From Stutzerimonas decontaminans (lineage in GTDB: Bacteria > Pseudomonadota > Gammaproteobacteria > Pseudomonadales > Pseudomonadaceae): a stretch of DNA of 64,000 nt. The notes under the pieces were generated by a model. That model searched no databases. It was not told the origin of the DNA and worked only from the letters and a program-made list of their open reading frames with translations. How positions within the stretch are numbered: the first letter of the stretch is position 1; the number at the start of each line of letters is the position of its first letter. Where the stretch lies: positions 1 to 64,000 of the forward strand of contig NZ_CP007510.1 in NCBI RefSeq assembly GCF_000661915.1, given 5' to 3'. Shown here piece after piece: positions 1 to 64,000 of this stretch. The position numbers and the translations under genes were made by a program.

Positions 1-132
1 ACTGCCAAGGCCAACGGTCAGGAACCTTACGCCTGGCTGCGCCGCATCCTCGAACGCCTGCCGACCGCCAGCAGCGTCGAGGACTACGAAGCACTGCTGC
101 CATGGAACTGCTCACCAGCGACCGCATCCTGA
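1..132 (+). CDS. tnpC: IS66-family transposase TnpC, C-terminal fragment
   Basis: Frame 1 is open from the window edge to TGA at 130-132 and encodes 43 residues. They match the C-terminus of the TnpC at the right end of the window (motifs [10 protein letters not shown] and ALLPWNCSP shared), with three differences. This is the end of the DDE transposase of an IS66 element; the rest lies outside the window. Confidence 0.85.
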   Translation, partial: TAKANGQEPYAWLRRILERLPTASSVEDYEALLPWNCSPATAS

Positions 133-177
133 CTTGCGAACCTTGTTGGCGGTAGGTGGGGTTTATGGAGCGCTTAC
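1..177 (+). mobile_element. IS66-family element, right end only
   Basis: The tail of an IS66-family element enters from beyond the left edge. It holds the last codons of tnpC and ends with an inverted repeat that reads GTAAGCGCTCCATAAAC from the outside. The same end, in opposite orientation, occurs at 62718 and as a 31-bp fragment at 62275. The element was inserted into the 3' part of the DUF4942 gene next to it. The two tnpC copies differ at several codons, so they are not a fresh duplication. Confidence 0.85.
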
Positions 178-1176
178 CTTGAAAGGCTCGATCTGGGCCA
201 GTAGAGCCCCGACCGCATTTGAGAACGGCCGATCAAACAGTGGCCTGTTCTTGAATGAGCCTGTAGGTGCCCGCTTCGGCCGCTTGCGGAACGATTCAGG
301 TATGGCTGCAGGGTGCAGATAAGCAAGGATGCTATTGAGCCGATACGCCATCTCAGGATGCACATCCAGGTGAGCTGTGCCCACCTTGAACGCCTTCACC
401 CGAAATGCGCCGGCGTCCGCTTCGATCCACTCTCCAGACGCCGCGCGAGCGGTCTGCAGTAGTCGTCCCGTCGAAGATCGGCAGGGATCGTCGCGACCCA
501 TGAATTTCGCAATCACCATCCGCAGGTCGTGGATATACCCCTCGCGATCATGCGACGTGCTTCCCCACTCGCTGAACACGCCACTCATAATCATACGCTT
601 GGAGAATCCCTCTGGAACATTCGTTACGTGCTGACGCGATAGTCCTTTGAATATTCCATCTACCCGCTCAGCCAAGAACTCAGCTCTTCGAGCTTGCAAA
701 GATATGATCGTGCTCCGAAGATTGTCGATATTAAAATCCGGCATATCACGTTCTGGGTTCTGGCCCTTTACATAATTATGGTCACGCCAGGCGTTCAGGA
801 TTTCATTCCACTGATTACGGCGTTCTTGCGGCATATAGTCCATCAAGTCTGTTTCCCGCAGCGCTTTATCCCAGTATGTGGCTTCCAGCTCAAACAGGGC
901 GCCTTGGAGTTGAAATATTTCGGTGAACGAGTTTGTGTGGCGGAGACTTGCCGAATGGCCATACTTGTCTTTACTGTTCCCATTGAAAAAGTAGTGCATA
1001 ACACCCGAGACATTCTCTTGGGTGTACATAGCATGCACTTCCAATATCTTTTTCTTGGTTGCCTCATAAGCTGAGACAAGGGAGGAGAATCGGTCGAAAG
1101 CGACCGGAGCATAGAACGTGTCTATAATATCGGCAGGGATTACTTCTGGCTCTGTTGCGGGTATGTTGCTCAACAT
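163..1176 (-). pseudogene. DUF4942 protein, 3' end removed by IS66
   Basis: The reading frame gives about 337 residues from ATG at 1176; in-frame GTG and ATG codons at 1185 and 1182 are less likely because AGGTG lies 8 nt before 1176. The middle part (HSASLRHTNSF, then LMDYMPQERRNQW) resembles the DUF4942 domain of plasmid and phage proteins, some of which are fused to methyltransferases. The native sequence stops at the IS66 boundary at 177/178, and the last codons and TAA come from the IS end. The gene is therefore truncated and its product may be inactive. A copy of the recurrent TTGGGT-N16 promoter lies just upstream. Confidence 0.65.
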
Positions 1177-1203
1177 GGTCATCACCTATAAGGAAATGAC
1201 CAA

Positions 1204-1231
1204 ATTGTCCCGCGTAACCTTAAATACCCAA
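1204..1231 (-). promoter_or_regulatory. TTGGGT-N16-GACAAT promoter-like element
   Basis: On the minus strand TTGGGT, 16 bp, then GACAAT, 27 bp before the DUF4942 start. It belongs to the family of about twenty such elements in this window. Confidence 0.6.
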
Positions 1232-1242
1232 ATCAGCGCTGC

Positions 1243-2073
1243 CTAACCTTCGGGCTCAGCAATGATATCGTTCATGTCTTGCTCAAGATCCTCAGGAGGA
1301 AAATTCCCATTCTGGAACTGGAGCGTCATTTGATCGAGCAGTCTAAAGTTGAATTTAATTGCCTTAACTGTCCGGTGCTCTTTTATTAACTCGTAGTCCA
1401 GTTCCATGCTGCATTTATTGCGCAGCTCCTTCACTGAAGCATCGATTACACGACTGCGCAGATTACTAAAGCGCTCATAGGCATCGCCGAGCTGAAGGCG
1501 CCGGCGCAGCTCCTCAACTGTGATGTAAAGCCATCCTTTCGACTTGTACTGCATCAGCATCTCAAAGAGTCGAAAGCTATAGGTTGATTCGATGCCGGAA
1601 ACACGCCAAAGGTCGTAGGACGTGTAATGGCCGATCAGCCTGGAGAGATATGGCTTAACGGTCGTGGAGAAAAGAAGCTCTACCCGGCCTTCGCCTTTGA
1701 CATAGGTGCAGCGCTCGACCCAGCGGACCTCGTGGATCGCCCGGCCTTTGCCAGTCCCGGTGATGGAGGTGATCTTGGCGTTGAACAGCTGCTTGGCGGC
1801 GTCCTGGAGCTGGGTGTAGGCATCGCTCTTGTTGACCGTGTACCGGCTCATGAAGTCGTGCGCGGTGACTACGATCCCGTTGGGCATGGGCTTGCGCGAA
1901 TCGATCTTGGCAATGGCCAGCAGGATCAGCCGCTGCTCAGCCACGGACAAGCGATAGGACGCGCCCACCAGATCGTTGTGCTTGGAGACAACGTGAGGCG
2001 AAATCATCGTTTCATTGCTGGTGTCGCTGTCTAGCTCAGTGGCGACGTTATCAGTCGTGATGATGTCTCCCAT
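1243..2073 (-). CDS. repA: Plasmid replication initiator, Rep_3 family
   Basis: 276 residues with the typical two winged-helix layout of Rep_3 (RepB/RepA-type) initiators. Visible motifs are LSVAEQRLILLAIAKI near residue 45, the conserved SxYSFRLFEML stretch around 165 and the EELRRRLQLGDAYERFSNLRSRVI recognition region around 185-210, here described in pieces. Such proteins bind iterons and open the origin; two iteron arrays lie directly upstream at 2225-2597 and 2800-2904. The start ATG at 2073 follows GAGG. Together with the iterons this marks the basic replicon of the plasmid. The incompatibility group cannot be assigned by eye. Confidence 0.9.
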   Translation of the reverse strand: MGDIITTDNVATELDSDTSNETMISPHVVSKHNDLVGASYRLSVAEQRLILLAIAKIDSRKPMPNGIVVTAHDFMSRYTVNKSDAYTQLQDAAKQLFNAKITSITGTGKGRAIHEVRWVERCTYVKGEGRVELLFSTTVKPYLSRLIGHYTSYDLWRVSGIESTYSFRLFEMLMQYKSKGWLYITVEELRRRLQLGDAYERFSNLRSRVIDASVKELRNKCSMELDYELIKEHRTVKAIKFNFRLLDQMTLQFQNGNFPPEDLEQDMNDIIAEPEG

Positions 2074-2108
2074 GCCTCAATCCTGGTCAAAAGTCATTCA
2101 GGGTGTTG

Positions 2109-2137
2109 AGCATAAAGGCCTTTCCCGGAAACCCCAA
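2109..2137 (-). promoter_or_regulatory. Likely rep promoter (TTGGGG-N17-TATGCT)
   Basis: A variant of the recurrent element with a 17-bp spacer, 35 bp upstream of the rep start codon and just inside the first iteron array. Initiator binding to the iterons could repress it, as in other iteron plasmids; that part is inference. Confidence 0.55.
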
Positions 2138-2224
2138 CCGACCATCCTGCAGATATCTCGCACGGTGCCGGCAGGTAATGGAATCTTTAGTCATGACAGC
2201 TTGATACGGGTGATCTTCTCGACC

Positions 2225-2597
2225 TGGAATCTGTAGGCATGAGGATTTCCTGAGGTCATTTCAGCATGGAATCTGTAGTCATAAGGCCACGCCGCCCTGG
2301 TTGGGAACATGGAATTTGTAGTCATGACACGTTCCAGCCCGCTCATTTCGCATGGAATCTGTAGTCATGACGCCGAGAGAGGGAGTTTTTCCACCTGGAA
2401 TCTGTAGTCATGAAGCCTGGAATTTGTAGTCGTGAGGGCTTCAAAGCCTCGCTTATGACATGGAATCTGTAGTCATGAGCCCGTTCGGAGCGCTGCCGAA
2501 CATGGAATTTGTAGTCATGAGGCCGCACCCATCGGCCGATCTGCGGCTCAAAATCGTGACATTGATCATGCTCACAGCATGGAATTTGTAGCTGTGA
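2225..2597 (-). repeat. Iteron array 1 (nine copies)
   Basis: Nine copies of an 18-bp core TGGAATCTGTAGTCATGA (with C/T and GG/GT variants) start at 2225, 2267, 2310, 2353, 2396, 2418, 2461, 2503 and 2580. Spacing is 42-43 bp, with one interval of 22 bp and a last one of 77 bp, so all copies face the same side of the helix. The sequences between copies are unrelated. This is the binding region for the Rep protein encoded next to it. Confidence 0.92.
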
Positions 2598-2697
2598 GGC
2601 CAGCGGGACAATCGGAAGTAGCTCAAGGTTCCGATAAAAGGAAAACTGGTTGCAGATCAATGATTTAGCGGCCTTCAGAGGTGCCGGAAGCTTAAAC

Positions 2698-2748
2698 CTA
2701 CAACAAATGCGTAAGATTGAGCCTTACAAATTGGTTGTTTTGTTGTAG
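2698..2748. other. Nested inverted repeat between the iteron arrays
   Basis: CTACAACAAA (2698-2707) pairs with TTTGTTGTAG (2739-2748), and inside it GTAAG (2711-2715) pairs with CTTAC (2723-2727). The region is AT-rich relative to its surroundings. It could be a structural origin element or a regulator binding site; the sequence alone does not decide. Confidence 0.6.
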
Positions 2749-2786
2749 CCCTGACTTCGCCCCTTCATCCCGCGTTCTCACCTGCC

Positions 2787-3000
2787 TGTGGATAGCGCAT
2801 GGAATCTGTAGCACGAAGCATGGAATCCGTAGTCATGAGGAATGGAATCTGTAGGCATGAGACATGGAATCTGTAGTCATGAAGGTGGGAATCTGTAGTC
2901 ATGACCCTTCTGAAACCCGCATGGTAGAAGGGCTGGAGCGTTCCGATAAAGCTTTTAAAAACAAGCCATAAAACAAGAAAAAAAGATTTAAAAGGGCAGG
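2787..3000 (-). repeat. oriV: Iteron array 2, DnaA-like box and AT-rich region
   Basis: Five more iterons start at 2800 (degenerate), 2821, 2843, 2865 and 2887, with a regular 21-22 bp period. TGTGGATAG at 2787-2795 is one mismatch from a DnaA box on the opposite strand. The stretch from about 2940 to 2998 is very A+T-rich (runs of A and TTTAAAA) and is the best candidate for the unwinding element. No gene is likely between 2074 and 3152; the frames open there run through the repeats. Confidence 0.8.
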
Positions 3001-3152
3001 TGGTTGTGGACAAGGCGGGATCGAGCCCCGGCCTGGGACCTGATCCCACGACTCCCACCTCCTGCGAACCAACTTTGCCAGCTAGCAGCGACAGGGCATC
3101 CCTACCAGGGGAAGAGCGGACCTGGCAGCTCAGCACCTCAGATCAGGCAACT

Positions 3153-3330
3153 TTGACATCCTCCCCCACCTTCCCAGCTGCTCAGGAAGGGGATTCCTTT
3201 TCAGGCGTTAAGCCGATTGCTCGGCCAACAGGTTCCTGCTGCTGACGGCCTTACCGCGCCGTTCACTTCACAGGCTAACCGGGCCAAGTCCGGCCCTTCG
3301 TTGCTCAGTAGAGCTTCGCCCCGGCGAAGC
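3153..3330 (-). ncRNA. Probable omega RNA (guide RNA scaffold) at the tnpB 3' end
   Basis: TnpB families use an RNA made from the tnpB 3' end plus the element's right end, with a guide from flanking DNA. Here the right-end hairpin (about 3160-3196) lies directly after the tnpB stop. The guide would start at about 3152 going to lower coordinates, and so would match plasmid DNA beside the origin. The extent is inferred from the family, not seen. Confidence 0.4.
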
Positions 3331-4457
3331 ACGTTGATTGCGCCCACCACATCCGCGTTTTGCGCATAGCCACACTGAACGCACAGGAACTGCGCCTGTG
3401 TCTTACGATTGTCCGGGCTGACATGATCACAGATCGGGCAAGTTCGGCTGGTATTGCGGGCGGGCACCGCGATCAGCCAACCACCATTCCAGGCCAGCTT
3501 GTAGTCGAGCTGGCGACGGAACTCGAACCATCCCTGATCCAGGATCGCTTTGTTCAGGCCCGACTTGGCCCTCACGTTGCGTCCTGGTTGCTCAGCCGTG
3601 CCGGCTGCCGATGCACTCATGTTGCTGACCTTCAAGTCTTCGATACAGACCATCGCGTGGTTTTTGCTGATGGTTGTGGAAGCCTTGTGCAGATAGTCAC
3701 GGCGCACGTTGGCGATGCGGTGATGGATGTGTTGGACGCGGGCTTTTGCCCGTTTCCAGTTGCTGCTGAATTTGGTCTTGCGGCTCATGGCCTGCTGCGC
3801 TTTACGCAGCGCCTCCTGGTGGCGCTTGAAGCTATTCAGCGGTGCGGTGTAGCTGCCATCGGAGAGGGTAGCGAATCGCTCGATGCCCATGTCGATGCCT
3901 ACCGCGCCAGTTGCTTGAAGCAGCGGCCTATCGACTTCCCGCTCGGTCTGAAAGCTGATGAACCAGTGGCCAGCCTCGTAGCCGACCGTGCAGTTCTTTA
4001 TCTCGCCCAGGATCGCGCGCGACTGTCGAAACCTGACCCAGCCGATGCCCGCTGGGAGTTTCACCCGACTGCCCTGCAGCGCGCAGTATTTGGCGAAGTT
4101 GACGAAGCGCACGCTGTCACGGCAGCGACCTTTTTTCTTGAACTGCGGCCTGCCAGCGTCGGCCACTTTCTTGAAGTAGCGTTGCCAGGCGGTATCGAGG
4201 TCTTTGAGCTTCTGCTGCAGGTTGTCGGTGTAGGCCTCTTTCAGCCACTCCGTATCGGGGTTGCGCTTCCAGGCAGTGATCCACTTGGCCATGGTTTCGT
4301 AGCGGGGTACGAACTGGCCTTCAGTGGCGAGGGCTTCATTGCACCGGGCCAGCGCATGATTCCAGACAAACCGGGCATGACCGCACAGCACGCGCAAGCG
4401 GGCGCTTTGCGCTTCGCTGGTGTCCAGTCGGTACTTGAAGCCCTGGCGAATAATCAT
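3201..4457 (-). CDS. tnpB: RNA-guided nuclease TnpB (IS605 OrfB family)
   Basis: 418 residues from ATG at 4457 (MIIRQGFKYRL, the usual TnpB start); a longer frame to 4580 runs through non-coding element DNA. The RuvC-like catalytic residues are present: D189 in GIDMGIERFA, E273 in CIEDLKV and D369 in QNADVVGAIN. The zinc finger has C340-x2-C343 and C359-x2-C362. The enzyme therefore looks intact. In studied relatives TnpB cuts donor sites with an omega RNA guide and so helps keep the element. It sits alone between the plasmid origin and a hypothetical operon. Confidence 0.9.
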   Translation of the reverse strand: MIIRQGFKYRLDTSEAQSARLRVLCGHARFVWNHALARCNEALATEGQFVPRYETMAKWITAWKRNPDTEWLKEAYTDNLQQKLKDLDTAWQRYFKKVADAGRPQFKKKGRCRDSVRFVNFAKYCALQGSRVKLPAGIGWVRFRQSRAILGEIKNCTVGYEAGHWFISFQTEREVDRPLLQATGAVGIDMGIERFATLSDGSYTAPLNSFKRHQEALRKAQQAMSRKTKFSSNWKRAKARVQHIHHRIANVRRDYLHKASTTISKNHAMVCIEDLKVSNMSASAAGTAEQPGRNVRAKSGLNKAILDQGWFEFRRQLDYKLAWNGGWLIAVPARNTSRTCPICDHVSPDNRKTQAQFLCVQCGYAQNADVVGAINVLRRGEALLSNEGPDLARLACEVNGAVRPSAAGTCWPSNRLNA

Positions 4458-4514
4458 GCTGTTTGTGTACGCCTCTGGAGAATCAGCAGGGCTAACGCCC
4501 TGCGCCGCATTCAC

Positions 4515-4536
4515 CCCACACCTCCTTCGGTGTGGG
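4515..4536. repeat. Left-end hairpin of the IS605-type element
   Basis: Perfect 8-bp stem CCCACACC / GGTGTGGG with a 6-nt loop, 57 bp upstream of the tnpB start. Subterminal hairpins of this kind are the recognition structures of IS200/IS605 elements. Confidence 0.55.
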
Positions 4537-4646
4537 TGCCCTGCGGGGAAGATGGATGGAGCACGCAAATTTGCGAGCAACGAATGCTGCTTTGCATGCG
4601 GGTTCCCAGCGAAATCAGAATTCCAGCCCCAAGCAGAGTCGGGCGG

Positions 4647-4904
4647 TCAGAACAGCGCCAACTGACCGCACATCGGAGCGATATCAATCCACGTTTCGCC
4701 GTCAACCTTGAAGCCGAAGGCCATTAGTGCGGCAGCGCAAGCTTCACCGGACACAAACCCAGCCGCTTCGGAGGACTTCGCGGTTGCCAGCAGCACCTGA
4801 CCGCAGACATGTGACGGGAAGACACCGACATACATCATGTGTCCGCCATACGCCTGCCAGCTCGCCACGTATGGCCGCTGCCCACTAACACGCTCAATCG
4901 TCAT
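4647..4904 (-). CDS. Hypothetical protein (85 aa)
   Basis: Not recognised. Start ATG at 4904 overlaps the stop of the gene before it by ATGA, so the two are translated as one unit. The protein is rich in Gly and Ala (FVSGEACAAALMAFGFKV) with no clear signal peptide. It is the last gene of an operon 5658 to 4647 and ends near the IS605-type element. Confidence 0.65.
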   Translation of the reverse strand: MTIERVSGQRPYVASWQAYGGHMMYVGVFPSHVCGQVLLATAKSSEAAGFVSGEACAAALMAFGFKVDGETWIDIAPMCGQLALF

Positions 4905-5173
4905 CTCGATGCTTCCTTGTTCGGCAGTCGGATCAGATCCACACGGTTAGGATCTTCCCCGCCATCCGGGAAAAACAGGTTGAACTCAACGATGGCGGTG
5001 ATCCCTTCCGAGCGCAGCTGGACAGTGGTCTGCCAATGGTCCGTTTGTTCACCGGACCAAGGCGCAACCTCGACCACCTCCTTTCCTTGGAAGCATCCCC
5101 GCAGTACAAGGGAGGCGGCACTGGTACGCCGCCCGAGCAAATGAAATCGTTCAAGAGCCACTGGCACTACCAC
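4901..5173 (-). CDS. Hypothetical protein (90 aa)
   Basis: Not recognised. It overlaps the upstream gene by 7 nt and the downstream gene by 4 nt, a strong sign of a real operon member. The C-terminal half alternates charged and hydrophobic residues (RSEGITAIVEFNLFFPDGG), which suggests a small beta-rich fold. Confidence 0.65.
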   Translation of the reverse strand: MVVPVALERFHLLGRRTSAASLVLRGCFQGKEVVEVAPWSGEQTDHWQTTVQLRSEGITAIVEFNLFFPDGGEDPNRVDLIRLPNKEASR

Positions 5174-5658
5174 TCGTAGGTCTTCAGGCCATCAACGGCA
5201 TCCCAGTCCCGATCCAGCCGCACCCAGCCATCGAGCGCCTGACGCTTGAGCCACTGGCGAATATCGGCGGCACACTGCGGCACCTCTGTTTCCAGCCCCT
5301 CTTGCTCCAAGAAGCGGATGAACATGCCCGCTCCGTAATTGGCGACGATGGCGCAGCTACAGGCGTCCGGCTTATCACTCAGCGCTTGAGCAGTAGGCTG
5401 GTCCAGGTGCGCAGTCGAGATAACGGGCATCGCCATCATGTCGAACCGGCCTTCAGTGATACGGACGCGGTGAGAGTGATCTTCGAGAGTGGCGGGAGTG
5501 TCACCAGTGACCAGGCCCTTGCCAGTGATATCGCAAACGACCTGCTCAAGATTGGCGTACAACTCGCCTCGTTGCATTGCGATCCCAGTGGCCTCCTCAT
5601 CACCACCATTCGGGTTGACGGTGCCGCTGAAGATCAATGAAAAGTTGAGGGGTTGCAT
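5167..5658 (-). CDS. Hypothetical protein (163 aa), first gene of operon
   Basis: Not recognised. The protein is acidic with several Cys (DACSCAIVANYGAG) and no membrane segment. The recurrent TTGGGT-N16 promoter at 5689-5716 lies 31 bp upstream, so this is the first gene of a three-gene operon with the two genes downstream. Confidence 0.65.
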   Translation of the reverse strand: MQPLNFSLIFSGTVNPNGGDEEATGIAMQRGELYANLEQVVCDITGKGLVTGDTPATLEDHSHRVRITEGRFDMMAMPVISTAHLDQPTAQALSDKPDACSCAIVANYGAGMFIRFLEQEGLETEVPQCAADIRQWLKRQALDGWVRLDRDWDAVDGLKTYEW

Positions 5659-5688
5659 ACGGGTGTCCTCGCTGTTTGGATTGCTTCC

Positions 5689-5716
5689 AGGCTATCGCTG
5701 ACCCGAAGAAACCCAA
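5689..5716 (-). promoter_or_regulatory. TTGGGT-N16-TAGCCT promoter-like element
   Basis: Minus strand CTTGGGTTT, 16 bp after TTGGGT, then TAGCCT; 31 bp before the start at 5658. TAGCCT is shared exactly with the copies at 27958 and 35662. Confidence 0.7.
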
Positions 5717-5806
5717 GCTGAGCCGGCGCGCCTTTGCTTAGCTACCGGCAGCGAGGGCCGTACATGCCTACAAAACCCAGAAGAAAATTCCTCCCTGAAA
5801 GCGGTT

Positions 5807-6352
5807 CTATGCAGGTTGCTCGTTCGGGTTCTTGACCAAGTGCTCAAACAGCACACGCGCGGAAAAAACTTCCAGTTCGGCGGGCGTAATGGGGGAGGGG
5901 TGAGGTGCTGCACCTGGCTTCAGAATTCGGGTGCCCTGAGCGGTATGCCAATCGAAGACCATGAAGTGCAGCGATAGGCCACCTTGAAGCCTTGGCAAAG
6001 CCTTGAGCGTTTGGGTATGGCTGGCATACAGAGCCAAAGCCAGCGCCAGATCACGGGAGGAAGCCCGATCCCGTTTTTCTGGGCGCAGCGCATCGTAATG
6101 AGACAAGGCGCCCGCTAGCACATCAACTGGGCTGAGCCCGGCAGCATGCTTCAGCATTTCGCCCGAGCACATAGCGCGATACCCCTCAGGTGTCAGCTGA
6201 GCAACCAGACGCGAGCCCTGCGGAATGCTGTAGGAATAGAGCCAGAAGCCTCCCGAGGACGTAACATCTTCCTGACCGGCGTCCAGCACCCACCCAGCGC
6301 TCTCAATTTGGGCCGCAAATTTGCGACCGCGTGCTTTTCCAGCCTCGTCCAT
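5807..6352 (-). CDS. Hypothetical protein (181 aa)
   Basis: Not recognised. The start at 6352 (MDEAGKARGRKF) is chosen because GGAG lies 6 nt before it; the frame is open to 6439 but without a ribosome site and across a promoter. The middle part is helical with many Arg and Ala, and the Trp- and Tyr-containing N-terminal part (GGFWLYSYSIPQG) looks like a beta sheet. It is a single gene with its own TTGGGT-N16 promoter, divergent from umuD. Confidence 0.65.
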   Translation of the reverse strand: MDEAGKARGRKFAAQIESAGWVLDAGQEDVTSSGGFWLYSYSIPQGSRLVAQLTPEGYRAMCSGEMLKHAAGLSPVDVLAGALSHYDALRPEKRDRASSRDLALALALYASHTQTLKALPRLQGGLSLHFMVFDWHTAQGTRILKPGAAPHPSPITPAELEVFSARVLFEHLVKNPNEQPA

Positions 6353-6398
6353 TGGTGACTCCGCTGTGATTATTTGCGGGGCCAATCCCCGCGAGAAC

Positions 6399-6426
6399 AG
6401 GCTTGCATGGAACCGGCGAAACCCAA
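6399..6426 (-). promoter_or_regulatory. TTGGGT-N16-AAGCCT promoter-like element
   Basis: Minus strand copy of the recurrent element, 46 bp before the start at 6352. Confidence 0.6.
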
Positions 6427-6493
6427 GGCGAGCAATCACTGGAATTCCCAGGGGAAAAACTCGTTTCAGGATTCAGGGTGCCGCACTAGAATA

Positions 6494-6509
6494 CTGTCCA
6501 TATGTACAG
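6494..6509 (+). promoter_or_regulatory. LexA (SOS) box upstream of umuD
   Basis: CTGT-N8-ACAG with flanking TA/TA symmetry (TACTGT...ACAGTA), a match to the gammaproteobacterial SOS box, 15 bp upstream of the umuD start. The umuD-ATPase-umuC operon should be induced by DNA damage. Confidence 0.9.
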
Positions 6510-6524
6510 TATTGGTTTCGCATC

Positions 6525-6965
6525 ATGATCCAGCTCTCTGCCAAGCTCTCGCCCAATGCCTCTAGTCAACCACTCCCCCTGGCTGGGCCTGTGAGCTGCG
6601 GGTTCCCCTCGCCAGCGGCCGACTACGCGGTACCGGATCTATCGCTCGATGAACTGGTGGGTATCAGGCCGACCGGCTCGATTTTCCTCTTTCGCGCGTC
6701 AGGGGACTCGATGCTCGGGACCGGCATCCGCGACGGCGACATCCTGGTGGTGGATAAGGCGAAGGAGGCCAAGGTCGGCGATGTGGTGCTGGCCATCATC
6801 GGATGCGAGTTCACCGTCAAGGAGCTGGCCAAGGACGAACAAGGCAATTTCTCCCTCGTGGCCACGAACCCGGCGTATCCGCCGATTGTGCTGGGCGAGG
6901 CAGAAACCTTGGAGGTTTGGGGGGTGTGCATCTGGGTGCTGCGCCAGATGGGCGCCGCCAGATGA
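6525..6965 (+). CDS. umuD: UmuD/RulA-like SOS mutagenesis protein
   Basis: 146 residues from ATG at 6525, just after the LexA box; an upstream open frame to 6321 crosses that box and is not used. The self-cleavage site is C25-G26 (SCGFPSP). The serine-lysine dyad is S62 in GDSM and K99 in TVKEL. Length and motifs match UmuD/MucA/RulA. After RecA-assisted self-cleavage it would join UmuC as polymerase V. The partner UmuC is interrupted here, so this UmuD may act with a chromosomal partner or not at all. Confidence 0.93.
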   Translation: MIQLSAKLSPNASSQPLPLAGPVSCGFPSPAADYAVPDLSLDELVGIRPTGSIFLFRASGDSMLGTGIRDGDILVVDKAKEAKVGDVVLAIIGCEFTVKELAKDEQGNFSLVATNPAYPPIVLGEAETLEVWGVCIWVLRQMGAAR

Positions 6966-6976
6966 GTTGCGGGGTG

Positions 6977-7004
6977 TTGGGTTTATGCTGGATTATGCAA
7001 AAAT
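6977..7004 (+). promoter_or_regulatory. TTGGGT-N16 element variant before the ATPase gene
   Basis: TTGGGT followed after 16 bp by AAAAAT, 36 bp before the ATPase start. Weaker than other copies in its second box, but the position and spacing agree. It could give the ATPase SOS-independent expression. Confidence 0.4.
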
Positions 7005-7040
7005 GAATAATTATTCAGAATCGCATAAAGGTGCATATTC

Positions 7041-8162
7041 ATGACCACCAAGGATCGTCTGCACTTCCCCCGGCACGCGCTGGCCGAGTCCATTTTGCTG
7101 GGCTTCGAGAACAACATCCAGACTGCCACGACCATTTTCGCTCCGCGTCGAAAAGGCAAGACCACGTTCGTGCGCAACGATCTCATTCCGATGGCCAGAG
7201 ACAAGGGGTTTCTTGTTGCGACCGCTGACCTATGGCTGGACAAGGATCACCCGGAGCGAGTTATCGCGCGGGCATTGCAGGAGGCCATTCATGGCACCGG
7301 CTTTGTCCGGCGCACCTTGCTACGGTTTACGAGGCCCGGTCAGGTGATCAGTGGCGTGAACGCCGGTGCCGGCACGGACGGAGTATCCATTGGCCTCGAT
7401 CTGGCGGACGACGCGGGGCTTGTTCTGCCCGAGCTGTTCGAACGATTCAGCCAGCTCGGCAAAGGCAAGGCGCTGCTGATCATCGACGAGGTTCAGCACC
7501 TCGCCACGCGCAAGGAATTCGAGACGTTTACCGCCACGCTGCGCACGCTACTGCAGGGCGCGCAGGGTGAAGTCTATGCCGTGTTTACCGGCTCTTCGCA
7601 GCATGGCCTGGCGCGCATGTTCCGGCGCAGCAAAGCCCCTTTCTACCAGTACGGTTCGGAGGTCAGTTTCCCGGAGCTGGGTATGGAATTCGCGCAGCAC
7701 CTTGCCGCCTTGTATTTCGAGGCCACCGGCCGAACCTGGGAAGCTGCAGAGGCGTTCTCGTTGTACGTGCGGCGCGGAATGATGCCCAAGCATTTGCGCG
7801 AGATTTACAACCTGAGCCTGACGCAGAACCTGCCCGTAGTTGAGGCGGATAAAATCGTCTGGGCTTCCATGCTGGACGAAGGCCAGTTCGCCACCCTGAT
7901 CGAGAGCTTGGCTCCGCTGGATCAGGCATTGCTTGTGGGCATTCTCACTGGGGAATCCTTGTTCTCGGCTGAATACCGCAAGAGGCTCGGTGATGAACTC
8001 CCCAGCGGAATAGCGCCTACGACGACTCAGGTGCAGTCAGCGCTCAAACGCCTGCAGCGAGCCGAACTGATCGGTAACCTCGACCACGGCAGTTGGAGCA
8101 TTGAGGACGGCGCCTTGCAAAGCTACCTGCGGCGGGTTTTGCTGGACGATGATCAGGACTGA
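7041..8162 (+). CDS. AAA/STAND-like ATPase between umuD and umuC
   Basis: 373 residues. Walker A-like APRRKGKTT at 34-42, Walker B KALLIIDEVQ at 143-152, and a sensor-like TGSS after strand 4. The C-terminal part after residue 270 resembles a winged helix (TTTQVQSALKRLQRAELIGNL). The organisation recalls archaeal-type or TniB-like ATPases with a DNA-binding tail. It lies 75 bp after umuD and 18 bp before umuC, so it is part of the SOS operon. Its role is unknown; it might load or regulate polymerase V. Confidence 0.75.
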   Translation: MTTKDRLHFPRHALAESILLGFENNIQTATTIFAPRRKGKTTFVRNDLIPMARDKGFLVATADLWLDKDHPERVIARALQEAIHGTGFVRRTLLRFTRPGQVISGVNAGAGTDGVSIGLDLADDAGLVLPELFERFSQLGKGKALLIIDEVQHLATRKEFETFTATLRTLLQGAQGEVYAVFTGSSQHGLARMFRRSKAPFYQYGSEVSFPELGMEFAQHLAALYFEATGRTWEAAEAFSLYVRRGMMPKHLREIYNLSLTQNLPVVEADKIVWASMLDEGQFATLIESLAPLDQALLVGILTGESLFSAEYRKRLGDELPSGIAPTTTQVQSALKRLQRAELIGNLDHGSWSIEDGALQSYLRRVLLDDDQD

Positions 8163-9068
8163 CCCCGCTGGCTGGCTGCCATGACTATCGCCTTGATCGA
8201 CGCGAACGCCTTCTACTGCTCGGCGCAGATCCTGTTCGAGCCGTGGCTGCGTGACTCTGCGGTGGTGGTCGCCAGCAACGGGGATGGATGTGTGGTCAGC
8301 CGTAATGACCCGGCCAAGGCGCTCGGCATAAAAATGGGCCAGCCGGTGTTCGAGCTGCGCGACCTCGAAGCCCGAAATCAGGTGAAGATTTTCTCCTCGA
8401 ACTACTCGCTCTACCAATCGCTCAGCAATCGCATGATGGCCATCCTGGAGGAGCATTCGCCTCGAATCTCCCCGTACTCAATCGACGAATGTTTTTCTTG
8501 GCTCGATGGTATTGCCGACCCGGAGGCTTGGGGCCGGCAGGCGCAGGCACAAGTGATGCAGCGCATTGGTCTGCCGGTAGGTGTTGGCATAGGCCCCACC
8601 AAGACCCTCGCCAAGCTTGCCAACTGGGCGGCGAAGAAATGGAAGGCCAAAACCGGGTGCGTGGTCCTGCTGACCGATCCCCTGCGGCAGGAAAAGCTGC
8701 TGCGCTATGCGCCGGTGGGCGAGGTTTGGGGGATTGGCCGGAGGCTGAGCGCGAGACTCGAAGCGGAACTGAGCATTAAGACAGCCTGGCAGCTGGCCAA
8801 TGCCGATCCGAAGCTGTTGCGCCGGTATTTCAGTGTCAACTGCGGATTTCGGAGCATCGTGACCGGCCGTTTCGGTTGATCGTGACCGGTCATTTCGCTA
8901 ACGCGTGACCGCTGATTTCGCTAACAACGTGACCGATTTTCCACCTGTTCCGAAACAGGCGGTCACGGCTTACCGAAATCGTCGGTCACGGTTTAGCGAA
9001 AACCTTCCCCCTGCGTTGCGCATGACCTGACGCGACCGTCACCCTCGCCCGATTTCGGGAGACGAGGG

Positions 9069-10754
9069 ATGGCGGCGCCGCGAGTAGCCATGCGAAACAT
9101 CAAAGAATGTCTGCGCCTCAAGCTTGAGGCCGGTTTGTCCCACGAGAAGATTGCCCGCGCCTTGCAGCTGTCCAAGGGCGTGGTCAGCAAGTACGTCACG
9201 GCGGCGCGCGTGGCCGGGCTGGACTGGCCGGCGCTGGTGGCGATGGATGAGGCCGCGTTGGCAGCCGCCTTGTTTGCGCCGATGCCACCGGGCAAGCCGC
9301 GCGGTGAGCGGGTACTGCCCGATGTGCTGAGTATCCATCGCGAGCTGCGGCGCAAGGGCGTGACCTTGCAGCTGCTGTGGGAGGAGTATCTCGCCGCGCA
9401 TGCGGGGCAGCCGACCTACCGCTACACCCAGTTCGTCGAGCACTACCGGCGTTACGCACAGACGCTCAAGCGTTCGATGCGCCAGCTGCACCGCGCGGGC
9501 GAGAAGCTGTTTATCGACTATGCCGGCCCGACGCTGCCGGTGGTCGATCCAGGCACCGGCGAAGTCCGCCGGGCGCACATCTTCGTCGCCGCCCTGGGCG
9601 CCTCGAATTACACCTATGCCTGCGCGACGCCGGGCGAAACCCAGGTGGACTGGCTGACTTCGCTGGGGCAGGCGCTTGCCTACTTCGGCGGCGTGCCGGA
9701 GATGGTGGTGCCGGACAATCCGCGCGCCCTGGTCGCCCAGCCGGATCGCTACGAGCCCGGCCTGAACCGGGCGACGCTGGAGTGCGCGCGGCATTACCAG
9801 ACGGTGATGCTGCCAGCCCGGCCACGCAAACCTCAGGACAAGGCCAAGGCCGAGGTGGCGGTGCAGGTGGTCGAGCGCTGGATCATGGCGCGGCTGCGCC
9901 ACCGGCAGTTCTTCAGCCTGCATGCGCTCAACCAGGCCATCGCCGAACTGCTGGAGGAGCTGAATCGACGCCCGTTCAAGCGCCTCGACGGCTGCCGGCG
10001 CGACTGGTTCGAGCGCCTGGATCGCCCAGCCCTACGCCCGCTGCCGGAGCATCCCTACGAGGTCGCCAGCTTCAAGCGCTGCAAGGTCAACATCGACTAC
10101 CACATCGAGGTCAATGGCAGCTTCTACAGCGTGCCCTCGGCCCTGGCCCGGCAGAGCGTCGAGGTGCGGCTGACGGCGCACACCCTGGAAGTGCTGCATG
10201 GCAACCGGCGGGTGGCCAGCCACCTGCTGCTGGGCCGTCGCGGCGCCTACAGCACGCAGCGCGAGCACATGCCCGCCGCGCACCAGGCGCATCGCGAATG
10301 GACGCCGCAACGCCTGCTCGACTGGGGCGAGCGGATCGGCCCCTACACGCGCCAACTGATCGATCACCAACTGACCCACAAGCCGCACCCGGAGATGGGC
10401 TACCGCGCCTGCCTCGGCCTGCTCTCGCTGGCCCGCCGCTATGGCAATGCCCGCCTGGAAGCCGCCGCCGAACGGGCCGTCCAGCTACGCGCTTTCACCG
10501 GGCGCAGCGTGCGCAACCTACTTCAGCAAGGCCTGGATCGACAGCCGCTGCCCAAGCGTGCGGCCGAAGCGAGCCTCCCCGAGCACCACGAAAACGTCCG
10601 TGGCGCCGACTACTACCAACCCCCGCAACAGGAGCTGTTCGATGATGCCGCAACACACCCTGAATCAACTGCACCAGCTACGCCTGGACGGCATGGCCCG
10701 CGCACTGGAGGAGCAATGGACGCTGCCGGCCAGCTACAGCCTGAGCTTCGATGA
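9069..10754 (+). CDS. istA: IS21-family transposase IstA
   Basis: 561 residues. An N-terminal helix-turn-helix ([20 protein letters not shown], about 25-45) is followed by the rve-type catalytic core with D in [10 protein letters not shown] in VVPDNPRAL and E in [11 protein letters not shown], then the C-terminal beta domain. All three acidic residues are present, so it is probably active. GGGAGACGAGGG stands before the ATG. It overlaps istB by 113 nt. Confidence 0.95.
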
Positions 10755-11391
10755 ACGCCTCGGCCTGTTGCTTGACCGTGAACTGGCCTGGCGTGACAAC
10801 CAGCGCCTGGTGCGGCTGCGCAAGAAAGCCAAGCTCAAGTACAGCAATGCCTGCCTAGAGGATCTCGATCGGCGTCCCGGCCGCGCCCTGGACGAGCGCC
10901 TGATCGCCGCTCTGGCCAACGGTGACTGGATCCGCCAGCAGCACAACCTGCTGTTGACCGGCCCGACCGGTGCCGGCAAGACCTGGCTGGCCTGTGCCTT
11001 GGGCAACCAAGCCTGCCGCCAGGGCTACAGCACCCTGTATCTGCGCACCCCGCGCCTGCTGGAGCAACTGCGCATCGCCCACGGCGACGGCAGCTTCGGC
11101 CGCACCCTGCAACAGCTGGCAAAGGTCGACGTCCTGGTTCTGGACGACTGGGCGCTAGCCCCGCTGGAGGAAGGGGCCCGGCATGACCTGCTGGAGGTGA
11201 TCGACGACCGCGCCGGCAACCGCTCCACCATCCTGACCAGTCAACTGCCCATCGAACACTGGCACGGCTGGATCAACGACCCGACCTTGGCCGATGCCAT
11301 CCTTGATCGCCTGGTGCACAACGCTTACCGATTGACGATGAAGGGCGAGTCACTGCGCCGGAAAAAAGCCGAGGAAGACACCGCATCGTGA
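10642..11391 (+). CDS. istB: IS21-family helper ATPase IstB
   Basis: 249 residues from ATG at 10642. Walker [12 protein letters not shown] near 107-117, Walker [12 protein letters not shown] near 165. IstB is the AAA+ protein that selects target DNA and activates IstA. The start lies inside the end of istA, as usual in this family. Confidence 0.95.
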
Positions 11392-12099
11392 CCGATGCGA
11401 TTACAATCTCAAAACCGCGCAACCGGGACGGAAGCACCGGTCACGTATTAGCGAAACGCTCGGTCACGTTCACCGAAATCCGCAGTCAACGTCGAGCGCA
11501 CCGCGCGCGAGCTGTGTGGCATCCCATGTTTCCCACTTGGCGCAGGCCCGGAGCGCAAGCAGCAGATCATCAGCTCACGAACATTCGGGGAGAAGATTTA
11601 CCGCTTGGAATCCCTGCGCAGCGCCGTCGCGCATTACACCTCGGTTGCTGCTGGCAAGCTGCGCGCCCAGGGGAGTTTGGCCAACTGCATTCAGGTCTTC
11701 GCCCAAAGCAGCGCCTTTGCCCCCGGCGAGCGCTTCAGCGGAACGCGGATCATGGCGCTGCCGTACCCGACCGATGACACACGCGATCTGGTTGCGGCAG
11801 CTCAGCAAGGGCTCAGCGCGATGTTTCGTGAAGGTGTGGCTTATGCCAAGGCCGGTGTGATCCTAAGTCAGTTCGTCGAGCGGGGTGCCATCACCGGCGA
11901 CCTCTTCGCACCGGCGCCGCGCAGCGGAAGCAAGGCAGTCATGCAGGTGATGGATGCGATCAATGCCAGACAGCGCAGGGGAGCTATTCGCCTCGGCAGC
12001 GATCATGAGGGCGGCGGATGGGTGATGCGGCAGAGGCTTCTGAGCCCGTCCTACACCACCTCCTGGCAGGGATTACCCCAAGCGCGCTGCTGAGGGCGC

Positions 12100-13002
12100 C
12101 TAGCCCTGCTCACCGTTCTTTGCTGGCTTCTTCTCAGCGCGAAGCTCCTTCAGCTCTTCCTTCAGCTCGCTCAAGCTGCCCCTGGCGGTTTCCAGTTCTC
12201 TGCTGGTGGACTCAAGCCGCGCCTGCACGGCCTGCAGAGTGATTTGGGCCTGGTGGGCATCGCCATTGGCACGGGCGGCTGCCTCCTGAGCTGCTGCCTG
12301 CTGCTGGCGTGCCTCACGCTCGCGCTCTTCTGCTGCCGACACACGCTGGATAGCGGCATCGAGCTTGGCGGCGGCGACTGCCGCTTGTTGCTCTGCCGAC
12401 TGCTTACCGGACAGTGCCTCGTCGAGCGCGGTGCGGAGCCGTTCCACTTCCCCTTCCAGGCGAGGCATGGATTCGAGCCGCAGTTCGGCGCGGGCCAGGG
12501 CGTGCTGCGCCGTCTCTGCCACTTCTCGCTCACGGTTTGCCCTGGTGTCGGCTGCCTCCACCTCTTCCTCGGCTTCACTGCGCACGCGCTCGATTTCCTC
12601 GCGGATCTCGCTGATGGTCCCTGCCTGCTGCTCGACCTTGGCGCGGGCTTCGTCCAGGGCGCGGAGGGTCGTGGCCAGCTGCTCGGCCAGCTCGCTGTTT
12701 TCCTGCTGGCACAGTGTCAGGGTGTCCTCGGCCTCGTTTGCGCGCTCATCGGCGCGAACAGCGGCTTCGCCGGCTGCTGCGCGGACTTGCTCGGCAATGA
12801 GCTGGACGATGCGAGGGTCCAGCTGGATCTCCGGCGCCGCCACTGAAGGCTTGCGTGCACGCCAGCTGGCGAGCAGTGGGGTGATCTGGTTTGGGGAGCC
12901 TCCACCAAGGTAATCGCGCACGGAGCGCACGGAGACGCGGCTGCCTGAGGCCTCAAGAGCATCTGCTGCAGCGAAAACCCTATCCGGTGTGATGTTGGCC
13001 AT
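12100..13002 (-). CDS. kfrA: KfrA-like plasmid DNA-binding protein
   Basis: 300 residues from ATG at 13002, chosen because GGAG lies 6 nt upstream; the frame continues to 13041 through operator repeats. The N-terminal 60 residues contain the KfrA helix-turn-helix (VRDYLGGGSPNQITPLL). The rest is a very long Glu/Ala/Arg coiled coil, ending in a Lys-rich tail. KfrA of IncP and related plasmids binds its own promoter and forms filaments that help stable inheritance. A regular TAAC repeat array lies directly upstream. Confidence 0.85.
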   Translation of the reverse strand: MANITPDRVFAAADALEASGSRVSVRSVRDYLGGGSPNQITPLLASWRARKPSVAAPEIQLDPRIVQLIAEQVRAAAGEAAVRADERANEAEDTLTLCQQENSELAEQLATTLRALDEARAKVEQQAGTISEIREEIERVRSEAEEEVEAADTRANREREVAETAQHALARAELRLESMPRLEGEVERLRTALDEALSGKQSAEQQAAVAAAKLDAAIQRVSAAEEREREARQQQAAAQEAAARANGDAHQAQITLQAVQARLESTSRELETARGSLSELKEELKELRAEKKPAKNGEQG

Positions 13003-13013
13003 GGTGTGCTCCG

Positions 13014-13056
13014 TAACGTAATAACAGATAACGAATAACATAATAACACATAACGT
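13014..13056. repeat. TAAC repeat array, probable KfrA operator
   Basis: Six copies of TAAC[G/A] start at 13014, 13022, 13029, 13036, 13044 and 13051, with alternating steps of 8 and 7 bp. The array lies 12 bp upstream of the kfrA start, over its presumed promoter. Autoregulation by KfrA is known in other plasmids; that this array is its site here is inference. Confidence 0.65.
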
Positions 13057-13116
13057 TATTTATAGTGTGATTATTGGAGCCGATAAAACACCGCCGTGCT
13101 GCTGCAGGGTTGCTGA

Positions 13117-13347
13117 TCAAGCCTTTGCTGCTCGCGCACTTATCGCTGACGCGTAAGCCGGGTCGGCGTGGGCGAGCCCAGCGCTCAGGTGGCGCCGCAG
13201 ATCTCGCGAATTGCCAATACCGCCCATAAAGGTGCCCGGCGCACCGGGGCCAGCCGTGGGCAGCGCATCAGCAAAATGGGGGTGCCGGGGCTCTTCGGCC
13301 AGCCGGGCTTGGGTTTCCCAGAAGCAGTGTTCTCCTGATGTCAGCAC
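13117..13347 (-). CDS. Possible hypothetical protein (76 aa)
   Basis: Open frame with a coding-like C-terminal half, but the N-terminal part overlaps the promoter of the helicase gene on the other strand and no good ribosome site is seen. An internal Met (near residue 41) would give a shorter product. Not recognised; it may be spurious. Confidence 0.3.
   Translation of the reverse strand: MLTSGEHCFWETQARLAEEPRHPHFADALPTAGPGAPGTFMGGIGNSRDLRRHLSAGLAHADPAYASAISARAAKA
13309..13336 (+). promoter_or_regulatory. TTGGGT-N16-TCTCCT promoter-like element
   Basis: CTTGGGTTT with TCTCCT after the 16-bp spacer, 25 bp before the helicase start. The second box lacks the usual A at its second position. Confidence 0.5.
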
Positions 13348-13361
13348 TTCAGGGAGGCACC

Positions 13362-14330
13362 ATGCAGCTCAGGGCTTACCAAAACGATCAGGTTTCAGAT
13401 TTGCGTGAGGGAATTCGCCAACAATTCCTCGTGCAGATGCTCATGAGCCCTACCGGCTCGGGCAAGACCGAGGTCGCGAAATACGTCATCGCCAACGCGG
13501 CGGCAAAGCAGAACAAGGTCTGGTTCATAGTCGATAGCGTCAAACTGCTTGATCAGACGCTGGCGCGCTTCCACGCCGATGGCATATATGCCGGCGCAAT
13601 TCAGTCGAATCACCCGTGCACCGACTACTCGAAAGTGGTTCAGGTGGCGACGGTTCAGTCACTCGGGCCGCGCCTGGACTGGTTGCTGCGAACTCAGCCG
13701 CCCAAGCTGGTAGTGATCGATGAGGCGCACGTCCTGTTCAAGGCGCATCAGGATCTGATCCAGTGGTGCCGCAAGAACAAGGTGCCGGTGATCGGATTGA
13801 GCGCGACGCCGTTCAAGCGGGGGCTCGGCAAAATCTATGACCGTCTGGTCAACCGCATCAGCACTAAGCAGCTGACAGAACAAGGCTTCCTTGTACCAGC
13901 CGAGTGTTACGCCCCGCATGTGCCTGACCTGAAAGGTGTAGGAACATCGACTGGCGGTGACTGGGCTGAAGATGAGCTAGCCCGCGTCATGGGCGGCGCC
14001 GATATCCTCGGGGATGTCGTAAGCCACTGGAAGCAGCTGGGCGAGAACCGGCAAACACTGGTCTTTGCCTGCAATGTCCATCACGCCAAGCAACTTGCCG
14101 AGTCGTTCTTCAATGCGGGCGTAATGGCCGCGCACATCGACGGATACATGCACTCTGACGAATCCGACGAGATTATTCGGCTCTACAAGTCTGGCAAGAT
14201 TAAGGTGCTGGTTTCAGTCGGGATGCTAGCCAAAGGGTTCGACGACCCCCTCACAGGTAGTTACCTCGCTAGAGTCCAAAGCCAGAACAAACCATGGCAA
14301 CCCAATGATTTTTATCATTTTTTTCTATGA
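13362..14330 (+). pseudogene. Superfamily 2 helicase (RadD/SSL2-like), C-terminus lost
   Basis: The start at 13362 has AGGGAGG before it. Motif I SPTGSGKT (29-36), motif II VVIDEAHVL, motif III GLSATPF and the beginning of the second RecA domain with SVGMLAKGFDDP (motif V) are present. After about 14256 the sequence no longer resembles a helicase, and motif VI with its arginine finger is missing. The break marks the left border of the foreign 14.3-25.5 kb patchwork. Probably inactive. Confidence 0.8.
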
Positions 14331-14538
14331 CTAATTTTAGGAGTCACTCTGCAGGCGAGTCCTAGATCTATGAGTCGCCCTTGGTTTCGTAGACACATTG
14401 ACAGGGCTACTACCGGCCCAATAGCAGTCCTTCAATGAGCGGTGCTCGAGTTGCCGCGCGTTTTTTCAAGGGCAAATGGAGACTCCTTCCGTCGAGACGC
14501 AGGGACCTCCATATGAAAATCGACGCTGAACGCCGATA
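14331..14538. other. Gene-free junction segment
   Basis: No coding frame or recognised repeat was found between the helicase break and the arsO remnant. It includes an inverted pair GAGTC/GACTC-like stretch at about 14341-14385 and a CCAT-ATG region, without clear function. Confidence 0.4.
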
Positions 14539-15103
14539 GATGTCGTCATTATCGGTGGTAGGCAAGCCGCTTTAGCCACCGCATATTTTCCTGCGTCGTA
14601 CTGGTTTGTTATTCGTGATGCTCGATGCCGATGATGGCCCCCGGCGGCGCCTAGCGTCACGGCTGGAACTCCTTGCGACTATTATCCCCAGCGAACTGGA
14701 GTTCAATTCCCGGCTGAATGATGCCTCCGGTTGAGGATGGCTACCCCACGCGCGATCACGTCGTCGATTACCTCGCGCGCTATGAAGATCGCTACCAGCT
14801 TGCGGTCCAGCGCCCCGTGCGGGTCAACTCGGTGGAACGCATCCCGGGGGCGCTGCGCGTTCGTGCCGAGCATGAGCATTGGGCGCCAGGGCGGTGGTAA
14901 GCGCCACCGGTACCTGGAGCCATCCACATATCCCCCACTATCCCGGCAGCGAGATCTACGGCGCCAGCAGTTGCACTCGGCCCACTATGTCGAGGCGCAG
15001 CCGCTCGCAGGTAAACGCGCGCTGGTGGTAGGCGGTGGCAACTCCGGGGCGCAGAACTAGCAGAGGGTTCTAAAGTGGCCGATGCCACCTGGGTGACGCC
15101 CAT
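14539..15103 (+). pseudogene. arsO: arsO-like flavin monooxygenase, decayed
   Basis: Pieces in different frames match an ArsO-type NAD(P)/FAD monooxygenase. DVVIIGGRQAALATAYF is the nucleotide-binding start, then RHGWNSLRL, PPVEDGYPTRDHVVDYLARY, SAHYVEAQPLAGKR, VVGGGNSGAQ and SKVADATWVT. In-frame stops at 14652 (TAG) and 14715 (TGA) stand where Trp is expected, there are frameshifts, and the 3' half is gone. Such genes lie in arsenic resistance clusters, so this is a relic of an ars region. Confidence 0.7.
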
Positions 15104-15311
15104 CAGCAATGGCCGCATTGACCTGCTTGGAGAAAGCGCGCATTTCGCACATCACCCGATCCGACTCCACTGCATCTAAATTAGATTCAGCACAGGCCGG
15201 ACAGAACTCGCCAGTTACAGCAGTGATGACGGTGGTTGCACCCTTGTAGGTATAAGGCAGGTCGTGGGTGTCGTGGATCAATTCCGCTACGCCGCAAACA
15301 GGACATTTCAT
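15057..15311 (-). pseudogene. mqsA: MqsA/YgiT-type antitoxin, truncated
   Basis: The N-terminal zinc domain is clear: CPVC at residues 3-6 and CPAC near 36-39, with THDLPYTYKG between. Native sequence continues to about KQVNAAIADG and then runs into the arsO relic on the other strand, so the C-terminal helix-turn-helix is missing. Start at 15311 rather than 15317, because AGGAG is 8 nt away. No mqsR toxin gene is next to it. Confidence 0.65.
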
Positions 15312-15347
15312 GTTCATAGCTCCTTGAAGGACACGATCAGCATGCCG

Positions 15348-15506
15348 TCAAAGATCGCCAGCGTAAGAATGCTTGCCTGGCGCCTGATGGCACTGAGCAA
15401 CCTTTTTGTCCAAATGCCTTGCGACAACATAGCCTACGAAGCCCGCCACACTCAAGGCTACGAGTACGCCCCCTAATGCGATCATCAGCATGCTTGCCTG
15501 GTTCAT
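15348..15506 (-). CDS. Small single-span membrane protein (52 aa)
   Basis: From ATG at 15506, with GGAG 6 nt upstream. One membrane segment (SMLMIALGGVLVALSVAG and following) and a basic, Cys- and His-containing tail. Not recognised. It lies upstream of the mqsA remnant in the same direction. Confidence 0.45.
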   Translation of the reverse strand: MNQASMLMIALGGVLVALSVAGFVGYVVARHLDKKVAQCHQAPGKHSYAGDL

Positions 15507-15565
15507 CTGATTCTCCGTTCGCTGTGCCAGATATGACAATACCATCAGCTTGGCCTGCGCCTCAT

Positions 15566-15701
15566 CGACTACACATAGCGGCATGATATCAACGGTCCGG
15601 GTCTGAGCGTGTTTGCCCGGCTCTTAACGACTACAAATTGCGGCAGCGTATCAGCGGTCCGCATGTGGTCGTGCTTGCGCCGGCTCTTAACAACTACAAT
15701 G
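15566..15701 (+). repeat. Tandem imperfect 62/63-bp repeat
   Basis: Two copies (15566-15627, 15628-15690) share CGACTACA-, GCGGCA-, TATCA-CGGTCCG and a CCGGCTCTTAA end, and a third starts at 15691 (CAACTACAAT). The function is unknown. The repeat belongs to none of the transposons recognised here. Confidence 0.6.
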
Positions 15702-15976
15702 AATGCTCATGCTACTACCCGCCAAAAGTGTAAGCGATGGAACTGGTTGCGCCTAACTCCGCTGATTGAAACGATGGCTGCAGGTTCGATCGCAGATCCG
15801 CAACCTGAACCTCAAGTGAAGCCAGTCATGCGCTCTAAGTCATTTGATTTTGTTCTATCCAAAAGCGCTGGTTCCACTGGGCGATAGTCAAAGAGTGCTT
15901 CTGGCCAGAAAGGGGCCGACCCCGGCATTGGTGAGCCGGTCAGAAGCTGGGAATTACCAGCCGGCTGTAATTGGCC

Positions 15977-17632
15977 CAGAGTGTGTAAAAACACTTTCTT
16001 ATCGTGTGTGCCTCAGCCCATTGCTCTTGGGCGTGGTGATTTCCCGATTACTTACCACGATCAGCGCTGGTAACGCCTCAGAGCGCGTATGAAGCGCTGC
16101 GGCACCTCCTGGAGCAGCAAAAAAAGGGGCTTTTACGCCGTCATCGCCTTCAACAAGCCTTCGGTGCCGATGATTTTCATCACCCGCTTCAAGTTATAGG
16201 CGAGCACATTCAAGCTCATTTCTGCACTCACCCCGTTCAGTTTTCGAGTCAGGAAGTGCATTGCCCCCATCCATTGTTTGAGCGTCCCGAAGGGATGCTC
16301 AACAGTCCGCTTTCGAACCCGCATCATCTCCGGTGCTTGGTTCAGCCGGCGTTGCATTTCCTCCAGCACAGCTTCATGTTCCCAGCGCCGTACTCGACGA
16401 TTTGTGCTTGGCGTGCACTGGGTTTTCAGCGTGCAGCTCTGGCACTTTGAACTCCAGTAGCAGTGCATATTCATGCCTTTCTCAACGCTGGAGAATCGCC
16501 AGATCAGTGCCTCTCCCGCCGGACAGGTGTATTCGTTTTTCGTCGGGTCATACACGAAGGCATCTTTGTTGAATCGGCCATCAGCCTTGGCGCTTGAAGT
16601 CATTGGCTTAGGCACGTAGGCCATGATGTTTGCGTCGTGACAGGCAAGGATTTCTTCACCCTTGAAGTAGCCTCGGTCAGCCACCACGGACAGCGTTTCT
16701 TCGCCGATGGCTTCACGAGCCTGCTTCGCCATTGAACTGAGTTGGTCACGGTCGGAACCGCTGTTGGTGACCTCGTGAGCAACTATTAAATGGTGCTGCG
16801 TATCGACAGCCGTCTGCACGTTGTAGCCGACGATACCGCTGCCGCGCGTCATCATCGAACGGGCATCCGGGTCGGTCAGCGAAACCTGTTTGTCAGGGGA
16901 ATTGTTGAGCTGAGTTTCGATCCCCTGAAGCTCTTTCATCTGCGCTTTGAGCTTGGCGATTTTATCTTCCAGGCTGGCCGTGTCTGGCGCGGAGGCGCTA
17001 GGAATCTGTCGATCAGCCGCATCGAGCGCAGCCAAATAACGGCTGATGCTCGCCTCGATTTCTTCCATGCGCCGCTTCAGTTTGGCGCTAGTGAAATTGC
17101 GGTCACGGTTGTTCACTGCCTTGAATTTGCTGCCGTCGATGGCAACCAAGTTTTCGCCAAACAACCCCAACTGCTGGCAGAGCAAAACGAACTGTCGGCA
17201 GGCGCCGCGAATGGCCTTGCTGTTGTCTTTTCGGAAGTTGGCGATGGTCTTGAAGTCGGGCATCAAACGCCCGGTTAGCCACATGAGTTCGACGTTGCGC
17301 TGGGCTTCTCGCTCAAGACGTCGGCTCGATTGAATGCGGTTTAGGTAACCGTAGATGTAGATCTTCAGCAGGATCGCCGGGTGGTAGGCAGGTCTGCCGG
17401 TTTCGGCTGGAATGACGCCATCAAAACCTAGCTTGGCCAAATCGAGTTCATCGACGAAAACGTCAACCACCCGAACCGGATTGGTATCGCTGACGTAATC
17501 GTCGAGGCTTTCGGGAAGTAAGGTGCTTTGGCCTCGATGTTCACCTTGGATAAACCGTTTCATGGGCGCCCCTTGCGGTGAGATTCTCCGAAATCATAGC
17601 AAAGGTTTACCGGGGCGTTTTTACACACTCTG
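15977..17632 (-). mobile_element. IS1182-family insertion sequence, complete
   Basis: 1656 bp with ends CAGAGTGTGTAAAAAC and its complement GTTTTTACACACTCTG. The palindromic GGCC flanks both ends (15973-15976 and 17633-17636) as a likely 4-bp target duplication. Confidence 0.85.
16133..17563 (-). CDS. IS1182-family transposase
   Basis: 476 residues with the N-terminal DUF772-type domain (GRPAYHPAILLKIYIYGY), the catalytic D in LVAIDGSKFKAV, D in SVVADRGYF and an E in the C-terminal RTVEHPFGTLK motif. A Cys-rich insertion (CYWSSKCQSCTLKTQC) is typical of the family. It appears intact. Confidence 0.93.
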   Translation of the reverse strand: MKRFIQGEHRGQSTLLPESLDDYVSDTNPVRVVDVFVDELDLAKLGFDGVIPAETGRPAYHPAILLKIYIYGYLNRIQSSRRLEREAQRNVELMWLTGRLMPDFKTIANFRKDNSKAIRGACRQFVLLCQQLGLFGENLVAIDGSKFKAVNNRDRNFTSAKLKRRMEEIEASISRYLAALDAADRQIPSASAPDTASLEDKIAKLKAQMKELQGIETQLNNSPDKQVSLTDPDARSMMTRGSGIVGYNVQTAVDTQHHLIVAHEVTNSGSDRDQLSSMAKQAREAIGEETLSVVADRGYFKGEEILACHDANIMAYVPKPMTSSAKADGRFNKDAFVYDPTKNEYTCPAGEALIWRFSSVEKGMNMHCYWSSKCQSCTLKTQCTPSTNRRVRRWEHEAVLEEMQRRLNQAPEMMRVRKRTVEHPFGTLKQWMGAMHFLTRKLNGVSAEMSLNVLAYNLKRVMKIIGTEGLLKAMTA

Positions 17633-17636
17633 GGCC

Positions 17637-17945
17637 GGATAGCGCCCTTCCACCGCCGGCACCATGCGGCAGGCATTTTTCTGAGTTCGGATCTCATTGA
17701 TGTGCTGCCAATTGCGACTGGACGATATTCCGTAGTCCATCAGGTTACCGCCTCTAAGTTGTAGACGAGCTCACCAGCAGTTTGCGGCGGTGCGACAGGT
17801 CACGAATGATCAGTAATTGCGGGGGAACAACACAGAGGGCAGCGCGCAGACGAAATCGCTGCGACACAACGTACTAGGTATAAGGGACAATTGCGGCAAG
17901 GTGATTACCACGTTGCGACTCCGTCCGGCGCAGAAGCCCCAGATA
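17637..17945. other. Segment without an intact gene
   Basis: Apart from the first 36 codons of the interrupted small ORF (17633-17740, minus strand), no coding sequence or known repeat was identified here. Confidence 0.4.
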
Positions 17946-18464
17946 TCAGAAGGCTTTGTTGTAGAACAATGAGTAGGATTCGATTCCGTCGTTCGGCTGT
18001 TTGATGCCGGCATTGGAATAGTGGATGGCGCGTATGCCGACCTTTTGCTCGTGCGGCAGCTTCAGGCCGGCGCCGATGCGGTCTTCGAAGTTGAACGAGG
18101 ACCCCAATTGCTGCTCGCCGACATCGGTCTTGGAGAAGAATGCAACGCCAATCCCGGCTTCGACGAAGGGCGTGTATTTGAAGCCGCTGAACTCATAGAC
18201 AAATACCGGGGCGAAGGACAGCGAGTGCGCACCGCTGTAGTCGTCACCGCCTTCCCAATAGGTATAGGCAGCTTCCCAGTAGCCGGTCAGCTGGCCAGTG
18301 CCGCTGTTCAGCCAGGTTTTGTCCCAGTCGAACGCCAGGCCGGCGCGGTAGCTCATGTCACCTTGACCGGTCATGCCCAGCGCGCCGGAAAACTCGGCGG
18401 CGCCAGCGGTGGCTGTGCCGGTAAGAAGTGCGATTGCCAACGACAGTGCGAAGCGGATTTTCAT
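17946..18464 (-). CDS. pagL: Lipid A 3-O-deacylase, PagL family
   Basis: 172 residues from ATG at 18464 (GAGGAGAG upstream). A signal peptide (FALSLAIALLTGTATAGA) is cleaved near AAE, followed by an 8-strand barrel pattern. The catalytic motif AIHYSNAGI near the C-terminus holds the His and Ser, and the downstream Glu lies in DGIESYSLFY, as in PagL. The protein would remove a 3-linked acyl chain of lipid A in the outer membrane. It stands at the downstream end of the pump operon, separated by 71 bp. Confidence 0.85.
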   Translation of the reverse strand: MKIRFALSLAIALLTGTATAGAAEFSGALGMTGQGDMSYRAGLAFDWDKTWLNSGTGQLTGYWEAAYTYWEGGDDYSGAHSLSFAPVFVYEFSGFKYTPFVEAGIGVAFFSKTDVGEQQLGSSFNFEDRIGAGLKLPHEQKVGIRAIHYSNAGIKQPNDGIESYSLFYNKAF

Positions 18465-18535
18465 GCTTTCTCTCCTCTGGCTTTCCAAAACAATCAAACG
18501 TTGTCATAGCGGCCGGCGTAACGCCGACCGCCTTT

Positions 18536-19966
18536 TTATTGCGCGGACTCGTCGCGGTGCGCGATGTTCTCCGTCCATCCGCCGCCGAGCGCTCGGAACA
18601 GCTGCACCTCGCTGTTGAGCTGCAGCAGTCGGTCGCTGAGCAGCTGTTGCTGGGCAGAGAACAGTTCGCGTTGCGCATCGAGCACGGCCAAGTAGTTGTC
18701 GACACCCTCGTCATAGCGCTGCTGCGCCAGTTCCAGGTATTCCTGGGTGGTAGTGGTCAGGTCGGCCTGGGCCTGCAGCTGTTCTTCGAAGGTGCCGCGT
18801 GCGGCCAGGCCATCGGCGACTTCGCGGAATGCGGTCTGGATGGTCTGTTCGTACTCGGCGATGTTGATGTCCTTCTGCACCTCGGCGTAATCGAGGTTGG
18901 CCTTGAGCCGGCCGGCGGTGAAGATCGGGATGTTGATCTGTGGCATGAAACTCCAGGTGCCCGAACCGCCCTCGAACAGGCCGTCTAGCTCACCGCTCAG
19001 GGTGCCGGCGGCGGCTGTCAGGCGGATGCTCGGGAAGAACGCCGCGCGTGCTGCGCCAATGTTGGCGTTGGCCGCATGCAGGCGAAACTCGGCTGCGATG
19101 ATATCCGGGCGGCGTAGCAGCAGGTCGGCCGGCATGCCCACCGGCAATTCTGCGAACATGCGATCACTGCCGGGTTCATCCGTGATATCGGCCGGCAGCT
19201 CGGTGCCGAGCAACAGGCGCAGCAGGTTGGCATCCTGCGCGACCAGGCGCGAATAGCGGGCGAACTGCACGCGCGCCTGCTCCACCAGGCTGCGGGCCTG
19301 ACGCACATCCAATGCCGATGCCGTGCCAACGTCGTGGGCGGCCTGCACCAGGCTCAGGCTTTTGCCATAGCTGTAGAGCGTGTCGTGGGTCAGCTCCAGC
19401 AGGCCCTGATCGGTGCGCCAGGTCAGGTAGGCCATCGCGACCTCGCTGACCAGCCCGATCTGCACGCTGCGTTGCGCCTCCTCGGTTGCCAGGTAGCGCG
19501 CCAGCGCGCCTTCCTCCAGGCTGCGCAGGCGACCGAAGAAGTCCAGCTCGTAGGCACTGACGCCAAGCGTTACACCGTACTGGCTGGCGATACCCGCCTC
19601 GCCGGTGTTCGCCAGGTCGGCCGGCAGACGCTGGCGCTGGCCGCTGCCGTCGATGCCGATGCTGGGGAACAGGTCGGAGCGGCTGATGCGGTATTGCGCG
19701 CGGTAGGCTTCGACGTTGAGCGCCGCCTGACGCAGGTCGCGGTTGTTTTCCAGCGAGAGGCCGATCAGGCGTTGCAGGGTCGGATCGACGAAGAACTGCC
19801 GCCAACCCAGCTCCGTGGCAGTGGTGCTCGCCGACACGCCCTGATCATAGGCCGCGCCTTCCGGCCACTGCGCCTGCACCGGCATGTCCGGGCGCTGGTA
19901 GTCCGGAATCAGGCTGCAGCCGGACAGCGCCAGCGTCATCGCGACGGTCAGATGCTTGAGTCTCAT
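18536..19966 (-). CDS. ttgI: RND efflux outer membrane channel, TtgI/SrpC (OprM) type
   Basis: 476 residues, the normal OprM length. Lipoprotein signal peptide with lipobox LALSGC (Cys 17), then two NodT/TolC-type repeat halves of long helices with the motif RRPDI in the second half. The start overlaps the pump gene stop by 4 nt. It forms the exit duct of the tripartite pump. Confidence 0.85.
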
Positions 19967-22900
19967 GCGGATTCTCCTTCGCCATCGGCCTGAGCCTTCT
20001 TGCGGCCTTCGAACAACTTGACCACCACCACATAGAACAGCGGCACGAAGAACACCGCGAGCACCGTGGCGGTGATCATCCCGCCGACCACGCCGGTAGC
20101 GACCGAGTGCTGGCTGCCGGCACCGGCGCCACTGGCCAGAGCCATGGGCAATACACCGAAGGTAAAGGCCAAGGAAGTCATGACGATCGGTCGCAGCCGC
20201 AGCCTGGCCGCATGAACGGCAGCATCGACCAGCGGCATGCCTTCCTTCTCATACAAATCCTTGGCGAACTCGACGATGAGGATGGCGTTCTTCGCCGACA
20301 GGCCGACCGTGGTCATCAGGCCAATCTGGAAGTAGACGTCGGCGTTCAGTTCACGCATTAGCGTGGCAAGTACCGCGCCGAGAATGCCCAGCGGAACCAC
20401 CATCATCACCGACACCGGTACCGACCAGCTTTCATAAAGTGCAGCCAGGCAGAGGAACACGATTAGCACAGTCAGCGCATAAAGCATGGGCGCCTGGTCA
20501 CCGGTCTGGATTTCCTCGTAGGACAGGCCGGTGTAGCTCAGGCCAATGCCGGGGGGCAGTTCCTTCATAATCTCGGCGATGGCGACCATGGCGTCGCCGG
20601 TGCTGTAGCCGGGTGCCGGCTCGCCGAGGATTGCCAGCGAAGAGATGCCGCCGTAGCGTTCCAGCTTCGGCGAGCCAAACACCCACTCGCCGGTGGCGAA
20701 GGCCGAGAAGGGCACCATCTCACCGAGGGTATTGCGCACGTACCACTTGCCGAAGTCTTCCGGCGAGATGCGCGAATCGTCTTGGCCCTGGATGTAGACA
20801 CGCTTGACCCGGCCCTGGTCGATGAAGTCGTTGACGTACATCGAACCCCAGGCCGCGCTCATGGTTTCGTTGATTGAGGCGATGCTGACCTGCAGGGCGC
20901 GGGCTTTCTCGTCATTGATATTGACCTGGAACTGCGGCTCGTCGTCCTTGCCGTTGGGGCGCACCGCACGCAGATGCGGATGCTCGTTGGTCAACTGCAA
21001 GAACTGGTTGCGTGCGTCCATCAATGCTTCGTGGCCGAGGCCGGCGTTGTCCTGCAGATACAGGTTGAAGCCCATGGCGTTACCCATTTCCAGGATCGCC
21101 GGCGGCACGAAGGCCATGACGGTGGCGTCCTTGACCTGAGCGAAGTGGGCGTTGGCGCGCTCGGCGATGCTGAACACGTCTTGGCCCTCGGCCGAGCGCT
21201 GGTCCCAGTCCTTGAGCATGACCAGGCTGAGGCCCGAGTTCTGCCCGCGGCCGGCGAAGTTGAAGCCGTTGACGTTCAGCACGTGCTCGATCAGCTCGTC
21301 TTCCTCGCTCTTCAGGTAGTCCTGCACCTGGGTGAGGACCGCTTCGGTGCGCTCGGCGGACGAGTTCACCGGCATCCGCACCTCCACCATCATCAACCCC
21401 TGGTCCTCGTTGGGCAGGAACGCCTTGGGAATCTGGGTGAACAGGTAGCCAGTGCCGGCGGTGATCAGCACGAACGCCAGCAGGTAGCGGCCGCGATGCT
21501 TGAGCATGCCGCCCACGCCGCGCTCGAAGCGGTTGGTGCCGCGGTCGAAGATGCGGTTGAACCAGCCGAAGAAGCCTTTTTTCTCGTGATGGGCATCGCC
21601 CTTGGGCTTCTTCAGGAGGGTGGCGCACAGCGCCGGGGTGAAGATCAGTGCCACCAGTACCGAGAGGCTCATGCAGAGCACGATCGTCACGGCGAACTGC
21701 TTGTAGATGATGCCTGCCGAGCCGCCAAAGAAGGCCATGGGCACGAACACTGCCGAGAGCACCAAGCCGATACCCACCAGCGCACCCTGGATCTGCCCCA
21801 TGGATTTGCGCGTGGCTTCCAGTGGTGTCAGCCCTTCCTCATGCATCAGGCGCTCGACGTTTTCCACCACCACGATGGCGTCGTCCACCAGCAGGCCGAT
21901 GGCCAATACCATGGCGTACATGGTCAGCACGTTGATACTGATGCCGAAGTAGGGCAGCAGCGCGAAGGCGCCGAGCAGCACCACCGGCACCGCCAGGGTC
22001 GGAATCAGCGTGGCGCGGAAGTTCTGCAGGAACAGGTACATCACCAAAAAGACCAGCACCACCGCTTCGATGATGGTGTGGATCACCGAACTGATCGAGG
22101 CCTCCACCACTGGCGTGGTGTCGTAGGGATAGATCACCTCGATGCCTTCGGGCAGATAGACTTTCTGCTTCTCCATCTCGGCCTTCACGGCTTCTACGGT
22201 TTCAAGCAGGTTACCGCCGGAGGCCAGACGCAGGGCCAGGCCGGCCGAAGGCTTGCCGTTATGGGTACTCGAGATAGAGAAGTTGTCGGCACCCAGCGCG
22301 ACCTCAGCCACGTCCTTGACGCGGATCTGCGAGCCGTCGGTTTTGACCTTGACCAGGATCTCCTCGAATTCGGCAGGAGTGGTCATGCGAGTCTTACCCA
22401 GCACCGTGGCGTTGAGCTGCACACCGGTGCGGGTCGGCAAACCGCCGAGCTGGCCGGAGGAGACCTGTACGTTCTGCTCGCGGATAGCGTCGGCAACATC
22501 GCCTGGAGTCAGCTGGTAACTGTTGAGCTTGGCCGGATCAAGCCAGATGCGCATGGCATTGGGTGAGCCGAACAACATGTAGTCACCCACGCCGTCGATG
22601 CGCGAAATCGGGTCCTGCAACTGCGAAGCGATCACGTTGCCGAGGTCGAAGTTGCTCATCTTGCCGGTGCTGTCCGCCAGCCCGATGATCAGGAAGAAGT
22701 TCTGCTGGTACTTCACCACGCGCAGCCCTTGGCGCTGCACTTCCTCAGGCAGCCTGGGTGTAGCCAGCTGCAGTTTGTTCTGCACCTGGACCTGGGCGAT
22801 ATCCGGGTCGGTGCCCTGCTCGAAGGTCACGATGATGGTCATGCTGCCGTCGGAGGCGCTTTCGGCGGACATGTAGCGGAAGCCGTCGAGGCCGCTGAGT

Positions 22901-23103
22901 TGCTGCTCGATCACCTGCACCACGGTGTCCTGCACGGTCTGCGCCGAGGCGCCGGGGTAGGTGACCTGGATCGAGACTGCAGGGGCAGCGATGTTCGGGT
23001 ACTGGCTGATCGGCATTTTCACCAGCGATAACGCGCCGGCGAGCATGGCCACGATGGCCAAAACCCAGGCGAAGATTGGCCGGTCGATGAAAAAACGGGA
23101 CAT
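19963..23103 (-). CDS. ttgH: RND efflux transporter, TtgH/SrpB (AcrB/MexB) type
   Basis: 1046 residues with twelve membrane segments and two large periplasmic loops. The proton relay shows Asp pair [15 protein letters not shown] in TM4 and Lys in TM10 ([13 protein letters not shown]). High conservation with HAE1 pumps starts at residue 1 ([16 protein letters not shown]). Neighbouring regulator genes place it with the organic-solvent pumps TtgGHI of P. putida DOT-T1E and SrpABC of S12 rather than with chromosomal MexAB. Lies 14 bp after ttgG. Confidence 0.88.
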
Positions 23104-23117
23104 GAACGTCTAGCTCC

Positions 23118-24266
23118 TCAGTTGGCCGCGGCGGCGGTGGGCTCGCCAAATTCGGCAACCAGCTGAACGTTGCTGGCCTCCACCGGCTTGACCGTGACGC
23201 CACTACGGGCGTGCTGGGTGCCTTCGGTGATCACGCGTTCGCCGTCGGCGACGCCCTTGCCGATCAGCCAGGCATTGCCGACCGTGCGCAGGGTCTCGAC
23301 TTCGCGGCGCTCGACACTATTGTCCTGCTTGACCACCCAGACGCTGGGCACGCCACGCACGTCGCGGCTCACCGCTTGTTGCGGCACCAGAATGGCGTTT
23401 TGCTGAACGCCTTCCTGCAGCAGGGCCTGGACGAACATGCCGGGCAGTAGCTTGCGGTCTGGGTTGGGGAATTCGGCGCGCAGGGTGACCGAGCCAGTGG
23501 TGGGGTCGACGCTGACTTCGGAGAATTTCAGCGTGCCGGTCAGCGGATAAGCGCTGCCGTCATCCAGGGTCAGGCTGACCTGCGCCTGGTCTTCGCCGGC
23601 GCGTTGAAGGCGCCCTGTTTCCAGGGCTCGCTGCAGTTCGAGCAGCTTGGTAATGGGCTGGGTCACGTCCACGTAAATGGGGTCGAGCTGCTGCACCGTG
23701 GCCATTTCCTGCGCCTGGCCGTTGGTCACCAGTGCGCCCTCGGTGACCCGCGAGCGACCGATGCGGCCGGAAATCGGCGACAGCACCTTGGTGTACTGCA
23801 CGTCGATGCTGGCTACCTGTACTTCGGCCTGGGCCTGTTTCCAGGCGGCCATGGCGTCGTCGTACTGCTGGCGGCTGACGGCATTGGTCTTGACCAGGCG
23901 CTCATAGCGCTTGGCCAGGTTTTCCGCCGTGACCAGGTTGGCCTTGGCGCGGGCCAGGCGTGCCTCATAGGTGCGTGCGTCGATCTGGTACAGCTGCTGG
24001 CCCTGCTCGACCTCCGTGCCCTCGGTGAACAAACGTTTCTGAACGATGCCGTTGACCTGCGGCCGCACCTCGGCGACACGGTACGAGGCGGTACGTCCCG
24101 GCAGTTTGGTGGTCAGTGTCAACGCCTGTGCCTCGACCTGATAGACCCCCACTTCCGGCGGCGGCGCCGCGGTTTGCGTCTTGTCCGACTCCACGCAGCC
24201 GGCCAGCAACAGTGCCGCCAGCGGAACGGAATGCCATGCGCGCGATTTAGCTTTTCGGTGATTCAC
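23118..24266 (-). CDS. ttgG: RND efflux periplasmic adaptor lipoprotein, TtgG/SrpA type
   Basis: 382 residues. Lipobox LLLAGC (Cys 23), then the hairpin and lipoyl half-motifs (VRPQVNGIVQKRLFTEG and LSPISGRIGRSRVTEGA) and a beta-barrel domain with LLPGMFV. It links the inner membrane pump to the channel. First gene of the ttgGHI-like operon, divergent from the IclR-type regulator. Confidence 0.86.
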   Translation of the reverse strand: MNHRKAKSRAWHSVPLAALLLAGCVESDKTQTAAPPPEVGVYQVEAQALTLTTKLPGRTASYRVAEVRPQVNGIVQKRLFTEGTEVEQGQQLYQIDARTYEARLARAKANLVTAENLAKRYERLVKTNAVSRQQYDDAMAAWKQAQAEVQVASIDVQYTKVLSPISGRIGRSRVTEGALVTNGQAQEMATVQQLDPIYVDVTQPITKLLELQRALETGRLQRAGEDQAQVSLTLDDGSAYPLTGTLKFSEVSVDPTTGSVTLRAEFPNPDRKLLPGMFVQALLQEGVQQNAILVPQQAVSRDVRGVPSVWVVKQDNSVERREVETLRTVGNAWLIGKGVADGERVITEGTQHARSGVTVKPVEASNVQLVAEFGEPTAAAAN

Positions 24267-24477
24267 CTGTTGTCTCCCCTCAAATGCACAAAGGCTGTAC
24301 CATATAGCGATTCAGTGTATCACTATACAGTTCAGTAGAGACAACTCGGAATATGTAACAGGCCTGAACAAGGAACTGGCAACTCCGGTCCGCGACGTTG
24401 AAGAATGCCTGTTCACTCTTGCGAAGCTGCTGGAAAATCCCCGCAACCCAAGTGGGCGTAGTACATAAGAGGATGCT
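24267..24477. promoter_or_regulatory. ttgG-ttgV divergent control region
   Basis: A symmetric GTAT-CACT-ATAC element (24317-24328) within AGTGTAT/ATACAGT stands about 50 bp before ttgG. TtgV/SrpS-type regulators bind such intergenic regions as tetramers and block both promoters until aromatic or solvent effectors bind. The exact operator limits cannot be read here. Confidence 0.5.
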
Positions 24478-25263
24478 ATGACACAGACAGACCAGGCCGC
24501 TGAAGCCGGCCGGCACAACGGTATTCAGGTAATCGCCCGCGCAGGAGCGATCATGCGGGCCCTGGGCGACAACCCCCAGGGACTGAGCCTGGCTGCTATC
24601 GCGCAGATCGTCGACCTGCCCCGCTCCACGGTGCAGCGCATCATCACCGCGCTGGAGGCCGAGTACCTGGTCGAGACCCTTGGCCCCAGTGGCGGCTTCC
24701 GCCTGGGGCCGGCACTCGGGCAGCTGATCAGCCAGACCCAGACGGACATCATCACGTTGCTCAAGCCCTACATGCTCGAGCTCTGCGAGCAGTTGGGCGA
24801 GTCGGTTTGCGTCAGCACGCTGGTCGGCGCGAAAGCCTACGTGGTCGACCGCGTCGTGGCCGAGCGTGAGCTACGTGTCGTGTTTCCCATTGGTATCAAG
24901 GCGCCGGCCTACGCGACCGCGAGCGGCAAGGCGCTGCTGGCGGTCCTGGCCGATGAGTGGCTGCAACAGATGCTGCCCGACCCGCTGCCGATCGTGACTC
25001 CATGCACGCCTGACCGGATTACGCTGCTTAAGCAGCTCGGCCAGATCGCTGAGGGCGCCGTTGCCGAAGAGCATGGCGAGCTGATTGAAGGACTCAGCTC
25101 GTTTGCGATCACGCTGGAAACCTATTTGGGCCGGTACTCGATCGCAATCGTCGGACCGACAGCGCGGCTAGTGACTCGTCGTGAGCCATTTCAACAGGCG
25201 CTGCACCGCTGCCAGCAGAGCGTCGAGCGGGCGATCGGTCGGCGCGCCACGCATACATCCTGA
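24478..25263 (+). CDS. ttgV: IclR-family repressor, TtgV/SrpS type
   Basis: 261 residues. N-terminal winged helix (LSLAAIAQIVDLPRSTVQRIITALE at about 37-61, described as the IclR recognition region), then the effector domain with VDRVVAERELRVVFPIG and ATASGKALLA. RBS GAGG before ATG. Divergent from the pump genes and followed by a ttgW/srpR stub, the arrangement known for ttgVW and srpSR. It probably represses the pump and itself and responds to aromatic hydrocarbons. Confidence 0.82.
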   Translation: MTQTDQAAEAGRHNGIQVIARAGAIMRALGDNPQGLSLAAIAQIVDLPRSTVQRIITALEAEYLVETLGPSGGFRLGPALGQLISQTQTDIITLLKPYMLELCEQLGESVCVSTLVGAKAYVVDRVVAERELRVVFPIGIKAPAYATASGKALLAVLADEWLQQMLPDPLPIVTPCTPDRITLLKQLGQIAEGAVAEEHGELIEGLSSFAITLETYLGRYSIAIVGPTARLVTRREPFQQALHRCQQSVERAIGRRATHTS

Positions 25264-25274
25264 GAGGCGAAAGC

Positions 25275-25361
25275 ATGGCCAGACGAACCGCCGCTGAAGC
25301 GGAGCTGACCCGACGCAAGATTCTGGGATTTGGGGAGCAATGGAACCAAAACCCAACGTAG
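25275..25361 (+). pseudogene. ttgW: TetR-family regulator stub (ttgW/srpR)
   Basis: ATG at 25275 begins MARRTAAEAELTRRKIL, the typical N-terminus of TetR pump regulators. After residue 17 the sequence departs and stops at 25361. Truncated in the first helix, so no regulator is made. The break lies within about 220 bp of the Tn3-type end. Confidence 0.7.
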
Positions 25362-25502
25362 GCCCGCCGCGAACGTCCAGTTGAAGTACGCCCTAACTAG
25401 GCGTCAGGCCGGAACCTTGGGCCGCGTCAGGATAGGGCCGATTCCAGCATTTTCTGACGCCTCGCCGGCAACCTCTAGGGCCTCAACCTGACAGGCCGTA
25501 CG
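25362..25502. other. Gene-free transposon subterminal DNA
   Basis: No coding sequence seen. It lies inside the Tn3-type terminal repeat and contains a GCGTCAG/CTGACGC pair of unknown use. Confidence 0.4.
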
Positions 25503-26278
25503 CTTAACGTACGATTTTTTCCGTTTTCTCTATCGTCCCCTTCAAGCGACACCGGCTCACCCAGGTTGCTCTGGGCGCTGGCATAGCCAATCAGCGTGGT
25601 CACCTTCTCGCGAGCCTGCTCCTCGGACAAGTCCTCGCTCTCCACGTATTCGCTGAACGCCTTGAGCAGCGTGCGGGTTTCGCTGGGGCCGTCAATTCCC
25701 TCCTGACATCCAATGAAGTCGCGGAAGTAGTCCGAAACCTTCCGGCCGTTCTTACCCTTGATGAAGGAGATGTACTGCCGGGACTGCTTGTTGTTCTGCC
25801 ACTCGGAGAGGTTGATACGTGCAGCCAGGTGCAGTTGGCCAAGGTCCAGATGCCGGGCAGGCGCCACGTCCAGCGCATCGGTCACGGTCAAACCCTCGCT
25901 GTGGTGCAGCAGCGCGATGGCCAGGTAATCGGTCATGCCCTGCTGGTAGTGGGCAAACAGCACATGCCCCCCGGTGGACAGGTTGGATTCTTCCATCAGC
26001 TTCTGCAGATGCTCGACGGCCTGGTGGCTGAAAGCGGTGAAGTCGGTAGTGCCGTCCAGGTACTGACTCAGCCAGCCGCTGAACGGGTACGCGCCGGATG
26101 GCTCATGGAACAGACCCCAGCCCTTGCCGGCCTTGGCGTTGTACCCGTGGTTGAGATCCGCCAGCAGATTCTCCGTTGCCTGGGAAACGGGCAATTCCGT
26201 GTCACGGGGATGAAGAACTGCCGGCGTTCCGTCCGGTTTCTTGTCGATCTGGTGGACGATGATGTGATTGATTGGCAT
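25475..26278 (-). pseudogene. yejK: Nucleoid-associated protein YejK/NdpA, C-terminus cut by Tn3-type end
   Basis: About 246 native residues (25541-26278) match the YejK/NdpA family ([22 protein letters not shown], given here only as a landmark around residue 90-110). The last ~20 codons and stop come from the transposon end. The usual length is about 335 residues, so the C-terminal quarter is lost. Plasmid NdpA-like proteins bind DNA; function here is doubtful. Confidence 0.8.
25503..25540 (-). repeat. 38-bp terminal inverted repeat of a Tn3-family (Tn21-like) transposon
   Basis: Read on the minus strand it starts GGGG and continues with AGAAAACGGAAAAAATCG and TACGTTAAG, exactly 38 bp, the Tn21/Tn501-type pattern. 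The outer end at 25540 borders the yejK coding sequence, so the transposon body lies to the left and once carried in the pump region. No matching repeat, tnpA or tnpR was found on the left side. Confidence 0.8.
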
Positions 26279-26338
26279 GGATGATCCCTTGTCGTGGTGG
26301 TGTTTTTCTTCTGGTGCTGGCGGGTTGGCCTGCGTCGG

Positions 26339-26722
26339 TCAGCGCTGCCTGGTGCCGAACATCGACCGCAAAAGGCTTCCCAACCAGGAAAAGAGGCCCA
26401 GCTGAACGCGCGCCATTCGGCACCAGACTCCATCGACCTGAGTGGTTAAGCTGCCGTCATCATGCAGGCGCACCAGAAATGAGGTGCCGGAACGGCAGCT
26501 GGCACAAACTCCGACAGCCTCAACGGTGTAGCAGCGGAGGGCCTGGCGGATGACGGCACCGCGCATGAACCCGCTCGGGATGTCCTCACCGCACCCCGCG
26601 CAGCGGCCTTCGAAGTCCTGCCACGTTTGGCCGTTCTCGAACTCGACCGGCATCTGGCTGGCGATAGTGGGCATTTCGATCAGCTCGATGTCGCGCGGGC
26701 GCAGCGGGAGGCGTTGGCTCAT
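26339..26722 (-). CDS. Hypothetical zinc-ribbon protein (127 aa)
   Basis: CAGC near residue 41 and CASC near residue 77 suggest a four-Cys zinc site. C-terminal part is hydrophobic (LGLFSWLGSLLRSMF). Start overlaps the previous stop by ATGA. Third gene of the operon that starts at 27932. Not recognised further. Confidence 0.65.
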   Translation of the reverse strand: MSQRLPLRPRDIELIEMPTIASQMPVEFENGQTWQDFEGRCAGCGEDIPSGFMRGAVIRQALRCYTVEAVGVCASCRSGTSFLVRLHDDGSLTTQVDGVWCRMARVQLGLFSWLGSLLRSMFGTRQR

Positions 26723-27231
26723 GTCAGTTCCTTGGTCGGCGTAGCCACGGCCGGATGTGCCGGGATCGCGTGAGGCATGAAATGCGAGACGGTATCCTCG
26801 TCTGCAAATTTGCCGAGGTTGTAAGGGTCAACAGCGGCGAAATCCAACACCAGGGAACCGTCATCGTCCGTCCAGATCTGGAACCAGACTAGGGCGACGA
26901 ATTGCTCATGCTCACCTGTGTGGACGCCAACCGGGCTCCCGTCATCGCTGGCACACACATCCCATACCGGCCGGGTGCCTGCGACCCAGTACAGGCCCGA
27001 TTCGGGCGGCGCGTTGTAGTCGAACGCCTGCCAGGCCGGCGCCGGGCTGAAGCACTGTTGGCGCTGATTCCAGCGGATATCGGCATCGCCCATGCCAGGT
27101 TCTGATTGCGTCACTCGCGCCGCGCAGCCGGTGCATGCCACGACATTGGAGTTGATCCGGTCAGTTTCCTTGGCGGGGCTCCCGCAGAAAGGGCAGGGCT
27201 TGAGTGGCTTCAATGCATTACGGCCTCTCAT
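26719..27231 (-). CDS. Lar-like zinc protein (170 aa)
   Basis: The start at 27231 overlaps the upstream stop (ATGA). The N-terminus LKPCPFCGSPA...VACTGCAARV and the IRWNQR end of the motif match the Lar restriction-alleviation-like zinc fold found in phages and plasmids. The C-terminal 100 residues (Trp-rich, acidic) are not recognised. An anti-restriction role is possible but rests only on the motif. Confidence 0.6.
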   Translation of the reverse strand: MRGRNALKPLKPCPFCGSPAKETDRINSNVVACTGCAARVTQSEPGMGDADIRWNQRQQCFSPAPAWQAFDYNAPPESGLYWVAGTRPVWDVCASDDGSPVGVHTGEHEQFVALVWFQIWTDDDGSLVLDFAAVDPYNLGKFADEDTVSHFMPHAIPAHPAVATPTKELT

Positions 27232-27932
27232 TTGGCACCGCCTAGAGCGCACTCAACCGCGCGGCGGCAGGCCTGCATAGCAGCCAGATTTTCGAAGCTC
27301 AGCGTGAGGGCGAATTTTCCGCTACCGGAATTAGAGGAGATGGCAAATGCGTTCTGCAGCGTCTCGACCAGCCCGAGCTGCTGAGGCTGAATTACGGAAA
27401 GGGCAGCGCGGCCCTTCTGCAGGCACTCGCGCATCTCGGAAGAGAGATCGCCCAACTCGCGCTCGCGCTCTTCGGCCAGCGCTACGAACGCAGCAAGCGC
27501 CTCGGCCAGCGCGGACGTAGAGAAGGCCTCGGTGTAAATCGCAACCAGTCCGTTGCCGGGTTCTTTGCTGAGCGAGGCTGCGCAGCCGGCAACATTGTTC
27601 GGTGCCAGCCGCTCAAGATCGGAGGCTCGCAGATATGCAGTCGGGGTTTTGGCGAGCGGTGCGGCCGGAGCGCAGGCAAGCATGGCTCGGTACTGTGCCG
27701 TGAGTTCTTCGCAGGCACTCGCATGCCCTACGGCAAGCGGCACATCACCGTTGAAGCCGAGCGCGGCGATCATCTCAATCGTCGGGTTTACCGGAACAGT
27801 CTGCCAGTCGGCCGGCGACGTAGAGCGCAACTGCTGCTCGACATGCGCCGAGCGCGGGTCCATGCCGCCATCGGCAACGATGTCGCTGTATTTCGCTGGT
27901 GCTGGTGCGCCGCCCTTGCTCGAATCACTCAT
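27228..27932 (-). CDS. Hypothetical protein (234 aa)
   Basis: Start at 27932 follows AGGAGG by 5 nt. The protein is Ala- and Glu-rich with a helical middle (LAEALAAFVALAEERERELG). Not recognised. First gene of an operon with the Lar-like and zinc-ribbon genes (ATGA overlaps), with the TTGGGA-N16-TAGCCT element 25 bp upstream. Confidence 0.65.
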   Translation of the reverse strand: MSDSSKGGAPAPAKYSDIVADGGMDPRSAHVEQQLRSTSPADWQTVPVNPTIEMIAALGFNGDVPLAVGHASACEELTAQYRAMLACAPAAPLAKTPTAYLRASDLERLAPNNVAGCAASLSKEPGNGLVAIYTEAFSTSALAEALAAFVALAEERERELGDLSSEMRECLQKGRAALSVIQPQQLGLVETLQNAFAISSNSGSGKFALTLSFENLAAMQACRRAVECALGGAK

Positions 27933-27957
27933 GACAACCTCCTGTGAATTTGAGTTC

Positions 27958-27985
27958 AGGCTATCGACAAGCCGGCAGATCCCAA
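27958..27985 (-). promoter_or_regulatory. TTGGGA-N16-TAGCCT promoter-like element
   Basis: Minus strand, 25 bp before the start at 27932, in the short gap after the DndC-like gene. Confidence 0.68.
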
Positions 27986-28005
27986 GCTCGGTGCCGGCAG
28001 CAAGA

Positions 28006-29808
28006 CTAGAACCCCAGCGAGAGCTGCCCAGTTGCTGGCGCAGACATGGCCGCACACGGCACCTGAGCAGCTTGCCCGGTGAGCTTGGCGATCAGCGCAT
28101 CAGGATCGTTGAGGATGTCGCGCAGCCCGTGGCGGTGGAGCTGATTGCCGATCCGCAACATCCGGTCCCAGGACGAATGCCCGCCCTTCTTGAACGACAC
28201 GGTGCCGAAGCGGGCCAGGTAGTGCACAACATCCGAGGGGTAAACATCGGCGTGCGGGCCGTAGTATTCCAGGGCGTGATCCAGCTCGAAGTCGAAGAAC
28301 ATTTCCGCTCCCTCGGCATCGATGTCGAACTCGTTGGTTTCGGTCACATGGGTGTAGTAGATCCCGCCTTTCTTCACGACCGACTCAGCGTTGGCCACGC
28401 TTGCAATGGCCGACCGCAGACCCTGGTAGATCCCGTGGAATTGCTCGTCCACGAATGGCACCTCGACTTCACGGGTGACATCCAGATCCTTTCGCTCGTA
28501 GACCTTGTACTCATGCGGGATGCGGTAGCGCTTGCCGTTCTCGAAAATCTGGCGGTACTCGCTCAGCGCTGTGAATGGCCGCTGGTAGGCGTAGCGCCCC
28601 CAGTAGAGGTCGATAGTGAGAATTTCCTTCATGCCCAGCAGCTGGAAACGCGGCGGTTCACCGGCTGCCCACGCGCGGTCAGCCTCATCGGCATCGATAC
28701 TCAGCGCATAGCGCAGCAGCTCAAGGCATAGCTCGGGTGAGTAGGCATTCGCAGCGATTTTTATCGTCCCGGTTTCGTCATTGATCGACCGGGCCAGCCA
28801 GTTGCGACCCTGTGGGTCGTAGTGGCGCGCCTGCAGGTAGTTGCGGAAATCGCTCAGCGGCTTCATCCAGCTGTGCTTGCCGGTTTCCTCGGCGAGCATG
28901 TTTTCCATGCTGCGGTCAGTACCGACACGCAGGCAGATCCAGCAGCCATGACGCGCGCCGCAGCCGGTCTTGCGCTCGACGCCGCTGTCACGGATGAAGA
29001 CGTTGACCATGCAGTCGCCGCCCGCATCGCGGTAAACCTCCGTCAGGGCCTGGAAGTCGCTGTAGGTGTCGATCTGGCCGCTGGTGACCTTGCCCAGGAA
29101 GGTGAAGATGTCCAGGGTCGTGAAGTCGGCCACGGGGCTCAGCACCCACTCAGGCTTCTTGTTCGGGCCAGCAGTATTGACCGGCACGATGGCGCTCTCG
29201 CCACGGGCTTCCATATTGCGCTCGCGCACCGCGGATTCGTCCCGCCGCGTGCCGATCAGCACGACGACATCATCATCACGGTAGGCGCTACCCATCTGGT
29301 GTTTCAGCACGGCTTTGATCTGTCGCTTGGTACGGTCCAGTGGCGATTTCTTCATCTGTTGCTGGCACTTAGCGCTATTGCCCGGCATAGACGCCACGGT
29401 GCGTCCGCCGATGATCGACACAAGCCAGTTTTCAGTCAGGTTGGGCTTGCACACCCAGATCCTCACCGGAAGGTTCTTGCTCGTGGCATAATCCTTGAGC
29501 GAGCGGATCTCGCCTTTGCTGTAGGCCAGCACCGCAGGGTTTTCGACCAGGGTGTCACTGGTCATGACATGGAATTCGGGAACTTCGTAACCAGCGTCCT
29601 GCAGCCGCTCCATCGCCATCAGGGTCAGGGCGACCATGACGCTACTATCCTTCCCGAACGAACATGCCCCGATCAGGCGCTTGCCGGCGCGAATGTTGGC
29701 CTCGATGACAGCTACCGCATCCGCCACTTTCTCGTCGAAGGTGCGCTCAACGATAGGGCTTGCTACCGGGATGGGGTCTTGGAAAAGAGTGGCGTCGATC
29801 AGCTGCAT
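28006..29808 (-). CDS. DndC-like PAPS-reductase-family protein with C-terminal extension
   Basis: 600 residues. The PP-loop SFGKDSSV (50-57), SDTLVENPAV, GTRRDESAVRE and Cys motifs AKCQQQM and CGARHGCWIC follow the order seen in DndC, the ATP-pyrophosphatase/FeS protein of DNA phosphorothioation, and in related phage PAPS-reductase-like proteins. About 230 further residues follow, which typical DndC proteins lack. No dndA, B, D or E homologue is nearby. It could activate sulfate or modify nucleic acid; the substrate is unknown. Own TTGGGT-N16 promoter. Confidence 0.75.
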   Translation of the reverse strand: MQLIDATLFQDPIPVASPIVERTFDEKVADAVAVIEANIRAGKRLIGACSFGKDSSVMVALTLMAMERLQDAGYEVPEFHVMTSDTLVENPAVLAYSKGEIRSLKDYATSKNLPVRIWVCKPNLTENWLVSIIGGRTVASMPGNSAKCQQQMKKSPLDRTKRQIKAVLKHQMGSAYRDDDVVVLIGTRRDESAVRERNMEARGESAIVPVNTAGPNKKPEWVLSPVADFTTLDIFTFLGKVTSGQIDTYSDFQALTEVYRDAGGDCMVNVFIRDSGVERKTGCGARHGCWICLRVGTDRSMENMLAEETGKHSWMKPLSDFRNYLQARHYDPQGRNWLARSINDETGTIKIAANAYSPELCLELLRYALSIDADEADRAWAAGEPPRFQLLGMKEILTIDLYWGRYAYQRPFTALSEYRQIFENGKRYRIPHEYKVYERKDLDVTREVEVPFVDEQFHGIYQGLRSAIASVANAESVVKKGGIYYTHVTETNEFDIDAEGAEMFFDFELDHALEYYGPHADVYPSDVVHYLARFGTVSFKKGGHSSWDRMLRIGNQLHRHGLRDILNDPDALIAKLTGQAAQVPCAAMSAPATGQLSLGF

Positions 29809-29850
29809 GAGGGATTCCGTATGCCTGGGGCTGGCTTAAGCGATAACCCC

Positions 29851-29878
29851 ACACTACGGCCGGTCGCCAAATACCCAA
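29851..29878 (-). promoter_or_regulatory. TTGGGT-N16-TAGTGT promoter-like element
   Basis: Minus strand, 42 bp before the DndC-like gene. The 462-bp divergent gap 29809-30270 contains this and the plus-strand copy at 30213; nothing else was recognised between them. Confidence 0.65.
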
Positions 29879-30212
29879 GCTCGCACCCTCCGGCTAGCGT
29901 CCAAGGGCCACGCAAAGCCCACCAACGCTGGAAACCCACGCGGAAATTCTCCGCTTGAATCGAACCGGGCACCTACAGGCCACGACCGCAGCGCCGGAAA
30001 TTGAACTCCGCAGCCGCACAAGAAAATACCTCTGGGATACAGGCGCTCGATCAAGATCACAGGGAAAATCAGACACTTACGATTTCGAAGTTCGCGCAGG
30101 GAAACAGCTGGCCGGTAATCCAGTCCGCTTTCTCTGGAAGGGAAGAACATGACGACTGCCATTAGCCCATTGCCGAGAAGAGGAGGGGCGGCAATCACAT
30201 AGAACCGGGCGC

Positions 30213-30240
30213 TTGGGTTTGTTGAGACGGATGAGATGCT
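30213..30240 (+). promoter_or_regulatory. TTGGGT-N16-GATGCT promoter-like element (plus strand)
   Basis: CTTGGGTTT, with GATGCT after the 16-bp spacer, 30 bp before the first gene of the small-protein operon at 30271. The second box is identical to that of the minus-strand copy at 45242. Confidence 0.7.
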
Positions 30241-30270
30241 TCAACCGTCAAGCAACGAAAGGAGCCACCG

Positions 30271-30513
30271 ATGTTCACCATCAACGCACGCACACTCGAC
30301 GGACGCTGGAAGCCCGAACTCGGCGCACTGCAGGGTAGATCGTGCAAGCATCACTATCACGAGTGGGGCAGTGAGCATCAGGCGGCCACCGCAGCCGTGG
30401 TAGGCCATCCCGAGAAGGCGCTCGAAGACGACGCCACCCAAGAGCAAATCGAAGAAGAAGCCAAGCAGGCCGCCTTCGAGTATGTCCATTGGCACTTTGA
30501 AGAAGTGAAGTAG
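30271..30513 (+). CDS. Hypothetical protein (80 aa), first of small-gene operon
   Basis: Not recognised. Acidic C-terminal helix, His-rich middle (CKHHYHEW). It opens a run of ten small plus-strand genes (30271-33097), most separated by about 10-30 bp. Confidence 0.6.
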   Translation: MFTINARTLDGRWKPELGALQGRSCKHHYHEWGSEHQAATAAVVGHPEKALEDDATQEQIEEEAKQAAFEYVHWHFEEVK

Positions 30514-30523
30514 GGATCGCGCC

Positions 30524-30757
30524 ATGGCCATCACCGAAATCAAGAAGTGCCGCGAATGTGGCAGCGAGTCGCTGACCTGGGACACTCACAGCAAGACCGA
30601 TTCAGGTGTACCGGAAGGGCGCCTGCGATCCAATGAGGTCAAGTGCCTGTTCGTCCTGGGCTGCGATGACTGTTCCGAGACGCTGGCCATCCTCAGCGCC
30701 GACCGCGTGGCCGGCCTGCTGAATGCGGCCCGTACACCAGCCACCTCCGTTGAGTAG
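30524..30757 (+). CDS. Hypothetical zinc-ribbon protein (77 aa)
   Basis: CREC at residues 9-12 and CDDC near 49-52 form a likely zinc ribbon, with SLTWDTHS between. 10 bp after the previous gene. Function unknown; a DNA or RNA contact is possible. Confidence 0.6.
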   Translation: MAITEIKKCRECGSESLTWDTHSKTDSGVPEGRLRSNEVKCLFVLGCDDCSETLAILSADRVAGLLNAARTPATSVE

Positions 30758-30768
30758 GAAACCATCCG

Positions 30769-31077
30769 ATGACCAGTAAACGACCTGATTACGAGGCGCT
30801 GGACGCCCTTGGCTACCCCTACAAGCGCGAGGCGTGCGTGGTTGGTGAACTGCCCTTGGCCGAACGTCGCCCTGCGCTCGACGCAGCGATTGCCTCTGTC
30901 AGTAAATCGTTGGGCTTGCCAGAGCTTAAATCGCTGAGTTATGGACTCCCGGTATTTGCGGCCTTCGGTCTGAATCGTCGCGAAGCGGGCCGACATGAGA
31001 AGGCCAATTTGCTGCTGACTCAGGGCGCAGATTTGAGCCTGGATTTCGTCCCGGCATATACCTCTGCAAGCATCTAG
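30769..31077 (+). CDS. Hypothetical protein (102 aa)
   Basis: Not recognised. Ribosome site in GTAGGAAACC before the start, 11 bp after the preceding stop. Mixed alpha/beta composition without membrane segments. Confidence 0.6.
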   Translation: MTSKRPDYEALDALGYPYKREACVVGELPLAERRPALDAAIASVSKSLGLPELKSLSYGLPVFAAFGLNRREAGRHEKANLLLTQGADLSLDFVPAYTSASI

Positions 31078-31096
31078 GAAATCAGGAGCACACGGC

Positions 31097-31279
31097 ATGA
31101 CAGACAAAACAGCAGCAGAGGACGCGCTCTACCCGGTGTGGTTCGTTGAAGAGCGTCAGCTTAATGGTGATTGGCTCGCTATTGATCGAGCGGATGACCA
31201 GGACGAGGCTGAAAGGAAATTGAGCCACTTCGAAAACAATCTTCCGGGCACGTACCGCCTTCAACGTTCGGACTGGTAG
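31097..31279 (+). CDS. Hypothetical protein (60 aa)
   Basis: Not recognised. Small acidic protein with many Asp and Glu (RADDQDEAERKLSHFE). TAGGAAATCAGGAG ribosome region upstream. Confidence 0.55.
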   Translation: MTDKTAAEDALYPVWFVEERQLNGDWLAIDRADDQDEAERKLSHFENNLPGTYRLQRSDW

Positions 31280-31288
31280 GAAAACCCC

Positions 31289-31579
31289 ATGAAAATTGGC
31301 AACGATCAACTGGCCGCTGCTGGCTTCGTCGAAACGACCTATGACGGCCAGGAAGGCATCTTCTACACCAAGCGACAGCAGGCCTGGGATATGCCCTATG
31401 TACGCGAGCACATCATTGATAACGAGGAAGTGCTGCCCGAGACGGAGGTGATCGTTGAGGTGACACCCGACCAGCACGTTCAGATGTATATCCGCGATGC
31501 TGATTACGCTGAAGGGCCTTTCGCATTAGAAAGCGATGAAGCACTCGGCCTGTTGAAAGACGCTGGCTTCCCAGCCTGA
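31289..31579 (+). CDS. Hypothetical protein (96 aa)
   Basis: Not recognised. Acidic protein with EVIVEVTPDQHVQMYI, a likely beta hairpin. TAGGAAAACCCC before ATG, 9 bp after the previous stop. Confidence 0.6.
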   Translation: MKIGNDQLAAAGFVETTYDGQEGIFYTKRQQAWDMPYVREHIIDNEEVLPETEVIVEVTPDQHVQMYIRDADYAEGPFALESDEALGLLKDAGFPA

Positions 31580-31591
31580 TCAAGGAAATCC

Positions 31592-31840
31592 ATGCTTACA
31601 CCTGATGAAGCCCGCCGACTGGGCGGCAAACACACCTCGGCCAAGCAAACCGTACTTGACCACGTAGCCGCCAAAATACGGAAAGGTGCCGAGCAGGGTG
31701 CAGTATCTGTATTTGTCCCTGTGAACTACGGGTTCAATCCTGCTGCGTTCGAGGAAGCTATGGCCGAACTAAAGTCCCTTGGTTACGGATTGACTGAGGA
31801 AGAATTCGACCGCCGTCCTCACATCAGAATTTGGTGGTAG
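31592..31840 (+). CDS. Hypothetical protein (82 aa)
   Basis: Not recognised. Starts with a helical basic region (ARRLGGKHTSAKQTV) followed by VFVPVNYGFNP. CAAGGAAATCC upstream. Confidence 0.6.
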   Translation: MLTPDEARRLGGKHTSAKQTVLDHVAAKIRKGAEQGAVSVFVPVNYGFNPAAFEEAMAELKSLGYGLTEEEFDRRPHIRIWW

Positions 31841-31871
31841 GCGCGGCAGGTCTTAAAGATCGAGGAAAACT

Positions 31872-32249
31872 ATGGAGACAATTCAGCCTGGAACAAGGGT
31901 GTTAACAAAATTCGGCTTTGGCACTGTCAGGCAAATCGACCAAGACAGTAGGCGGGCCGAGGTCAGGCTTGACGAATCGATACGTGGCGACGGCGACTAT
32001 AGCTATTGGGCATCCTTGAAGAACCTGTCTCTGGAATCGGAATGGCCAAGCTCTGCGAAAGAGGGTCTTCTCATCTTCTGTGGTGCCGTTGCGGCGCTGG
32101 TGGGCTTGGTTGGCTTGCTCCTGCTCTTAGACTCGAACCTGTTTCAAGGATGGGGTTTCGGGACGGGGGAGGGCCAAATGACCATTTTGGAGTTCCTAGT
32201 TGGCATCAGCATCTTGCCAGTCATGCTCTTTGTGTTTTGCCGCGACTAG
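31872..32249 (+). CDS. Hypothetical membrane protein (125 aa)
   Basis: The N-terminal 55 residues are soluble and small-barrel-like (GTRVLTKFGFGTVRQID). Two membrane segments follow: GLLIFCGAVAALVGLVG and the C-terminal ILEFLVGISILPVMLFVF. Not recognised; the barrel could bind nucleic acid. Confidence 0.6.
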   Translation: METIQPGTRVLTKFGFGTVRQIDQDSRRAEVRLDESIRGDGDYSYWASLKNLSLESEWPSSAKEGLLIFCGAVAALVGLVGLLLLLDSNLFQGWGFGTGEGQMTILEFLVGISILPVMLFVFCRD

Positions 32250-32263
32250 ATAGGAAAACGTAA

Positions 32264-32362
32264 ATGGCACGCGACGTGGCGATAGGTTTGGCTTCAGCAG
32301 CTGCTGTGCTGTTCGGTGTGGAGATTTTCTTTCCTGGCTCCTTCGTATTGGCGTGGTGGTGA
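32264..32362 (+). CDS. Possible very small membrane protein (32 aa)
   Basis: ATG at 32264 after AGGAAAACGTAA, stop at 32360. One hydrophobic segment (IGLASAAAVLFGVEIFF). The spacing and ribosome site fit the operon pattern, but the length makes it uncertain. Confidence 0.4.
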   Translation: MARDVAIGLASAAAVLFGVEIFFPGSFVLAWW

Positions 32363-32373
32363 AGGATAACGCC

Positions 32374-32703
32374 ATGTCAACAGCAAAGCCTGAGCAGCAG
32401 CACCAAGAAGCGGCTAAGCAGTTCTTAGCGAATAATCTAAGCGCCCTGTGCCAAGAACTGTATGCCTGGAAATGTCGGCAGGAGCTGCCGCCAGGTGGCT
32501 TCTTTCATAGGCTCACCGTCCTCTGCGATGTGTATGTGGTCAGTGACGATGAATACGGAGCTGCCCGTGAAGCAGAAATGCTCATTGAACAGGCTGCTTT
32601 GCTCTATGGTGCTGGCTCGCACTCATCCCCAGAAGAAACCCATGAACAACTGCGGCGCGGGCTGTATATCAGCCTTGGTCCAGTACCACCAAGGGGACTT
32701 TAG
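32374..32703 (+). CDS. Hypothetical protein (109 aa)
   Basis: Start at 32374 (MSTAKPEQQ), with AAGGA upstream, 11 bp after the small membrane frame; the frame also opens at 32353. Mainly helical with Cys and Trp (CQELYAWKCRQEL). Not recognised. Confidence 0.55.
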   Translation: MSTAKPEQQHQEAAKQFLANNLSALCQELYAWKCRQELPPGGFFHRLTVLCDVYVVSDDEYGAAREAEMLIEQAALLYGAGSHSSPEETHEQLRRGLYISLGPVPPRGL

Positions 32704-32791
32704 GAAAACCATTACCAGTCAGCAGGTCGGGCTTCGATTAGCGTGTAGCGGCAATTGGCCGTTCCAACCGAACCGAGTAGGTAGACAAAGC

Positions 32792-33097
32792 ATGGAAATG
32801 AAATTCCGCACCACATCTGGCGCAATCGTCAATGCCAACCCTTTGGCTGATTCCCCCGGCCCCGTGAGCCTTCCTGATCCGGGTGCTGAGCGTGGCGTAG
32901 GCCAGGTGGAGCCCGCGCATCTTCTGCGCAAGCAGATCGAGCGCGTGATTCGTGAATATGGTGCTGATCCAACGGAAGCCGCACTAGCCGTCTGCGTCGT
33001 CCTCGATGGGAAACTGGGGCTGGCTGAGGATGGCTACTTCGACGATGACCAAACCGTGCTTAACGCGATACTGGCCAAAGACCAGGCCGACGACTGA
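32792..33097 (+). CDS. Hypothetical protein (101 aa), last of operon
   Basis: Start at 32792 (MEMKFRTTSG); the longer frame to 32462 is the shadow of the gene before it. Helical middle (AHLLRKQIERVIREYG) and an acidic end. Not recognised. Confidence 0.55.
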   Translation: MEMKFRTTSGAIVNANPLADSPGPVSLPDPGAERGVGQVEPAHLLRKQIERVIREYGADPTEAALAVCVVLDGKLGLAEDGYFDDDQTVLNAILAKDQADD

Positions 33098-33214
33098 ACT
33101 GTCCATCTAACCGCGTCGCCGAACAGCGCTTCTGCGAACCGACGCCCATCTGTGCGAGCGAGTCGGGATTACCGGCGCTCCACTACATAAAGCGCCTGAG
33201 CTGAAGCCACTTGG

Positions 33215-33795
33215 TTAGCCAGTCGCGCCGTCAGTTTGGGCCTCGGCCAGCAGGGCGCGCACGCGGGCAATTTCCTCTGCGCTATGAGGCGTTCCACCTG
33301 CGTTCAAGGCGAGGTACTGCGACAGCAGATCCGCACGCTTGGTGAAGCCGTGAATGGCCACCTTCATGCACATCCGCTTCGGGGAAAATTGGGTACCGGC
33401 TAGCTCGTTTGCAGTGAATCCGAACGGTTTGACATTGCCTTTGACGAACTCGGTAACAGCGGTGTAGCGCTGCAGGCCATCCACTGCAGGCCAACCGGCA
33501 GATCCGACTCAGGATCAGGATCACCCCATTCCGAGCAATTGAACTGGATCAGAAATGCGCTGGTGGGGACTACAGCGCGGAGGCAGTTTTCAATGAAGTG
33601 GCGCTGCTGCTCGGCGGACCAAACATGGCCCCGCTGGAAATCCGGGCAAAGGTCTAGTCCACCATAATCTATGGCGAGTCTGGCCAATGAGCGCTCCAGG
33701 TCAAACCAGCGATAGTCGGCCTGCCACTTGGCCGCGTGCAGAGGCTGAATGATGCTGAGCAGGTGCTGCTCAAAGTCGGTAATTACACGAGACAT
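33215..33795 (-). pseudogene. DUF262 (GmrSD N-domain-like) protein, frameshifted
   Basis: Two overlapping frames make one protein. The start MSRVITDFEQ at 33795 (AGGAAG upstream) continues with DFQRGHVWSAEQQRHFIE, then a shift near 33485-33500 changes to the frame with VDGLQRYTAV. These are the Q-R-G-W and DGxQR motifs of DUF262, the nucleotidase domain of GmrSD/BrxU-type defence enzymes. At about 190 residues it is short for a complete enzyme. A sequencing error is an alternative to a true frameshift. Confidence 0.6.
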
Positions 33796-33857
33796 GGTTC
33801 TTCCTGCGGATATTCCAGGCAAAGCGGGGAGCTTGAATTATGTCGAGATCGACCGAT

Positions 33858-34058
33858 TCAGTCTTGTTCACAGAAGGAATCATAGGCCGACCCGACAGCA
33901 TGCAAGAGGTGCCCCTTCGCCATCAGATCATCAACACGCAGCTTCAGCGCATCAGCCATCTGTTGCGCCGTCACATCCTCGCCGTCTTCACACGTGGAGC
34001 CGGAGACGCTGAAGGCGATGGTGTAAGCGTGATTGTAAGTGCGGGCTGCCTGAGTCAT
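33858..34058 (-). CDS. Hypothetical protein (66 aa)
   Basis: Start ATG at 34058 (MTQAARTYNHAY); the longer open frame upstream contains the promoter and is not coding. The C-terminal helix ADALKLRVDDLMAKG is clear. Not recognised. TTGGGT-N16 promoter 33 bp upstream. Confidence 0.55.
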   Translation of the reverse strand: MTQAARTYNHAYTIAFSVSGSTCEDGEDVTAQQMADALKLRVDDLMAKGHLLHAVGSAYDSFCEQD

Positions 34059-34091
34059 TACATGATTACCTGAGCTGTTTGGACTGAACTC

Positions 34092-34119
34092 AGATTCGCA
34101 TGAAGCGCCGCTAACCCAA
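34092..34119 (-). promoter_or_regulatory. TTGGGT-N16-GAATCT promoter-like element
   Basis: Minus strand, 33 bp before the 66-residue gene at 34058. Confidence 0.6.
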
Positions 34120-34177
34120 GCCCGAAAGAGGCCGGGCCAGCTTCGCAGTGGCCGCAGATGCTGCCCGGCAGAGCGGA

Positions 34178-34585
34178 CTATCGGGCGCTTCGGATCAGGG
34201 AGACGGTCAGATGGGCCGCGCCGTTGTCGTGGTGAAATACTTCTGCGGGCCTGTGCCCGCCCAGCTGCTCGCTCGGAGTAGCAAGCCACTGATCAGCAGC
34301 TTCGGCATTGCCGAGAACCGCCTGCGCCAAAGCCAACACGAAAGCCAGCTCGAAGGCGACATAGCTTTCCTTCTGGCCCAAGCAGGCCCCCTTCGGGCGG
34401 ATCTGGCGTGCATACGCAGCCAGGGGCCGACTGGCTGACAACTGATCGATCACCGACGCCGGCAGACCGTCGCCTACTGCGCGCAACACCTCCCTTTCAG
34501 GGATAGCCACCGAAAGGCCCGCAATGTCTTCGAGCCGCTTTCTGTAAGTGCGGTATGTCTGTGCATCAAATGCGATATCGAGCAT
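34178..34585 (-). CDS. ParS/MbcA-type antitoxin-like protein (135 aa)
   Basis: Start at 34585 (MLDIAFD). The C-terminal 60 residues (LALAQAVLGNAEAADQWL, then GGHRPAEVF) resemble the Xre/MbcA/ParS toxin-binding domain (DUF2384). The partner toxin is usually a RES-domain NAD+-degrading enzyme, but neither neighbour shows RES motifs, so its job here is open. Last gene of an operon from 35627. Confidence 0.6.
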   Translation of the reverse strand: MLDIAFDAQTYRTYRKRLEDIAGLSVAIPEREVLRAVGDGLPASVIDQLSASRPLAAYARQIRPKGACLGQKESYVAFELAFVLALAQAVLGNAEAADQWLATPSEQLGGHRPAEVFHHDNGAAHLTVSLIRSAR

Positions 34586-34587
34586 GG

Positions 34588-34884
34588 TCAGGCTTCCCAT
34601 CCAGAGAGATAACTTTCACTGGTATCGACAGCCTTGCGCTCATCCGAAACAATTTCTTTAATGATCCGATAGGCGGCAAGCCTGCCTAAAACCGAGCAGG
34701 CGAGGGAGTCAAGAGGTGGCCGCTCATATGCCACTATCAGCTGGGCCTTCCACTGAATGCCAGAATACGCCGGATTAGGAGGCAAGCCTTGGCCTGCTGC
34801 AATTCGGGCTGCGCGGTATGCACATCGCCATGCTGCTCTGGTGCCGCTGTAGCGAACCAAGCTGTGTTTTCGTGGGAAGCACAT
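34588..34884 (-). CDS. Hypothetical protein (98 aa)
   Basis: Start at 34884 (MCFPRKHS) with GAGGGGG upstream. Basic N-terminus with many Arg and Ala, then LACSVLGRLAAYRIIKEI. It sits directly before the ParS/MbcA-like gene, the place where a toxin gene could be, but no toxin motif is seen. Confidence 0.5.
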   Translation of the reverse strand: MCFPRKHSLVRYSGTRAAWRCAYRAARIAAGQGLPPNPAYSGIQWKAQLIVAYERPPLDSLACSVLGRLAAYRIIKEIVSDERKAVDTSESYLSGWEA

Positions 34885-34895
34885 AGGAAGCCCCC

Positions 34896-35627
34896 TCAGA
34901 TACACGCAAATTTGCGTATGGAGCCTTCCAGGGTGCCAGTCCACACCGCCCCGGATTTCATGCCTTCTCCGTGATAGACGTTGAACTGCTGGCCCACACG
35001 AATACCGTTGGGCACGCATGCACGATGCACAGTCGGGTGGCCTTCGATATCGAAATCCTGGTACCCGTGCTTGTCGCACACCAGGCGCACGCTGAGCAGC
35101 TGAAGGGAAGAATCGTTGCAGCGAGCCTTGTGCAGCAGCGCGCGGGCCTGCTCGGCAATCAGAGCACGTTCGGCCTTGGCCGCCTCGGTGCGCGATGCGT
35201 AGGTGAAGTCGCCAGGCGCTCCCGGCTCGTCGCGGCGCGGGTCGCACACGATCCGCCACTTTCCGTCCGCATAGTTGCGACTGACGCAGCCGCAACCTCC
35301 TTCCGGCCGCGCGATGTTCCAGACGTACCATCCGCCCTTACGCCACGCACTGAACATCGGCACCCAGTCGTCATCTTCGGCCAGCGCTTCGGTGAAGTCG
35401 AAGACTCGGCAGCAGATAACCCGTGCCGAGTCCGGGGCAAACAGAACGCTGTACTCAAGCAGGCTGGATTGTCCGTTACGCTCGGCCTGGACAAAGCGCA
35501 CGAGCTTGGCTCCGTCTTCTCGCCACGGCTCGACGGCCGTATTGCGGTAGCCAAAGTCTGTTGTGCAGAACTGCGCTTCAGCAGCCGCCAGGCGGGCGGA
35601 TTGAACAGTGATATCGGTGATGGTCAT
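34896..35627 (-). CDS. Hypothetical protein (243 aa)
   Basis: Not recognised. Mixed alpha/beta with Trp- and Cys-rich centre (WYVWNIARPEGGCGCVSRNY) and a helical stretch around residue 150. First gene of a three-gene operon; TTGGGT-N16-TAGCCT 34 bp upstream. Confidence 0.6.
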   Translation of the reverse strand: MTITDITVQSARLAAAEAQFCTTDFGYRNTAVEPWREDGAKLVRFVQAERNGQSSLLEYSVLFAPDSARVICCRVFDFTEALAEDDDWVPMFSAWRKGGWYVWNIARPEGGCGCVSRNYADGKWRIVCDPRRDEPGAPGDFTYASRTEAAKAERALIAEQARALLHKARCNDSSLQLLSVRLVCDKHGYQDFDIEGHPTVHRACVPNGIRVGQQFNVYHGEGMKSGAVWTGTLEGSIRKFACI

Positions 35628-35661
35628 GGCGCTGTCCTGGGGAAGCGGGGGAGATGGCTTC

Positions 35662-35689
35662 AGGCTACGGCCAGGCCCGCAAAACCCAA
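35662..35689 (-). promoter_or_regulatory. TTGGGT-N16-TAGCCT promoter-like element
   Basis: Minus strand, 34 bp before the start at 35627. It lies in the 66-bp gap after the preceding operon, so the two operons are separately promoted. Confidence 0.7.
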
Positions 35690-35693
35690 GCTG

Positions 35694-36257
35694 CTAGGGC
35701 GGCTTCAAGCTGACATGCCTGCGCATCTTCCCAGGTCCGGCCATGTCCCATGTGGCCTTGGTACCGCCATCGGCCGGCTCAGCGCCCATCCCGAAAGTGA
35801 AGGCCAGCACATGCGTGCACTGCTCTGCCACGAGCCGGTTGCGTGCGAACATCGCTGCATAGCCTTTGCACTCGGCCTGGTAGGTGCATTGCGCGCCACC
35901 GAGGATCGCTTCCTGGATGTCGGCTAGCGTGTCTCGCCGGATCGCCCGGCTGAATTGCCTGTGGTAATGGTTTGCTGCACCGCCGCTGGTGCCATTGCCA
36001 CCGGAAAAACTCGCCTCGAATGGCGCAGGAAGATGCAGTGTCAGGCTGGCGGATAAGCCCTCATTGAAGGCCCAGACTGCTGCATGATCGGCCCACGCAG
36101 CACCGCCAGAAACGAGATGGTCGCCGGGTCGTACATAGAACCTGACCGCACGGCAAATGAACTCCCAGTGGGAAATATCCATTGGGAATTGCTTATCGCG
36201 CCCTGCGGTGCCGATGACCGCGATCACCCGTTGCATGCCGGCGTGGTGCTCGGTCAT
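35694..36257 (-). CDS. SLOG-like Rossmann-fold protein (187 aa)
   Basis: The N-terminus VIAVIGTAGRD, then DHLVSGGAAWADHAAV, and near the end GGTKATWDMA follow the pattern of SLOG/LOG-type nucleotide-binding proteins (GT-G, GGA, GGT). Such domains sense or process nucleotides in some defence systems and phages. Assignment is by motif only. It overlaps the upstream gene by 4 nt. Confidence 0.5.
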   Translation of the reverse strand: MTEHHAGMQRVIAVIGTAGRDKQFPMDISHWEFICRAVRFYVRPGDHLVSGGAAWADHAAVWAFNEGLSASLTLHLPAPFEASFSGGNGTSGGAANHYHRQFSRAIRRDTLADIQEAILGGAQCTYQAECKGYAAMFARNRLVAEQCTHVLAFTFGMGAEPADGGTKATWDMAGPGKMRRHVSLKPP

Positions 36258-36787
36258 TCCACAACGAACAGCGGGCCGGTGGGCGACTCCGTGCGTGTGA
36301 GCGTCACATCGTTCTCCAGGCGCAGCAGGATCTTGTCGCCCACTTTGAACAGCGAGAAGGCCATAGCATCATCGTCGAACGATACATGCACACAGGGAAC
36401 CTCATCAGTTCCGGTCGCGGGGTTGGTGTTGACCTCGGCCACGACAGAAATCATGTCATCCAAGGCGCCATCCATAGCGCCAACGGTTAGGTAAACCTGA
36501 CCATTTACGCCTCGCTGGTCCTCGATGTCGATCTGATGCGTAGCCGGCTTGGCCTCACCCTCGCCGTAGGCTTGCCAGTGCTTGACCTGAACCGACTTGA
36601 GCGGGTGCATGGCAGCAAACTCCCAGACGCCGGGCTGCCCGTGGACCGCAGCGCCACGGACGAAGCGCACATCGAGGCTGCTGTACTCGGCCAGCAACTC
36701 TTCATCGGTCCCGTAGACGAGTCCGACAATCTTGTATCCATCCCTGGCTTGCTCGGGGGCGGTACCGAATTCGCAGATGACTGCCAT
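36254..36787 (-). CDS. Hypothetical protein (177 aa)
   Basis: Not recognised. Beta-rich, acidic (VHVSFDDDAMAFSLFKVGDKILL). ATGA overlap with the SLOG-like gene. TTGGGT-N16 promoter 37 bp upstream. Confidence 0.6.
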   Translation of the reverse strand: MAVICEFGTAPEQARDGYKIVGLVYGTDEELLAEYSSLDVRFVRGAAVHGQPGVWEFAAMHPLKSVQVKHWQAYGEGEAKPATHQIDIEDQRGVNGQVYLTVGAMDGALDDMISVVAEVNTNPATGTDEVPCVHVSFDDDAMAFSLFKVGDKILLRLENDVTLTRTESPTGPLFVVE

Positions 36788-36824
36788 GCTCGTATCCTCG
36801 CGGTGTGCTGGTTTAGATAGCCTC

Positions 36825-36852
36825 AGCTTCGCACGATTGGCCTAGAACCCAA
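36825..36852 (-). promoter_or_regulatory. TTGGGT-N16-GAAGCT promoter-like element
   Basis: Minus strand, 37 bp before the start at 36787. Confidence 0.62.
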
Positions 36853-36885
36853 GCCGTAGCCACGTTGCGCTAAGAATCCAGGCAC

Positions 36886-36908
36886 AAGAAAGGGGGCCGA
36901 AGCCCCCT
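36886..36908 (-). terminator. Rho-independent terminator
   Basis: AGGGGGC-TTCG-GCCCCCT stem-loop followed by TTTCTT on the minus strand, 22 bp after the stop at 36931. It separates this gene from the next operon. Confidence 0.75.
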
Positions 36909-36930
36909 GTGCGTAGCGGATGATCACCGT

Positions 36931-37224
36931 TTAAGCCAAATCTTCGCAGGACAACGGGCGCTCGACCGTCATGCGCAGGCGGTACTGGATGGACTGGCCG
37001 TCATCCTCGGAATCCGCATCGCTCCACGCCAGAACCTCACCATTATCCAGAAGCTCGACCTCCTGGTCGGGGAACGTGTAACTGACGCCATCATCGCACT
37101 CCAGCACCAACGCATACCGGGTGGGAGCCTGGGAGGTGTCGATATTGCAGACATCGGCGCGGTAGCCTGCACAGGTGATGTTGTCTGCGATGCGGGCGAG
37201 GGTGATCAGAGTGGTTTTGGTCAT
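36931..37224 (-). CDS. Hypothetical protein (97 aa)
   Basis: Start at 37224 (MTKTTLITLARI). Acidic, beta-rich (GVSYTFPDQEVELLDNGEVLAW). Not recognised. The frame stays open upstream to 37581, but the terminator at 37403 and the promoter at 37257 support the short form. Confidence 0.6.
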   Translation of the reverse strand: MTKTTLITLARIADNITCAGYRADVCNIDTSQAPTRYALVLECDDGVSYTFPDQEVELLDNGEVLAWSDADSEDDGQSIQYRLRMTVERPLSCEDLA

Positions 37225-37256
37225 TGTGGCTTGCTCGTGTGCTGGAAGATGTACCC

Positions 37257-37284
37257 ACCATCGCACGCATGAGCAGGAACCCAA
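37257..37284 (-). promoter_or_regulatory. TTGGGT-N16-GATGGT promoter-like element
   Basis: Minus strand, 32 bp before the start at 37224. Confidence 0.65.
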
Positions 37285-37402
37285 GTGCCGTTGCCGGCCT
37301 GCACCACCACGGCCGATGCTGGCTGAAACGCGCAGGGGATTATTTCCCTCACGTTCAGCCGCGGATGTTGGTACGCACCGCCGACCACCGATCCTCGGGC
37401 AC

Positions 37403-37424
37403 AAAAAAGCCCGGCGAACCGGGC
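37403..37424 (-). terminator. Rho-independent terminator
   Basis: GCCCGG-TTCG-CCGGGC followed by TTTTTT on the minus strand. It would stop transcription entering from 37425-37570, where a short Cys-containing frame lies. Confidence 0.8.
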
Positions 37425-37569
37425 GGCGTTCAGGACTAGCTTGCGTCCTGGGAGTGAATCGCGAGGGCGACCAGTCGCATACCTCGTCCTCCGGGATATG
37501 CCCAAACATCATCGTGGATCGGCGGCAGTGCACGCAGTCGGCGCAGGTTGCGCCGGCCGGCAGGTTCAT
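37425..37569 (-). pseudogene. Possible short Cys-rich gene, end unclear
   Basis: From ATG at 37569 the frame reads a coding-like CADCVHCRR...CDWSPSRF, a pattern of small phage/plasmid zinc proteins. It has no stop before the terminator and fuses in frame with the gene at 37224. A lost stop codon or a frameshift is likely. Confidence 0.35.
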
Positions 37570-37715
37570 TATTATTCCCAAGCGGAGGAGTGTTGCACGT
37601 CGCTTAGTCTCTGGCAGGGTACGGGTCCGCTGCTGGTCGGCAGGAAGTGATGCCCCTATGCTGGCACTGGCGGCGTGGATTTCCTGCGCTGCCGGTTCAC
37701 AAGCGAGGTAATGGC

Positions 37716-37979
37716 ATGAAGAAAGAAGAGCTGTACGATCAGTTCGCAGCCAAGGCGGTCGATGCTGCGGCGCGAACGGCGTTCGAGATCGGCCTACAGC
37801 GTGGGCACGAGCAAGGATTTCAGGAAGGCTTTGAAGCCGGCACGCTGGTTGGGTTCGTGGCAGGGCTTGAGTCCGTGAAGGGTGCGATCTCAGACGGCAC
37901 GCGCAATGGCTCCTCCGAATGCGCCCGCGTTCTGGAGAGTTACAAGCGGCTGGGTGTAACTGGCGACGATGAAGAGTGA
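37716..37979 (+). CDS. Hypothetical protein (87 aa)
   Basis: Start at 37716 (MKKEELYDQFAAKA), GAGGT upstream. Central repeats of Gly, Gln and Glu (RGHEQGFQEGFEAG) suggest a helical hairpin. Not recognised. Followed at once by a strong terminator. Confidence 0.6.
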   Translation: MKKEELYDQFAAKAVDAAARTAFEIGLQRGHEQGFQEGFEAGTLVGFVAGLESVKGAISDGTRNGSSECARVLESYKRLGVTGDDEE

Positions 37980-37980
37980 C

Positions 37981-38008
37981 AAAAAAACCCCGCCTCGGCG
38001 GGGTTTTT
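37981..38008. terminator. Bidirectional rho-independent terminator
   Basis: A7-CCCCGCC-TC-GGCGGGG-T5, between two converging genes; works for both strands. Confidence 0.88.
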
Positions 38009-38027
38009 CTCGCCTCAGAACTAAGCG

Positions 38028-38297
38028 TCAGCAGAGACGGCAGGATTGGCGCAGATCACGGCCGTCAATGGCGGCATCAAGCACGTCCAGAGCGGCCATG
38101 CCGGTGCACCAGAGGTGGCTCGCGCGCTTTGCCATGTCCTCGATGGTTTCACGCACCTCGATCAAGTTCTTTGGCTCCGGCTCCATCCGTATGCGCTTGG
38201 TAGCTACAGCGAGGCGCACGGCCTCATCCAGGCCGTAATCCGCATAGGGATGCCGGATGACAGGCAAGGCGTCCAGGCTGGGAAGTGTGGCATTCAT
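38028..38297 (-). CDS. Hypothetical protein (89 aa)
   Basis: Not recognised. Helical with a Lys/Arg-Glu pattern (IEVRETIEDMAKRASHLW) and two Cys at the end. Own TTGGGT-N16 promoter 35 bp upstream. Confidence 0.6.
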   Translation of the reverse strand: MNATLPSLDALPVIRHPYADYGLDEAVRLAVATKRIRMEPEPKNLIEVRETIEDMAKRASHLWCTGMAALDVLDAAIDGRDLRQSCRLC

Positions 38298-38332
38298 CTG
38301 CGAAACCTCGTTTTCAGCGATCTTTGCTGACT

Positions 38333-38360
38333 ACCATAGCTCTGCACAGGGCAAACCCAA
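38333..38360 (-). promoter_or_regulatory. TTGGGT-N16-TATGGT promoter-like element
   Basis: Minus strand, 35 bp before the start at 38297. Confidence 0.65.
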
Positions 38361-38378
38361 GGGCAGCAGTCATTAAGC

Positions 38379-38819
38379 TCAACCTTGATGGTCATCGGCA
38401 GTAACGCGCTCGATCTTGATACCAGCGCCGGTCAGCGTCGTGGGGGCGTCATAGGCAACACCCCCCATCTCAGGCCACTTGCGCGGCTCGCCAGCAGAAA
38501 TTACCCCCTGAGAAATGGCGGAATCCCAGGCAAGACGGTGGCGCATTTGCGTGAACATGTCCCAGAGCTGGTCGCCGGTCGCATGCCAGCCCACGCCGCC
38601 ACTCTGGTTGGGAGCGAAGCCCTGTGCGGGCTTGGTGATGGCCTCTACCGCACGGGTGAGTTCATAGCCGTTGATCATCTCCCCGTCGCGGTTGCGCAGG
38701 TAATCCAACGCCATATCCATCTGACCCATGACCAGCCGACTGCAGGTTTCGGTCGCACGGCACAGCAACTGCAGCTGCTCGCGGGTGAGAGTGATCTGGT
38801 AGGTTTCGGCGGCGTTCAC
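38379..38819 (-). CDS. Hypothetical protein (146 aa)
   Basis: Not recognised. Helical N-terminal half (LTREQLQLLCRATETCSRLV) and a Trp/Gly-rich middle. ATGA overlap with the lipoprotein gene upstream; last gene of the operon from 39731. Confidence 0.6.
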   Translation of the reverse strand: MNAAETYQITLTREQLQLLCRATETCSRLVMGQMDMALDYLRNRDGEMINGYELTRAVEAITKPAQGFAPNQSGGVGWHATGDQLWDMFTQMRHRLAWDSAISQGVISAGEPRKWPEMGGVAYDAPTTLTGAGIKIERVTADDHQG

Positions 38820-39238
38820 TTGGTTGTCCCGATCAGTGCGCCGGGGCCAACGGCGATCCAGTTTGCCGGTAGCGGATTGAGCGGGCAGGCGTCGCGCTGC
38901 ACGTAGGAGTTCACGTCATAGGTGGTGCGCACCACATCCACATCGCCCCGGTGGAATGTGACCAGTATGCCGCACTCGTTCAGGTACAGCGTTTCGTTCT
39001 CGACGCCGTTGCTGAGGTTGAAACGGCCATGCCATAGGCCAGAAACGAGGGACTGCGCCTGTCCTGCCTTATCCACCCTGGAGAACTCAGTGTAGACCTT
39101 GGCTCCCGCCCCCTGATAGAACTGCACGTAATGTCCCGGCGCGACGGGGAAATCTACTCGGGGGAAGGGTTTGCTCTCTCCGCAACCGGCGAGAAGAACC
39201 GTCGCAAGCCCGATCACAGAAGAAAATACCCGCCTCAC
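38816..39238 (-). CDS. Hypothetical lipoprotein (140 aa)
   Basis: Lipobox VLLAGC with Cys 19 after a short signal peptide, then a beta-rich domain with two more Cys. Overlaps both neighbours by 4 nt. Likely anchored in a membrane facing the periplasm. Role unknown; surface exclusion is one guess. Confidence 0.65.
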   Translation of the reverse strand: MRRVFSSVIGLATVLLAGCGESKPFPRVDFPVAPGHYVQFYQGAGAKVYTEFSRVDKAGQAQSLVSGLWHGRFNLSNGVENETLYLNECGILVTFHRGDVDVVRTTYDVNSYVQRDACPLNPLPANWIAVGPGALIGTTK

Positions 39239-39492
39239 TGCAAGCTCCTTCCCTTTGCTCCACCCAAGCGCCGCATCCTGATGGCGCTGAGGATCACCGA
39301 CACAACAGCGAATCCAAGCGCAATCAGCATAAGTGGGCGACTAGCTGCCAGCTGGCCGCCGATCTCAGCCATCGGCGAGCCAACGAATGAAAAGACAAGA
39401 CCAACACCCGCGATCAGGGCGAGCGCGAACGCGGCCTTGATATTGATCATCAGCGCATCGATCTGCAGACGCTCGCTTTTTGACTTCCTCAT
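39235..39492 (-). CDS. Hypothetical membrane protein (85 aa)
   Basis: Two membrane segments (AAFALALIAGVGLVFSFVG and PLMLIALGFAVVSVILSA) with a basic N-terminus and C-terminus. ATGA overlap with the lipoprotein gene, so both may act together in the envelope. Confidence 0.62.
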   Translation of the reverse strand: MRKSKSERLQIDALMINIKAAFALALIAGVGLVFSFVGSPMAEIGGQLAASRPLMLIALGFAVVSVILSAIRMRRLGGAKGRSLQ

Positions 39493-39515
39493 AATCCATC
39501 TCCAACGTAAGCCGC

Positions 39516-39731
39516 TTACAGTGCATCAGGTTTAGGCATCTCGGCCCTGGGAACTTCGGCCATCGGCGCCCCGCACACTGCGCAAAGGTAACCGCCATTC
39601 GGGGCTCCTTTGAGCCCTTTAGTCGAAACACTTTCCCAGCAAGCAGAATATGGCTGATCGTTCTCGCTGGTTTTTTCTTCGCCTTGGTGACCGTTAGTGC
39701 AAGCGAAGTAGCGGTAGGTCCGCATCGTCAT
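39516..39731 (-). CDS. Hypothetical zinc-ribbon protein (71 aa)
   Basis: Start at 39731, with GAGGGA upstream. CxNGH near the start and CAVCG near the end, with a single Cys between, suggest a small zinc domain. Not recognised. Confidence 0.55.
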   Translation of the reverse strand: MTMRTYRYFACTNGHQGEEKTSENDQPYSACWESVSTKGLKGAPNGGYLCAVCGAPMAEVPRAEMPKPDAL

Positions 39732-39742
39732 GGCTGTTTCCC

Positions 39743-39823
39743 TCATTTACGGCCGGTGCGCTCGATGCTCAGCACGTCACTGCCGGTCTTGGAAGTGCAC
39801 AGGGTTTGTGTCGGCTCAGTCAT
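39743..39823 (-). CDS. Possible 26-residue peptide
   Basis: ATG at 39823, AAGGAG 11 nt upstream, ending DVLSIERTGRK. Placed 11 bp before the zinc-ribbon gene in the same direction. Too short to be sure. Confidence 0.25.
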   Translation of the reverse strand: MTEPTQTLCTSKTGSDVLSIERTGRK

Positions 39824-39912
39824 GTCGATTATGGCTCCTTTCGAACAGGCGCCGCCGTAGTCCCGGTAGCAACCATGAGCGGTGGTCCGCGCTAGAACGG
39901 ACGCGCATGGCC

Positions 39913-40326
39913 TCACACACCTTCGCGAGTCTTCCCGTGGTTGATCAACCGCCACTTGGCCATCGCAGACTCTTCGTCAACGGCGCTAAGTGCGCCAACA
40001 ATCTCACGATTGCCCAGGTACTTGCGGATTTCATCCGCCGTCCCTTCCCAGGCCATGAGGTTGCCGGTGTAGTTGCTGAAGACTACGCAGTAGTTCTTCT
40101 CGGCAGCAATTGTCGCCGTGTGTGGCTCGCCAGTAACCACCCGGAGCGCGGCTCGTAGGTCAGCCAAGAGTTCCGCGATACCTTCCTGCTCCGCGTCATC
40201 CTCGAAGCCCTCAATGAACCGCTCAGCTTTATGCAGGGCTGACGTAACTACCGCTACCTCACCGGCTGCATGGGTCGTGAATCGCGCCGATACAGGTTCG
40301 GCGTTCTGGCTGATTACTTCGTTCAT
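39913..40326 (-). CDS. Hypothetical protein (137 aa)
   Basis: Start at 40326 (MNEVISQNAEP), GGAG upstream. Helical region ELLADLRAALRVV and a C-terminal part YTGNLMAWEGTADEIRKYLG. Not recognised. TTGGGT-N16-GATTAT promoter 32 bp upstream. Confidence 0.6.
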   Translation of the reverse strand: MNEVISQNAEPVSARFTTHAAGEVAVVTSALHKAERFIEGFEDDAEQEGIAELLADLRAALRVVTGEPHTATIAAEKNYCVVFSNYTGNLMAWEGTADEIRKYLGNREIVGALSAVDEESAMAKWRLINHGKTREGV

Positions 40327-40358
40327 GGTGTCTCCGTACTGAAGTGGCGGGCACTTCG

Positions 40359-40386
40359 ATAATCGGTGTTGCGCTGAGAAACCCAA
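40359..40386 (-). promoter_or_regulatory. TTGGGT-N16-GATTAT promoter-like element
   Basis: Minus strand, 32 bp before the start at 40326. Second box closest to a sigma-70 minus-10 of all copies. Confidence 0.65.
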
Positions 40387-40409
40387 CTTGGCGAGGCAAT
40401 CCACCTGCC

Positions 40410-40877
40410 TTAAACGGCAATAACGCCTTCATGCACGAGCGCGTTGTAGGCAATACGCAGCAACGGCAGATGCTCAGCCACCGACATCTCGGTATCGAGT
40501 TCTTCATAGGCGTTGAGTCCTTCCCACCAGGCTTGGAAAGACTCGAATGTCGGGAAGCTGATTACTTCGTTATCGAGCATGGTGGTGATGCTGGCTTGCA
40601 TCACTTCGAGGCTTGGCGCCGGCGTGTCGGAGCTGGGGAACTCCGTTGCCAACCGAGCCATCGCTGCGCTGTACTGCTCTTCAAATTTGGAGTCACTGGC
40701 TTCTGCAGGCGGTGCTGCTGGCACCTCCTCGAAGAAATGCCGAATCGACAGAGGAACCTCTGTCATGGTGTGCGGATAGCGGCAACCTACGAGTCCCTGT
40801 CCTGCCAACACAGATTGCGCGTGCATTTTCTCCGGGACGCTGCAGCTGGTTTTGATAGCGATAAGCGAATGACTCAT
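40410..40877 (-). CDS. Hypothetical protein (155 aa)
   Basis: Not recognised. Acidic, Pro/Ala-rich middle (EEVPAAPPAEASDSK) and a helical C-terminal half. Single gene with its own promoter-like element 36 bp upstream. Confidence 0.6.
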   Translation of the reverse strand: MSHSLIAIKTSCSVPEKMHAQSVLAGQGLVGCRYPHTMTEVPLSIRHFFEEVPAAPPAEASDSKFEEQYSAAMARLATEFPSSDTPAPSLEVMQASITTMLDNEVISFPTFESFQAWWEGLNAYEELDTEMSVAEHLPLLRIAYNALVHEGVIAV

Positions 40878-40913
40878 GGGGCGGTTCCTCGGATCGGGGA
40901 AGAAGATGACCCC

Positions 40914-40941
40914 ATGTTGTCAGTGACTGCCGAAATCCCAA
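40914..40941 (-). promoter_or_regulatory. TTGGGA-N16-CAACAT promoter-like element
   Basis: Minus strand, 36 bp before the start at 40877. Confidence 0.55.
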
Positions 40942-40968
40942 GAATCCTCGCTCCGCGCCACTGGCGAG

Positions 40969-41343
40969 CTAGAAGGCCCCGGTCCAAAGACTCTGGTATC
41001 GACCGGCGTCGTACTCGGCCATCAGGGCGTCGGCGGTGACCTCCGACACGAGCACATCGCCGCAGATGCCGCGAGTGTGGTCCAGAAAGCGCAGGCCGAA
41101 GAGAGGGCGGTCGGTTACCGAGCATACATCCTGAGCGATTATTTTCGCCTCGATCTTCTGCCCCTCAGGGGAATAAGGGCGTTTCGTATTGAACGCCAGA
41201 AGCCAGGCGTGAATCTCTTCGGATTGAAGAACGCGCGGGTCGCCGGATTCAGACCAATATTCCCCCATAGTTGCGTTCCAGCTGTATGCGATGCCGTTGA
41301 GCTGAAGCTGCTCAAGACCGGGGATGTGTGTCTGACGTGCCAT
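40969..41343 (-). CDS. Hypothetical protein (124 aa)
   Basis: Start at 41343 (MARQTHIPG), AAGGAG 7 nt upstream. Mixed fold; no motif recognised. Own promoter-like element 29 bp upstream. Confidence 0.6.
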   Translation of the reverse strand: MARQTHIPGLEQLQLNGIAYSWNATMGEYWSESGDPRVLQSEEIHAWLLAFNTKRPYSPEGQKIEAKIIAQDVCSVTDRPLFGLRFLDHTRGICGDVLVSEVTADALMAEYDAGRYQSLWTGAF

Positions 41344-41372
41344 GTGGTAGCTCCTTCGAGAGTAGAGGCCTG

Positions 41373-41400
41373 ATAGTGGCCCGCGCTCAGGAGAACCCAA
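41373..41400 (-). promoter_or_regulatory. TTGGGT-N16-CACTAT promoter-like element
   Basis: Minus strand, 29 bp before the start at 41343. Confidence 0.58.
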
Positions 41401-41552
41401 CTACCGCACTGCTCACTCGCATTACCGTGACGCCAGGTCGTGCCTAAACCGACAACAATCCTGCAGGATTAGAGGATTATTGCGCTGAGGTTTCCCAGAG
41501 AATAAGCGAAGCCGAATTCCGTTCGGCCCAACTAATTCACTGGAGGAAACCC

Positions 41553-41840
41553 ATGCAACGCATTCTCATCGTGGCGGCTGTCGCCACGGCTACTGCACTG
41601 CTCGCCGGCTGCAGCGAGGACAAGACCACCGGCTATGCCTGCCTCGGGGCGGATAATGATTCCCTGGTCGAGACCATCGAAGAACACTGCAAGGCCGGCG
41701 ACGCCATTGCGACCAAGCATCCCGCCTACTTCTGCGACTTCAACTATGCCGTTACCTACAACGGCTTCAACTCGGCGCTTTGCATTTACACAGGCCAGCA
41801 GGCCACTGAGCGCGTCCAGGCGGAAAAACCGGGGAGTTAA
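41553..41840 (+). CDS. Small lipoprotein (95 aa)
   Basis: Signal peptide with lipobox ALLAGC (Cys 20), then a short domain with four Cys that may form disulfides. GGAGG stands before the ATG. Not recognised. 31 bp upstream of the DUF1173 gene. Confidence 0.62.
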   Translation: MQRILIVAAVATATALLAGCSEDKTTGYACLGADNDSLVETIEEHCKAGDAIATKHPAYFCDFNYAVTYNGFNSALCIYTGQQATERVQAEKPGS

Positions 41841-41871
41841 TCTCCCCCTCAGTTGAAATCCGAGGCTTGCA

Positions 41872-43119
41872 ATGGTCGATCATATCTTTCCCGTCCTGAT
41901 CGGGGGCAAACGGTACTCAAAGGAATTCCAGACTGCCGAACGCTTCGCCGCGCATTGGCAGCGCGTGTTGGCTCAACACTACGGTCATTCACACGGTACC
42001 TGCTGTTGTCCTGGAAGGGGTGACCGAAAGCTGGCAATCAAGCCTCGGGCGGGCACCTACCACCTGGCACGATTCCCCCTGACCGGGTACGAACACTCCA
42101 ACGAATGCAGGTTCTATGCGCCTGCCCCCGAGCATTCCGGGATGCAGGGTTACGACAAGGGCGTGGTGGAGGAGGGGGATGATGGACAGCTGCGGATCAG
42201 GCTTGCACGCGGCATCAGGATTCTCCCGGCCAGGGAAGCGGCTGATGACAGCGAGCCTGCTCCTTCCCGCCCCGGTGCACGCAAACCTGCGATGACTCTG
42301 CTGGGCCTTCTGCATCTGCTATGGCAGGAATCACGGCTGAATACGTGGTACCCGGCGATGGCAGGCAAGCGCAACGCCTTGGTAGTGGGCAGCGCCCTTC
42401 GCCGAGCAGCTGAACGCGTCGCAACGGACAGGCTTACCATCGCTGATGTTCTGCTAGTGCCCGCGCGCAAGGATGGAAAAGGCGCACAGGCCAACCAACG
42501 GGTAGCCGCACAAGCGCTGGAACGAAGCAGGCGCCTGGTTGTGGTCGCGCCGCTTGCTCGGTACGACGCCCAGAAACACGGTGATGGGCTTGAAAAATTG
42601 CCGCTGAGCTGGCCGTTTGGAATGCCGACCCTGTACCTGCAGAAAGGGCAGTGGGGCCGGGTGCACCAGAGTTTCCGGCAGGAATTATCCGCTTGGATGC
42701 GAGGCGATACCGTCATGGCTATCGCCCACGTCGAGATGAAAGCCGGTGCCAAGAGCGCCTATGGCAAGATCCTGGACATTGCCCTGATGCACCTCTCTGA
42801 GCAGTGGATTCCACTCGATTCTGGGTTCGAGGCCGTTATCGAGTCGAAGCTGCGCGCCGAAGGTCGGGCATTTGAGAAGCCAATGCGGTTTGACGCCGAC
42901 GAGGATTGCGTCTTCCCCGATTTCTGGCTGCTCGATGTTGACGCAAAATTCCCGATGGAGGTGTTTGGAATGGGCACGCCGGAGTACCTTCAGCGCAAGG
43001 CGGACAAGGTGAACCATTACAACAGCGAATACGGCCCGACTGCCTGGTGGAGCTGGAATGCTTTCCGTGACCCCAGAGGGCTCCAGATCCCGGACTTTCC
43101 ACCAGCGGCCCGCCGATAA
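41872..43119 (+). CDS. DUF1173 family plasmid protein
   Basis: 415 residues. CCCPGRGDRKLAIK near residue 43 and HSNECRFYAPAPEHSG near 75 are typical of DUF1173, a family found mainly on large plasmids and ICEs. The C-terminal FDADEDCVFPDFWLLD and Trp-rich end resemble a nuclease-like beta sheet, but no catalytic set is certain. Function unknown. Confidence 0.72.
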   Translation: MVDHIFPVLIGGKRYSKEFQTAERFAAHWQRVLAQHYGHSHGTCCCPGRGDRKLAIKPRAGTYHLARFPLTGYEHSNECRFYAPAPEHSGMQGYDKGVVEEGDDGQLRIRLARGIRILPAREAADDSEPAPSRPGARKPAMTLLGLLHLLWQESRLNTWYPAMAGKRNALVVGSALRRAAERVATDRLTIADVLLVPARKDGKGAQANQRVAAQALERSRRLVVVAPLARYDAQKHGDGLEKLPLSWPFGMPTLYLQKGQWGRVHQSFRQELSAWMRGDTVMAIAHVEMKAGAKSAYGKILDIALMHLSEQWIPLDSGFEAVIESKLRAEGRAFEKPMRFDADEDCVFPDFWLLDVDAKFPMEVFGMGTPEYLQRKADKVNHYNSEYGPTAWWSWNAFRDPRGLQIPDFPPAARR

Positions 43120-43162
43120 GGATGCTTGCGTCGCCGGCTGAGCAAAATTGTTCTGCGACCGT

Positions 43163-43190
43163 TTGGGTTTCCCGCGAGGCGTGAGAGCCT
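43163..43190 (+). promoter_or_regulatory. TTGGGT-N16-GAGCCT promoter-like element (plus strand)
   Basis: TTTGGGTTT with GAGCCT after the 16-bp spacer. The next gene starts 119 bp on, farther than usual; a 32-codon frame at 43197 lies between but has no ribosome site. Confidence 0.5.
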
Positions 43191-43309
43191 GCAAATGCAT
43201 CAACCTCGCTATCCCGCAGGGGCTTTTACCCAGATAAGATACTGCGCGAGCCATTGGCTTCTGTGGCCAGCACTGAAATGCTCGCATCTATGATCGTAGG
43301 GGAAACGAA

Positions 43310-43543
43310 TTGCTCAGCCTGGACGCCCATTCCATCCTCAAGGCCATAGCCGTGCTTCTGATTTGGATCAGTTGCGCGGTGGTCGCCTCATTTTTCATGT
43401 TTCCCGCTTGGGAAGTGATGAAGATGATTCTTGTGGGGCTGTCTCCTCTTATCGCAGCAATAGCGGTGCTGGGCGTTACTTTCCTGGTATCGCTGCAGGA
43501 TAAGCGCCGGTCGAAATCAGATTCCGACAATGAGCGTCAGTAG
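43310..43543 (+). CDS. Hypothetical membrane protein (77 aa)
   Basis: TTG start at 43310 with AGGGGA upstream. Two membrane segments (AIAVLLIWISCAVVASFF and LIAAIAVLGVTFLVSL), basic C-terminal tail. Not recognised. Confidence 0.55.
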   Translation: MLSLDAHSILKAIAVLLIWISCAVVASFFMFPAWEVMKMILVGLSPLIAAIAVLGVTFLVSLQDKRRSKSDSDNERQ

Positions 43544-43629
43544 CTGCCATCCCGACTCAATGCCCCACCCAAGATCAGGATCGGCAGCGTCACCGCATAG
43601 CCTCAGCCCAATAGAAAGGAATCCCCTCC

Positions 43630-43881
43630 ATGATCGAGCAGCCCATAAGCCCTGAAGACGAAGCCCGCTTTATGCAGATCATGGCCGGTTACGACGAGGC
43701 CATGCGCGAGCACTTCACCGGCCCGGCGCCGATGTGTCACTTCACGCCGATGGAGTTTCACGACGCCGAAGCCGGCGACGGCAGCGGCTACCAGTGTGTG
43801 CATTGCGGCCACACCGAAGACGCTGACGAAGCATGGGCCAAGGTCGCAGCGCGCAAGCAGCGTCAAGCCGCCACCAACTGA
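43630..43881 (+). CDS. Hypothetical protein (83 aa), zinc-binding CxxC
   Basis: A Cys/His set (MCHFTPMEFH and CVHCGHTED) suggests one zinc site. First of three closely spaced plus-strand genes. Not recognised. Confidence 0.58.
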   Translation: MIEQPISPEDEARFMQIMAGYDEAMREHFTGPAPMCHFTPMEFHDAEAGDGSGYQCVHCGHTEDADEAWAKVAARKQRQAATN

Positions 43882-43894
43882 AAGGAACCTCTAC

Positions 43895-44158
43895 ATGACG
43901 CAACTAGAACAGACCATCATCGCCAACGCTAAACGGGAACTGGCCGTTGTGCTGGTTTACTACGGCCAGAAAGCGGCCGGCATCAAAGCCGCCAAAGGCG
44001 AGGACGCATGGCTGGAATACCTGGGGCATTACAACTCGCTGAACGCGCTACTGTCGCTTGCCCACCAGGCTGAATCAGGGCTCAGTGAAGAGGGCACGCA
44101 AGCACTGCTCGATATCGAAGCGCAGCACACTGAAGCCTATCGAATAATGGCGAGTTGA
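43895..44158 (+). CDS. Hypothetical protein (87 aa)
   Basis: Start at 43895 after AAAGGAACC, 13 bp behind the previous gene. Almost all helical (AVVLVYYGQKAAGIKAAKGE). Not recognised. Confidence 0.58.
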   Translation: MTQLEQTIIANAKRELAVVLVYYGQKAAGIKAAKGEDAWLEYLGHYNSLNALLSLAHQAESGLSEEGTQALLDIEAQHTEAYRIMAS

Positions 44159-44174
44159 AAAGGAACCCGCCCCC

Positions 44175-44438
44175 ATGTATGTGAACGACGCAGAATGCCA
44201 AGCTGCAGGCCTCGACCCCGCCGAGGTGGCCAGGATTACACGCGGCCTGTCGCGCTACGCCAAGCAGGCGCAGGCGCTGGGGTTGTGCGTGTTTGGCGGC
44301 TCGGGCTCGGGCTCACTTCGCAAGGATGACCACCCGCGCGGCGCGCTGGTACTGGCTTCGCTTGACGGTGTGTTCGATGGCGGCGACGGTGCGTGCGCAC
44401 CAGACGATGACGGCCTGATGCGCGGTGAATATGCATGA
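44175..44438 (+). CDS. Hypothetical protein (87 aa)
   Basis: AAAAGGAACC ribosome site. Helical start (RITRGLSRYAKQAQALG) and a Gly/Ser loop, VFGGSGSGSLR. Not recognised. Confidence 0.55.
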   Translation: MYVNDAECQAAGLDPAEVARITRGLSRYAKQAQALGLCVFGGSGSGSLRKDDHPRGALVLASLDGVFDGGDGACAPDDDGLMRGEYA

Positions 44439-44513
44439 CGCAGTGGGTGGGTAAGAACGTCTGACGGCAGCGGCATGTGTAAGCGCTGCTATCACGGCAC
44501 TCACGAGGCGGCA

Positions 44514-44771
44514 CTAGACCTTGTGTGAGTCCTCAACGGGAATGTCCCGGACATAGAAGGCAATGCCAGCGAAAATGGCTTGCAACACCGTCCAGATCAC
44601 CAGTTGGGTGTCGGCGCTGAAGATATGAGGCATCTGCTCCCAATCCTCCCGCATCCAAAGCGTTACGCTCCCCAGCAGTAGGAATGTGATCGTGCATTTC
44701 TGATGATTGCCGCTATAGCGGTGAACACAGGCCGCGATCACCGATACGAAAAAGAAGGTCCAAGTAATCAT
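44514..44771 (-). CDS. Hypothetical membrane protein (85 aa)
   Basis: Three hydrophobic stretches (TWTFFFVSVIAACV, TITFLLLGSVTLW and LVIWTVLQAIFAGIAFYV). Not recognised. Confidence 0.5.
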   Translation of the reverse strand: MITWTFFFVSVIAACVHRYSGNHQKCTITFLLLGSVTLWMREDWEQMPHIFSADTQLVIWTVLQAIFAGIAFYVRDIPVEDSHKV

Positions 44772-44846
44772 CCGGGTATTGGCCGCTCGAACTGGAATGG
44801 GCTGGACGCTATGGCCGTGAGCGAAGGCTACAGCATCCCTTATCCC

Positions 44847-45206
44847 TCAGAAACTCTCATCGGCCAGCGCGTGTAGAGCAAACATTTCACCGCACTGCTG
44901 GCGATAGCTCTCAAGCGTCATCGCTGGATCATCCTGACCGAGATCGTAGCCGACATTCTCCTCATACCAGGCTGACAATTCGGCTCGGTTCATCACGGCA
45001 AAATCGGGCGCCGCATCCGCCGCCGAAAGCTCATCCGCGAACGCGGTTTCCGTGGTTCCGTTCGGCAAGCTGATCGTGAACATCGGCCCGACCTCTTCTC
45101 GGTCGTATTCAGCTGGACTCAGAGGACCAACTACCGTGGCCACCACCGGCCCCGGCCCATCTGAATCAGTGCTGCTCCAGATAACACGAGAGTTGGGTTT
45201 GAACAT
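44847..45206 (-). CDS. Hypothetical protein (119 aa)
   Basis: Acidic, with a beta-rich first half (RVIWSSTDSDGPGPVVATVVG) and a helical end. Not recognised. TTGGGT-N16-GATGCT 35 bp upstream. Confidence 0.6.
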   Translation of the reverse strand: MFKPNSRVIWSSTDSDGPGPVVATVVGPLSPAEYDREEVGPMFTISLPNGTTETAFADELSAADAAPDFAVMNRAELSAWYEENVGYDLGQDDPAMTLESYRQQCGEMFALHALADESF

Positions 45207-45241
45207 GCTGCATACCTCTGCGCAATGGTTTGGACGCGTTC

Positions 45242-45269
45242 AGCATCACTCCATCCTGCAGAAACCCAA
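45242..45269 (-). promoter_or_regulatory. TTGGGT-N16-GATGCT promoter-like element
   Basis: Minus strand, 35 bp before the start at 45206; partly in the gap after the PAPS-reductase-like pseudogene. Confidence 0.68.
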
Positions 45270-45278
45270 GTGCACGCA

Positions 45279-46085
45279 TCAGAAGCCGAACGCCGCCTGC
45301 TGCCCCCAGCTGTTGGCCTGACTGGAGTCGAACGCCAGATGGACAGGCACAGCAGGGGTGGCGTCGATACGTGCCCGCAGCAGCTCATCGTAGCGCTCAA
45401 GGATCGCTGCCGGATCAAGATAGAGCGCTTCAACCCCTACGAGTCCTGCAACCGTATGCCGAACCTCAGCAAGCCGCTTCGCCTCGTCCATCGTCGGCAG
45501 GCGAGTGGGCCAGCCCTTTTGGTACTCCAACCCGAGGGGAATTTTTTTCTCTGCAATCTCGCGCAGTTGTGCCGCCCGCTTTGCAGCTTGAAACCGATCT
45601 GCAAGCTCGCTGCCCAGCAGGTGTGGAGCGACATCGCCCAGCCAGTTGTTAGACTGGAATGCGAATGTTGAGCTGGCCTCAAGCTCGACCATCGTGCGGT
45701 AGATATCCTGGTTGTCGATGCAGGTGGTGGAGGCCTTCAGATCTGCCGCTGAGGACATGATGCAAAATGCGCAGGAAACCCGTGTCATCCCGTACCGGGT
45801 ATAGGCCTCATGAAGCTCCAGGCCTCGCCGCGCAATCGCAGCCTTCACCTCATCAATCTTCCATTCGATCACCGGATTCCAGGTGAAACCCTGGGCGCCG
45901 CGCTGAGCAAGGCGTGGATCTGCCTTGGCAACGTCCGCTTTGCGGCGACCGGCGCTTTCTTCCCGACGAATTCCGGTGACGTTGAGAATTTCCTGGCCTT
46001 TGAAACGTTTCTTGAGATAGCTGGCAATCACAGCGCTCTTCAGCTCTGACGTGCAGAAACGCATGCTTGGAGTGCTCCAGGGCAG
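45279..46085 (-). pseudogene. Second PAPS-reductase-like protein, N-terminus cut by IS3-family element
   Basis: About 268 residues remain. STPSMRFCTSELKSAVI at the cut, VTGIRREESAGR, then ARRGLELHEAYTRYGMTRVSCAFCIMSS (landmarks) follow the pattern of PP-loop PAPS-reductase-family proteins. The P-loop itself (SGGKDS type) is lost with the N-terminus at the IS boundary 46085/46086. An internal ATG at 46064 could allow translation, but without the ATP site it is probably inactive. It is shorter than, and different from, the DndC-like protein at 28006. Confidence 0.7.
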
Positions 46086-46124
46086 TGAACCGCCCCGGGA
46101 ATTCCGGAGGCTCTTTGGTGTGAG

Positions 46125-47347
<1,223 letters not shown>

Positions 47348-47397
47348 GGCTCCATCCTCTCAAGAGTTGGAGCCTCCGGGAAAGCCGGGGCGGTTCA

Positions 47398-47779
47398 CCC
47401 GAAGCCGGAGCAGGATAATGAACTGGACTACCCTGGACTATGCGCGGGGCCGAAGGTCCCAAAGTGGCTACTCAAAAAGCGGGAGAAACGAGCGATCATC
47501 ATTCGCGCCTCGGAGCTTTTCGTCTTCGACCAGCACGATGGGCACGGCAAGCGCTGCAGCACCTGCCAGGTTGCAGTCACGGTCACAGCCAAGTTCTGCC
47601 CCTGCTGCAGCAGGTACAGCTTAGTCGAGACAAAGCGAATTGATCTCGCCCGCCTGGATGAGAACCACGCACTGAGCGGCAACTGGCTGGTGGCCCGCTC
47701 AGCCGCCCTGGAGCCGAACCTTGATGTCACTCACCTGCGCCATTACATCGAACGGCTCCAGCGGCATCCCAGCGGCTGA
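47398..47779 (+). pseudogene. C-terminal fragment of an unrecognised zinc protein
   Basis: Open frame leaving the IS3 end to TGA at 47779. Coding-like, with CSTCQ and CPCCSRY (zinc site), and a helical end. Its 5' part is lost at the IS; longer frames into the IS are antisense to OrfA. Followed by a terminator. Confidence 0.5.
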
Positions 47780-47857
47780 GGTGACTGTTATCGTCGAATA
47801 ACCGTTTGCACGAGCAGGCAACTACCAAGGAATCCTTAGTAGTTGAACAGGCACGAC

Positions 47858-47895
47858 AACGCCGCATGACCGAGACCCGGAGATGCGGCGTTTTT
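47858..47895 (+). terminator. Rho-independent terminator
   Basis: AACGCCGCAT / ATGCGGCGTT stem, 15-nt loop, then T-run, about 80 bp after the truncated plus-strand gene. Confidence 0.72.
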
Positions 47896-47927
47896 GTTTG
47901 CCCGGCCGGAGCCGGTGCGGGCGGTCT

Positions 47928-48110
47928 TCAGGGTGCCGGCGAAGCCAGCATGCCCTGCTGCTCCATCAGTCGGATCACGCGATCGGTATCGTTCGGCCCA
48001 AGCGGCTCGCCGCGGGCGATCTTCATCAGCTCCTTGCGCCTCGCCATCGCAGCGAGGCGGGTGTCGTTCGCGCCGCTGCCGGTGGGGCGGGGCGTGAAGT
48101 CGTCGTTCAT
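47928..48110 (-). CDS. Hypothetical protein (60 aa)
   Basis: Basic helix ARRKELMKIARGE and acidic end DRVIRLMEQQG. Not recognised. GGAGG-like site (AGGAGG... AAGGAGGTTTCC) upstream and the recurrent promoter 24 bp upstream. Confidence 0.55.
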   Translation of the reverse strand: MNDDFTPRPTGSGANDTRLAAMARRKELMKIARGEPLGPNDTDRVIRLMEQQGMLASPAP

Positions 48111-48134
48111 GGAAACCTCCTTGGTGAGGCGTCC

Positions 48135-48162
48135 AGCGTCACACGGCGCGGAGGAAATCCAA
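48135..48162 (-). promoter_or_regulatory. TTGGAT-N16-GACGCT promoter-like element
   Basis: Minus strand, 24 bp before the start at 48110; one mismatch in the first box. Confidence 0.55.
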
Positions 48163-48219
48163 GTCGCTGCTGATCTGGCCGGCGCGCAGCAGGCTACTAC
48201 TGCGTGACCGGCCGGGTGA

Positions 48220-48936
48220 TCAAACGGAGAAACCGAGCGGCCAGAGGAAATAAAATCCGGCGCGTCCCTTGCGGAACTCCCCGCCTGCGGTCTTACCCTG
48301 ATCTGTTAGGTAGTGCATGGTGCCGCGCAGCTCCAAGTGGCCAGCCCCAACCAGGCGTTCGAGCAGATCCGGGGTTTTCAGGCCAAGGCTCGCTGCGAGC
48401 TTCGAGGTGGTGAGCTTGGAATGCTGGCTGCCGTTGTCGCTTTCATCTTCCGCTTCCGCACCAAGCGTTTCGGGCTTGGCCACCATCTCCATTGCAATCC
48501 GAACCTCATCACTGACGCGGACAATGCGCTGGGCTTCCTCGTAGGCGTCGCGGTAGCACTCGGCATCGGATTCGCGCGTGAGCATCACGCCCATCTCGTT
48601 GTTGTTCACCTGGGAGAAGTCGTAGAGGTTCAGGCTGGTAATGATCGCCACTTCCTCGTTGAGGTAGCACTTGGCGTGAAGGTTCTTGCAGAAGCTGGTC
48701 CGCACGAAGCTCAGGCTTTTCAGCCAATTAATTTCCTGCGGATGCAGTTCGCTTTTGCCGTAGACGATCCGAACGTCGATCTTCATGCGGTTCTTGTCTT
48801 CCAAAAGTTCGCGAATCCGATCGTTGATCTTGAGAAAGGGGCTGATCAGAATCAGCCGCTCCTTCGCGTTCTTGATCAACTCTTCCAGGTAGTAATTCGT
48901 GGCACTCGTGTTGAGGAATTTCGGCATATTTTCCAT
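48220..48936 (-). CDS. Phospholipase D-like (PLD) family protein
   Basis: 238 residues. One HKD-type motif: NLHAKCYLNEEVAIITSLNL near residues 84-103 holds H, K and the N/S-L-N end. The first half has the PLD fold start LISPFLKINDRI. The C-terminal 60 residues look like a winged helix (LTTSKLAASLGLKTPDLLERL). Single-HKD proteins are usually dimeric nucleases; with the DNA-binding tail, a DNA-processing or defence role is plausible. AAAAGGGGC precedes the start. Confidence 0.72.
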   Translation of the reverse strand: MENMPKFLNTSATNYYLEELIKNAKERLILISPFLKINDRIRELLEDKNRMKIDVRIVYGKSELHPQEINWLKSLSFVRTSFCKNLHAKCYLNEEVAIITSLNLYDFSQVNNNEMGVMLTRESDAECYRDAYEEAQRIVRVSDEVRIAMEMVAKPETLGAEAEDESDNGSQHSKLTTSKLAASLGLKTPDLLERLVGAGHLELRGTMHYLTDQGKTAGGEFRKGRAGFYFLWPLGFSV

Positions 48937-48982
48937 TGCCCCTTTTCATGGTGTGAAATTACTGACGGTACAACAAAGCGAC

Positions 48983-49207
48983 TTACCCAACCCTGCCGCA
49001 GCGGCAGAAGCGAGCGAAGCGGCGAACAATCTTGCTGGTCCGCTCCGTCATGTCGTACTCCTTGCCGGCGCACGAGACGCGAAACGTGACGAAGAATTTA
49101 CGCTGGGAAACCGCGAGCACCTGCTCGCGGATCTCGCCCTGGGCGCCTTCGCGCAGCGTGGTGTCGCCGGGTCGGATCTGGCCGGCATGCACGAGTTCGG
49201 TTTGCAT
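48983..49207 (-). CDS. Hypothetical protein (74 aa)
   Basis: Start at 49207 (MQTELVHAGQIRPGD), 2 bp after the previous stop. Small beta-barrel pattern with FVTFRVSCAGKEYDM and a basic Cys-containing tail. Not recognised. Confidence 0.58.
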   Translation of the reverse strand: MQTELVHAGQIRPGDTTLREGAQGEIREQVLAVSQRKFFVTFRVSCAGKEYDMTERTSKIVRRFARFCRCGRVG

Positions 49208-49209
49208 GA

Positions 49210-49509
49210 TCAGCACGCCTGATACCGGCTGCTCATCTGCACGGCATACACCTCGGCCACCTCGGCGGTGCAGGGCGCAAAGCGTACATGCAGAACGAAT
49301 CGAGTGGAAAAAAGCGCCTCGCAATAGCAGACCTTCGACCAGTTGTCGGCGTGGGTATCGAGCCAGGCGCTCGACTCGACTACCGGGGTGGTGAAGTCGA
49401 AGGCCTTGAAGCGGGCCTCGGCCTGCGCCGTGCGCGCCATCAGCAGCCGGCTCGGGTTGAGGTCGGGTTGAGAGAGGGTAAGCGGCTGGCGGCTGGCGGC
49501 GAGGTTCAT
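49210..49509 (-). CDS. Hypothetical protein (99 aa)
   Basis: Start at 49509 (MNLAASRQP), GGAG 6 nt upstream. Not recognised. First gene of a two-gene operon with promoter-like element 34 bp upstream. Confidence 0.58.
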   Translation of the reverse strand: MNLAASRQPLTLSQPDLNPSRLLMARTAQAEARFKAFDFTTPVVESSAWLDTHADNWSKVCYCEALFSTRFVLHVRFAPCTAEVAEVYAVQMSSRYQAC

Positions 49510-49543
49510 CGTGGGCTCCGTGGGTTCGCGATGGCGATGACCC

Positions 49544-49571
49544 ACTATCACCCAGATCGGGGAAATCCCAA
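49544..49571 (-). promoter_or_regulatory. TTGGGA-N16-GATAGT promoter-like element
   Basis: Minus strand, 34 bp before the start at 49509. Confidence 0.65.
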
Positions 49572-49621
49572 GGGGTGCGCGGGGCTGCCCCTTGAAACGT
49601 CGTCCCAAGGGGCGGGAAGGG

Positions 49622-49852
49622 TCACAGCAGATCGTTGATCTTCTCGTTCATGAAGAACTCGATCTTGTCCCCGTGGCGGTCGCTAAGGCGCGCCTTTACC
49701 TCGGGGCTGAATGCGACGCTGTAGACCTGAAGCTCGCCGTCCGGATCGCCTTTCATTCGCACGAGCGTCTTGGTGTTGAGCTTGGGGCGCATCCGCTTGG
49801 CCGATTCCACTTCATCGGCAAGGTCAGCGAAAAAGAACTCGGCGAAACCGTT
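49622..49852 (-). pseudogene. Unrecognised gene, N-terminus lost at junction
   Basis: The frame is open upstream of its first ATG (49810) to the integrase junction, and FAEFFFADLADEVESAKR reads as native coding sequence, so the gene once started farther right. The remaining part is basic (RMRPKLNTKTLVRMKGD). Not recognised. Confidence 0.45.
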
Positions 49853-50793
49853 CAGACCTGCTCGATGAGTTCAAGCCGGCCCAGCGCTACCTGTTCCGGC
49901 ACGACAGCGACCTGAAGAAGCGCATCAGCGAGAACACGCTCAATGGTGCGCTCAAACGCATGGGCTATCAGGAACGCCTGACCGGACACGGTATCCGTGG
50001 CACGATGTCCACTGCGCTCAACGAGATCGGCTACCCGAAGGTCTGGGTGGATGCACAGCTCTCGCATGTCGATCCCAACAAGGTCAGCGCGACCTACAAC
50101 CATGCCGCGTACGTGGAGCAGTGTCGTCGCATGATGCAGGACTGGGCCGATCGCCTCGACCTCTTCGCGCAGAACCAGGTCGAGGCGGCCAGCATGCCGC
50201 TCACCGTGCATCTGGAAGGTGTGCCCGCATTCCCGAGTGAGCAAACCGCAAGCGCGCCCTCTACGCCGGTTGCCGCTTCGCCAAGCCTGCTCGTGACGAA
50301 GCCGGGTGACGCCATGCCGTTGGTTTCTGCCGCCGCACATCGGCTGCCGGCAGTGCCGCCCCAGCGATCGGCCGCCCCGCTGGTGCCTTCGGACATTCAG
50401 CGCGAGAGAATGGATTTGTTCGATGTCTTCGAAGCGCCGCACAACCTTCCCGTCGCTGCGTTTGCCAAGATGGCGGGCAAATCTCGCAGGTGGATCAGCT
50501 ACGAGATCCAGGCGGGCAACTTGCTGGCGTTGAACGTGGGCAACCGCGGCCAGCGCGTGCCGGACTGGCACCTCGACCCGCTCAAGCACGAGCTGATCCA
50601 GTCTGTCCTGAAGCTGACCAGGGGTGCGGACCCTTGGCAGATCTACCATGCACTGCTGCAACCGCGCTTGGTGCTGCGGGGGCATTCGGCACTGGAGGGC
50701 GTGACTGCCAGCAATCTCGACAAGCGCGTCATGGCCGTGAGCACGGCGGTGAAGGAAAGCGAATGGACCCCGCTGCGGGTCGGGGTCGTGTAG
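49850..50793 (+). pseudogene. P4-type tyrosine integrase, N-terminal half missing
   Basis: From about 49850 the frame reads LLDEFKPAQRYLFRHD, then SENTLNGALKRMGY, TGHGIRGTMSTALNE and AQLSHVDPNKVSATYNHAAYVEQCRRMM: the second half of a P4-type integrase with H-x-x-R (HGIR), the second His and the Tyr nucleophile (YNHAAY region). The N-terminal arm and the first catalytic Arg are lost. A 170-residue tail follows the catalytic part, with FAKMAGKSRRWISYEI resembling a helix-turn-helix. It marks the left edge of the nah segment. Confidence 0.75.
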
Positions 50794-50827
50794 TCAAACA
50801 ACGGGCCGGTAAGGGATGGCCTGGATT

Positions 50828-50870
50828 ATTCATAGCGGTGATATTAATATTCATTTATGGTTTATTGACT
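50828..50870 (+). promoter_or_regulatory. NahR-type operator and minus-35 of the nah operon
   Basis: ATTCA-N6-TGAT at 50828-50842 fits the NahR half-site pattern ATTCACGCT-N2-TGAT in ends and spacing. TTGACT at 50865-50870 lies where a minus-35 box belongs if the operator is centred near -65, with transcription from about 50900. No good minus-10 is seen, as expected for an activated promoter. nahR itself is not in the window. Confidence 0.6.
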
Positions 50871-50929
50871 ATTAGAATACAGCTAATCACCATGGAACCA
50901 TAAAACATATAAATAAAGAAGCTAGATCT

Positions 50930-51916
50930 ATGGAACTTCTCGTACTACCGAACAATCGCCGCTTGCCTTTTGATTCCGGTGCCAACCTTTTGGAAGTGCT
51001 CCGTGAGCACCGTGTGGGTATTTCCTACAGCTGTATGTCTGGACGATGCGGTACTTGCCGCTGCCGAGTTATAGATGGCAGCGTCATTAGTTCGGCGGCG
51101 AAAAGCGGTGACTCAAATCGCATCGAAGAGCATTATGTACTCGCCTGTCAGTCAGTGCTCACCAGCAATTGCGCAATTGAGATCATAGACTCAGACGACA
51201 TAGTCACTCACCCGGCGCGAATCATCAAAGGCATGGTTGTCGCCGTCGAGTCGCCCACTCACGATATTCGTCGCATCCGCATTCGCCTCGCCAAGCCCTT
51301 TGAGTTCTCACCCGGACAGTACGCGACGCTACAGTTCAGTCCCGAACATGTGCGTCCATATTCAATGGCTGGTCTGCCAGATGACCAAGAAATGGAGTTC
51401 CATATCCGCAAAGTGCCGGGCGGGCGTGTCACGGAGTATATTTTCGAGCACGTCCGCGAAGGTACAAGCATTAAGTTGAGTGGGCCTCTTGGTACGGCCT
51501 ATCTGCGTCAGGCTCACACCGGGCCGATGCTGTGTGTGGGCGGCGGGACCGGACTCGCACCGGTGCTGTCGATTGTTCGCGGCGCGCTGAAGTCGGGAAT
51601 GACGAACCCCATCCACCTTTATTTCGGGGTGCGCAGTCAGCAAGACCTTTACGACGCAGACCGATTGAACCAACTCGCGGCTATCCACCCTCAACTGACT
51701 GTCCATACAGTGATCGCGACGGGCCCGATTAATGAGGGCCAGCGAGCCGGCCTAATTACCGATTTGATTGAAAAAGACATTCCCTCGCTGGCTGGGTGGA
51801 GAGCCTACCTGTGCGGCGCACCAGCGATGGTTGACGCTCTATGCACCGTCGCCAAAGTTCTTGGAATATCGCCCGAACATATTTATGCCGATGCCTTCTA
51901 TCCCAGCGGGGTCTGA
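50930..51916 (+). CDS. nahAa: Naphthalene dioxygenase reductase NahAa
   Basis: 328 residues. Plant-type 2Fe-2S domain with C35, C40, C43 and C73 ([10 protein letters not shown]), then the FAD domain with RPYSMAGLP and the NAD domain with [11 protein letters not shown] and YLCGAPAMV. It passes electrons from NAD(P)H to the ferredoxin NahAb. Near-identical stretches to NAH7-type NahAa are seen from memory of the family. First gene of the nah operon, after a NahR-type box. Confidence 0.93.
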
Positions 51917-52059
51917 ATTGCCCCGACCCTGCACCTCTGTACATCGAGAATTCATCAGGAAGACACTTAAATGAGCATCACTAACAACAGCCGCGTCAGA
52001 ATATTTGGGACAGCTGAATGATCTCTAACTCCATCATCACCCCATTTGAAGATAGCTTT

Positions 52060-52374
52060 ATGACAGAAAAATGGATTGACGCAGTCGCTCTTTATGAAAT
52101 CCCTGAAGGTGACGTCCTCGGCGTGACAGTCGAAGGCAAGGAACTAGCGCTGTATGAAGTGGAAGGCGAAATCTACGCTACCGACAACCTGTGCACACAT
52201 GGTGCTGCCCGCATGAGTGATGGCTTTCTAGAAGGCAGAGAAATTGAATGTCCTTTGCATCAAGGTAGATTTGATGTTTGCACAGGCAGGGCCTTGTGCG
52301 CCCCTGTGACACAGAACATCAAAACATACCCGGTGAAGATTGAGGGCCAGCGTGTGATGATTGATTTGAGCTGA
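52060..52374 (+). CDS. nahAb: Naphthalene dioxygenase ferredoxin NahAb
   Basis: 104 residues from ATG at 52060 (MTEKWIDAV), the start used in NahAb relatives; the frame is open to 52018. Rieske ligands C45-T-H47 and C64-P-L-H67. Transfers electrons to the oxygenase. The 143-bp gap after nahAa holds only a 16-codon frame (51971-52021). Confidence 0.93.
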
Positions 52375-52443
52375 GAATTTTAATAGGAGGCACCCCGGAC
52401 CCTAGAGCGTAATCCCCCCCATTCGATCTCTTTAGGTGAAAAT

Positions 52444-53793
52444 ATGAATTACAAAAATATAAACTTGGTGAGTGAATCTGGGCTGACCCAAAAACACCTG
52501 ATTCATGGCGACGAAGAACTTTTCCAGCGCGAACTGGAAACCATTTTTGCTCGGAACTGGCTTTTCCTGACTCATGACAGCCTGATTCCGTCCCCTGGCG
52601 ACTATGTTACGGCAAAAATGGGGGTTGATGAGGTTATCGTCTCCAGGCAGAACGACGGTTCGATTCGTGCTTTCCTGAACGTTTGTCGTCACCGTGGCAA
52701 GACGCTGGTACACGCAGAAGCAGGTAATGCTAAAGGTTTCGTTTGCAGCTATCACGGCTGGGGCTTCGGCGCTAACGGTGAACTGCAGAGCGTCCCGTTT
52801 GAAAAAGAACTGTATGGCGAGGCGCTCGACAAGAAATGTATGGGATTGAAAGAAGTCGCTCGTGTAGAGAGCTTCCATGGCTTCATCTATGGTTGCTTCG
52901 ATGAGGAAGCCCCTTCTCTCAAAGACTACATGGGGGACGCTGGCTGGTACCTGGAGCCTATGTTTAAGCATTCCGGAGGGCTAGAACTGATCGGTCCTCC
53001 AGGCAAGGTCATAATCAAGGCTAACTGGAAAGCGCCCGCGGAAAACTTTGTGGGGGATGCGTACCACGTGGGTTGGACGCATGCGGCTTCGCTTCGCACA
53101 GGGCAGTCGGTCTTCTCGTCGTTAGCTGGCAACGCAGCTTTGCCCCCAGAAGGTGCAGGTCTGCAAATGACCTCCAAATACGGCAGCGGCATGGGTGTGT
53201 TGTGGGACGGATATTCAGGCGTGCACAGCGCAGACCTGGTTCCGGAATTGATGGCCTTCGGCGGTGCTAAGCAGGAACGGCTGAACAAAGAAATTGGCGA
53301 GGTTCGCGCACGAATCTATCGTAGCCACCTCAACGGCACCGTTTTCCCGAACAACAGTTTTCTGACCTGCTCGGGTGTCTTCAAGGTATGGCACCCGATC
53401 GACGCAAATACCACTGAGGTATGGACCTACGCCATGGTCGAAAAAGACATGCCCGAGGATCTCAAGCGCCGCTTGGTCGACGCGGTTCAGAGAACGTTTG
53501 GGCCTGCTGGCTTCTGGGAAAGCGACGACAACGACAATATGGAAACGGAATCGCAAAACGCCAAGAAATATCAGTCCAGAGATGGCGATCTGGTTTCCAA
53601 CCTGGGTTTCGGCGGGGACGTATACGGCGACGAGGTTTATCCTGGCATCGTCGGCAAATCGGCGATTGGCGAGACCAGTTATCGTGGCTTCTATCGGGCT
53701 TACGGCGCGCACATCAGCAGCTCTAGCTGGGCTGAATTCGAGGATGTCTCTAAAAATTGGCATACCGAACTGGCAAAGACTACTGATCGCTAA
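52444..53793 (+). CDS. nahAc: Naphthalene 1,2-dioxygenase large subunit NahAc
   Basis: 449 residues, equal to NAH7 NahAc. Rieske ligands C81, H83, C101 and H104 (CRHRG, CSYHGW). Mononuclear iron ligands H208 and H213 (DAYHVGWTHA) and D362 (ESDDND), with bridging D205. It adds O2 to naphthalene to give the cis-1,2-dihydrodiol. Differs at a clear fraction of positions from classical NahAc (for example YMGDAGWY, SSSSWAEFED), so it is a distinct allele. Confidence 0.94.
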   Translation: MNYKNINLVSESGLTQKHLIHGDEELFQRELETIFARNWLFLTHDSLIPSPGDYVTAKMGVDEVIVSRQNDGSIRAFLNVCRHRGKTLVHAEAGNAKGFVCSYHGWGFGANGELQSVPFEKELYGEALDKKCMGLKEVARVESFHGFIYGCFDEEAPSLKDYMGDAGWYLEPMFKHSGGLELIGPPGKVIIKANWKAPAENFVGDAYHVGWTHAASLRTGQSVFSSLAGNAALPPEGAGLQMTSKYGSGMGVLWDGYSGVHSADLVPELMAFGGAKQERLNKEIGEVRARIYRSHLNGTVFPNNSFLTCSGVFKVWHPIDANTTEVWTYAMVEKDMPEDLKRRLVDAVQRTFGPAGFWESDDNDNMETESQNAKKYQSRDGDLVSNLGFGGDVYGDEVYPGIVGKSAIGETSYRGFYRAYGAHISSSSWAEFEDVSKNWHTELAKTTDR

Positions 53794-53811
53794 CAGACGA
53801 GAGGGACCATG

Positions 53812-54390
53812 ATGATTAATATTCAAGAAGACAAGCTTGTCTCCGCCCACGATGCCGAAGAGTTTCTTCGTTTCTTAAATTCCGGCGACGAGGCTTTGCA
53901 ACAAGAAGCTACCACGTTGCTAACCCGGGAAGCGCATCTTTTAGACATTCAGGCTTACCGCGCCTGGTTAGAGCACTGCGTGGACTCAGAGGTGAAATAT
54001 CAGATTATCTCACGCGAACTGCGCTCAGCTTCCGAGCGCCGTTACCAGCTCAATGAAACCATGAACATTTTCAACGAGAATTATGAACAACTGGAAGTTC
54101 GCGTAGCGCATCAACTGGATCCGCAAAACTGGGGCAATAGTCCAAAGGTGCGCTTTACTCGTTTCATCACAAATATCCAGGCTGCAATGGACGAAAATGA
54201 AGATTTGCTTCACATTCGCTCCAACCTAATTGTTCACCGAGCACGACGCGGCAATCAAGTCGATGTCTTCTATGCCACTCGGGAGGATAAATGGAAGCGC
54301 GGCGAAGATGGAGCGCGTAAGTTGGTCCAACGATTGATTGATTATCCAGAGCGCACATTCCAGACGCACAATGTGATGATCTTTATGTGA
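53812..54390 (+). CDS. nahAd: Naphthalene dioxygenase small subunit NahAd
   Basis: 192 residues from the second of two ATG codons (MINIQEDKLVS), the start known for NahAd; GAGAGGG is 6 nt away. Family motifs HLLDIQAYRAWLEHCV (landmark) and DPQNWGNSPK. Structural beta subunit of the alpha3beta3 oxygenase. 18 bp after nahAc. Confidence 0.93.
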   Translation: MINIQEDKLVSAHDAEEFLRFLNSGDEALQQEATTLLTREAHLLDIQAYRAWLEHCVDSEVKYQIISRELRSASERRYQLNETMNIFNENYEQLEVRVAHQLDPQNWGNSPKVRFTRFITNIQAAMDENEDLLHIRSNLIVHRARRGNQVDVFYATREDKWKRGEDGARKLVQRLIDYPERTFQTHNVMIFM

Positions 54391-54459
54391 CCCAATAATC
54401 GCCTTTACAAATGGTGACTGCTACAAGCTGTCCCATTGTTCAAAAGGAAATTTGTGTGT

Positions 54460-55239
54460 ATGAGCAATCAACAAGTCGTTTCGATAACCGGTGCTGGCTC
54501 AGGAATTGGTCTCGCACTGGTTCGATCCTTTAAGTCCGCCGGTTATTGCGTATCCGCTCTCGTACAAAACGAGGAGCAAAAGGCGAGCCTTTGCAATGAG
54601 TTCAAGGACGCACTCGAGATCGTCGTGGGCGATGTCCGGGACCACGCAACAAATGAGAAGCTGATAAAGCAAACAACCGATAGATTCGGCCATCTCGATT
54701 GTTTCATTGCAAATGCCGGTATTTGGGATTACATGCTTGGCATCGAAGAGCCTTGGGAGAAAATATCGAGCAGTTTTGATGAGATATTCAACATCAATGT
54801 CAAGAGCTATTTCAGCGGTATCAGGGCCGCCCTGCAGGAACTGAAAAAGACTAGCGGATCAGTGGTGATGACCGCTTCAGTGTCGTCCCATGCGGTCGGT
54901 GCTGGTGGTTCTTGCTACATCGCCAGCAAGCATGCGGTCCTGGGCATGATGAAAGCTTTGGCTTACGAATTGGCTCCCCACATTCGCGTCAACGCCGTAG
55001 CACCGGGCGGCACTGTGACGTCTCTGTGCGGTCCCGCAAGCGCCGGCTTCGACAAAACTCACATGGAAAACATGCCCGGTATCGAGGACATGATCAAGGG
55101 TCTAACGCCTCTTGGATTTGCAGCCAAGGCCGAAGACGTAGTGGCACCCTATTTGTTGTTGGCGTCGCGAGATCAAGGGAAATTCATTACCGGGACTGTC
55201 ATTAATATAGATGGAGGGATGGCGCTCGGTCGCAAGTAG
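54460..55239 (+). CDS. nahB: cis-1,2-dihydrodiol naphthalene dehydrogenase NahB
   Basis: 259 residues from ATG at 54460 (MSNQQVVSITG), matching the NahB start. SDR family: TGAGSGIG, NAG (FIANAGIW), catalytic S and Y-x-x-x-K in SCYIASK. Oxidises the dihydrodiol to 1,2-dihydroxynaphthalene with NAD+. Confidence 0.93.
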   Translation: MSNQQVVSITGAGSGIGLALVRSFKSAGYCVSALVQNEEQKASLCNEFKDALEIVVGDVRDHATNEKLIKQTTDRFGHLDCFIANAGIWDYMLGIEEPWEKISSSFDEIFNINVKSYFSGIRAALQELKKTSGSVVMTASVSSHAVGAGGSCYIASKHAVLGMMKALAYELAPHIRVNAVAPGGTVTSLCGPASAGFDKTHMENMPGIEDMIKGLTPLGFAAKAEDVVAPYLLLASRDQGKFITGTVINIDGGMALGRK

Positions 55240-55286
55240 GTTTGTCGCCTATCTTGAAATAATAACTAAATTTCTGGTAAAACCGC

Positions 55287-56738
55287 ATGAATACAAAATT
55301 GTTTATCAACAATGTCTGGGTCAATTCCAGTGACCAACAGACCTTCGAGCGAAAGCACCCCGTCAGTGGTGAGGTGATGACGGAGTGTGCAAACTCCACG
55401 GTGATGGATGCGTTAAAGGCCGCGCAAGCTGCCCAAGAGGCTTTCCAGACCTGGAAGACTGTTGGACCTTCGGAGCGTCGCCGCCTTCTGCTGAGGGTCG
55501 CTGAGGTTATGGAAAGTAAAACACCCGAGTTTATCGAAGTGATGGCCAAGGAGGTGGGAGCCTCCGCTCTTTGGGCCGGCTTCAATGTCCAGATGTCAGC
55601 CAATGTGTTCCGTGAAGCGGCATCGCTGGCTACACAAATTCAGGGGGAAACTATTCCGACAGACAAGTCTGACACGCTCTCAATGACGCTACGTCAGCCG
55701 GTCGGTCCGATCCTGAGCATCGTGCCGTGGAACGGCACCGCAGTGCTGGCGGCACGAGCCATCGCTTATCCGCTGGTCTGCGGCAACGCGGTGGTATTCA
55801 AAGGTTCTGAGTTTAGTCCCGCGACGCATGCCCTGATCACCCAGTGCGTGCAGGAAGCCGGGCTGCCTGCTGGCGTGCTCAACTATCTCAACTCTTCGCC
55901 TGACCGTTCGCCCGAGATCGCCGACGCACTGATCTCAGCCAAGGAGATCCGACGCATCAACTTCACGGGCTCCACCCGCGTGGGCAGTATTATCGCGCAG
56001 AAGGCCGCGCAACACCTCAAGCGCTGCCTGCTGGAGCTCGGTGGCAAGTCCCCACTTATTGTTCTGGATGACGCGGACATCGACGCAGCTGTCAAGGCAG
56101 CGGTGTTCGGTAGCTTCCTGTTCCAAGGTCAGATCTGCATGTCCACTGAGCGCTTGGTGGTTGATGAGAAGATCGCCGACGAATTTGTCGCCAAGTTTGC
56201 CGAAAAGGCCAAGCGTTTGAGCGCGGGCGACCCATGCGTAACTGGCGACTGCATCATCGGCCCAATGGTCTCGCCAAATTCAGGCGAGCGGATCAATGGT
56301 TTGTTCAAGGACGCGATCGACAAAGGAGCCACAGTTGCCTGCGGCGGCATGGCCCAAGGTGCGGTCATGCCGGCCACGATCCTGGATCACGTCAAATCCA
56401 ACATGCGGATCTACGATGAGGAGACCTTCGGTCCCATCACTGTGGTGATCCGTTGCAACGGCGAAGCAGAGGCCATTCGCATTGCCAACGACAGCGCCTA
56501 TGGCCTGTCGTCGGGCGTATTTGGCCGCGACATCAACCGTGCTTTGCGCGTGGGCATGTCCATCGAATATGGTTCAGTGCACATTAACGGATCGACTGTC
56601 CAAAGCGAGGCGCAGGCTCCATACGGAGGGACTAAGAAAACCGGCTACGGGCGCTTCGACGGCCGTGCTGTGATCGATGAGTTCACAGAGCTCAAGTGGC
56701 TGACCATCGAGCCTTTCGAGCAGCAGTATCCCTTCTAA
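55287..56738 (+). CDS. nahF: Salicylaldehyde dehydrogenase NahF
   Basis: 483 residues, ALDH family. Asn in VPWNGTAV, Glu in LLELGGKSP and catalytic Cys in QGQICMSTERL. Converts salicylaldehyde to salicylate, the end product of the upper pathway and the effector of NahR. Position between nahB and nahC is as in NAH7. Confidence 0.93.
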   Translation: MNTKLFINNVWVNSSDQQTFERKHPVSGEVMTECANSTVMDALKAAQAAQEAFQTWKTVGPSERRRLLLRVAEVMESKTPEFIEVMAKEVGASALWAGFNVQMSANVFREAASLATQIQGETIPTDKSDTLSMTLRQPVGPILSIVPWNGTAVLAARAIAYPLVCGNAVVFKGSEFSPATHALITQCVQEAGLPAGVLNYLNSSPDRSPEIADALISAKEIRRINFTGSTRVGSIIAQKAAQHLKRCLLELGGKSPLIVLDDADIDAAVKAAVFGSFLFQGQICMSTERLVVDEKIADEFVAKFAEKAKRLSAGDPCVTGDCIIGPMVSPNSGERINGLFKDAIDKGATVACGGMAQGAVMPATILDHVKSNMRIYDEETFGPITVVIRCNGEAEAIRIANDSAYGLSSGVFGRDINRALRVGMSIEYGSVHINGSTVQSEAQAPYGGTKKTGYGRFDGRAVIDEFTELKWLTIEPFEQQYPF

Positions 56739-56765
56739 TAAGCACTAACTCCAAGGAATCAAACT

Positions 56766-57674
56766 ATGAGTAAGCAAACTGCAGTTATTGAACTCGGATA
56801 CATGGGCATCTCGGTCAAGGATCCTGATGCGTGGAAATCATTCGCCACGAATATGCTGGGCCTGCAAGTTTTTGATGAAGGTGAGAAGGACCGTTTCTAT
56901 CTACGTATGGATTACTGGCATCATCGAATCGTGGTCCATCATAACGGCCAGGACGACCTGGAATACCTGGGCTGGCGTGTGTCCGGAAAACCGGAGTTCG
57001 AGGCTCTCGGTCAAAAACTCATTGACGCCGGTTACGATGTTCGCGTCTGCGATAAAGCCGAGGCTCAGGAACGAATGGTGTTGGGCCTGATGAAGACAGT
57101 AGATCCAGGCGGCAACCCGACCGAGATATTCTGGGGGCCGCGGATCGACATGAGCAACCCGTTCCATCCCGGCCGCCCCCTGCACGGCAAGTTTGTGACT
57201 GGTGACCAAGGCCTGGGTCATTGCATCGTTCGCCAGACCGATGTCGAAGCTGCTCACAAGTTCTATAGTCTTCTGGGATTGCGTGGGGACGTCGAATACC
57301 GGATCCCGCTGCCCAACGGCATGACTGGCGAACTAACGTTCATGCATTGCAATGGTCGGGACCACTCCATTGGGTTTGGTGCCATGCCCGCTGAAAAGAG
57401 GCTCAATCATGTGATGCTTGAGTACACCGACATAGAGGATCTGGGATACACCCATCAACAGTTTGTAAAGAACGACATTGACATTGCCTTGCAACTTGGC
57501 ATTCATGCTAACGACAAGGCGCTGACGTTCTATGGCGCAACACCTTCCGGCTGGCTCATTGAGCCCGGCTGGCGAGGTGCCAAGGCCATAGACGAAGCGG
57601 AGTACTACGTTGGAGACATCTTTGGCCATGGTATCGAGACCACTGGCTACGGCTTGGATGTAAAATTGAGTTAA
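56766..57674 (+). CDS. nahC: 1,2-dihydroxynaphthalene dioxygenase NahC
   Basis: 302 residues, type I extradiol dioxygenase with two VOC modules. Fe(II) ligands are His in GLGHCIVR, His in LNHVMLEY and Glu in WLIEPGW. Cleaves 1,2-dihydroxynaphthalene to 2-hydroxychromene-2-carboxylate. 27 bp after nahF. Confidence 0.94.
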
Positions 57675-57895
57675 AACTACAACCAAAGTTACAGGCGCAG
57701 GCTCTCTTCCAGATATGCGTTGGGGAAAATTACTTATGCTCCTGCAGTATTAATTTTCCCGATTTTGCTCCGGTTCACCCTCACATCGGGGCTGTAATAG
57801 ATTATGCAAGGATCGTGGCGAATGAGGATGCTAGTCTCAGTCGTTCGATGCAGATCATGCATGGGGCCCAGCACTGCAAGTTCATGTTGACTTAA
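57675..57895 (+). pseudogene. Possible C-terminal remnant in the nahQ position
   Basis: In frame from 57675 to TAA at 57893 the DNA reads without stop, and the second half (FAPVHPHIGAVIDYARIV, MQIMHGAQHCKF) looks coding, but there is no start. In NAH7 a gene of unknown function (nahQ) lies here between nahC and nahE. Whether this is its remnant was not verified. The rest of the gap to 58080 shows only an 8-bp hairpin (57893-57913). Confidence 0.35.
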
Positions 57896-58080
57896 CGAGC
57901 GACTGGCTCGTTAGTATTGATATCCGGAAGCTGTTCCTTAAACCGAACGTATAAAGGTGATTGGGCTCCAAGAGGCTACAGCTACGGTAACTCTAGATCC
58001 GTAATTTGGAGTCGGTCGCGATTGGACAACGATTCTGACTAACCTAGTTCCAGCTTTTTTACCTAACCAAGAGTGTCTCC

Positions 58081-59085
58081 ATGTCGAATAAAACTATGAA
58101 ACCAGCGCGTCTTACTGCCGAGGATATCCATGGTGTCTGGGCTATTATGCCAACGCCGGCTACTCCGGATGCTTCTAACTGGCGCAGCACTAACACAGTT
58201 GACTTAAACGAGACTGCTCGCATAGTTGAAGAGCTGATTGCGGCTGGTGTCAACGGAATTTTAAGTATGGGCACTTTTGGCGAGTGCGCTACGTTGACCT
58301 GGGAGGAAAAACGTGACTATGTTTCGACGATTGTCGAAACCATTCGTGGTCGCGTGCCTTATTTCTGCGGCACCACGGCCTTGAATACCCGCGAAGTCAT
58401 CCGCCAAACTCGTGAGTTTATGGATATGGGCGCCAGCGGTACCATGCTCGGTGTCCCAATGTGGGTGAAGATGGACCTGCCCACAGCGGTCCAGTTCTAT
58501 CGTGATGTTGCAGAGGCGGTACCGGAGGCTGCCATTGCGATTTACGCTAACCCTGAAGCCTTCAAGTTCGACTTCCCTCGCCCCTTCTGGGCAGAAATGT
58601 CCAAAATTCCGCAGGTAGTAACTGCCAAATATCTAGGCATCGGAATGCTTGACTTGGACCTGAAATTGGCACCCAACATCCGCTTCCTTCCACACGAGGA
58701 TGACTATTACGCGGCCGCACGCATCAATCCTGAGCGCATGACCGCGTTCTGGTCAAGCGGCTCCATGTGCGGCCCGGCTACCGCCATCATGTTGCGTGAT
58801 GCAGTGGATCAGGCCAAGAGCAGCGGTGACTGGATCAAGGCCAAAGCCATCTCCGATGACATGCGCGCAGCCGATTCGACATTGTTTCCGCGTGGCGACT
58901 TTTCGGAGTTCTCGAAATACAACATCGGACTTGAAAAAGCACGCATGGATGCAGCTGGCTGGCTCACAGCTGGACCATGCCGTCCGCCCTATAACATCGT
59001 CCCAGAAGACTATATTGCTGGCGCCCTTAAGTCAGGCAAAGCTTGGGCCGCACTGCATGCTAAATACAGCAAGGAATTGAAGTAG
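58081..59085 (+). CDS. nahE: trans-o-hydroxybenzylidenepyruvate hydratase-aldolase NahE
   Basis: 334 residues, DapA/NanA-type TIM barrel. [16 protein letters not shown] is the pyruvate-binding turn, and the Schiff-base Lys lies in VVTAKYLGI (about 183). Splits the intermediate to salicylaldehyde and pyruvate. Begins 406 bp after nahC. Confidence 0.93.
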
Positions 59086-59108
59086 TCCAACTCGATTGGT
59101 CTGGCGAA

Positions 59109-59258
59109 ATGCTGGAAAAGACGCTGAACGATTTGAAATATATTAGATTAATCATATTTCTTGCGCTACTAGTAGGCGTCGCCAGTTCGGCAAATTTAGC
59201 TAAGACTGCTAGTCTCGCAGACTCGGGTGTGAAGTCAGGCTTTAGGAATACCGAATGA
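59109..59258 (+). CDS. Possible small secreted or membrane peptide (49 aa)
   Basis: ATG at 59109, TGA at 59256. A hydrophobic segment LIIFLALLVGVASSA follows a basic start, with an Ala-Asn junction like a signal peptide. No clear ribosome site. It could be real or a remnant between nahE and nahD. Confidence 0.3.
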   Translation: MLEKTLNDLKYIRLIIFLALLVGVASSANLAKTASLADSGVKSGFRNTE

Positions 59259-59343
59259 AGCCAGCATATCAAGCCGACGATGGGTGCCATCCTTGATGAG
59301 GCAACCCACTGTTGGTTGGCTTAGTTTTTTGGAGTGTTTGATT

Positions 59344-60012
59344 GTGATTGTTGATTTCTATTTCGACTTTTTGAGCCCTTTTTCTTACTTGGCTAACCAT
59401 CGCTTGTCGAAGCTAGCCCACGATTATAGCTTTTCCATTCGCTATCACTCGATTGATTTGGCGCGAGCCAAAATCGCCATCGGAAACGTAGGCCCCTCCA
59501 ATCGCGATCTGAAAGTCAAACTTGCCTATTTGATGGTGGATTTAAAACGCTGGGCCGAGCTGTACGGATTACCGTTTTTATTTCCTGCCAATTACAATAG
59601 CCAACGGATGAATGCTGGGCTCTATTACTCGGGTGCCGAAACGCAGACTGCTGCTTACGTGAATACAGTATTCAATGCAGTTTGGGGGGAAGGTATAGCT
59701 CTGGACTCGGAAAGCCTGCTTGCCCTAGTGTGCGGGACTCTAGGGTGGGATCGCGCTGCTTTCGAGGAGTTTCTCAGCAGCGACGCTGCAACAAATGCGT
59801 ATGATGAGCATACCCAGGCCGCCATCGAACGTAAAGTATTCGGTGTACCAACGATGTTTTTGGGCGATCAAATGTGGTGGGGCAACGACCGTCTATTTAT
59901 GCTCGAGAACACACTGAGGTGCGGCTGTAGTGCTGGAATAGCCGCCGCGGGGGAAACCGGAGTAAAACCGGTAACAGAAGGAGATGGAAATCAAAGCGGC
60001 AATAGTCCGTAA
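59344..60012 (+). CDS. nahD: 2-hydroxychromene-2-carboxylate isomerase NahD
   Basis: 222 residues from GTG at 59344 ([15 protein letters not shown]), with GGAG 9 nt upstream; earlier codons to 59284 lack family similarity. DsbA/GST-kappa fold: Ser in [17 protein letters not shown], and [18 protein letters not shown]. Uses glutathione to isomerise the chromene to trans-o-hydroxybenzylidenepyruvate. The last 25 residues differ from classical NahD. Confidence 0.9.
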
Positions 60013-60388
60013 AAAAAACGGCCCATTCTTATTCGGGCATGTAGCTCTTAATGAGCTGCAGAAGATCAAGTTCTCGTTATATTGGTTGCGACCGGGTTGT
60101 GTCATACGGATCTGATTTGTCGCGATCAGCATTATCCGGTTCCGCTCCCGATGGTTTTAGGGCATGAAGGGCCTGGTGTAGTTCCTGCTATTCAATCGTA
60201 AGCTTCGTGGAATCGTCGAAGATCAGTCGATTTCAGATATTTTTATTCCGAGGTTGGTAGAACTTTATCGCCAGGGGAAGTTTCTATTTGACAAGCTAAT
60301 TAAGTTTTATCCTTTTGAGGAAATCAATCGAGCCGCCGAAGACTCGGAAGAAGGGGTCACGCTCAAGCCGGTGCTCCATATTGGTTGA
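59984..60388 (+). pseudogene. Zn-dependent aryl-alcohol dehydrogenase, frameshift and large deletion
   Basis: [15 protein letters not shown] at 59984 (AAGGAG before it) overlaps the nahD end. A frameshift follows near 60060, then [17 protein letters not shown] and [11 protein letters not shown] (catalytic Zn ligands Cys, His, Glu). The middle is deleted, and the C-terminal part [41 protein letters not shown] ends at 60388. A full gene is about 370 codons; here about 130 remain. Relatives oxidise benzyl-type alcohols. Confidence 0.7.
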
Positions 60389-60496
60389 AACGTGCTGGTA
60401 GAATTACGCGGCTCGTGTGGGCTTTTCTAAGGTTGCGGGCAGTTTGCTTTTAGTGATGTTGTATCCCAAAAACAAAATTAATAAACGGTGGAACAT

Positions 60497-61897
60497 ATGA
60501 TTAAAAAAAAAAATTTACTCAATAAAACAATTAGTGCTGCGATCTTGGGTATTGCGTCAAGCCATGCGGTAGCGACGGATGGTTTGATTTTGGAGGGCTT
60601 TGGCGCGGTTTCCAGAAGCATGGGCGGTACGGCTGTTGCTCATTATGTCGGGCCCGCGTCAATGATGGTCAACCCAGCGACAATGGACTTGTCTGATGCG
60701 ACAGGTGAAATACTGCTAGGGCTAGATCTGATTACCACAGATATCAGCGCCACCAATCTTGGTACAGGCGAGAAAGCGTCATCAAGTCGGCATTCTAATA
60801 ATAGAGGCCCCTATGTTGCCCCTCAGCTTGCTTTTATCCGTAAAGTTTCTAACTGGACCTTTGGCGCGGGCATATTCGCACAAGCGGGGATAGGGGTCGA
60901 GTATGGGAAGGACAGTTTTTTGTCCCGCGGCGATATTGGCGGAATGGGCTATGCCGCCGATGCTGATACCGGCCTTGAGAACGCCAGTCGCTTGTTTATA
61001 CTTGACATACCTTTTGCCGTGAGTTTTAAGATTAACGATCGTCTTGTTATCGGTGGATCGCTAGATGCAAAATGGAGTGGTTTGGATCTCGATTATTTGC
61101 TGGGAACGAACCAGTTGGGTAGTCTCGCCGGTGATGGGCGTGTGTCCGGTTCGCTGTTGGGCTTGATCGGCACTTTACCCGACCCGCGGGGTGTGCATTT
61201 GAGCGTTAGCCAAAACAAGGAACTTCCGAGTGGTGTCGATGGTTGGGGATACTCGGGTAGGTTAGGTTTGCTATATAAGATTACGCCAACGACCAAGTTG
61301 GGTATCTCCTACATGCTCAAAAGCCATATGAACGACTTGAAAGGGAAGGGGACTGTTACCGCGGTAGATGGCCTCATCGGTAATGTGCCTATCGAGGGCG
61401 AGGTTCGTGTTTTAGACTTTAATACCCCTGCCAAACTTGACGTGGGTCTGAGCCACCAAGTTACGGACAAATTACTCGTTGCTGTTGATGTGTCTCGCGT
61501 TTTTTGGAAGGATGCCTGGAAGGATATAAAGGTAGGGTTTTCTAGTGATGTTGGTGATGTCGACTTAAGACTTCCTCAAAATGCCAAGGATCAAACAATA
61601 GTGGCGATTGGGGCTTCGTATGCAGCTACCCCGAATTTAACAGTGCGAGCAGGTTACCGTCAGGCGACGCAGCCCTTTAATGATGAGGGATTGTTGGCGC
61701 TAGTTCCGGGTATTTTGCGGAAACACGCTTCCTTGGGATTCAGCTACCAAGTATCAAAATCGGGTAGGTTCGATGCTGCGTATTCGCATGCCTTCGAGCA
61801 AAGTATGACCAATCGATCGGCTTACAACACCTCGTCGCCCGTGAGATCGTCCATGTCGCAAGATAATTTCGTCTTAGCCTATAATTATTCATTCTGA
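60497..61897 (+). CDS. FadL/TodX-like outer membrane hydrocarbon channel
   Basis: 466 residues from ATG at 60497 (GGTGGA upstream; a GTG at 60488 is less likely). Signal peptide (ISAAILGIASSHAVA), then the FadL N-terminal hatch pattern GAVSRSMGGTAVAH and NPATM, and a 14-strand barrel ending in LAYNYSF. It probably takes naphthalene or similar hydrocarbons across the outer membrane. Lower G+C than nah and 108 bp after the dehydrogenase relic. Confidence 0.8.
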   Translation: MIKKKNLLNKTISAAILGIASSHAVATDGLILEGFGAVSRSMGGTAVAHYVGPASMMVNPATMDLSDATGEILLGLDLITTDISATNLGTGEKASSSRHSNNRGPYVAPQLAFIRKVSNWTFGAGIFAQAGIGVEYGKDSFLSRGDIGGMGYAADADTGLENASRLFILDIPFAVSFKINDRLVIGGSLDAKWSGLDLDYLLGTNQLGSLAGDGRVSGSLLGLIGTLPDPRGVHLSVSQNKELPSGVDGWGYSGRLGLLYKITPTTKLGISYMLKSHMNDLKGKGTVTAVDGLIGNVPIEGEVRVLDFNTPAKLDVGLSHQVTDKLLVAVDVSRVFWKDAWKDIKVGFSSDVGDVDLRLPQNAKDQTIVAIGASYAATPNLTVRAGYRQATQPFNDEGLLALVPGILRKHASLGFSYQVSKSGRFDAAYSHAFEQSMTNRSAYNTSSPVRSSMSQDNFVLAYNYSF

Positions 61898-61997
61898 TTA
61901 AATCGCTATCGTGAGCATCTGAAGTTCGTACTAATTAATTTTAGCCGCTGTCTTTGTTGGCTCGATCTTCGGGGGCAATAGCGATCTGGTTGACTAG

Positions 61998-62274
61998 GGA
62001 TGGTCTGAAGTAGTCACGTATTTCTGGCTGACTTCAGCCCTGCCAATTTTAAAAGCGGCGATTCGTCTAAAAAACGATCGAATCATCTATTCTTTCTGGA
62101 TTTTTAGCCGCCGCGAGCACCTCGCGGCGGCCATTTCCCGCATTACAGGCGCACCTCTCCTGTATTCGCCAGTAAATGTCGGCGCGCCATCCACAGGTTC
62201 GACAGGGCGAACAGCGTCACCAACTGCGCCGTGTTCTTCACCAGCCCTCGAAAGCGAACTTTGGTGTAACCAAA
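61998..62274 (-). mobile_element. IS5-family fragment (outer copy)
   Basis: Starts GGATGGTCTGAAGTAG after CTAG (61994-61997), fitting the CTAR target rule of IS5. Contains the last 43 codons of a transposase (62143-62274, minus strand, FGYTKVRFRGLVKN) and is cut at 62274 by an IS66 end. Confidence 0.8.
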
Positions 62275-62305
62275 GTAAGCGCTCCATAAACCCACCTACC
62301 GCTAA
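62275..62305 (-). mobile_element. 31-bp IS66-family end fragment
   Basis: GTAAGCGCTCCATAAAC to CTAA, identical to the first 31 bp of the IS66 end at 62718. It is what remains visible of an IS66 copy inserted in the IS5-type element on the left and itself split by the next IS5 copy at CTAA. Confidence 0.85.
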
Positions 62306-62717
62306 GGACGGTCTGAAGTAGTCACGTATTTCTGGCTGACTTCAGCCCTGCCAATTTCAAAAGCGGCGATTCGTCTAAAAAACGATCGAATCATCCATTC
62401 TTTCTGGGTTTTTAGCCGCCGCGAGCACCTCGCGGCGGCCATTTCCCGCATTACAGGCGCACCTCTCCTGTATTCGCCAGTAAATGTCGGCGCGCCATCC
62501 ACAGGTTCGACAGGGCGAACAGCGTCACCAACTGCGCCGTGTTCTTCACCAGCCCTCGAAAGCGAACTTTGGTGTAACCAAACTGGCGCTTGATCACCCG
62601 AAACGGGTGCTCGACCTTCGCCCGCACCTGCGCCTTGGCCTTCTCGACCTTGCGCTTGGCTTTGTAGAGCGGGCTGCTCTTGCCAAGCTTCTTGTAAGTG
62701 CTGCGGCGTGCCGCGAC
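62306..62717 (-). mobile_element. IS5-family fragment (inner copy)
   Basis: Starts GGACGGTCTGAAGTAG after CTAA; nearly identical to the outer copy over 277 bp and longer by about 135 bp, with transposase C-terminal 87 codons (62451-62717). Cut at 62717 by the second IS66. Confidence 0.82.
62451..62717 (-). pseudogene. IS5-family transposase C-terminal fragment
   Basis: Reads AARRSTYKKLGKSSPLYKAK, then VEHPFRVIKRQFGY with the catalytic Glu (HPFR region) and ends EVRL. The N-terminal two thirds are missing. Confidence 0.78.
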
Positions 62718-64000
62718 GTAAGCGCTCCATAAACCCACCTACCGCTAACAAGGTTCGCAAGTCAGGATGCAGTTGCTGGCGAGCAGTTCCATGGCAGCAG
62801 TGCTTCGCAGTCGTCTACGCTGCTGGCGGTCGGCAGGCGTTCGAGGATGTGGCGCAGCCAGGCGTAAGGTTCCTGGCCGTTGGCCTTGGCGGTTTCGATC
62901 AGGCTGTAGATCTGCGCGCTGGCCCTGGCGCCTTTCGGGGTGTCGCTGAACAGCCAGTTCTTGCGGCCGATGACGAACGGGCGGATGGCGTTCTCGGCGC
63001 GGTTGTTGTCGATTGGCAGGTGGCCGCCTTCGAGGTAGCGCACCAAGCGGCTCCAGTTGCTGGCCAGGTAGTTCACCGCCTTGCCCAGGGCGGTCTGTCC
63101 GGCGACCTGTGGTTGGGTCTTGTCCAGCCAGGTCTTAAGTTGGTCGATGATCGGTCGGCTGCGCTGCTGGCGGGCGGCGAGGCGCCCGCTGTCGTCGGCT
63201 TCTTTCAGATCACGCTCGATGCCGTAAAGCTTGTTGATCAGGTTCAGCACGATGTCGGCGCGCCCGGTCTTGCCCTTGGGCTGCACCTTCTGTGCTTCGA
63301 CGAACTTGCGTCGCGCATGCGCCCAGCAGGCCAGGCGTTCGATGCCCTCTTGTGCGGCCACGGCGTTGTAGCCGGCATAGTCGTCAGTCATCAGGTAGCC
63401 GCGGTAGCCTGCGAGCAGGCGCAGCGGTACTTCCTGCGCACGGCTGGATGAGTAGTCGAACAGGATCACCGGTTTGTCGGGTGGCCCACCGCTTTGCACC
63501 CACATCCAGGATTGCGTGGTGGGGTCACGACCCGGCTCATGCAGTACCTGCAGCCGGGTTTCGTCGCAGTGCAGCACCGGGTAGTCGAGCAGCCGGTCGC
63601 GCATCAGGTTGATCACGGGTTGCAGCTGTTCGCCGCACTGGATTACCCAGCGCGCCAGGGTCTGGCGAGAGATGTCGATGCCGTGCCGGCTGAGCATCCT
63701 CTCGAAGCGGTACAGCGGGATGCCGTCGGCGTACTTGGTGGCCAGCAGCATCGCCAGCACGCTGGGGCTGGCCAGGCTTTTCTCGATCAGCTGGGCTGGC
63801 TTGTCGGCGGTGACCGGTGCCGCTTCGCAGGCCTTGCAGGCATAGGTCTTGCGGATATGACGGATCACCCGCACCTGCATCGGGATGATCTCCAGCTGCT
63901 CGCTGGTTTCTTCGCCGATGGCCTGCTTGCGGCAGCCGCACTCGCAGGTCAGCGCGTGCTCGGGCAGTTCGTGAATGACGTCAATACGCGGTAGCTTGGC
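62718..64000 (-). mobile_element. IS66-family element, runs off the right edge
   Basis: Terminal repeat GTAAGCGCTCCATAAAC at 62718; tnpC follows. Same family as the end at 1-177, in the opposite orientation. Confidence 0.88.
62762..64000 (-). CDS. tnpC: IS66-family transposase TnpC (partial)
   Basis: The frame is open to the window edge. Cys-rich zinc region CECGC and CKACE, then the DDE core with [28 protein letters not shown] and the C-terminal Glu in [17 protein letters not shown]. The C-terminus is complete; the N-terminal part is outside. Confidence 0.93.

Follow-up and report, generated by a model that had tools for sequence, protein, structure and literature searches.

At the middle promoters of phage T4, a MotA box replaces the −35 element and is accompanied by an extended −10 in about half of the cases, as described in PMC2988021. 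Plasmid-wide class II activation is described for IncC plasmids, where AcaCD, a regulator of the FlhDC type, acts at promoters for which the accounts report no −35 box (PMC4207636, PMC5058578). On RK2/RP4, plasmid-coded KorA and KorB are described as controlling many backbone promoters (PMC7314908). For pCAR1, a tiling-array transcript map that is coarse and covers few conditions has been published (PMC2642839).

Here, we confirm one promoter-like element that is common to an IncP-7-related clade of Pseudomonas plasmids and stands ahead of dozens of genes. The window, a stretch of 64,000 nucleotides from a 107,733-bp plasmid of Stutzerimonas decontaminans (NZ_CP007510.1), had been credited in a preliminary description with 21 places of the form TTGGGT, 16 bp, nAnnnT; all are as described, and 15 of the 21 fit the pattern exactly (Table 1). 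The pattern is enriched: the window has 18 matches, while 100 dinucleotide shuffles gave 0.96 on average and never more than 3, and the whole plasmid has 24 versus 29 on the ~4.7-Mb chromosome; a reversed control pattern gives 48 matches in the whole genome. Specificity of the element to the plasmid family is supported, and the chromosome is not enriched. The exact matches in the window beyond the earlier list (24424, 47174 and 54368) look like chance. A search of titles and abstract openings found no published description of the motif, which is no proof of absence.

Table 1 Promoter elements in the window, from first box to −10, with the gene that each precedes where one is named
Feature	Positions	Strand	Basis or remark
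DUF4942-like gene	1204..1231	−	exact pattern
rep variant, TTGGGG + 17-bp spacer	2109..2137	−	matrix score 11.3; weakest member
DUF5983 gene 5167-5658	5689..5716	−	exact pattern
gene 5807-6352	6399..6426	−	exact pattern
gene 7041-8162	6977..7004	+	exact pattern
A−11-less member (TCTCCT), DEAD-box helicase gene downstream	13309..13336	+	ortholog comparison
TTGGGA	27958..27985	−	inspection + matrix
gene 28006-29808	29851..29878	−	exact pattern
80-aa ORF downstream	30213..30240	+	exact pattern
	34092..34119	−	exact pattern
gene 34896-35627	35662..35689	−	exact pattern
gene 36254-36787	36825..36852	−	exact pattern
	37257..37284	−	exact pattern; retained in CP040459
	38333..38360	−	exact pattern; retained in CP071949
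	40359..40386	−	exact pattern; retained in CP071949
TTGGGA, gene 40410-40877	40914..40941	−	retained in pWTJH2 (46% aa identity)
gene 40969-41343	41373..41400	−	exact pattern
nearest ORF start (at least 40 aa) 119 nt off	43163..43190	+	exact pattern
gene 44847-45206	45242..45269	−	exact pattern
TTGGAT	48135..48162	−	inspection + matrix
TTGGGA	49544..49571	−	inspection + matrix

Several features of the earlier list needed amendment. The first box reads TTGGGT in most places, with TTGGGA at 27958, 40914 and 49544 and TTGGAT at 48135; across the 121 non-redundant sites from which all column statistics are taken, position 6 is T in 80 and A in 41, so T is corrected to T or A. The second-box A, described as nearly universal, is missing at 13309. 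The 17-bp spacing of the rep variant stands, and no counterpart of this variant was found upstream of rep in pCAR1 or in plasmid G044:C3. Of the 15 listed sites that fit exactly, 14 are followed by an ATG or GTG 18–46 nt past the second box; at the remaining one, 43163, the distance to the nearest ORF start (at least 40 aa) is 119 nt. The element was also said to be absent from the nah, ttg and IS genes: no place in the efflux (about 18.5–24.3 kb) or catabolic (50–62 kb) regions reaches a matrix score of 14, but one IS does have such a place, at 47174. This place adjoins an IS3 transposase gene that has an identical chromosomal copy. The gene at 28006-29808 gives a DndC-like match below cut-off.

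The full element consists of CTTGGGWTTY at −35 to −26, 13 bp, and an extended −10 with A−11 and T−7, followed 7 nt downstream by a YA step that would be the initiator. A−11 (115/121) and T−7 (118/121) were columns used in site selection, and their independent support is the spacer histogram: among 194 non-redundant TTGGGWT(T/C) boxes, A−11/T−7 follows at spacer 16 in 89, whereas any other spacer between 10 and 24 accounts for 2–14, with no use of 15, 17 or 18 bp above background. On the 107,733-bp plasmid, spacer 16 accounts for 24 matches and spacers 10–15 and 17–23 for 0–5 each. A TTGACA-like −35 with a 15–19 bp spacer, as in ordinary sigma-70 promoters, is thus not what is found; the box is TTGGGW and the spacer 16 only. 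The TG of an extended −10 is present at −15/−14, with G−14, again a selected column, in 94/121 sites and the unselected T−15 in 58/121 (19% background, p=5e-13). Further unselected columns are G−6 (67/121), Y−1 (87/121), A+1 (58/121) and T+2 (50/121), and YA falls at −1/+1 in 50 of the 121 sites compared with 4–22 at 16 other offsets tested. T−15, G−6 and YA support the earlier suggestion that the polymerase contacts all sites in the same way, through a −10 of the sigma-70 type. The second hexamer matches TATAAT at a mean of only 1.02 of its 4 free positions (assumed chance 0.84), as expected if the promoters are activator-dependent. Spacer columns are mostly near random (0.01–0.1 bit) and contact columns fixed; the first two columns after the box carry 0.27 and 0.15 bit. 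The box is asymmetric, with a single orientation and a single distance to the −10, and no palindromic form of it recurs, any paired arrangement tried having at most 2 copies per plasmid. On this plasmid, 17 of the 19 CTTGGGWTY boxes stand in full geometry (null 0.15) and the remaining 2 still have G−14 and T−7, whereas the tie to the −10 is looser on pCAR1 (8/22 full, 3 partial) and on G044:C3 (14/26 full, 1 partial).

A matrix trained on the 107,733-bp plasmid recovered the element in all four relatives held out from training, with 26 matches in pWTJH2 (100 kb; 1.0 expected), 16 in pCAR1 (IncP-7, 60–160 kb; 1.0 expected), 18 in G243:C53 (0.2 expected) and 28 in G044:C3 (1.9 expected). Between orthologous promoters the spacer drifts and the box, G−14, A−11 and T−7 stay. 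The 1204 site keeps its box, A−11 and T−7 in three relatives and the 36825 site is retained in pWTJH2 (66% aa identity); for 40359, neither CP040459 nor pWTJH2 yielded a counterpart, their matches beginning late in the query. Sites lie 15–60 nt upstream of an annotated start in 18 of 24 cases on pWTJH2 (random 3.5%) and in 17 of 21 on CP071949 (random 4.1%), at a distance of about 30 nt. A second form has the box, spacing, G−14 and T−7 with T, C or G at −11. The 29 raw sites of this form are unfiltered; several lie inside genes, look like chance matches or repeat one another among closely related plasmids. At two loci the form is conserved across plasmid lineages. The helicase promoter, for example, reads TCTCCT, TTTTCT or TTTCCT in this plasmid, CP071949, CP040459, pWTJH2, pCAR1 and G243:C42, and TATCCC in G044:C3.

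Comparison with the pCAR1 transcript map neither bears out nor refutes the predicted starts. The preliminary description had placed transcript starts 6–8 nt past the second box, and the YA step does lie at 7 nt, yet 0 of 22 predicted starts fall within 30 nt of a unit start on this coarse tiling-array map; 2 fall within 60 nt and 3 within 100 nt (shift null 0.31 and 0.51). In exponential culture, 12 of the 22 lie inside same-strand units (shift mean 8.7) and 10 outside.

What reads this box? The shared element suggests one factor controlling these genes together, and the explanation we favor, at about an even chance, is that host sigma-70 polymerase is assisted by a putative plasmid-coded factor that docks at −35 and activates one plasmid regulon. 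Host RNA polymerase with RpoD would melt a minimal −10 (A−11, T−7, extended −10 RTG, purine-rich discriminator), and transcription would start at the YA step, as judged from sequence. CTTGGGWTTY would take the place of TTGACA, with the candidate factor docking on the polymerase there as a class II or sigma-appropriating activator, and the plasmid’s DNA-metabolism and small uncharacterised genes would be expressed as one regulon. We infer activation over repression, and a plasmid-coded reader is the most likely one because the box is asymmetric and extends to −26, the 16-bp spacer is rigid and chromosomal enrichment is lacking. Loss of A−11 is not expected to be tolerated by a plain sigma-70 −10, and the conserved A−11-less subclass therefore counts against the favored explanation, as do the looser tie of the box to the −10 on pCAR1 and G044:C3 and the lack of mapped pCAR1 unit starts within 30 nt of the predicted ones.

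Two candidate readers were considered and set aside. The 66-aa protein p66 is encoded in every motif-bearing plasmid checked (tblastn) and absent from KSS14 and from the 50 kb of YY7; its AlphaFold2 model (three strands and a helix, pLDDT 82) has no fold match in PDB or viral models at E≤0.001, and its sequence matches nothing in Pfam or NCBIfam at 0.01 and no PDB sequence better than E 0.66. It co-occurs with the motif, but the remaining backbone block does too. A second ParB-like protein is encoded by 7 of 298 family genomes, all of them within the top 8 by motif count. In its AlphaFold2 model (pLDDT 82, pTM 0.55) it has a predicted Noc/Spo0J/KorB fold (Foldseek E 1.6e-6 to 3.3e-4, target TM up to 0.53). 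The backbone block shares its distribution as well, and the protein may bind the palindrome CGCAAATTTGCG, a likelier target than the box. When viral contigs were scanned twice with the exact pattern, 83 stretches (80 of them listed) and 77 stretches came up, with one match per listed stretch, and these matches are taken as chance; 13 of the viral loci have at least 2 places with a matrix score of at least 15. These 13 include two low-GC contigs (L171 and L211), whose tandem arrays of the same geometry were judged unrelated. Another viral contig, L253, has two plausible sites.

Other explanations must be weighed against an assisted sigma-70 polymerase. That the sites resemble one another would fit a repeat family spread by duplication, but spacer columns are mostly near random beside fixed contact columns, and shuffled or Markov sequence yields about 1 match; because of these counts the repeat or chance reading is already refuted, and its probability is negligible. 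Recognition of both boxes by an alternative sigma factor encoded by either plasmid or host would suit two boxes at fixed spacing and the conserved members lacking A−11, and is nonetheless very improbable: the −10 bears primary-sigma features, and a host factor would be expected to have chromosomal sites too. The plasmid-coded sigma proposed earlier is not supported: a search of the plasmid with the Pfam family Sigma70_r2 found nothing at E≤1, and the two Sigma70_r4 matches (E 0.06 and 0.08), in an efflux-operon-adjacent regulator gene and an IS21 transposase, are below the curated cut-off.

It is doubtful that host sigma-70 polymerase itself reads TTGGGWTT as a weak −35, without a dedicated factor, the class then reflecting common descent or weak constitutive expression. 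Within sigma-70 −35 boxes, TTG is conserved most strongly, which speaks for such direct reading, but general sigma-70 promoters use 15-, 17- and 18-bp spacers too, unlike the boxes here, and neither the conservation out to −26 nor the unenriched chromosome agrees with it. A TGn/−10 promoter is, on the other hand, described as functional without −35 contact (PMC2988021). A further hypothesis, possible though rather unlikely, is that a plasmid-coded repressor uses the box as its operator, overlapping the −35 region of otherwise weak promoters of the extended −10 type; the genes would be silent once the plasmid is established and undergo zygotic induction when it enters a plasmid-free cell, in the manner of KorA/KorB. 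Zygotic induction of this kind is described for RP4 (PMC7314908), the clade encodes the second ParB-family protein, which has a KorB-like predicted fold and no box at its own gene, and the 10 predicted pCAR1 starts lie outside every same-strand unit. However, the other 12 lie inside detected units, the palindrome is a better candidate operator for the ParB-like protein, and the box is non-palindromic with one orientation and one distance. Moreover, all CTTGGGWTY boxes on this plasmid stand in full geometry or, failing that, retain G−14/T−7, although this is not so on pCAR1 and G044:C3.

The shared promoter places dozens of backbone genes in one candidate regulon with predicted start sites, in a clade whose small backbone genes mostly carry no annotation beyond hypothetical. 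Plasmids of the clade carry degradation pathways, and clinical relatives carry resistance cargo. A box-driven reporter would give a direct handle on the controlling factor and on the timing of gene use.

Among the known systems, KorA/KorB has a parallel in the KorB-fold protein predicted in the clade from AlphaFold2 and Foldseek, but KorA/KorB operators are palindromic, whereas here an asymmetric box is tied to a −10. AcaCD, as described, shares the absence of an ordinary −35 and, if the candidate factor is an activator, plasmid-wide class II activation; it differs in its core, GCCCAAAATGGGC, with a −10 22–24 bp downstream, whereas here 13 bp separate the box from the −10, and no FlhC family member was found in this genome at E≤1. 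YY7 (L134), a motif-negative relative, has an annotated FlhC. Sigma-70 extended −10 promoters share RTG and resemble the present class in A−11 and T−7, as far as these selected columns and the A−11-less subclass allow, and in the initiator-like step 7 nt downstream, with which the tiling-array starts do not coincide within 30 nt; they differ from it in its extra fixed box at −35 to −26 and its 16-bp spacer only. The likeness to T4 MotA/AsiA is one of layout: provided that transcription starts at the YA step, the plasmid box, like the asymmetric T4 box, spans −35 to −26 and lies 13 bp ahead of the −10, and about half of the sites show the extended −10 (T4 arrangement as given in PMC2988021). 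The T4 box, (a/t)(a/t)(a/t)TGCTTtA, differs from CTTGGGWTTY, and T4 needs an excellent −10 whereas the plasmid −10 is poor; moreover, T4 is a phage system and the present one belongs to a plasmid. By analogy, we tentatively suggest that the plasmid clade may make a small sigma-appropriation factor that redirects the −35 contact of the host polymerase to the plasmid box, with a second subclass that dispenses with A−11. If true, this would be a MotA/AsiA-like takeover in a stably inherited plasmid, with dozens of genes as one regulon.

The window covers bases 1–64,000 of a plasmid of 107,733 bp (C2). Exact matches to the pattern TTGGGT-N16-nAnnnT number 18 in the window, versus 0.96 expected, 24 on the whole plasmid and 29 on the chromosome; a reversed control pattern gives 48 matches across the whole genome. 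When the spacer between TTGGGT and nAnnnT is scanned from 10 to 23, 24 pairs are observed at 16 and 0–5 at each other spacer. All 21 sites named in the preliminary description contain the sequence described for them, 15 as exact matches. Enrichment over randomised sequence is seen both in the window count and with a weight matrix built from 25 plasmid sites, which at a score of at least 14 finds 30 places on C2 where order-2 Markov sequence predicts 1.1. At the same threshold the matrix returns 23 places on the Pseudomonas plasmid CP040459 (1.1 expected) and, on replicons diverged from C2, 26 in 100 kb of pWTJH2 (1.0), 16 on pCAR1 60–160 kb (1.0), 18 on contig G243:C53 (0.2) and 28 on contig G044:C3 (1.9). 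Backbone proteins common to C2 and pWTJH2 are mostly 45–80% identical. The element is genuine and clade-wide.

The box is tied to the −10 by a fixed geometry. Among 194 non-redundant TTGGGWT(T/C) boxes, A−11 and T−7 are found at spacer 16 in 89 and at each of 14 other spacers in 2–14; when G−14 is also required, the counts are 64 at spacer 16 versus 0–4 elsewhere. The remaining 105 boxes are mostly chance-like in appearance and include members that lack A−11. On C2, all 19 CTTGGGWTY occurrences lie in this geometry (17 full, 2 with only G−14 and T−7), compared with a null of 0.15, and counts for other replicons are collected in the table.

Box geometry by replicon and exact copies of the palindrome CGCAAATTTGCG
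Feature	Replicon	Position	Count
CTTGGGWTY, full + partial/all	CP040459		15 + 3/19
CTTGGGWTY, full + partial/all	pWTJH2		15 + 2/18
CTTGGGWTY, full/all	pPH2PALO502		4/4
CTTGGGWTY, full/all	pWW53		4/7
CTTGGGWTY, full + partial/all	G243:C53		9 + 1/13
CTTGGGWTY, full + partial/all	pCAR1		8 + 3/22
CTTGGGWTY, full + partial/all	G044:C3		14 + 1/26
CTTGGGWTY, full + partial/all	HS-18 (50 kb)		2 + 1/7
CTTGGGWTY, in geometry/all	KSS14		0/2
CTTGGGWTY, in geometry/all	YY7		0/1
CGCAAATTTGCG, exact palindrome copies	window	4564, 6314, 34905	
CGCAAATTTGCG, exact palindrome copies	pCAR1	74474, 102440, 166271	plus 17 further copies in relatives

The element is larger than first described. Selection on the 12 box columns only returned 193 sites from ten plasmids or contigs, and removal of sites sharing 62% identity or more over 60 nt left 121; this set is otherwise unfiltered, contains some chance matches and draws 29 of its sites from CP071949, a close relative of C2. 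Its consensus reads CTTGGGWTTY, loose bases, RTGn, nAnnnT, GRR and a YA step; in these coordinates the box spans −35 to −26 and +1 falls seven bases past the −10. Significant columns outside the selection are T−15 (58/121), G−6 (67), R−5 (89), Y−1 (87), A+1 (58) and T+2 (50), and the YA step occurs 50 times at −1/+1 versus 4–22 times at 16 other offsets tested. No A/T-rich UP element is seen in the 121 sites, and an ATG or GTG lies 14–47 nt downstream of the −10 in 100. Two low-GC viral contigs (L171 4590–6441, L211 2354–2679) carry tandem units of ~36 bp, GGGTTTCT-N10-TGGTAAACT or similar, with the same geometry, a likeness that is due to chance or convergence. A viral-collection contig of 54% GC (L253) has places at 265 and 488 (matrix scores 20.4 and 15.7) with start codons close downstream, and is possibly a true relative.

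Annotated starts lie 15–60 nt downstream for 18/24 sites in pWTJH2 50–100 kb (random 3.5%) and 17/21 in CP071949 1–37.5 kb (random 4.1%). At orthologous promoters (uvrD-like, DUF4942, DUF5983 and several unnamed genes) the box, G−14, A−11 and T−7 stay constant while the spacer drifts; no site was found at a distant uvrD-like match on G243:C42 (46% identity) or at some late-starting matches. Nor was the box found before the parA, mvaT-like, integrase, p66, ParB-like, DUF1173, DksA-like and yejK genes. Judged by which orthologous genes have or lack the box, most maintenance genes tested lie outside the element's reach, and DNA-metabolism and small unknown genes inside. Among box-bearing genes, window 28006–29808 (−) is phosphosulfate-reductase-like and resembles DndC (DNA phosphorothioation) with a score short of the curated cut-off; C2 100972–101739 (L002:16972–17739) matches Whirly marginally (E 6e-5) and has a divergent neighbour with a second box, back to back as CCCAA-N4-TTGGG.

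Carriers are C2, CP071949, CP040459, pWTJH2, pCAR1 (IncP-7), its relatives pWW53 (first 50 kb examined) and pPH2PALO502, both typed IncP, and contigs in G243 and G044; G131:C2, being close to pCAR1, was excluded as an independent carrier. HS-18 is a weak carrier (6 sites scoring at least 13 in 101 kb), and sites of at least 14 are absent from the whole of pVIM_Pse-KSS14 and from 50 kb of the YY7 plasmid. In the regions examined these two carry the shared DUF1173 gene but lack rep, p66, ParB-like and mvaT-like matches; the related, motif-negative YY7 plasmid encodes an annotated FlhC-type regulator (L134:7390–8151). The ParB-like protein occurs in 7 of 298 family genomes, which are seven of the eight with the highest motif counts (7–23); the choice of G044 and G131, made on their motif counts, preceded the search for the protein. 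In the eighth genome, G200, there are 7 matches, and the places shown are all on contig 1. All nine Pseudomonas loci around the ParB-like gene, at least two from one strain, bear 2–6 motifs each, and 71 more distant loci hold 11 combined in 1.12 Mb. This co-distribution reflects descent with the plasmid clade and singles out no regulator.

Both p66 and the ParB-like protein were considered candidate readers of the box, and their structures were modelled. The 66-residue p66 (C2 98533–98733; L002:14533–14733) is predicted to form three strands and one helix, and its profile gives 44 database matches, those named coming from Pseudomonas and Azotobacter. The perfect palindrome CGCAAATTTGCG occurs in 23 copies over eleven clade replicons or parts (expected 0–0.1 each), at 1–4 per replicon with none on HS-18, and one pCAR1 copy lies ~360 bp past the end of parB; the palindrome probably serves a ParB-family protein as parS or as an operator.

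How, then, would these promoters be read? The primary sigma, together with the host polymerase, contacts A−11, T−7, the RTG element and the initiator, and for this reason RpoD, the host primary sigma, would be expected to use these promoters. The hexamer matches TATAAT at 1.02 of the four remaining positions, hardly above an assumed chance level of 0.84, so the promoters would be weak without help. We know of no −35 with the sequence TTGGGWTTY, and the box would extend further downstream than sigma region 4 could contact by itself. Because the chromosome is not enriched for the box, its reader should be plasmid-coded. A plasmid-coded sigma, suggested in the preliminary description, found no support, since a profile search of the plasmid yielded no sigma factor; a profile search of the genome yielded no FlhC. 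Given these results, the MotA-like geometry and the unenriched chromosome, our best guess, which we hold at about even odds, is that an activator or sigma-appropriating factor reads the box at the −35 position.

Two results count against an activator or sigma-appropriating factor. One is the published tiling-array map of pCAR1 (PMC2642839), from which transcription-unit starts were taken: of 22 predicted starts (score at least 14, 60–199 kb), 0 lie within 30 nt of a mapped start, 2 within 60 and 3 within 100, compared with shift nulls of 0.31 at 60 nt (P 0.03) and 0.51 at 100 nt (P 0.008), and 12 fall inside same-strand units (shift mean 8.7). At a threshold of 12 an additional site is found 42 nt from unit 22, and neither of two promoters located by primer extension in that study (ORF100, ORF145) is among the predicted sites. 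The other is a subclass that lacks A−11 and retains the rest, with 29 raw sites (T/C/G at −11 in 16/8/5), an unfiltered set in which several lie within genes or repeat a site of a close relative. It includes the helicase promoter in C2, CP071949, CP040459, pWTJH2 and pCAR1. It also includes a site immediately 3′ of the ParB-like gene, present in C2, CP040459, pCAR1, pWW53, pPH2PALO502 and HS-18 and resembled by one in pWTJH2. A plain sigma-70 −10 does not account for this conservation. Divergent from the DEAD-box helicase gene, window 12100–13041 (−) encodes a KfrA_N-type DNA-binding protein (PF11740, E 1.3e-17).

The system is a candidate plasmid regulon with a non-standard −35, and no description of the element was found in the titles and beginnings of abstracts searched. 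The AcaCD site lies farther upstream than the plasmid box. The closest geometry is that of the T4 MotA box, which, like the plasmid box, spans −35 to −26 when separated from the −10 by 13 bp (PMC2988021).
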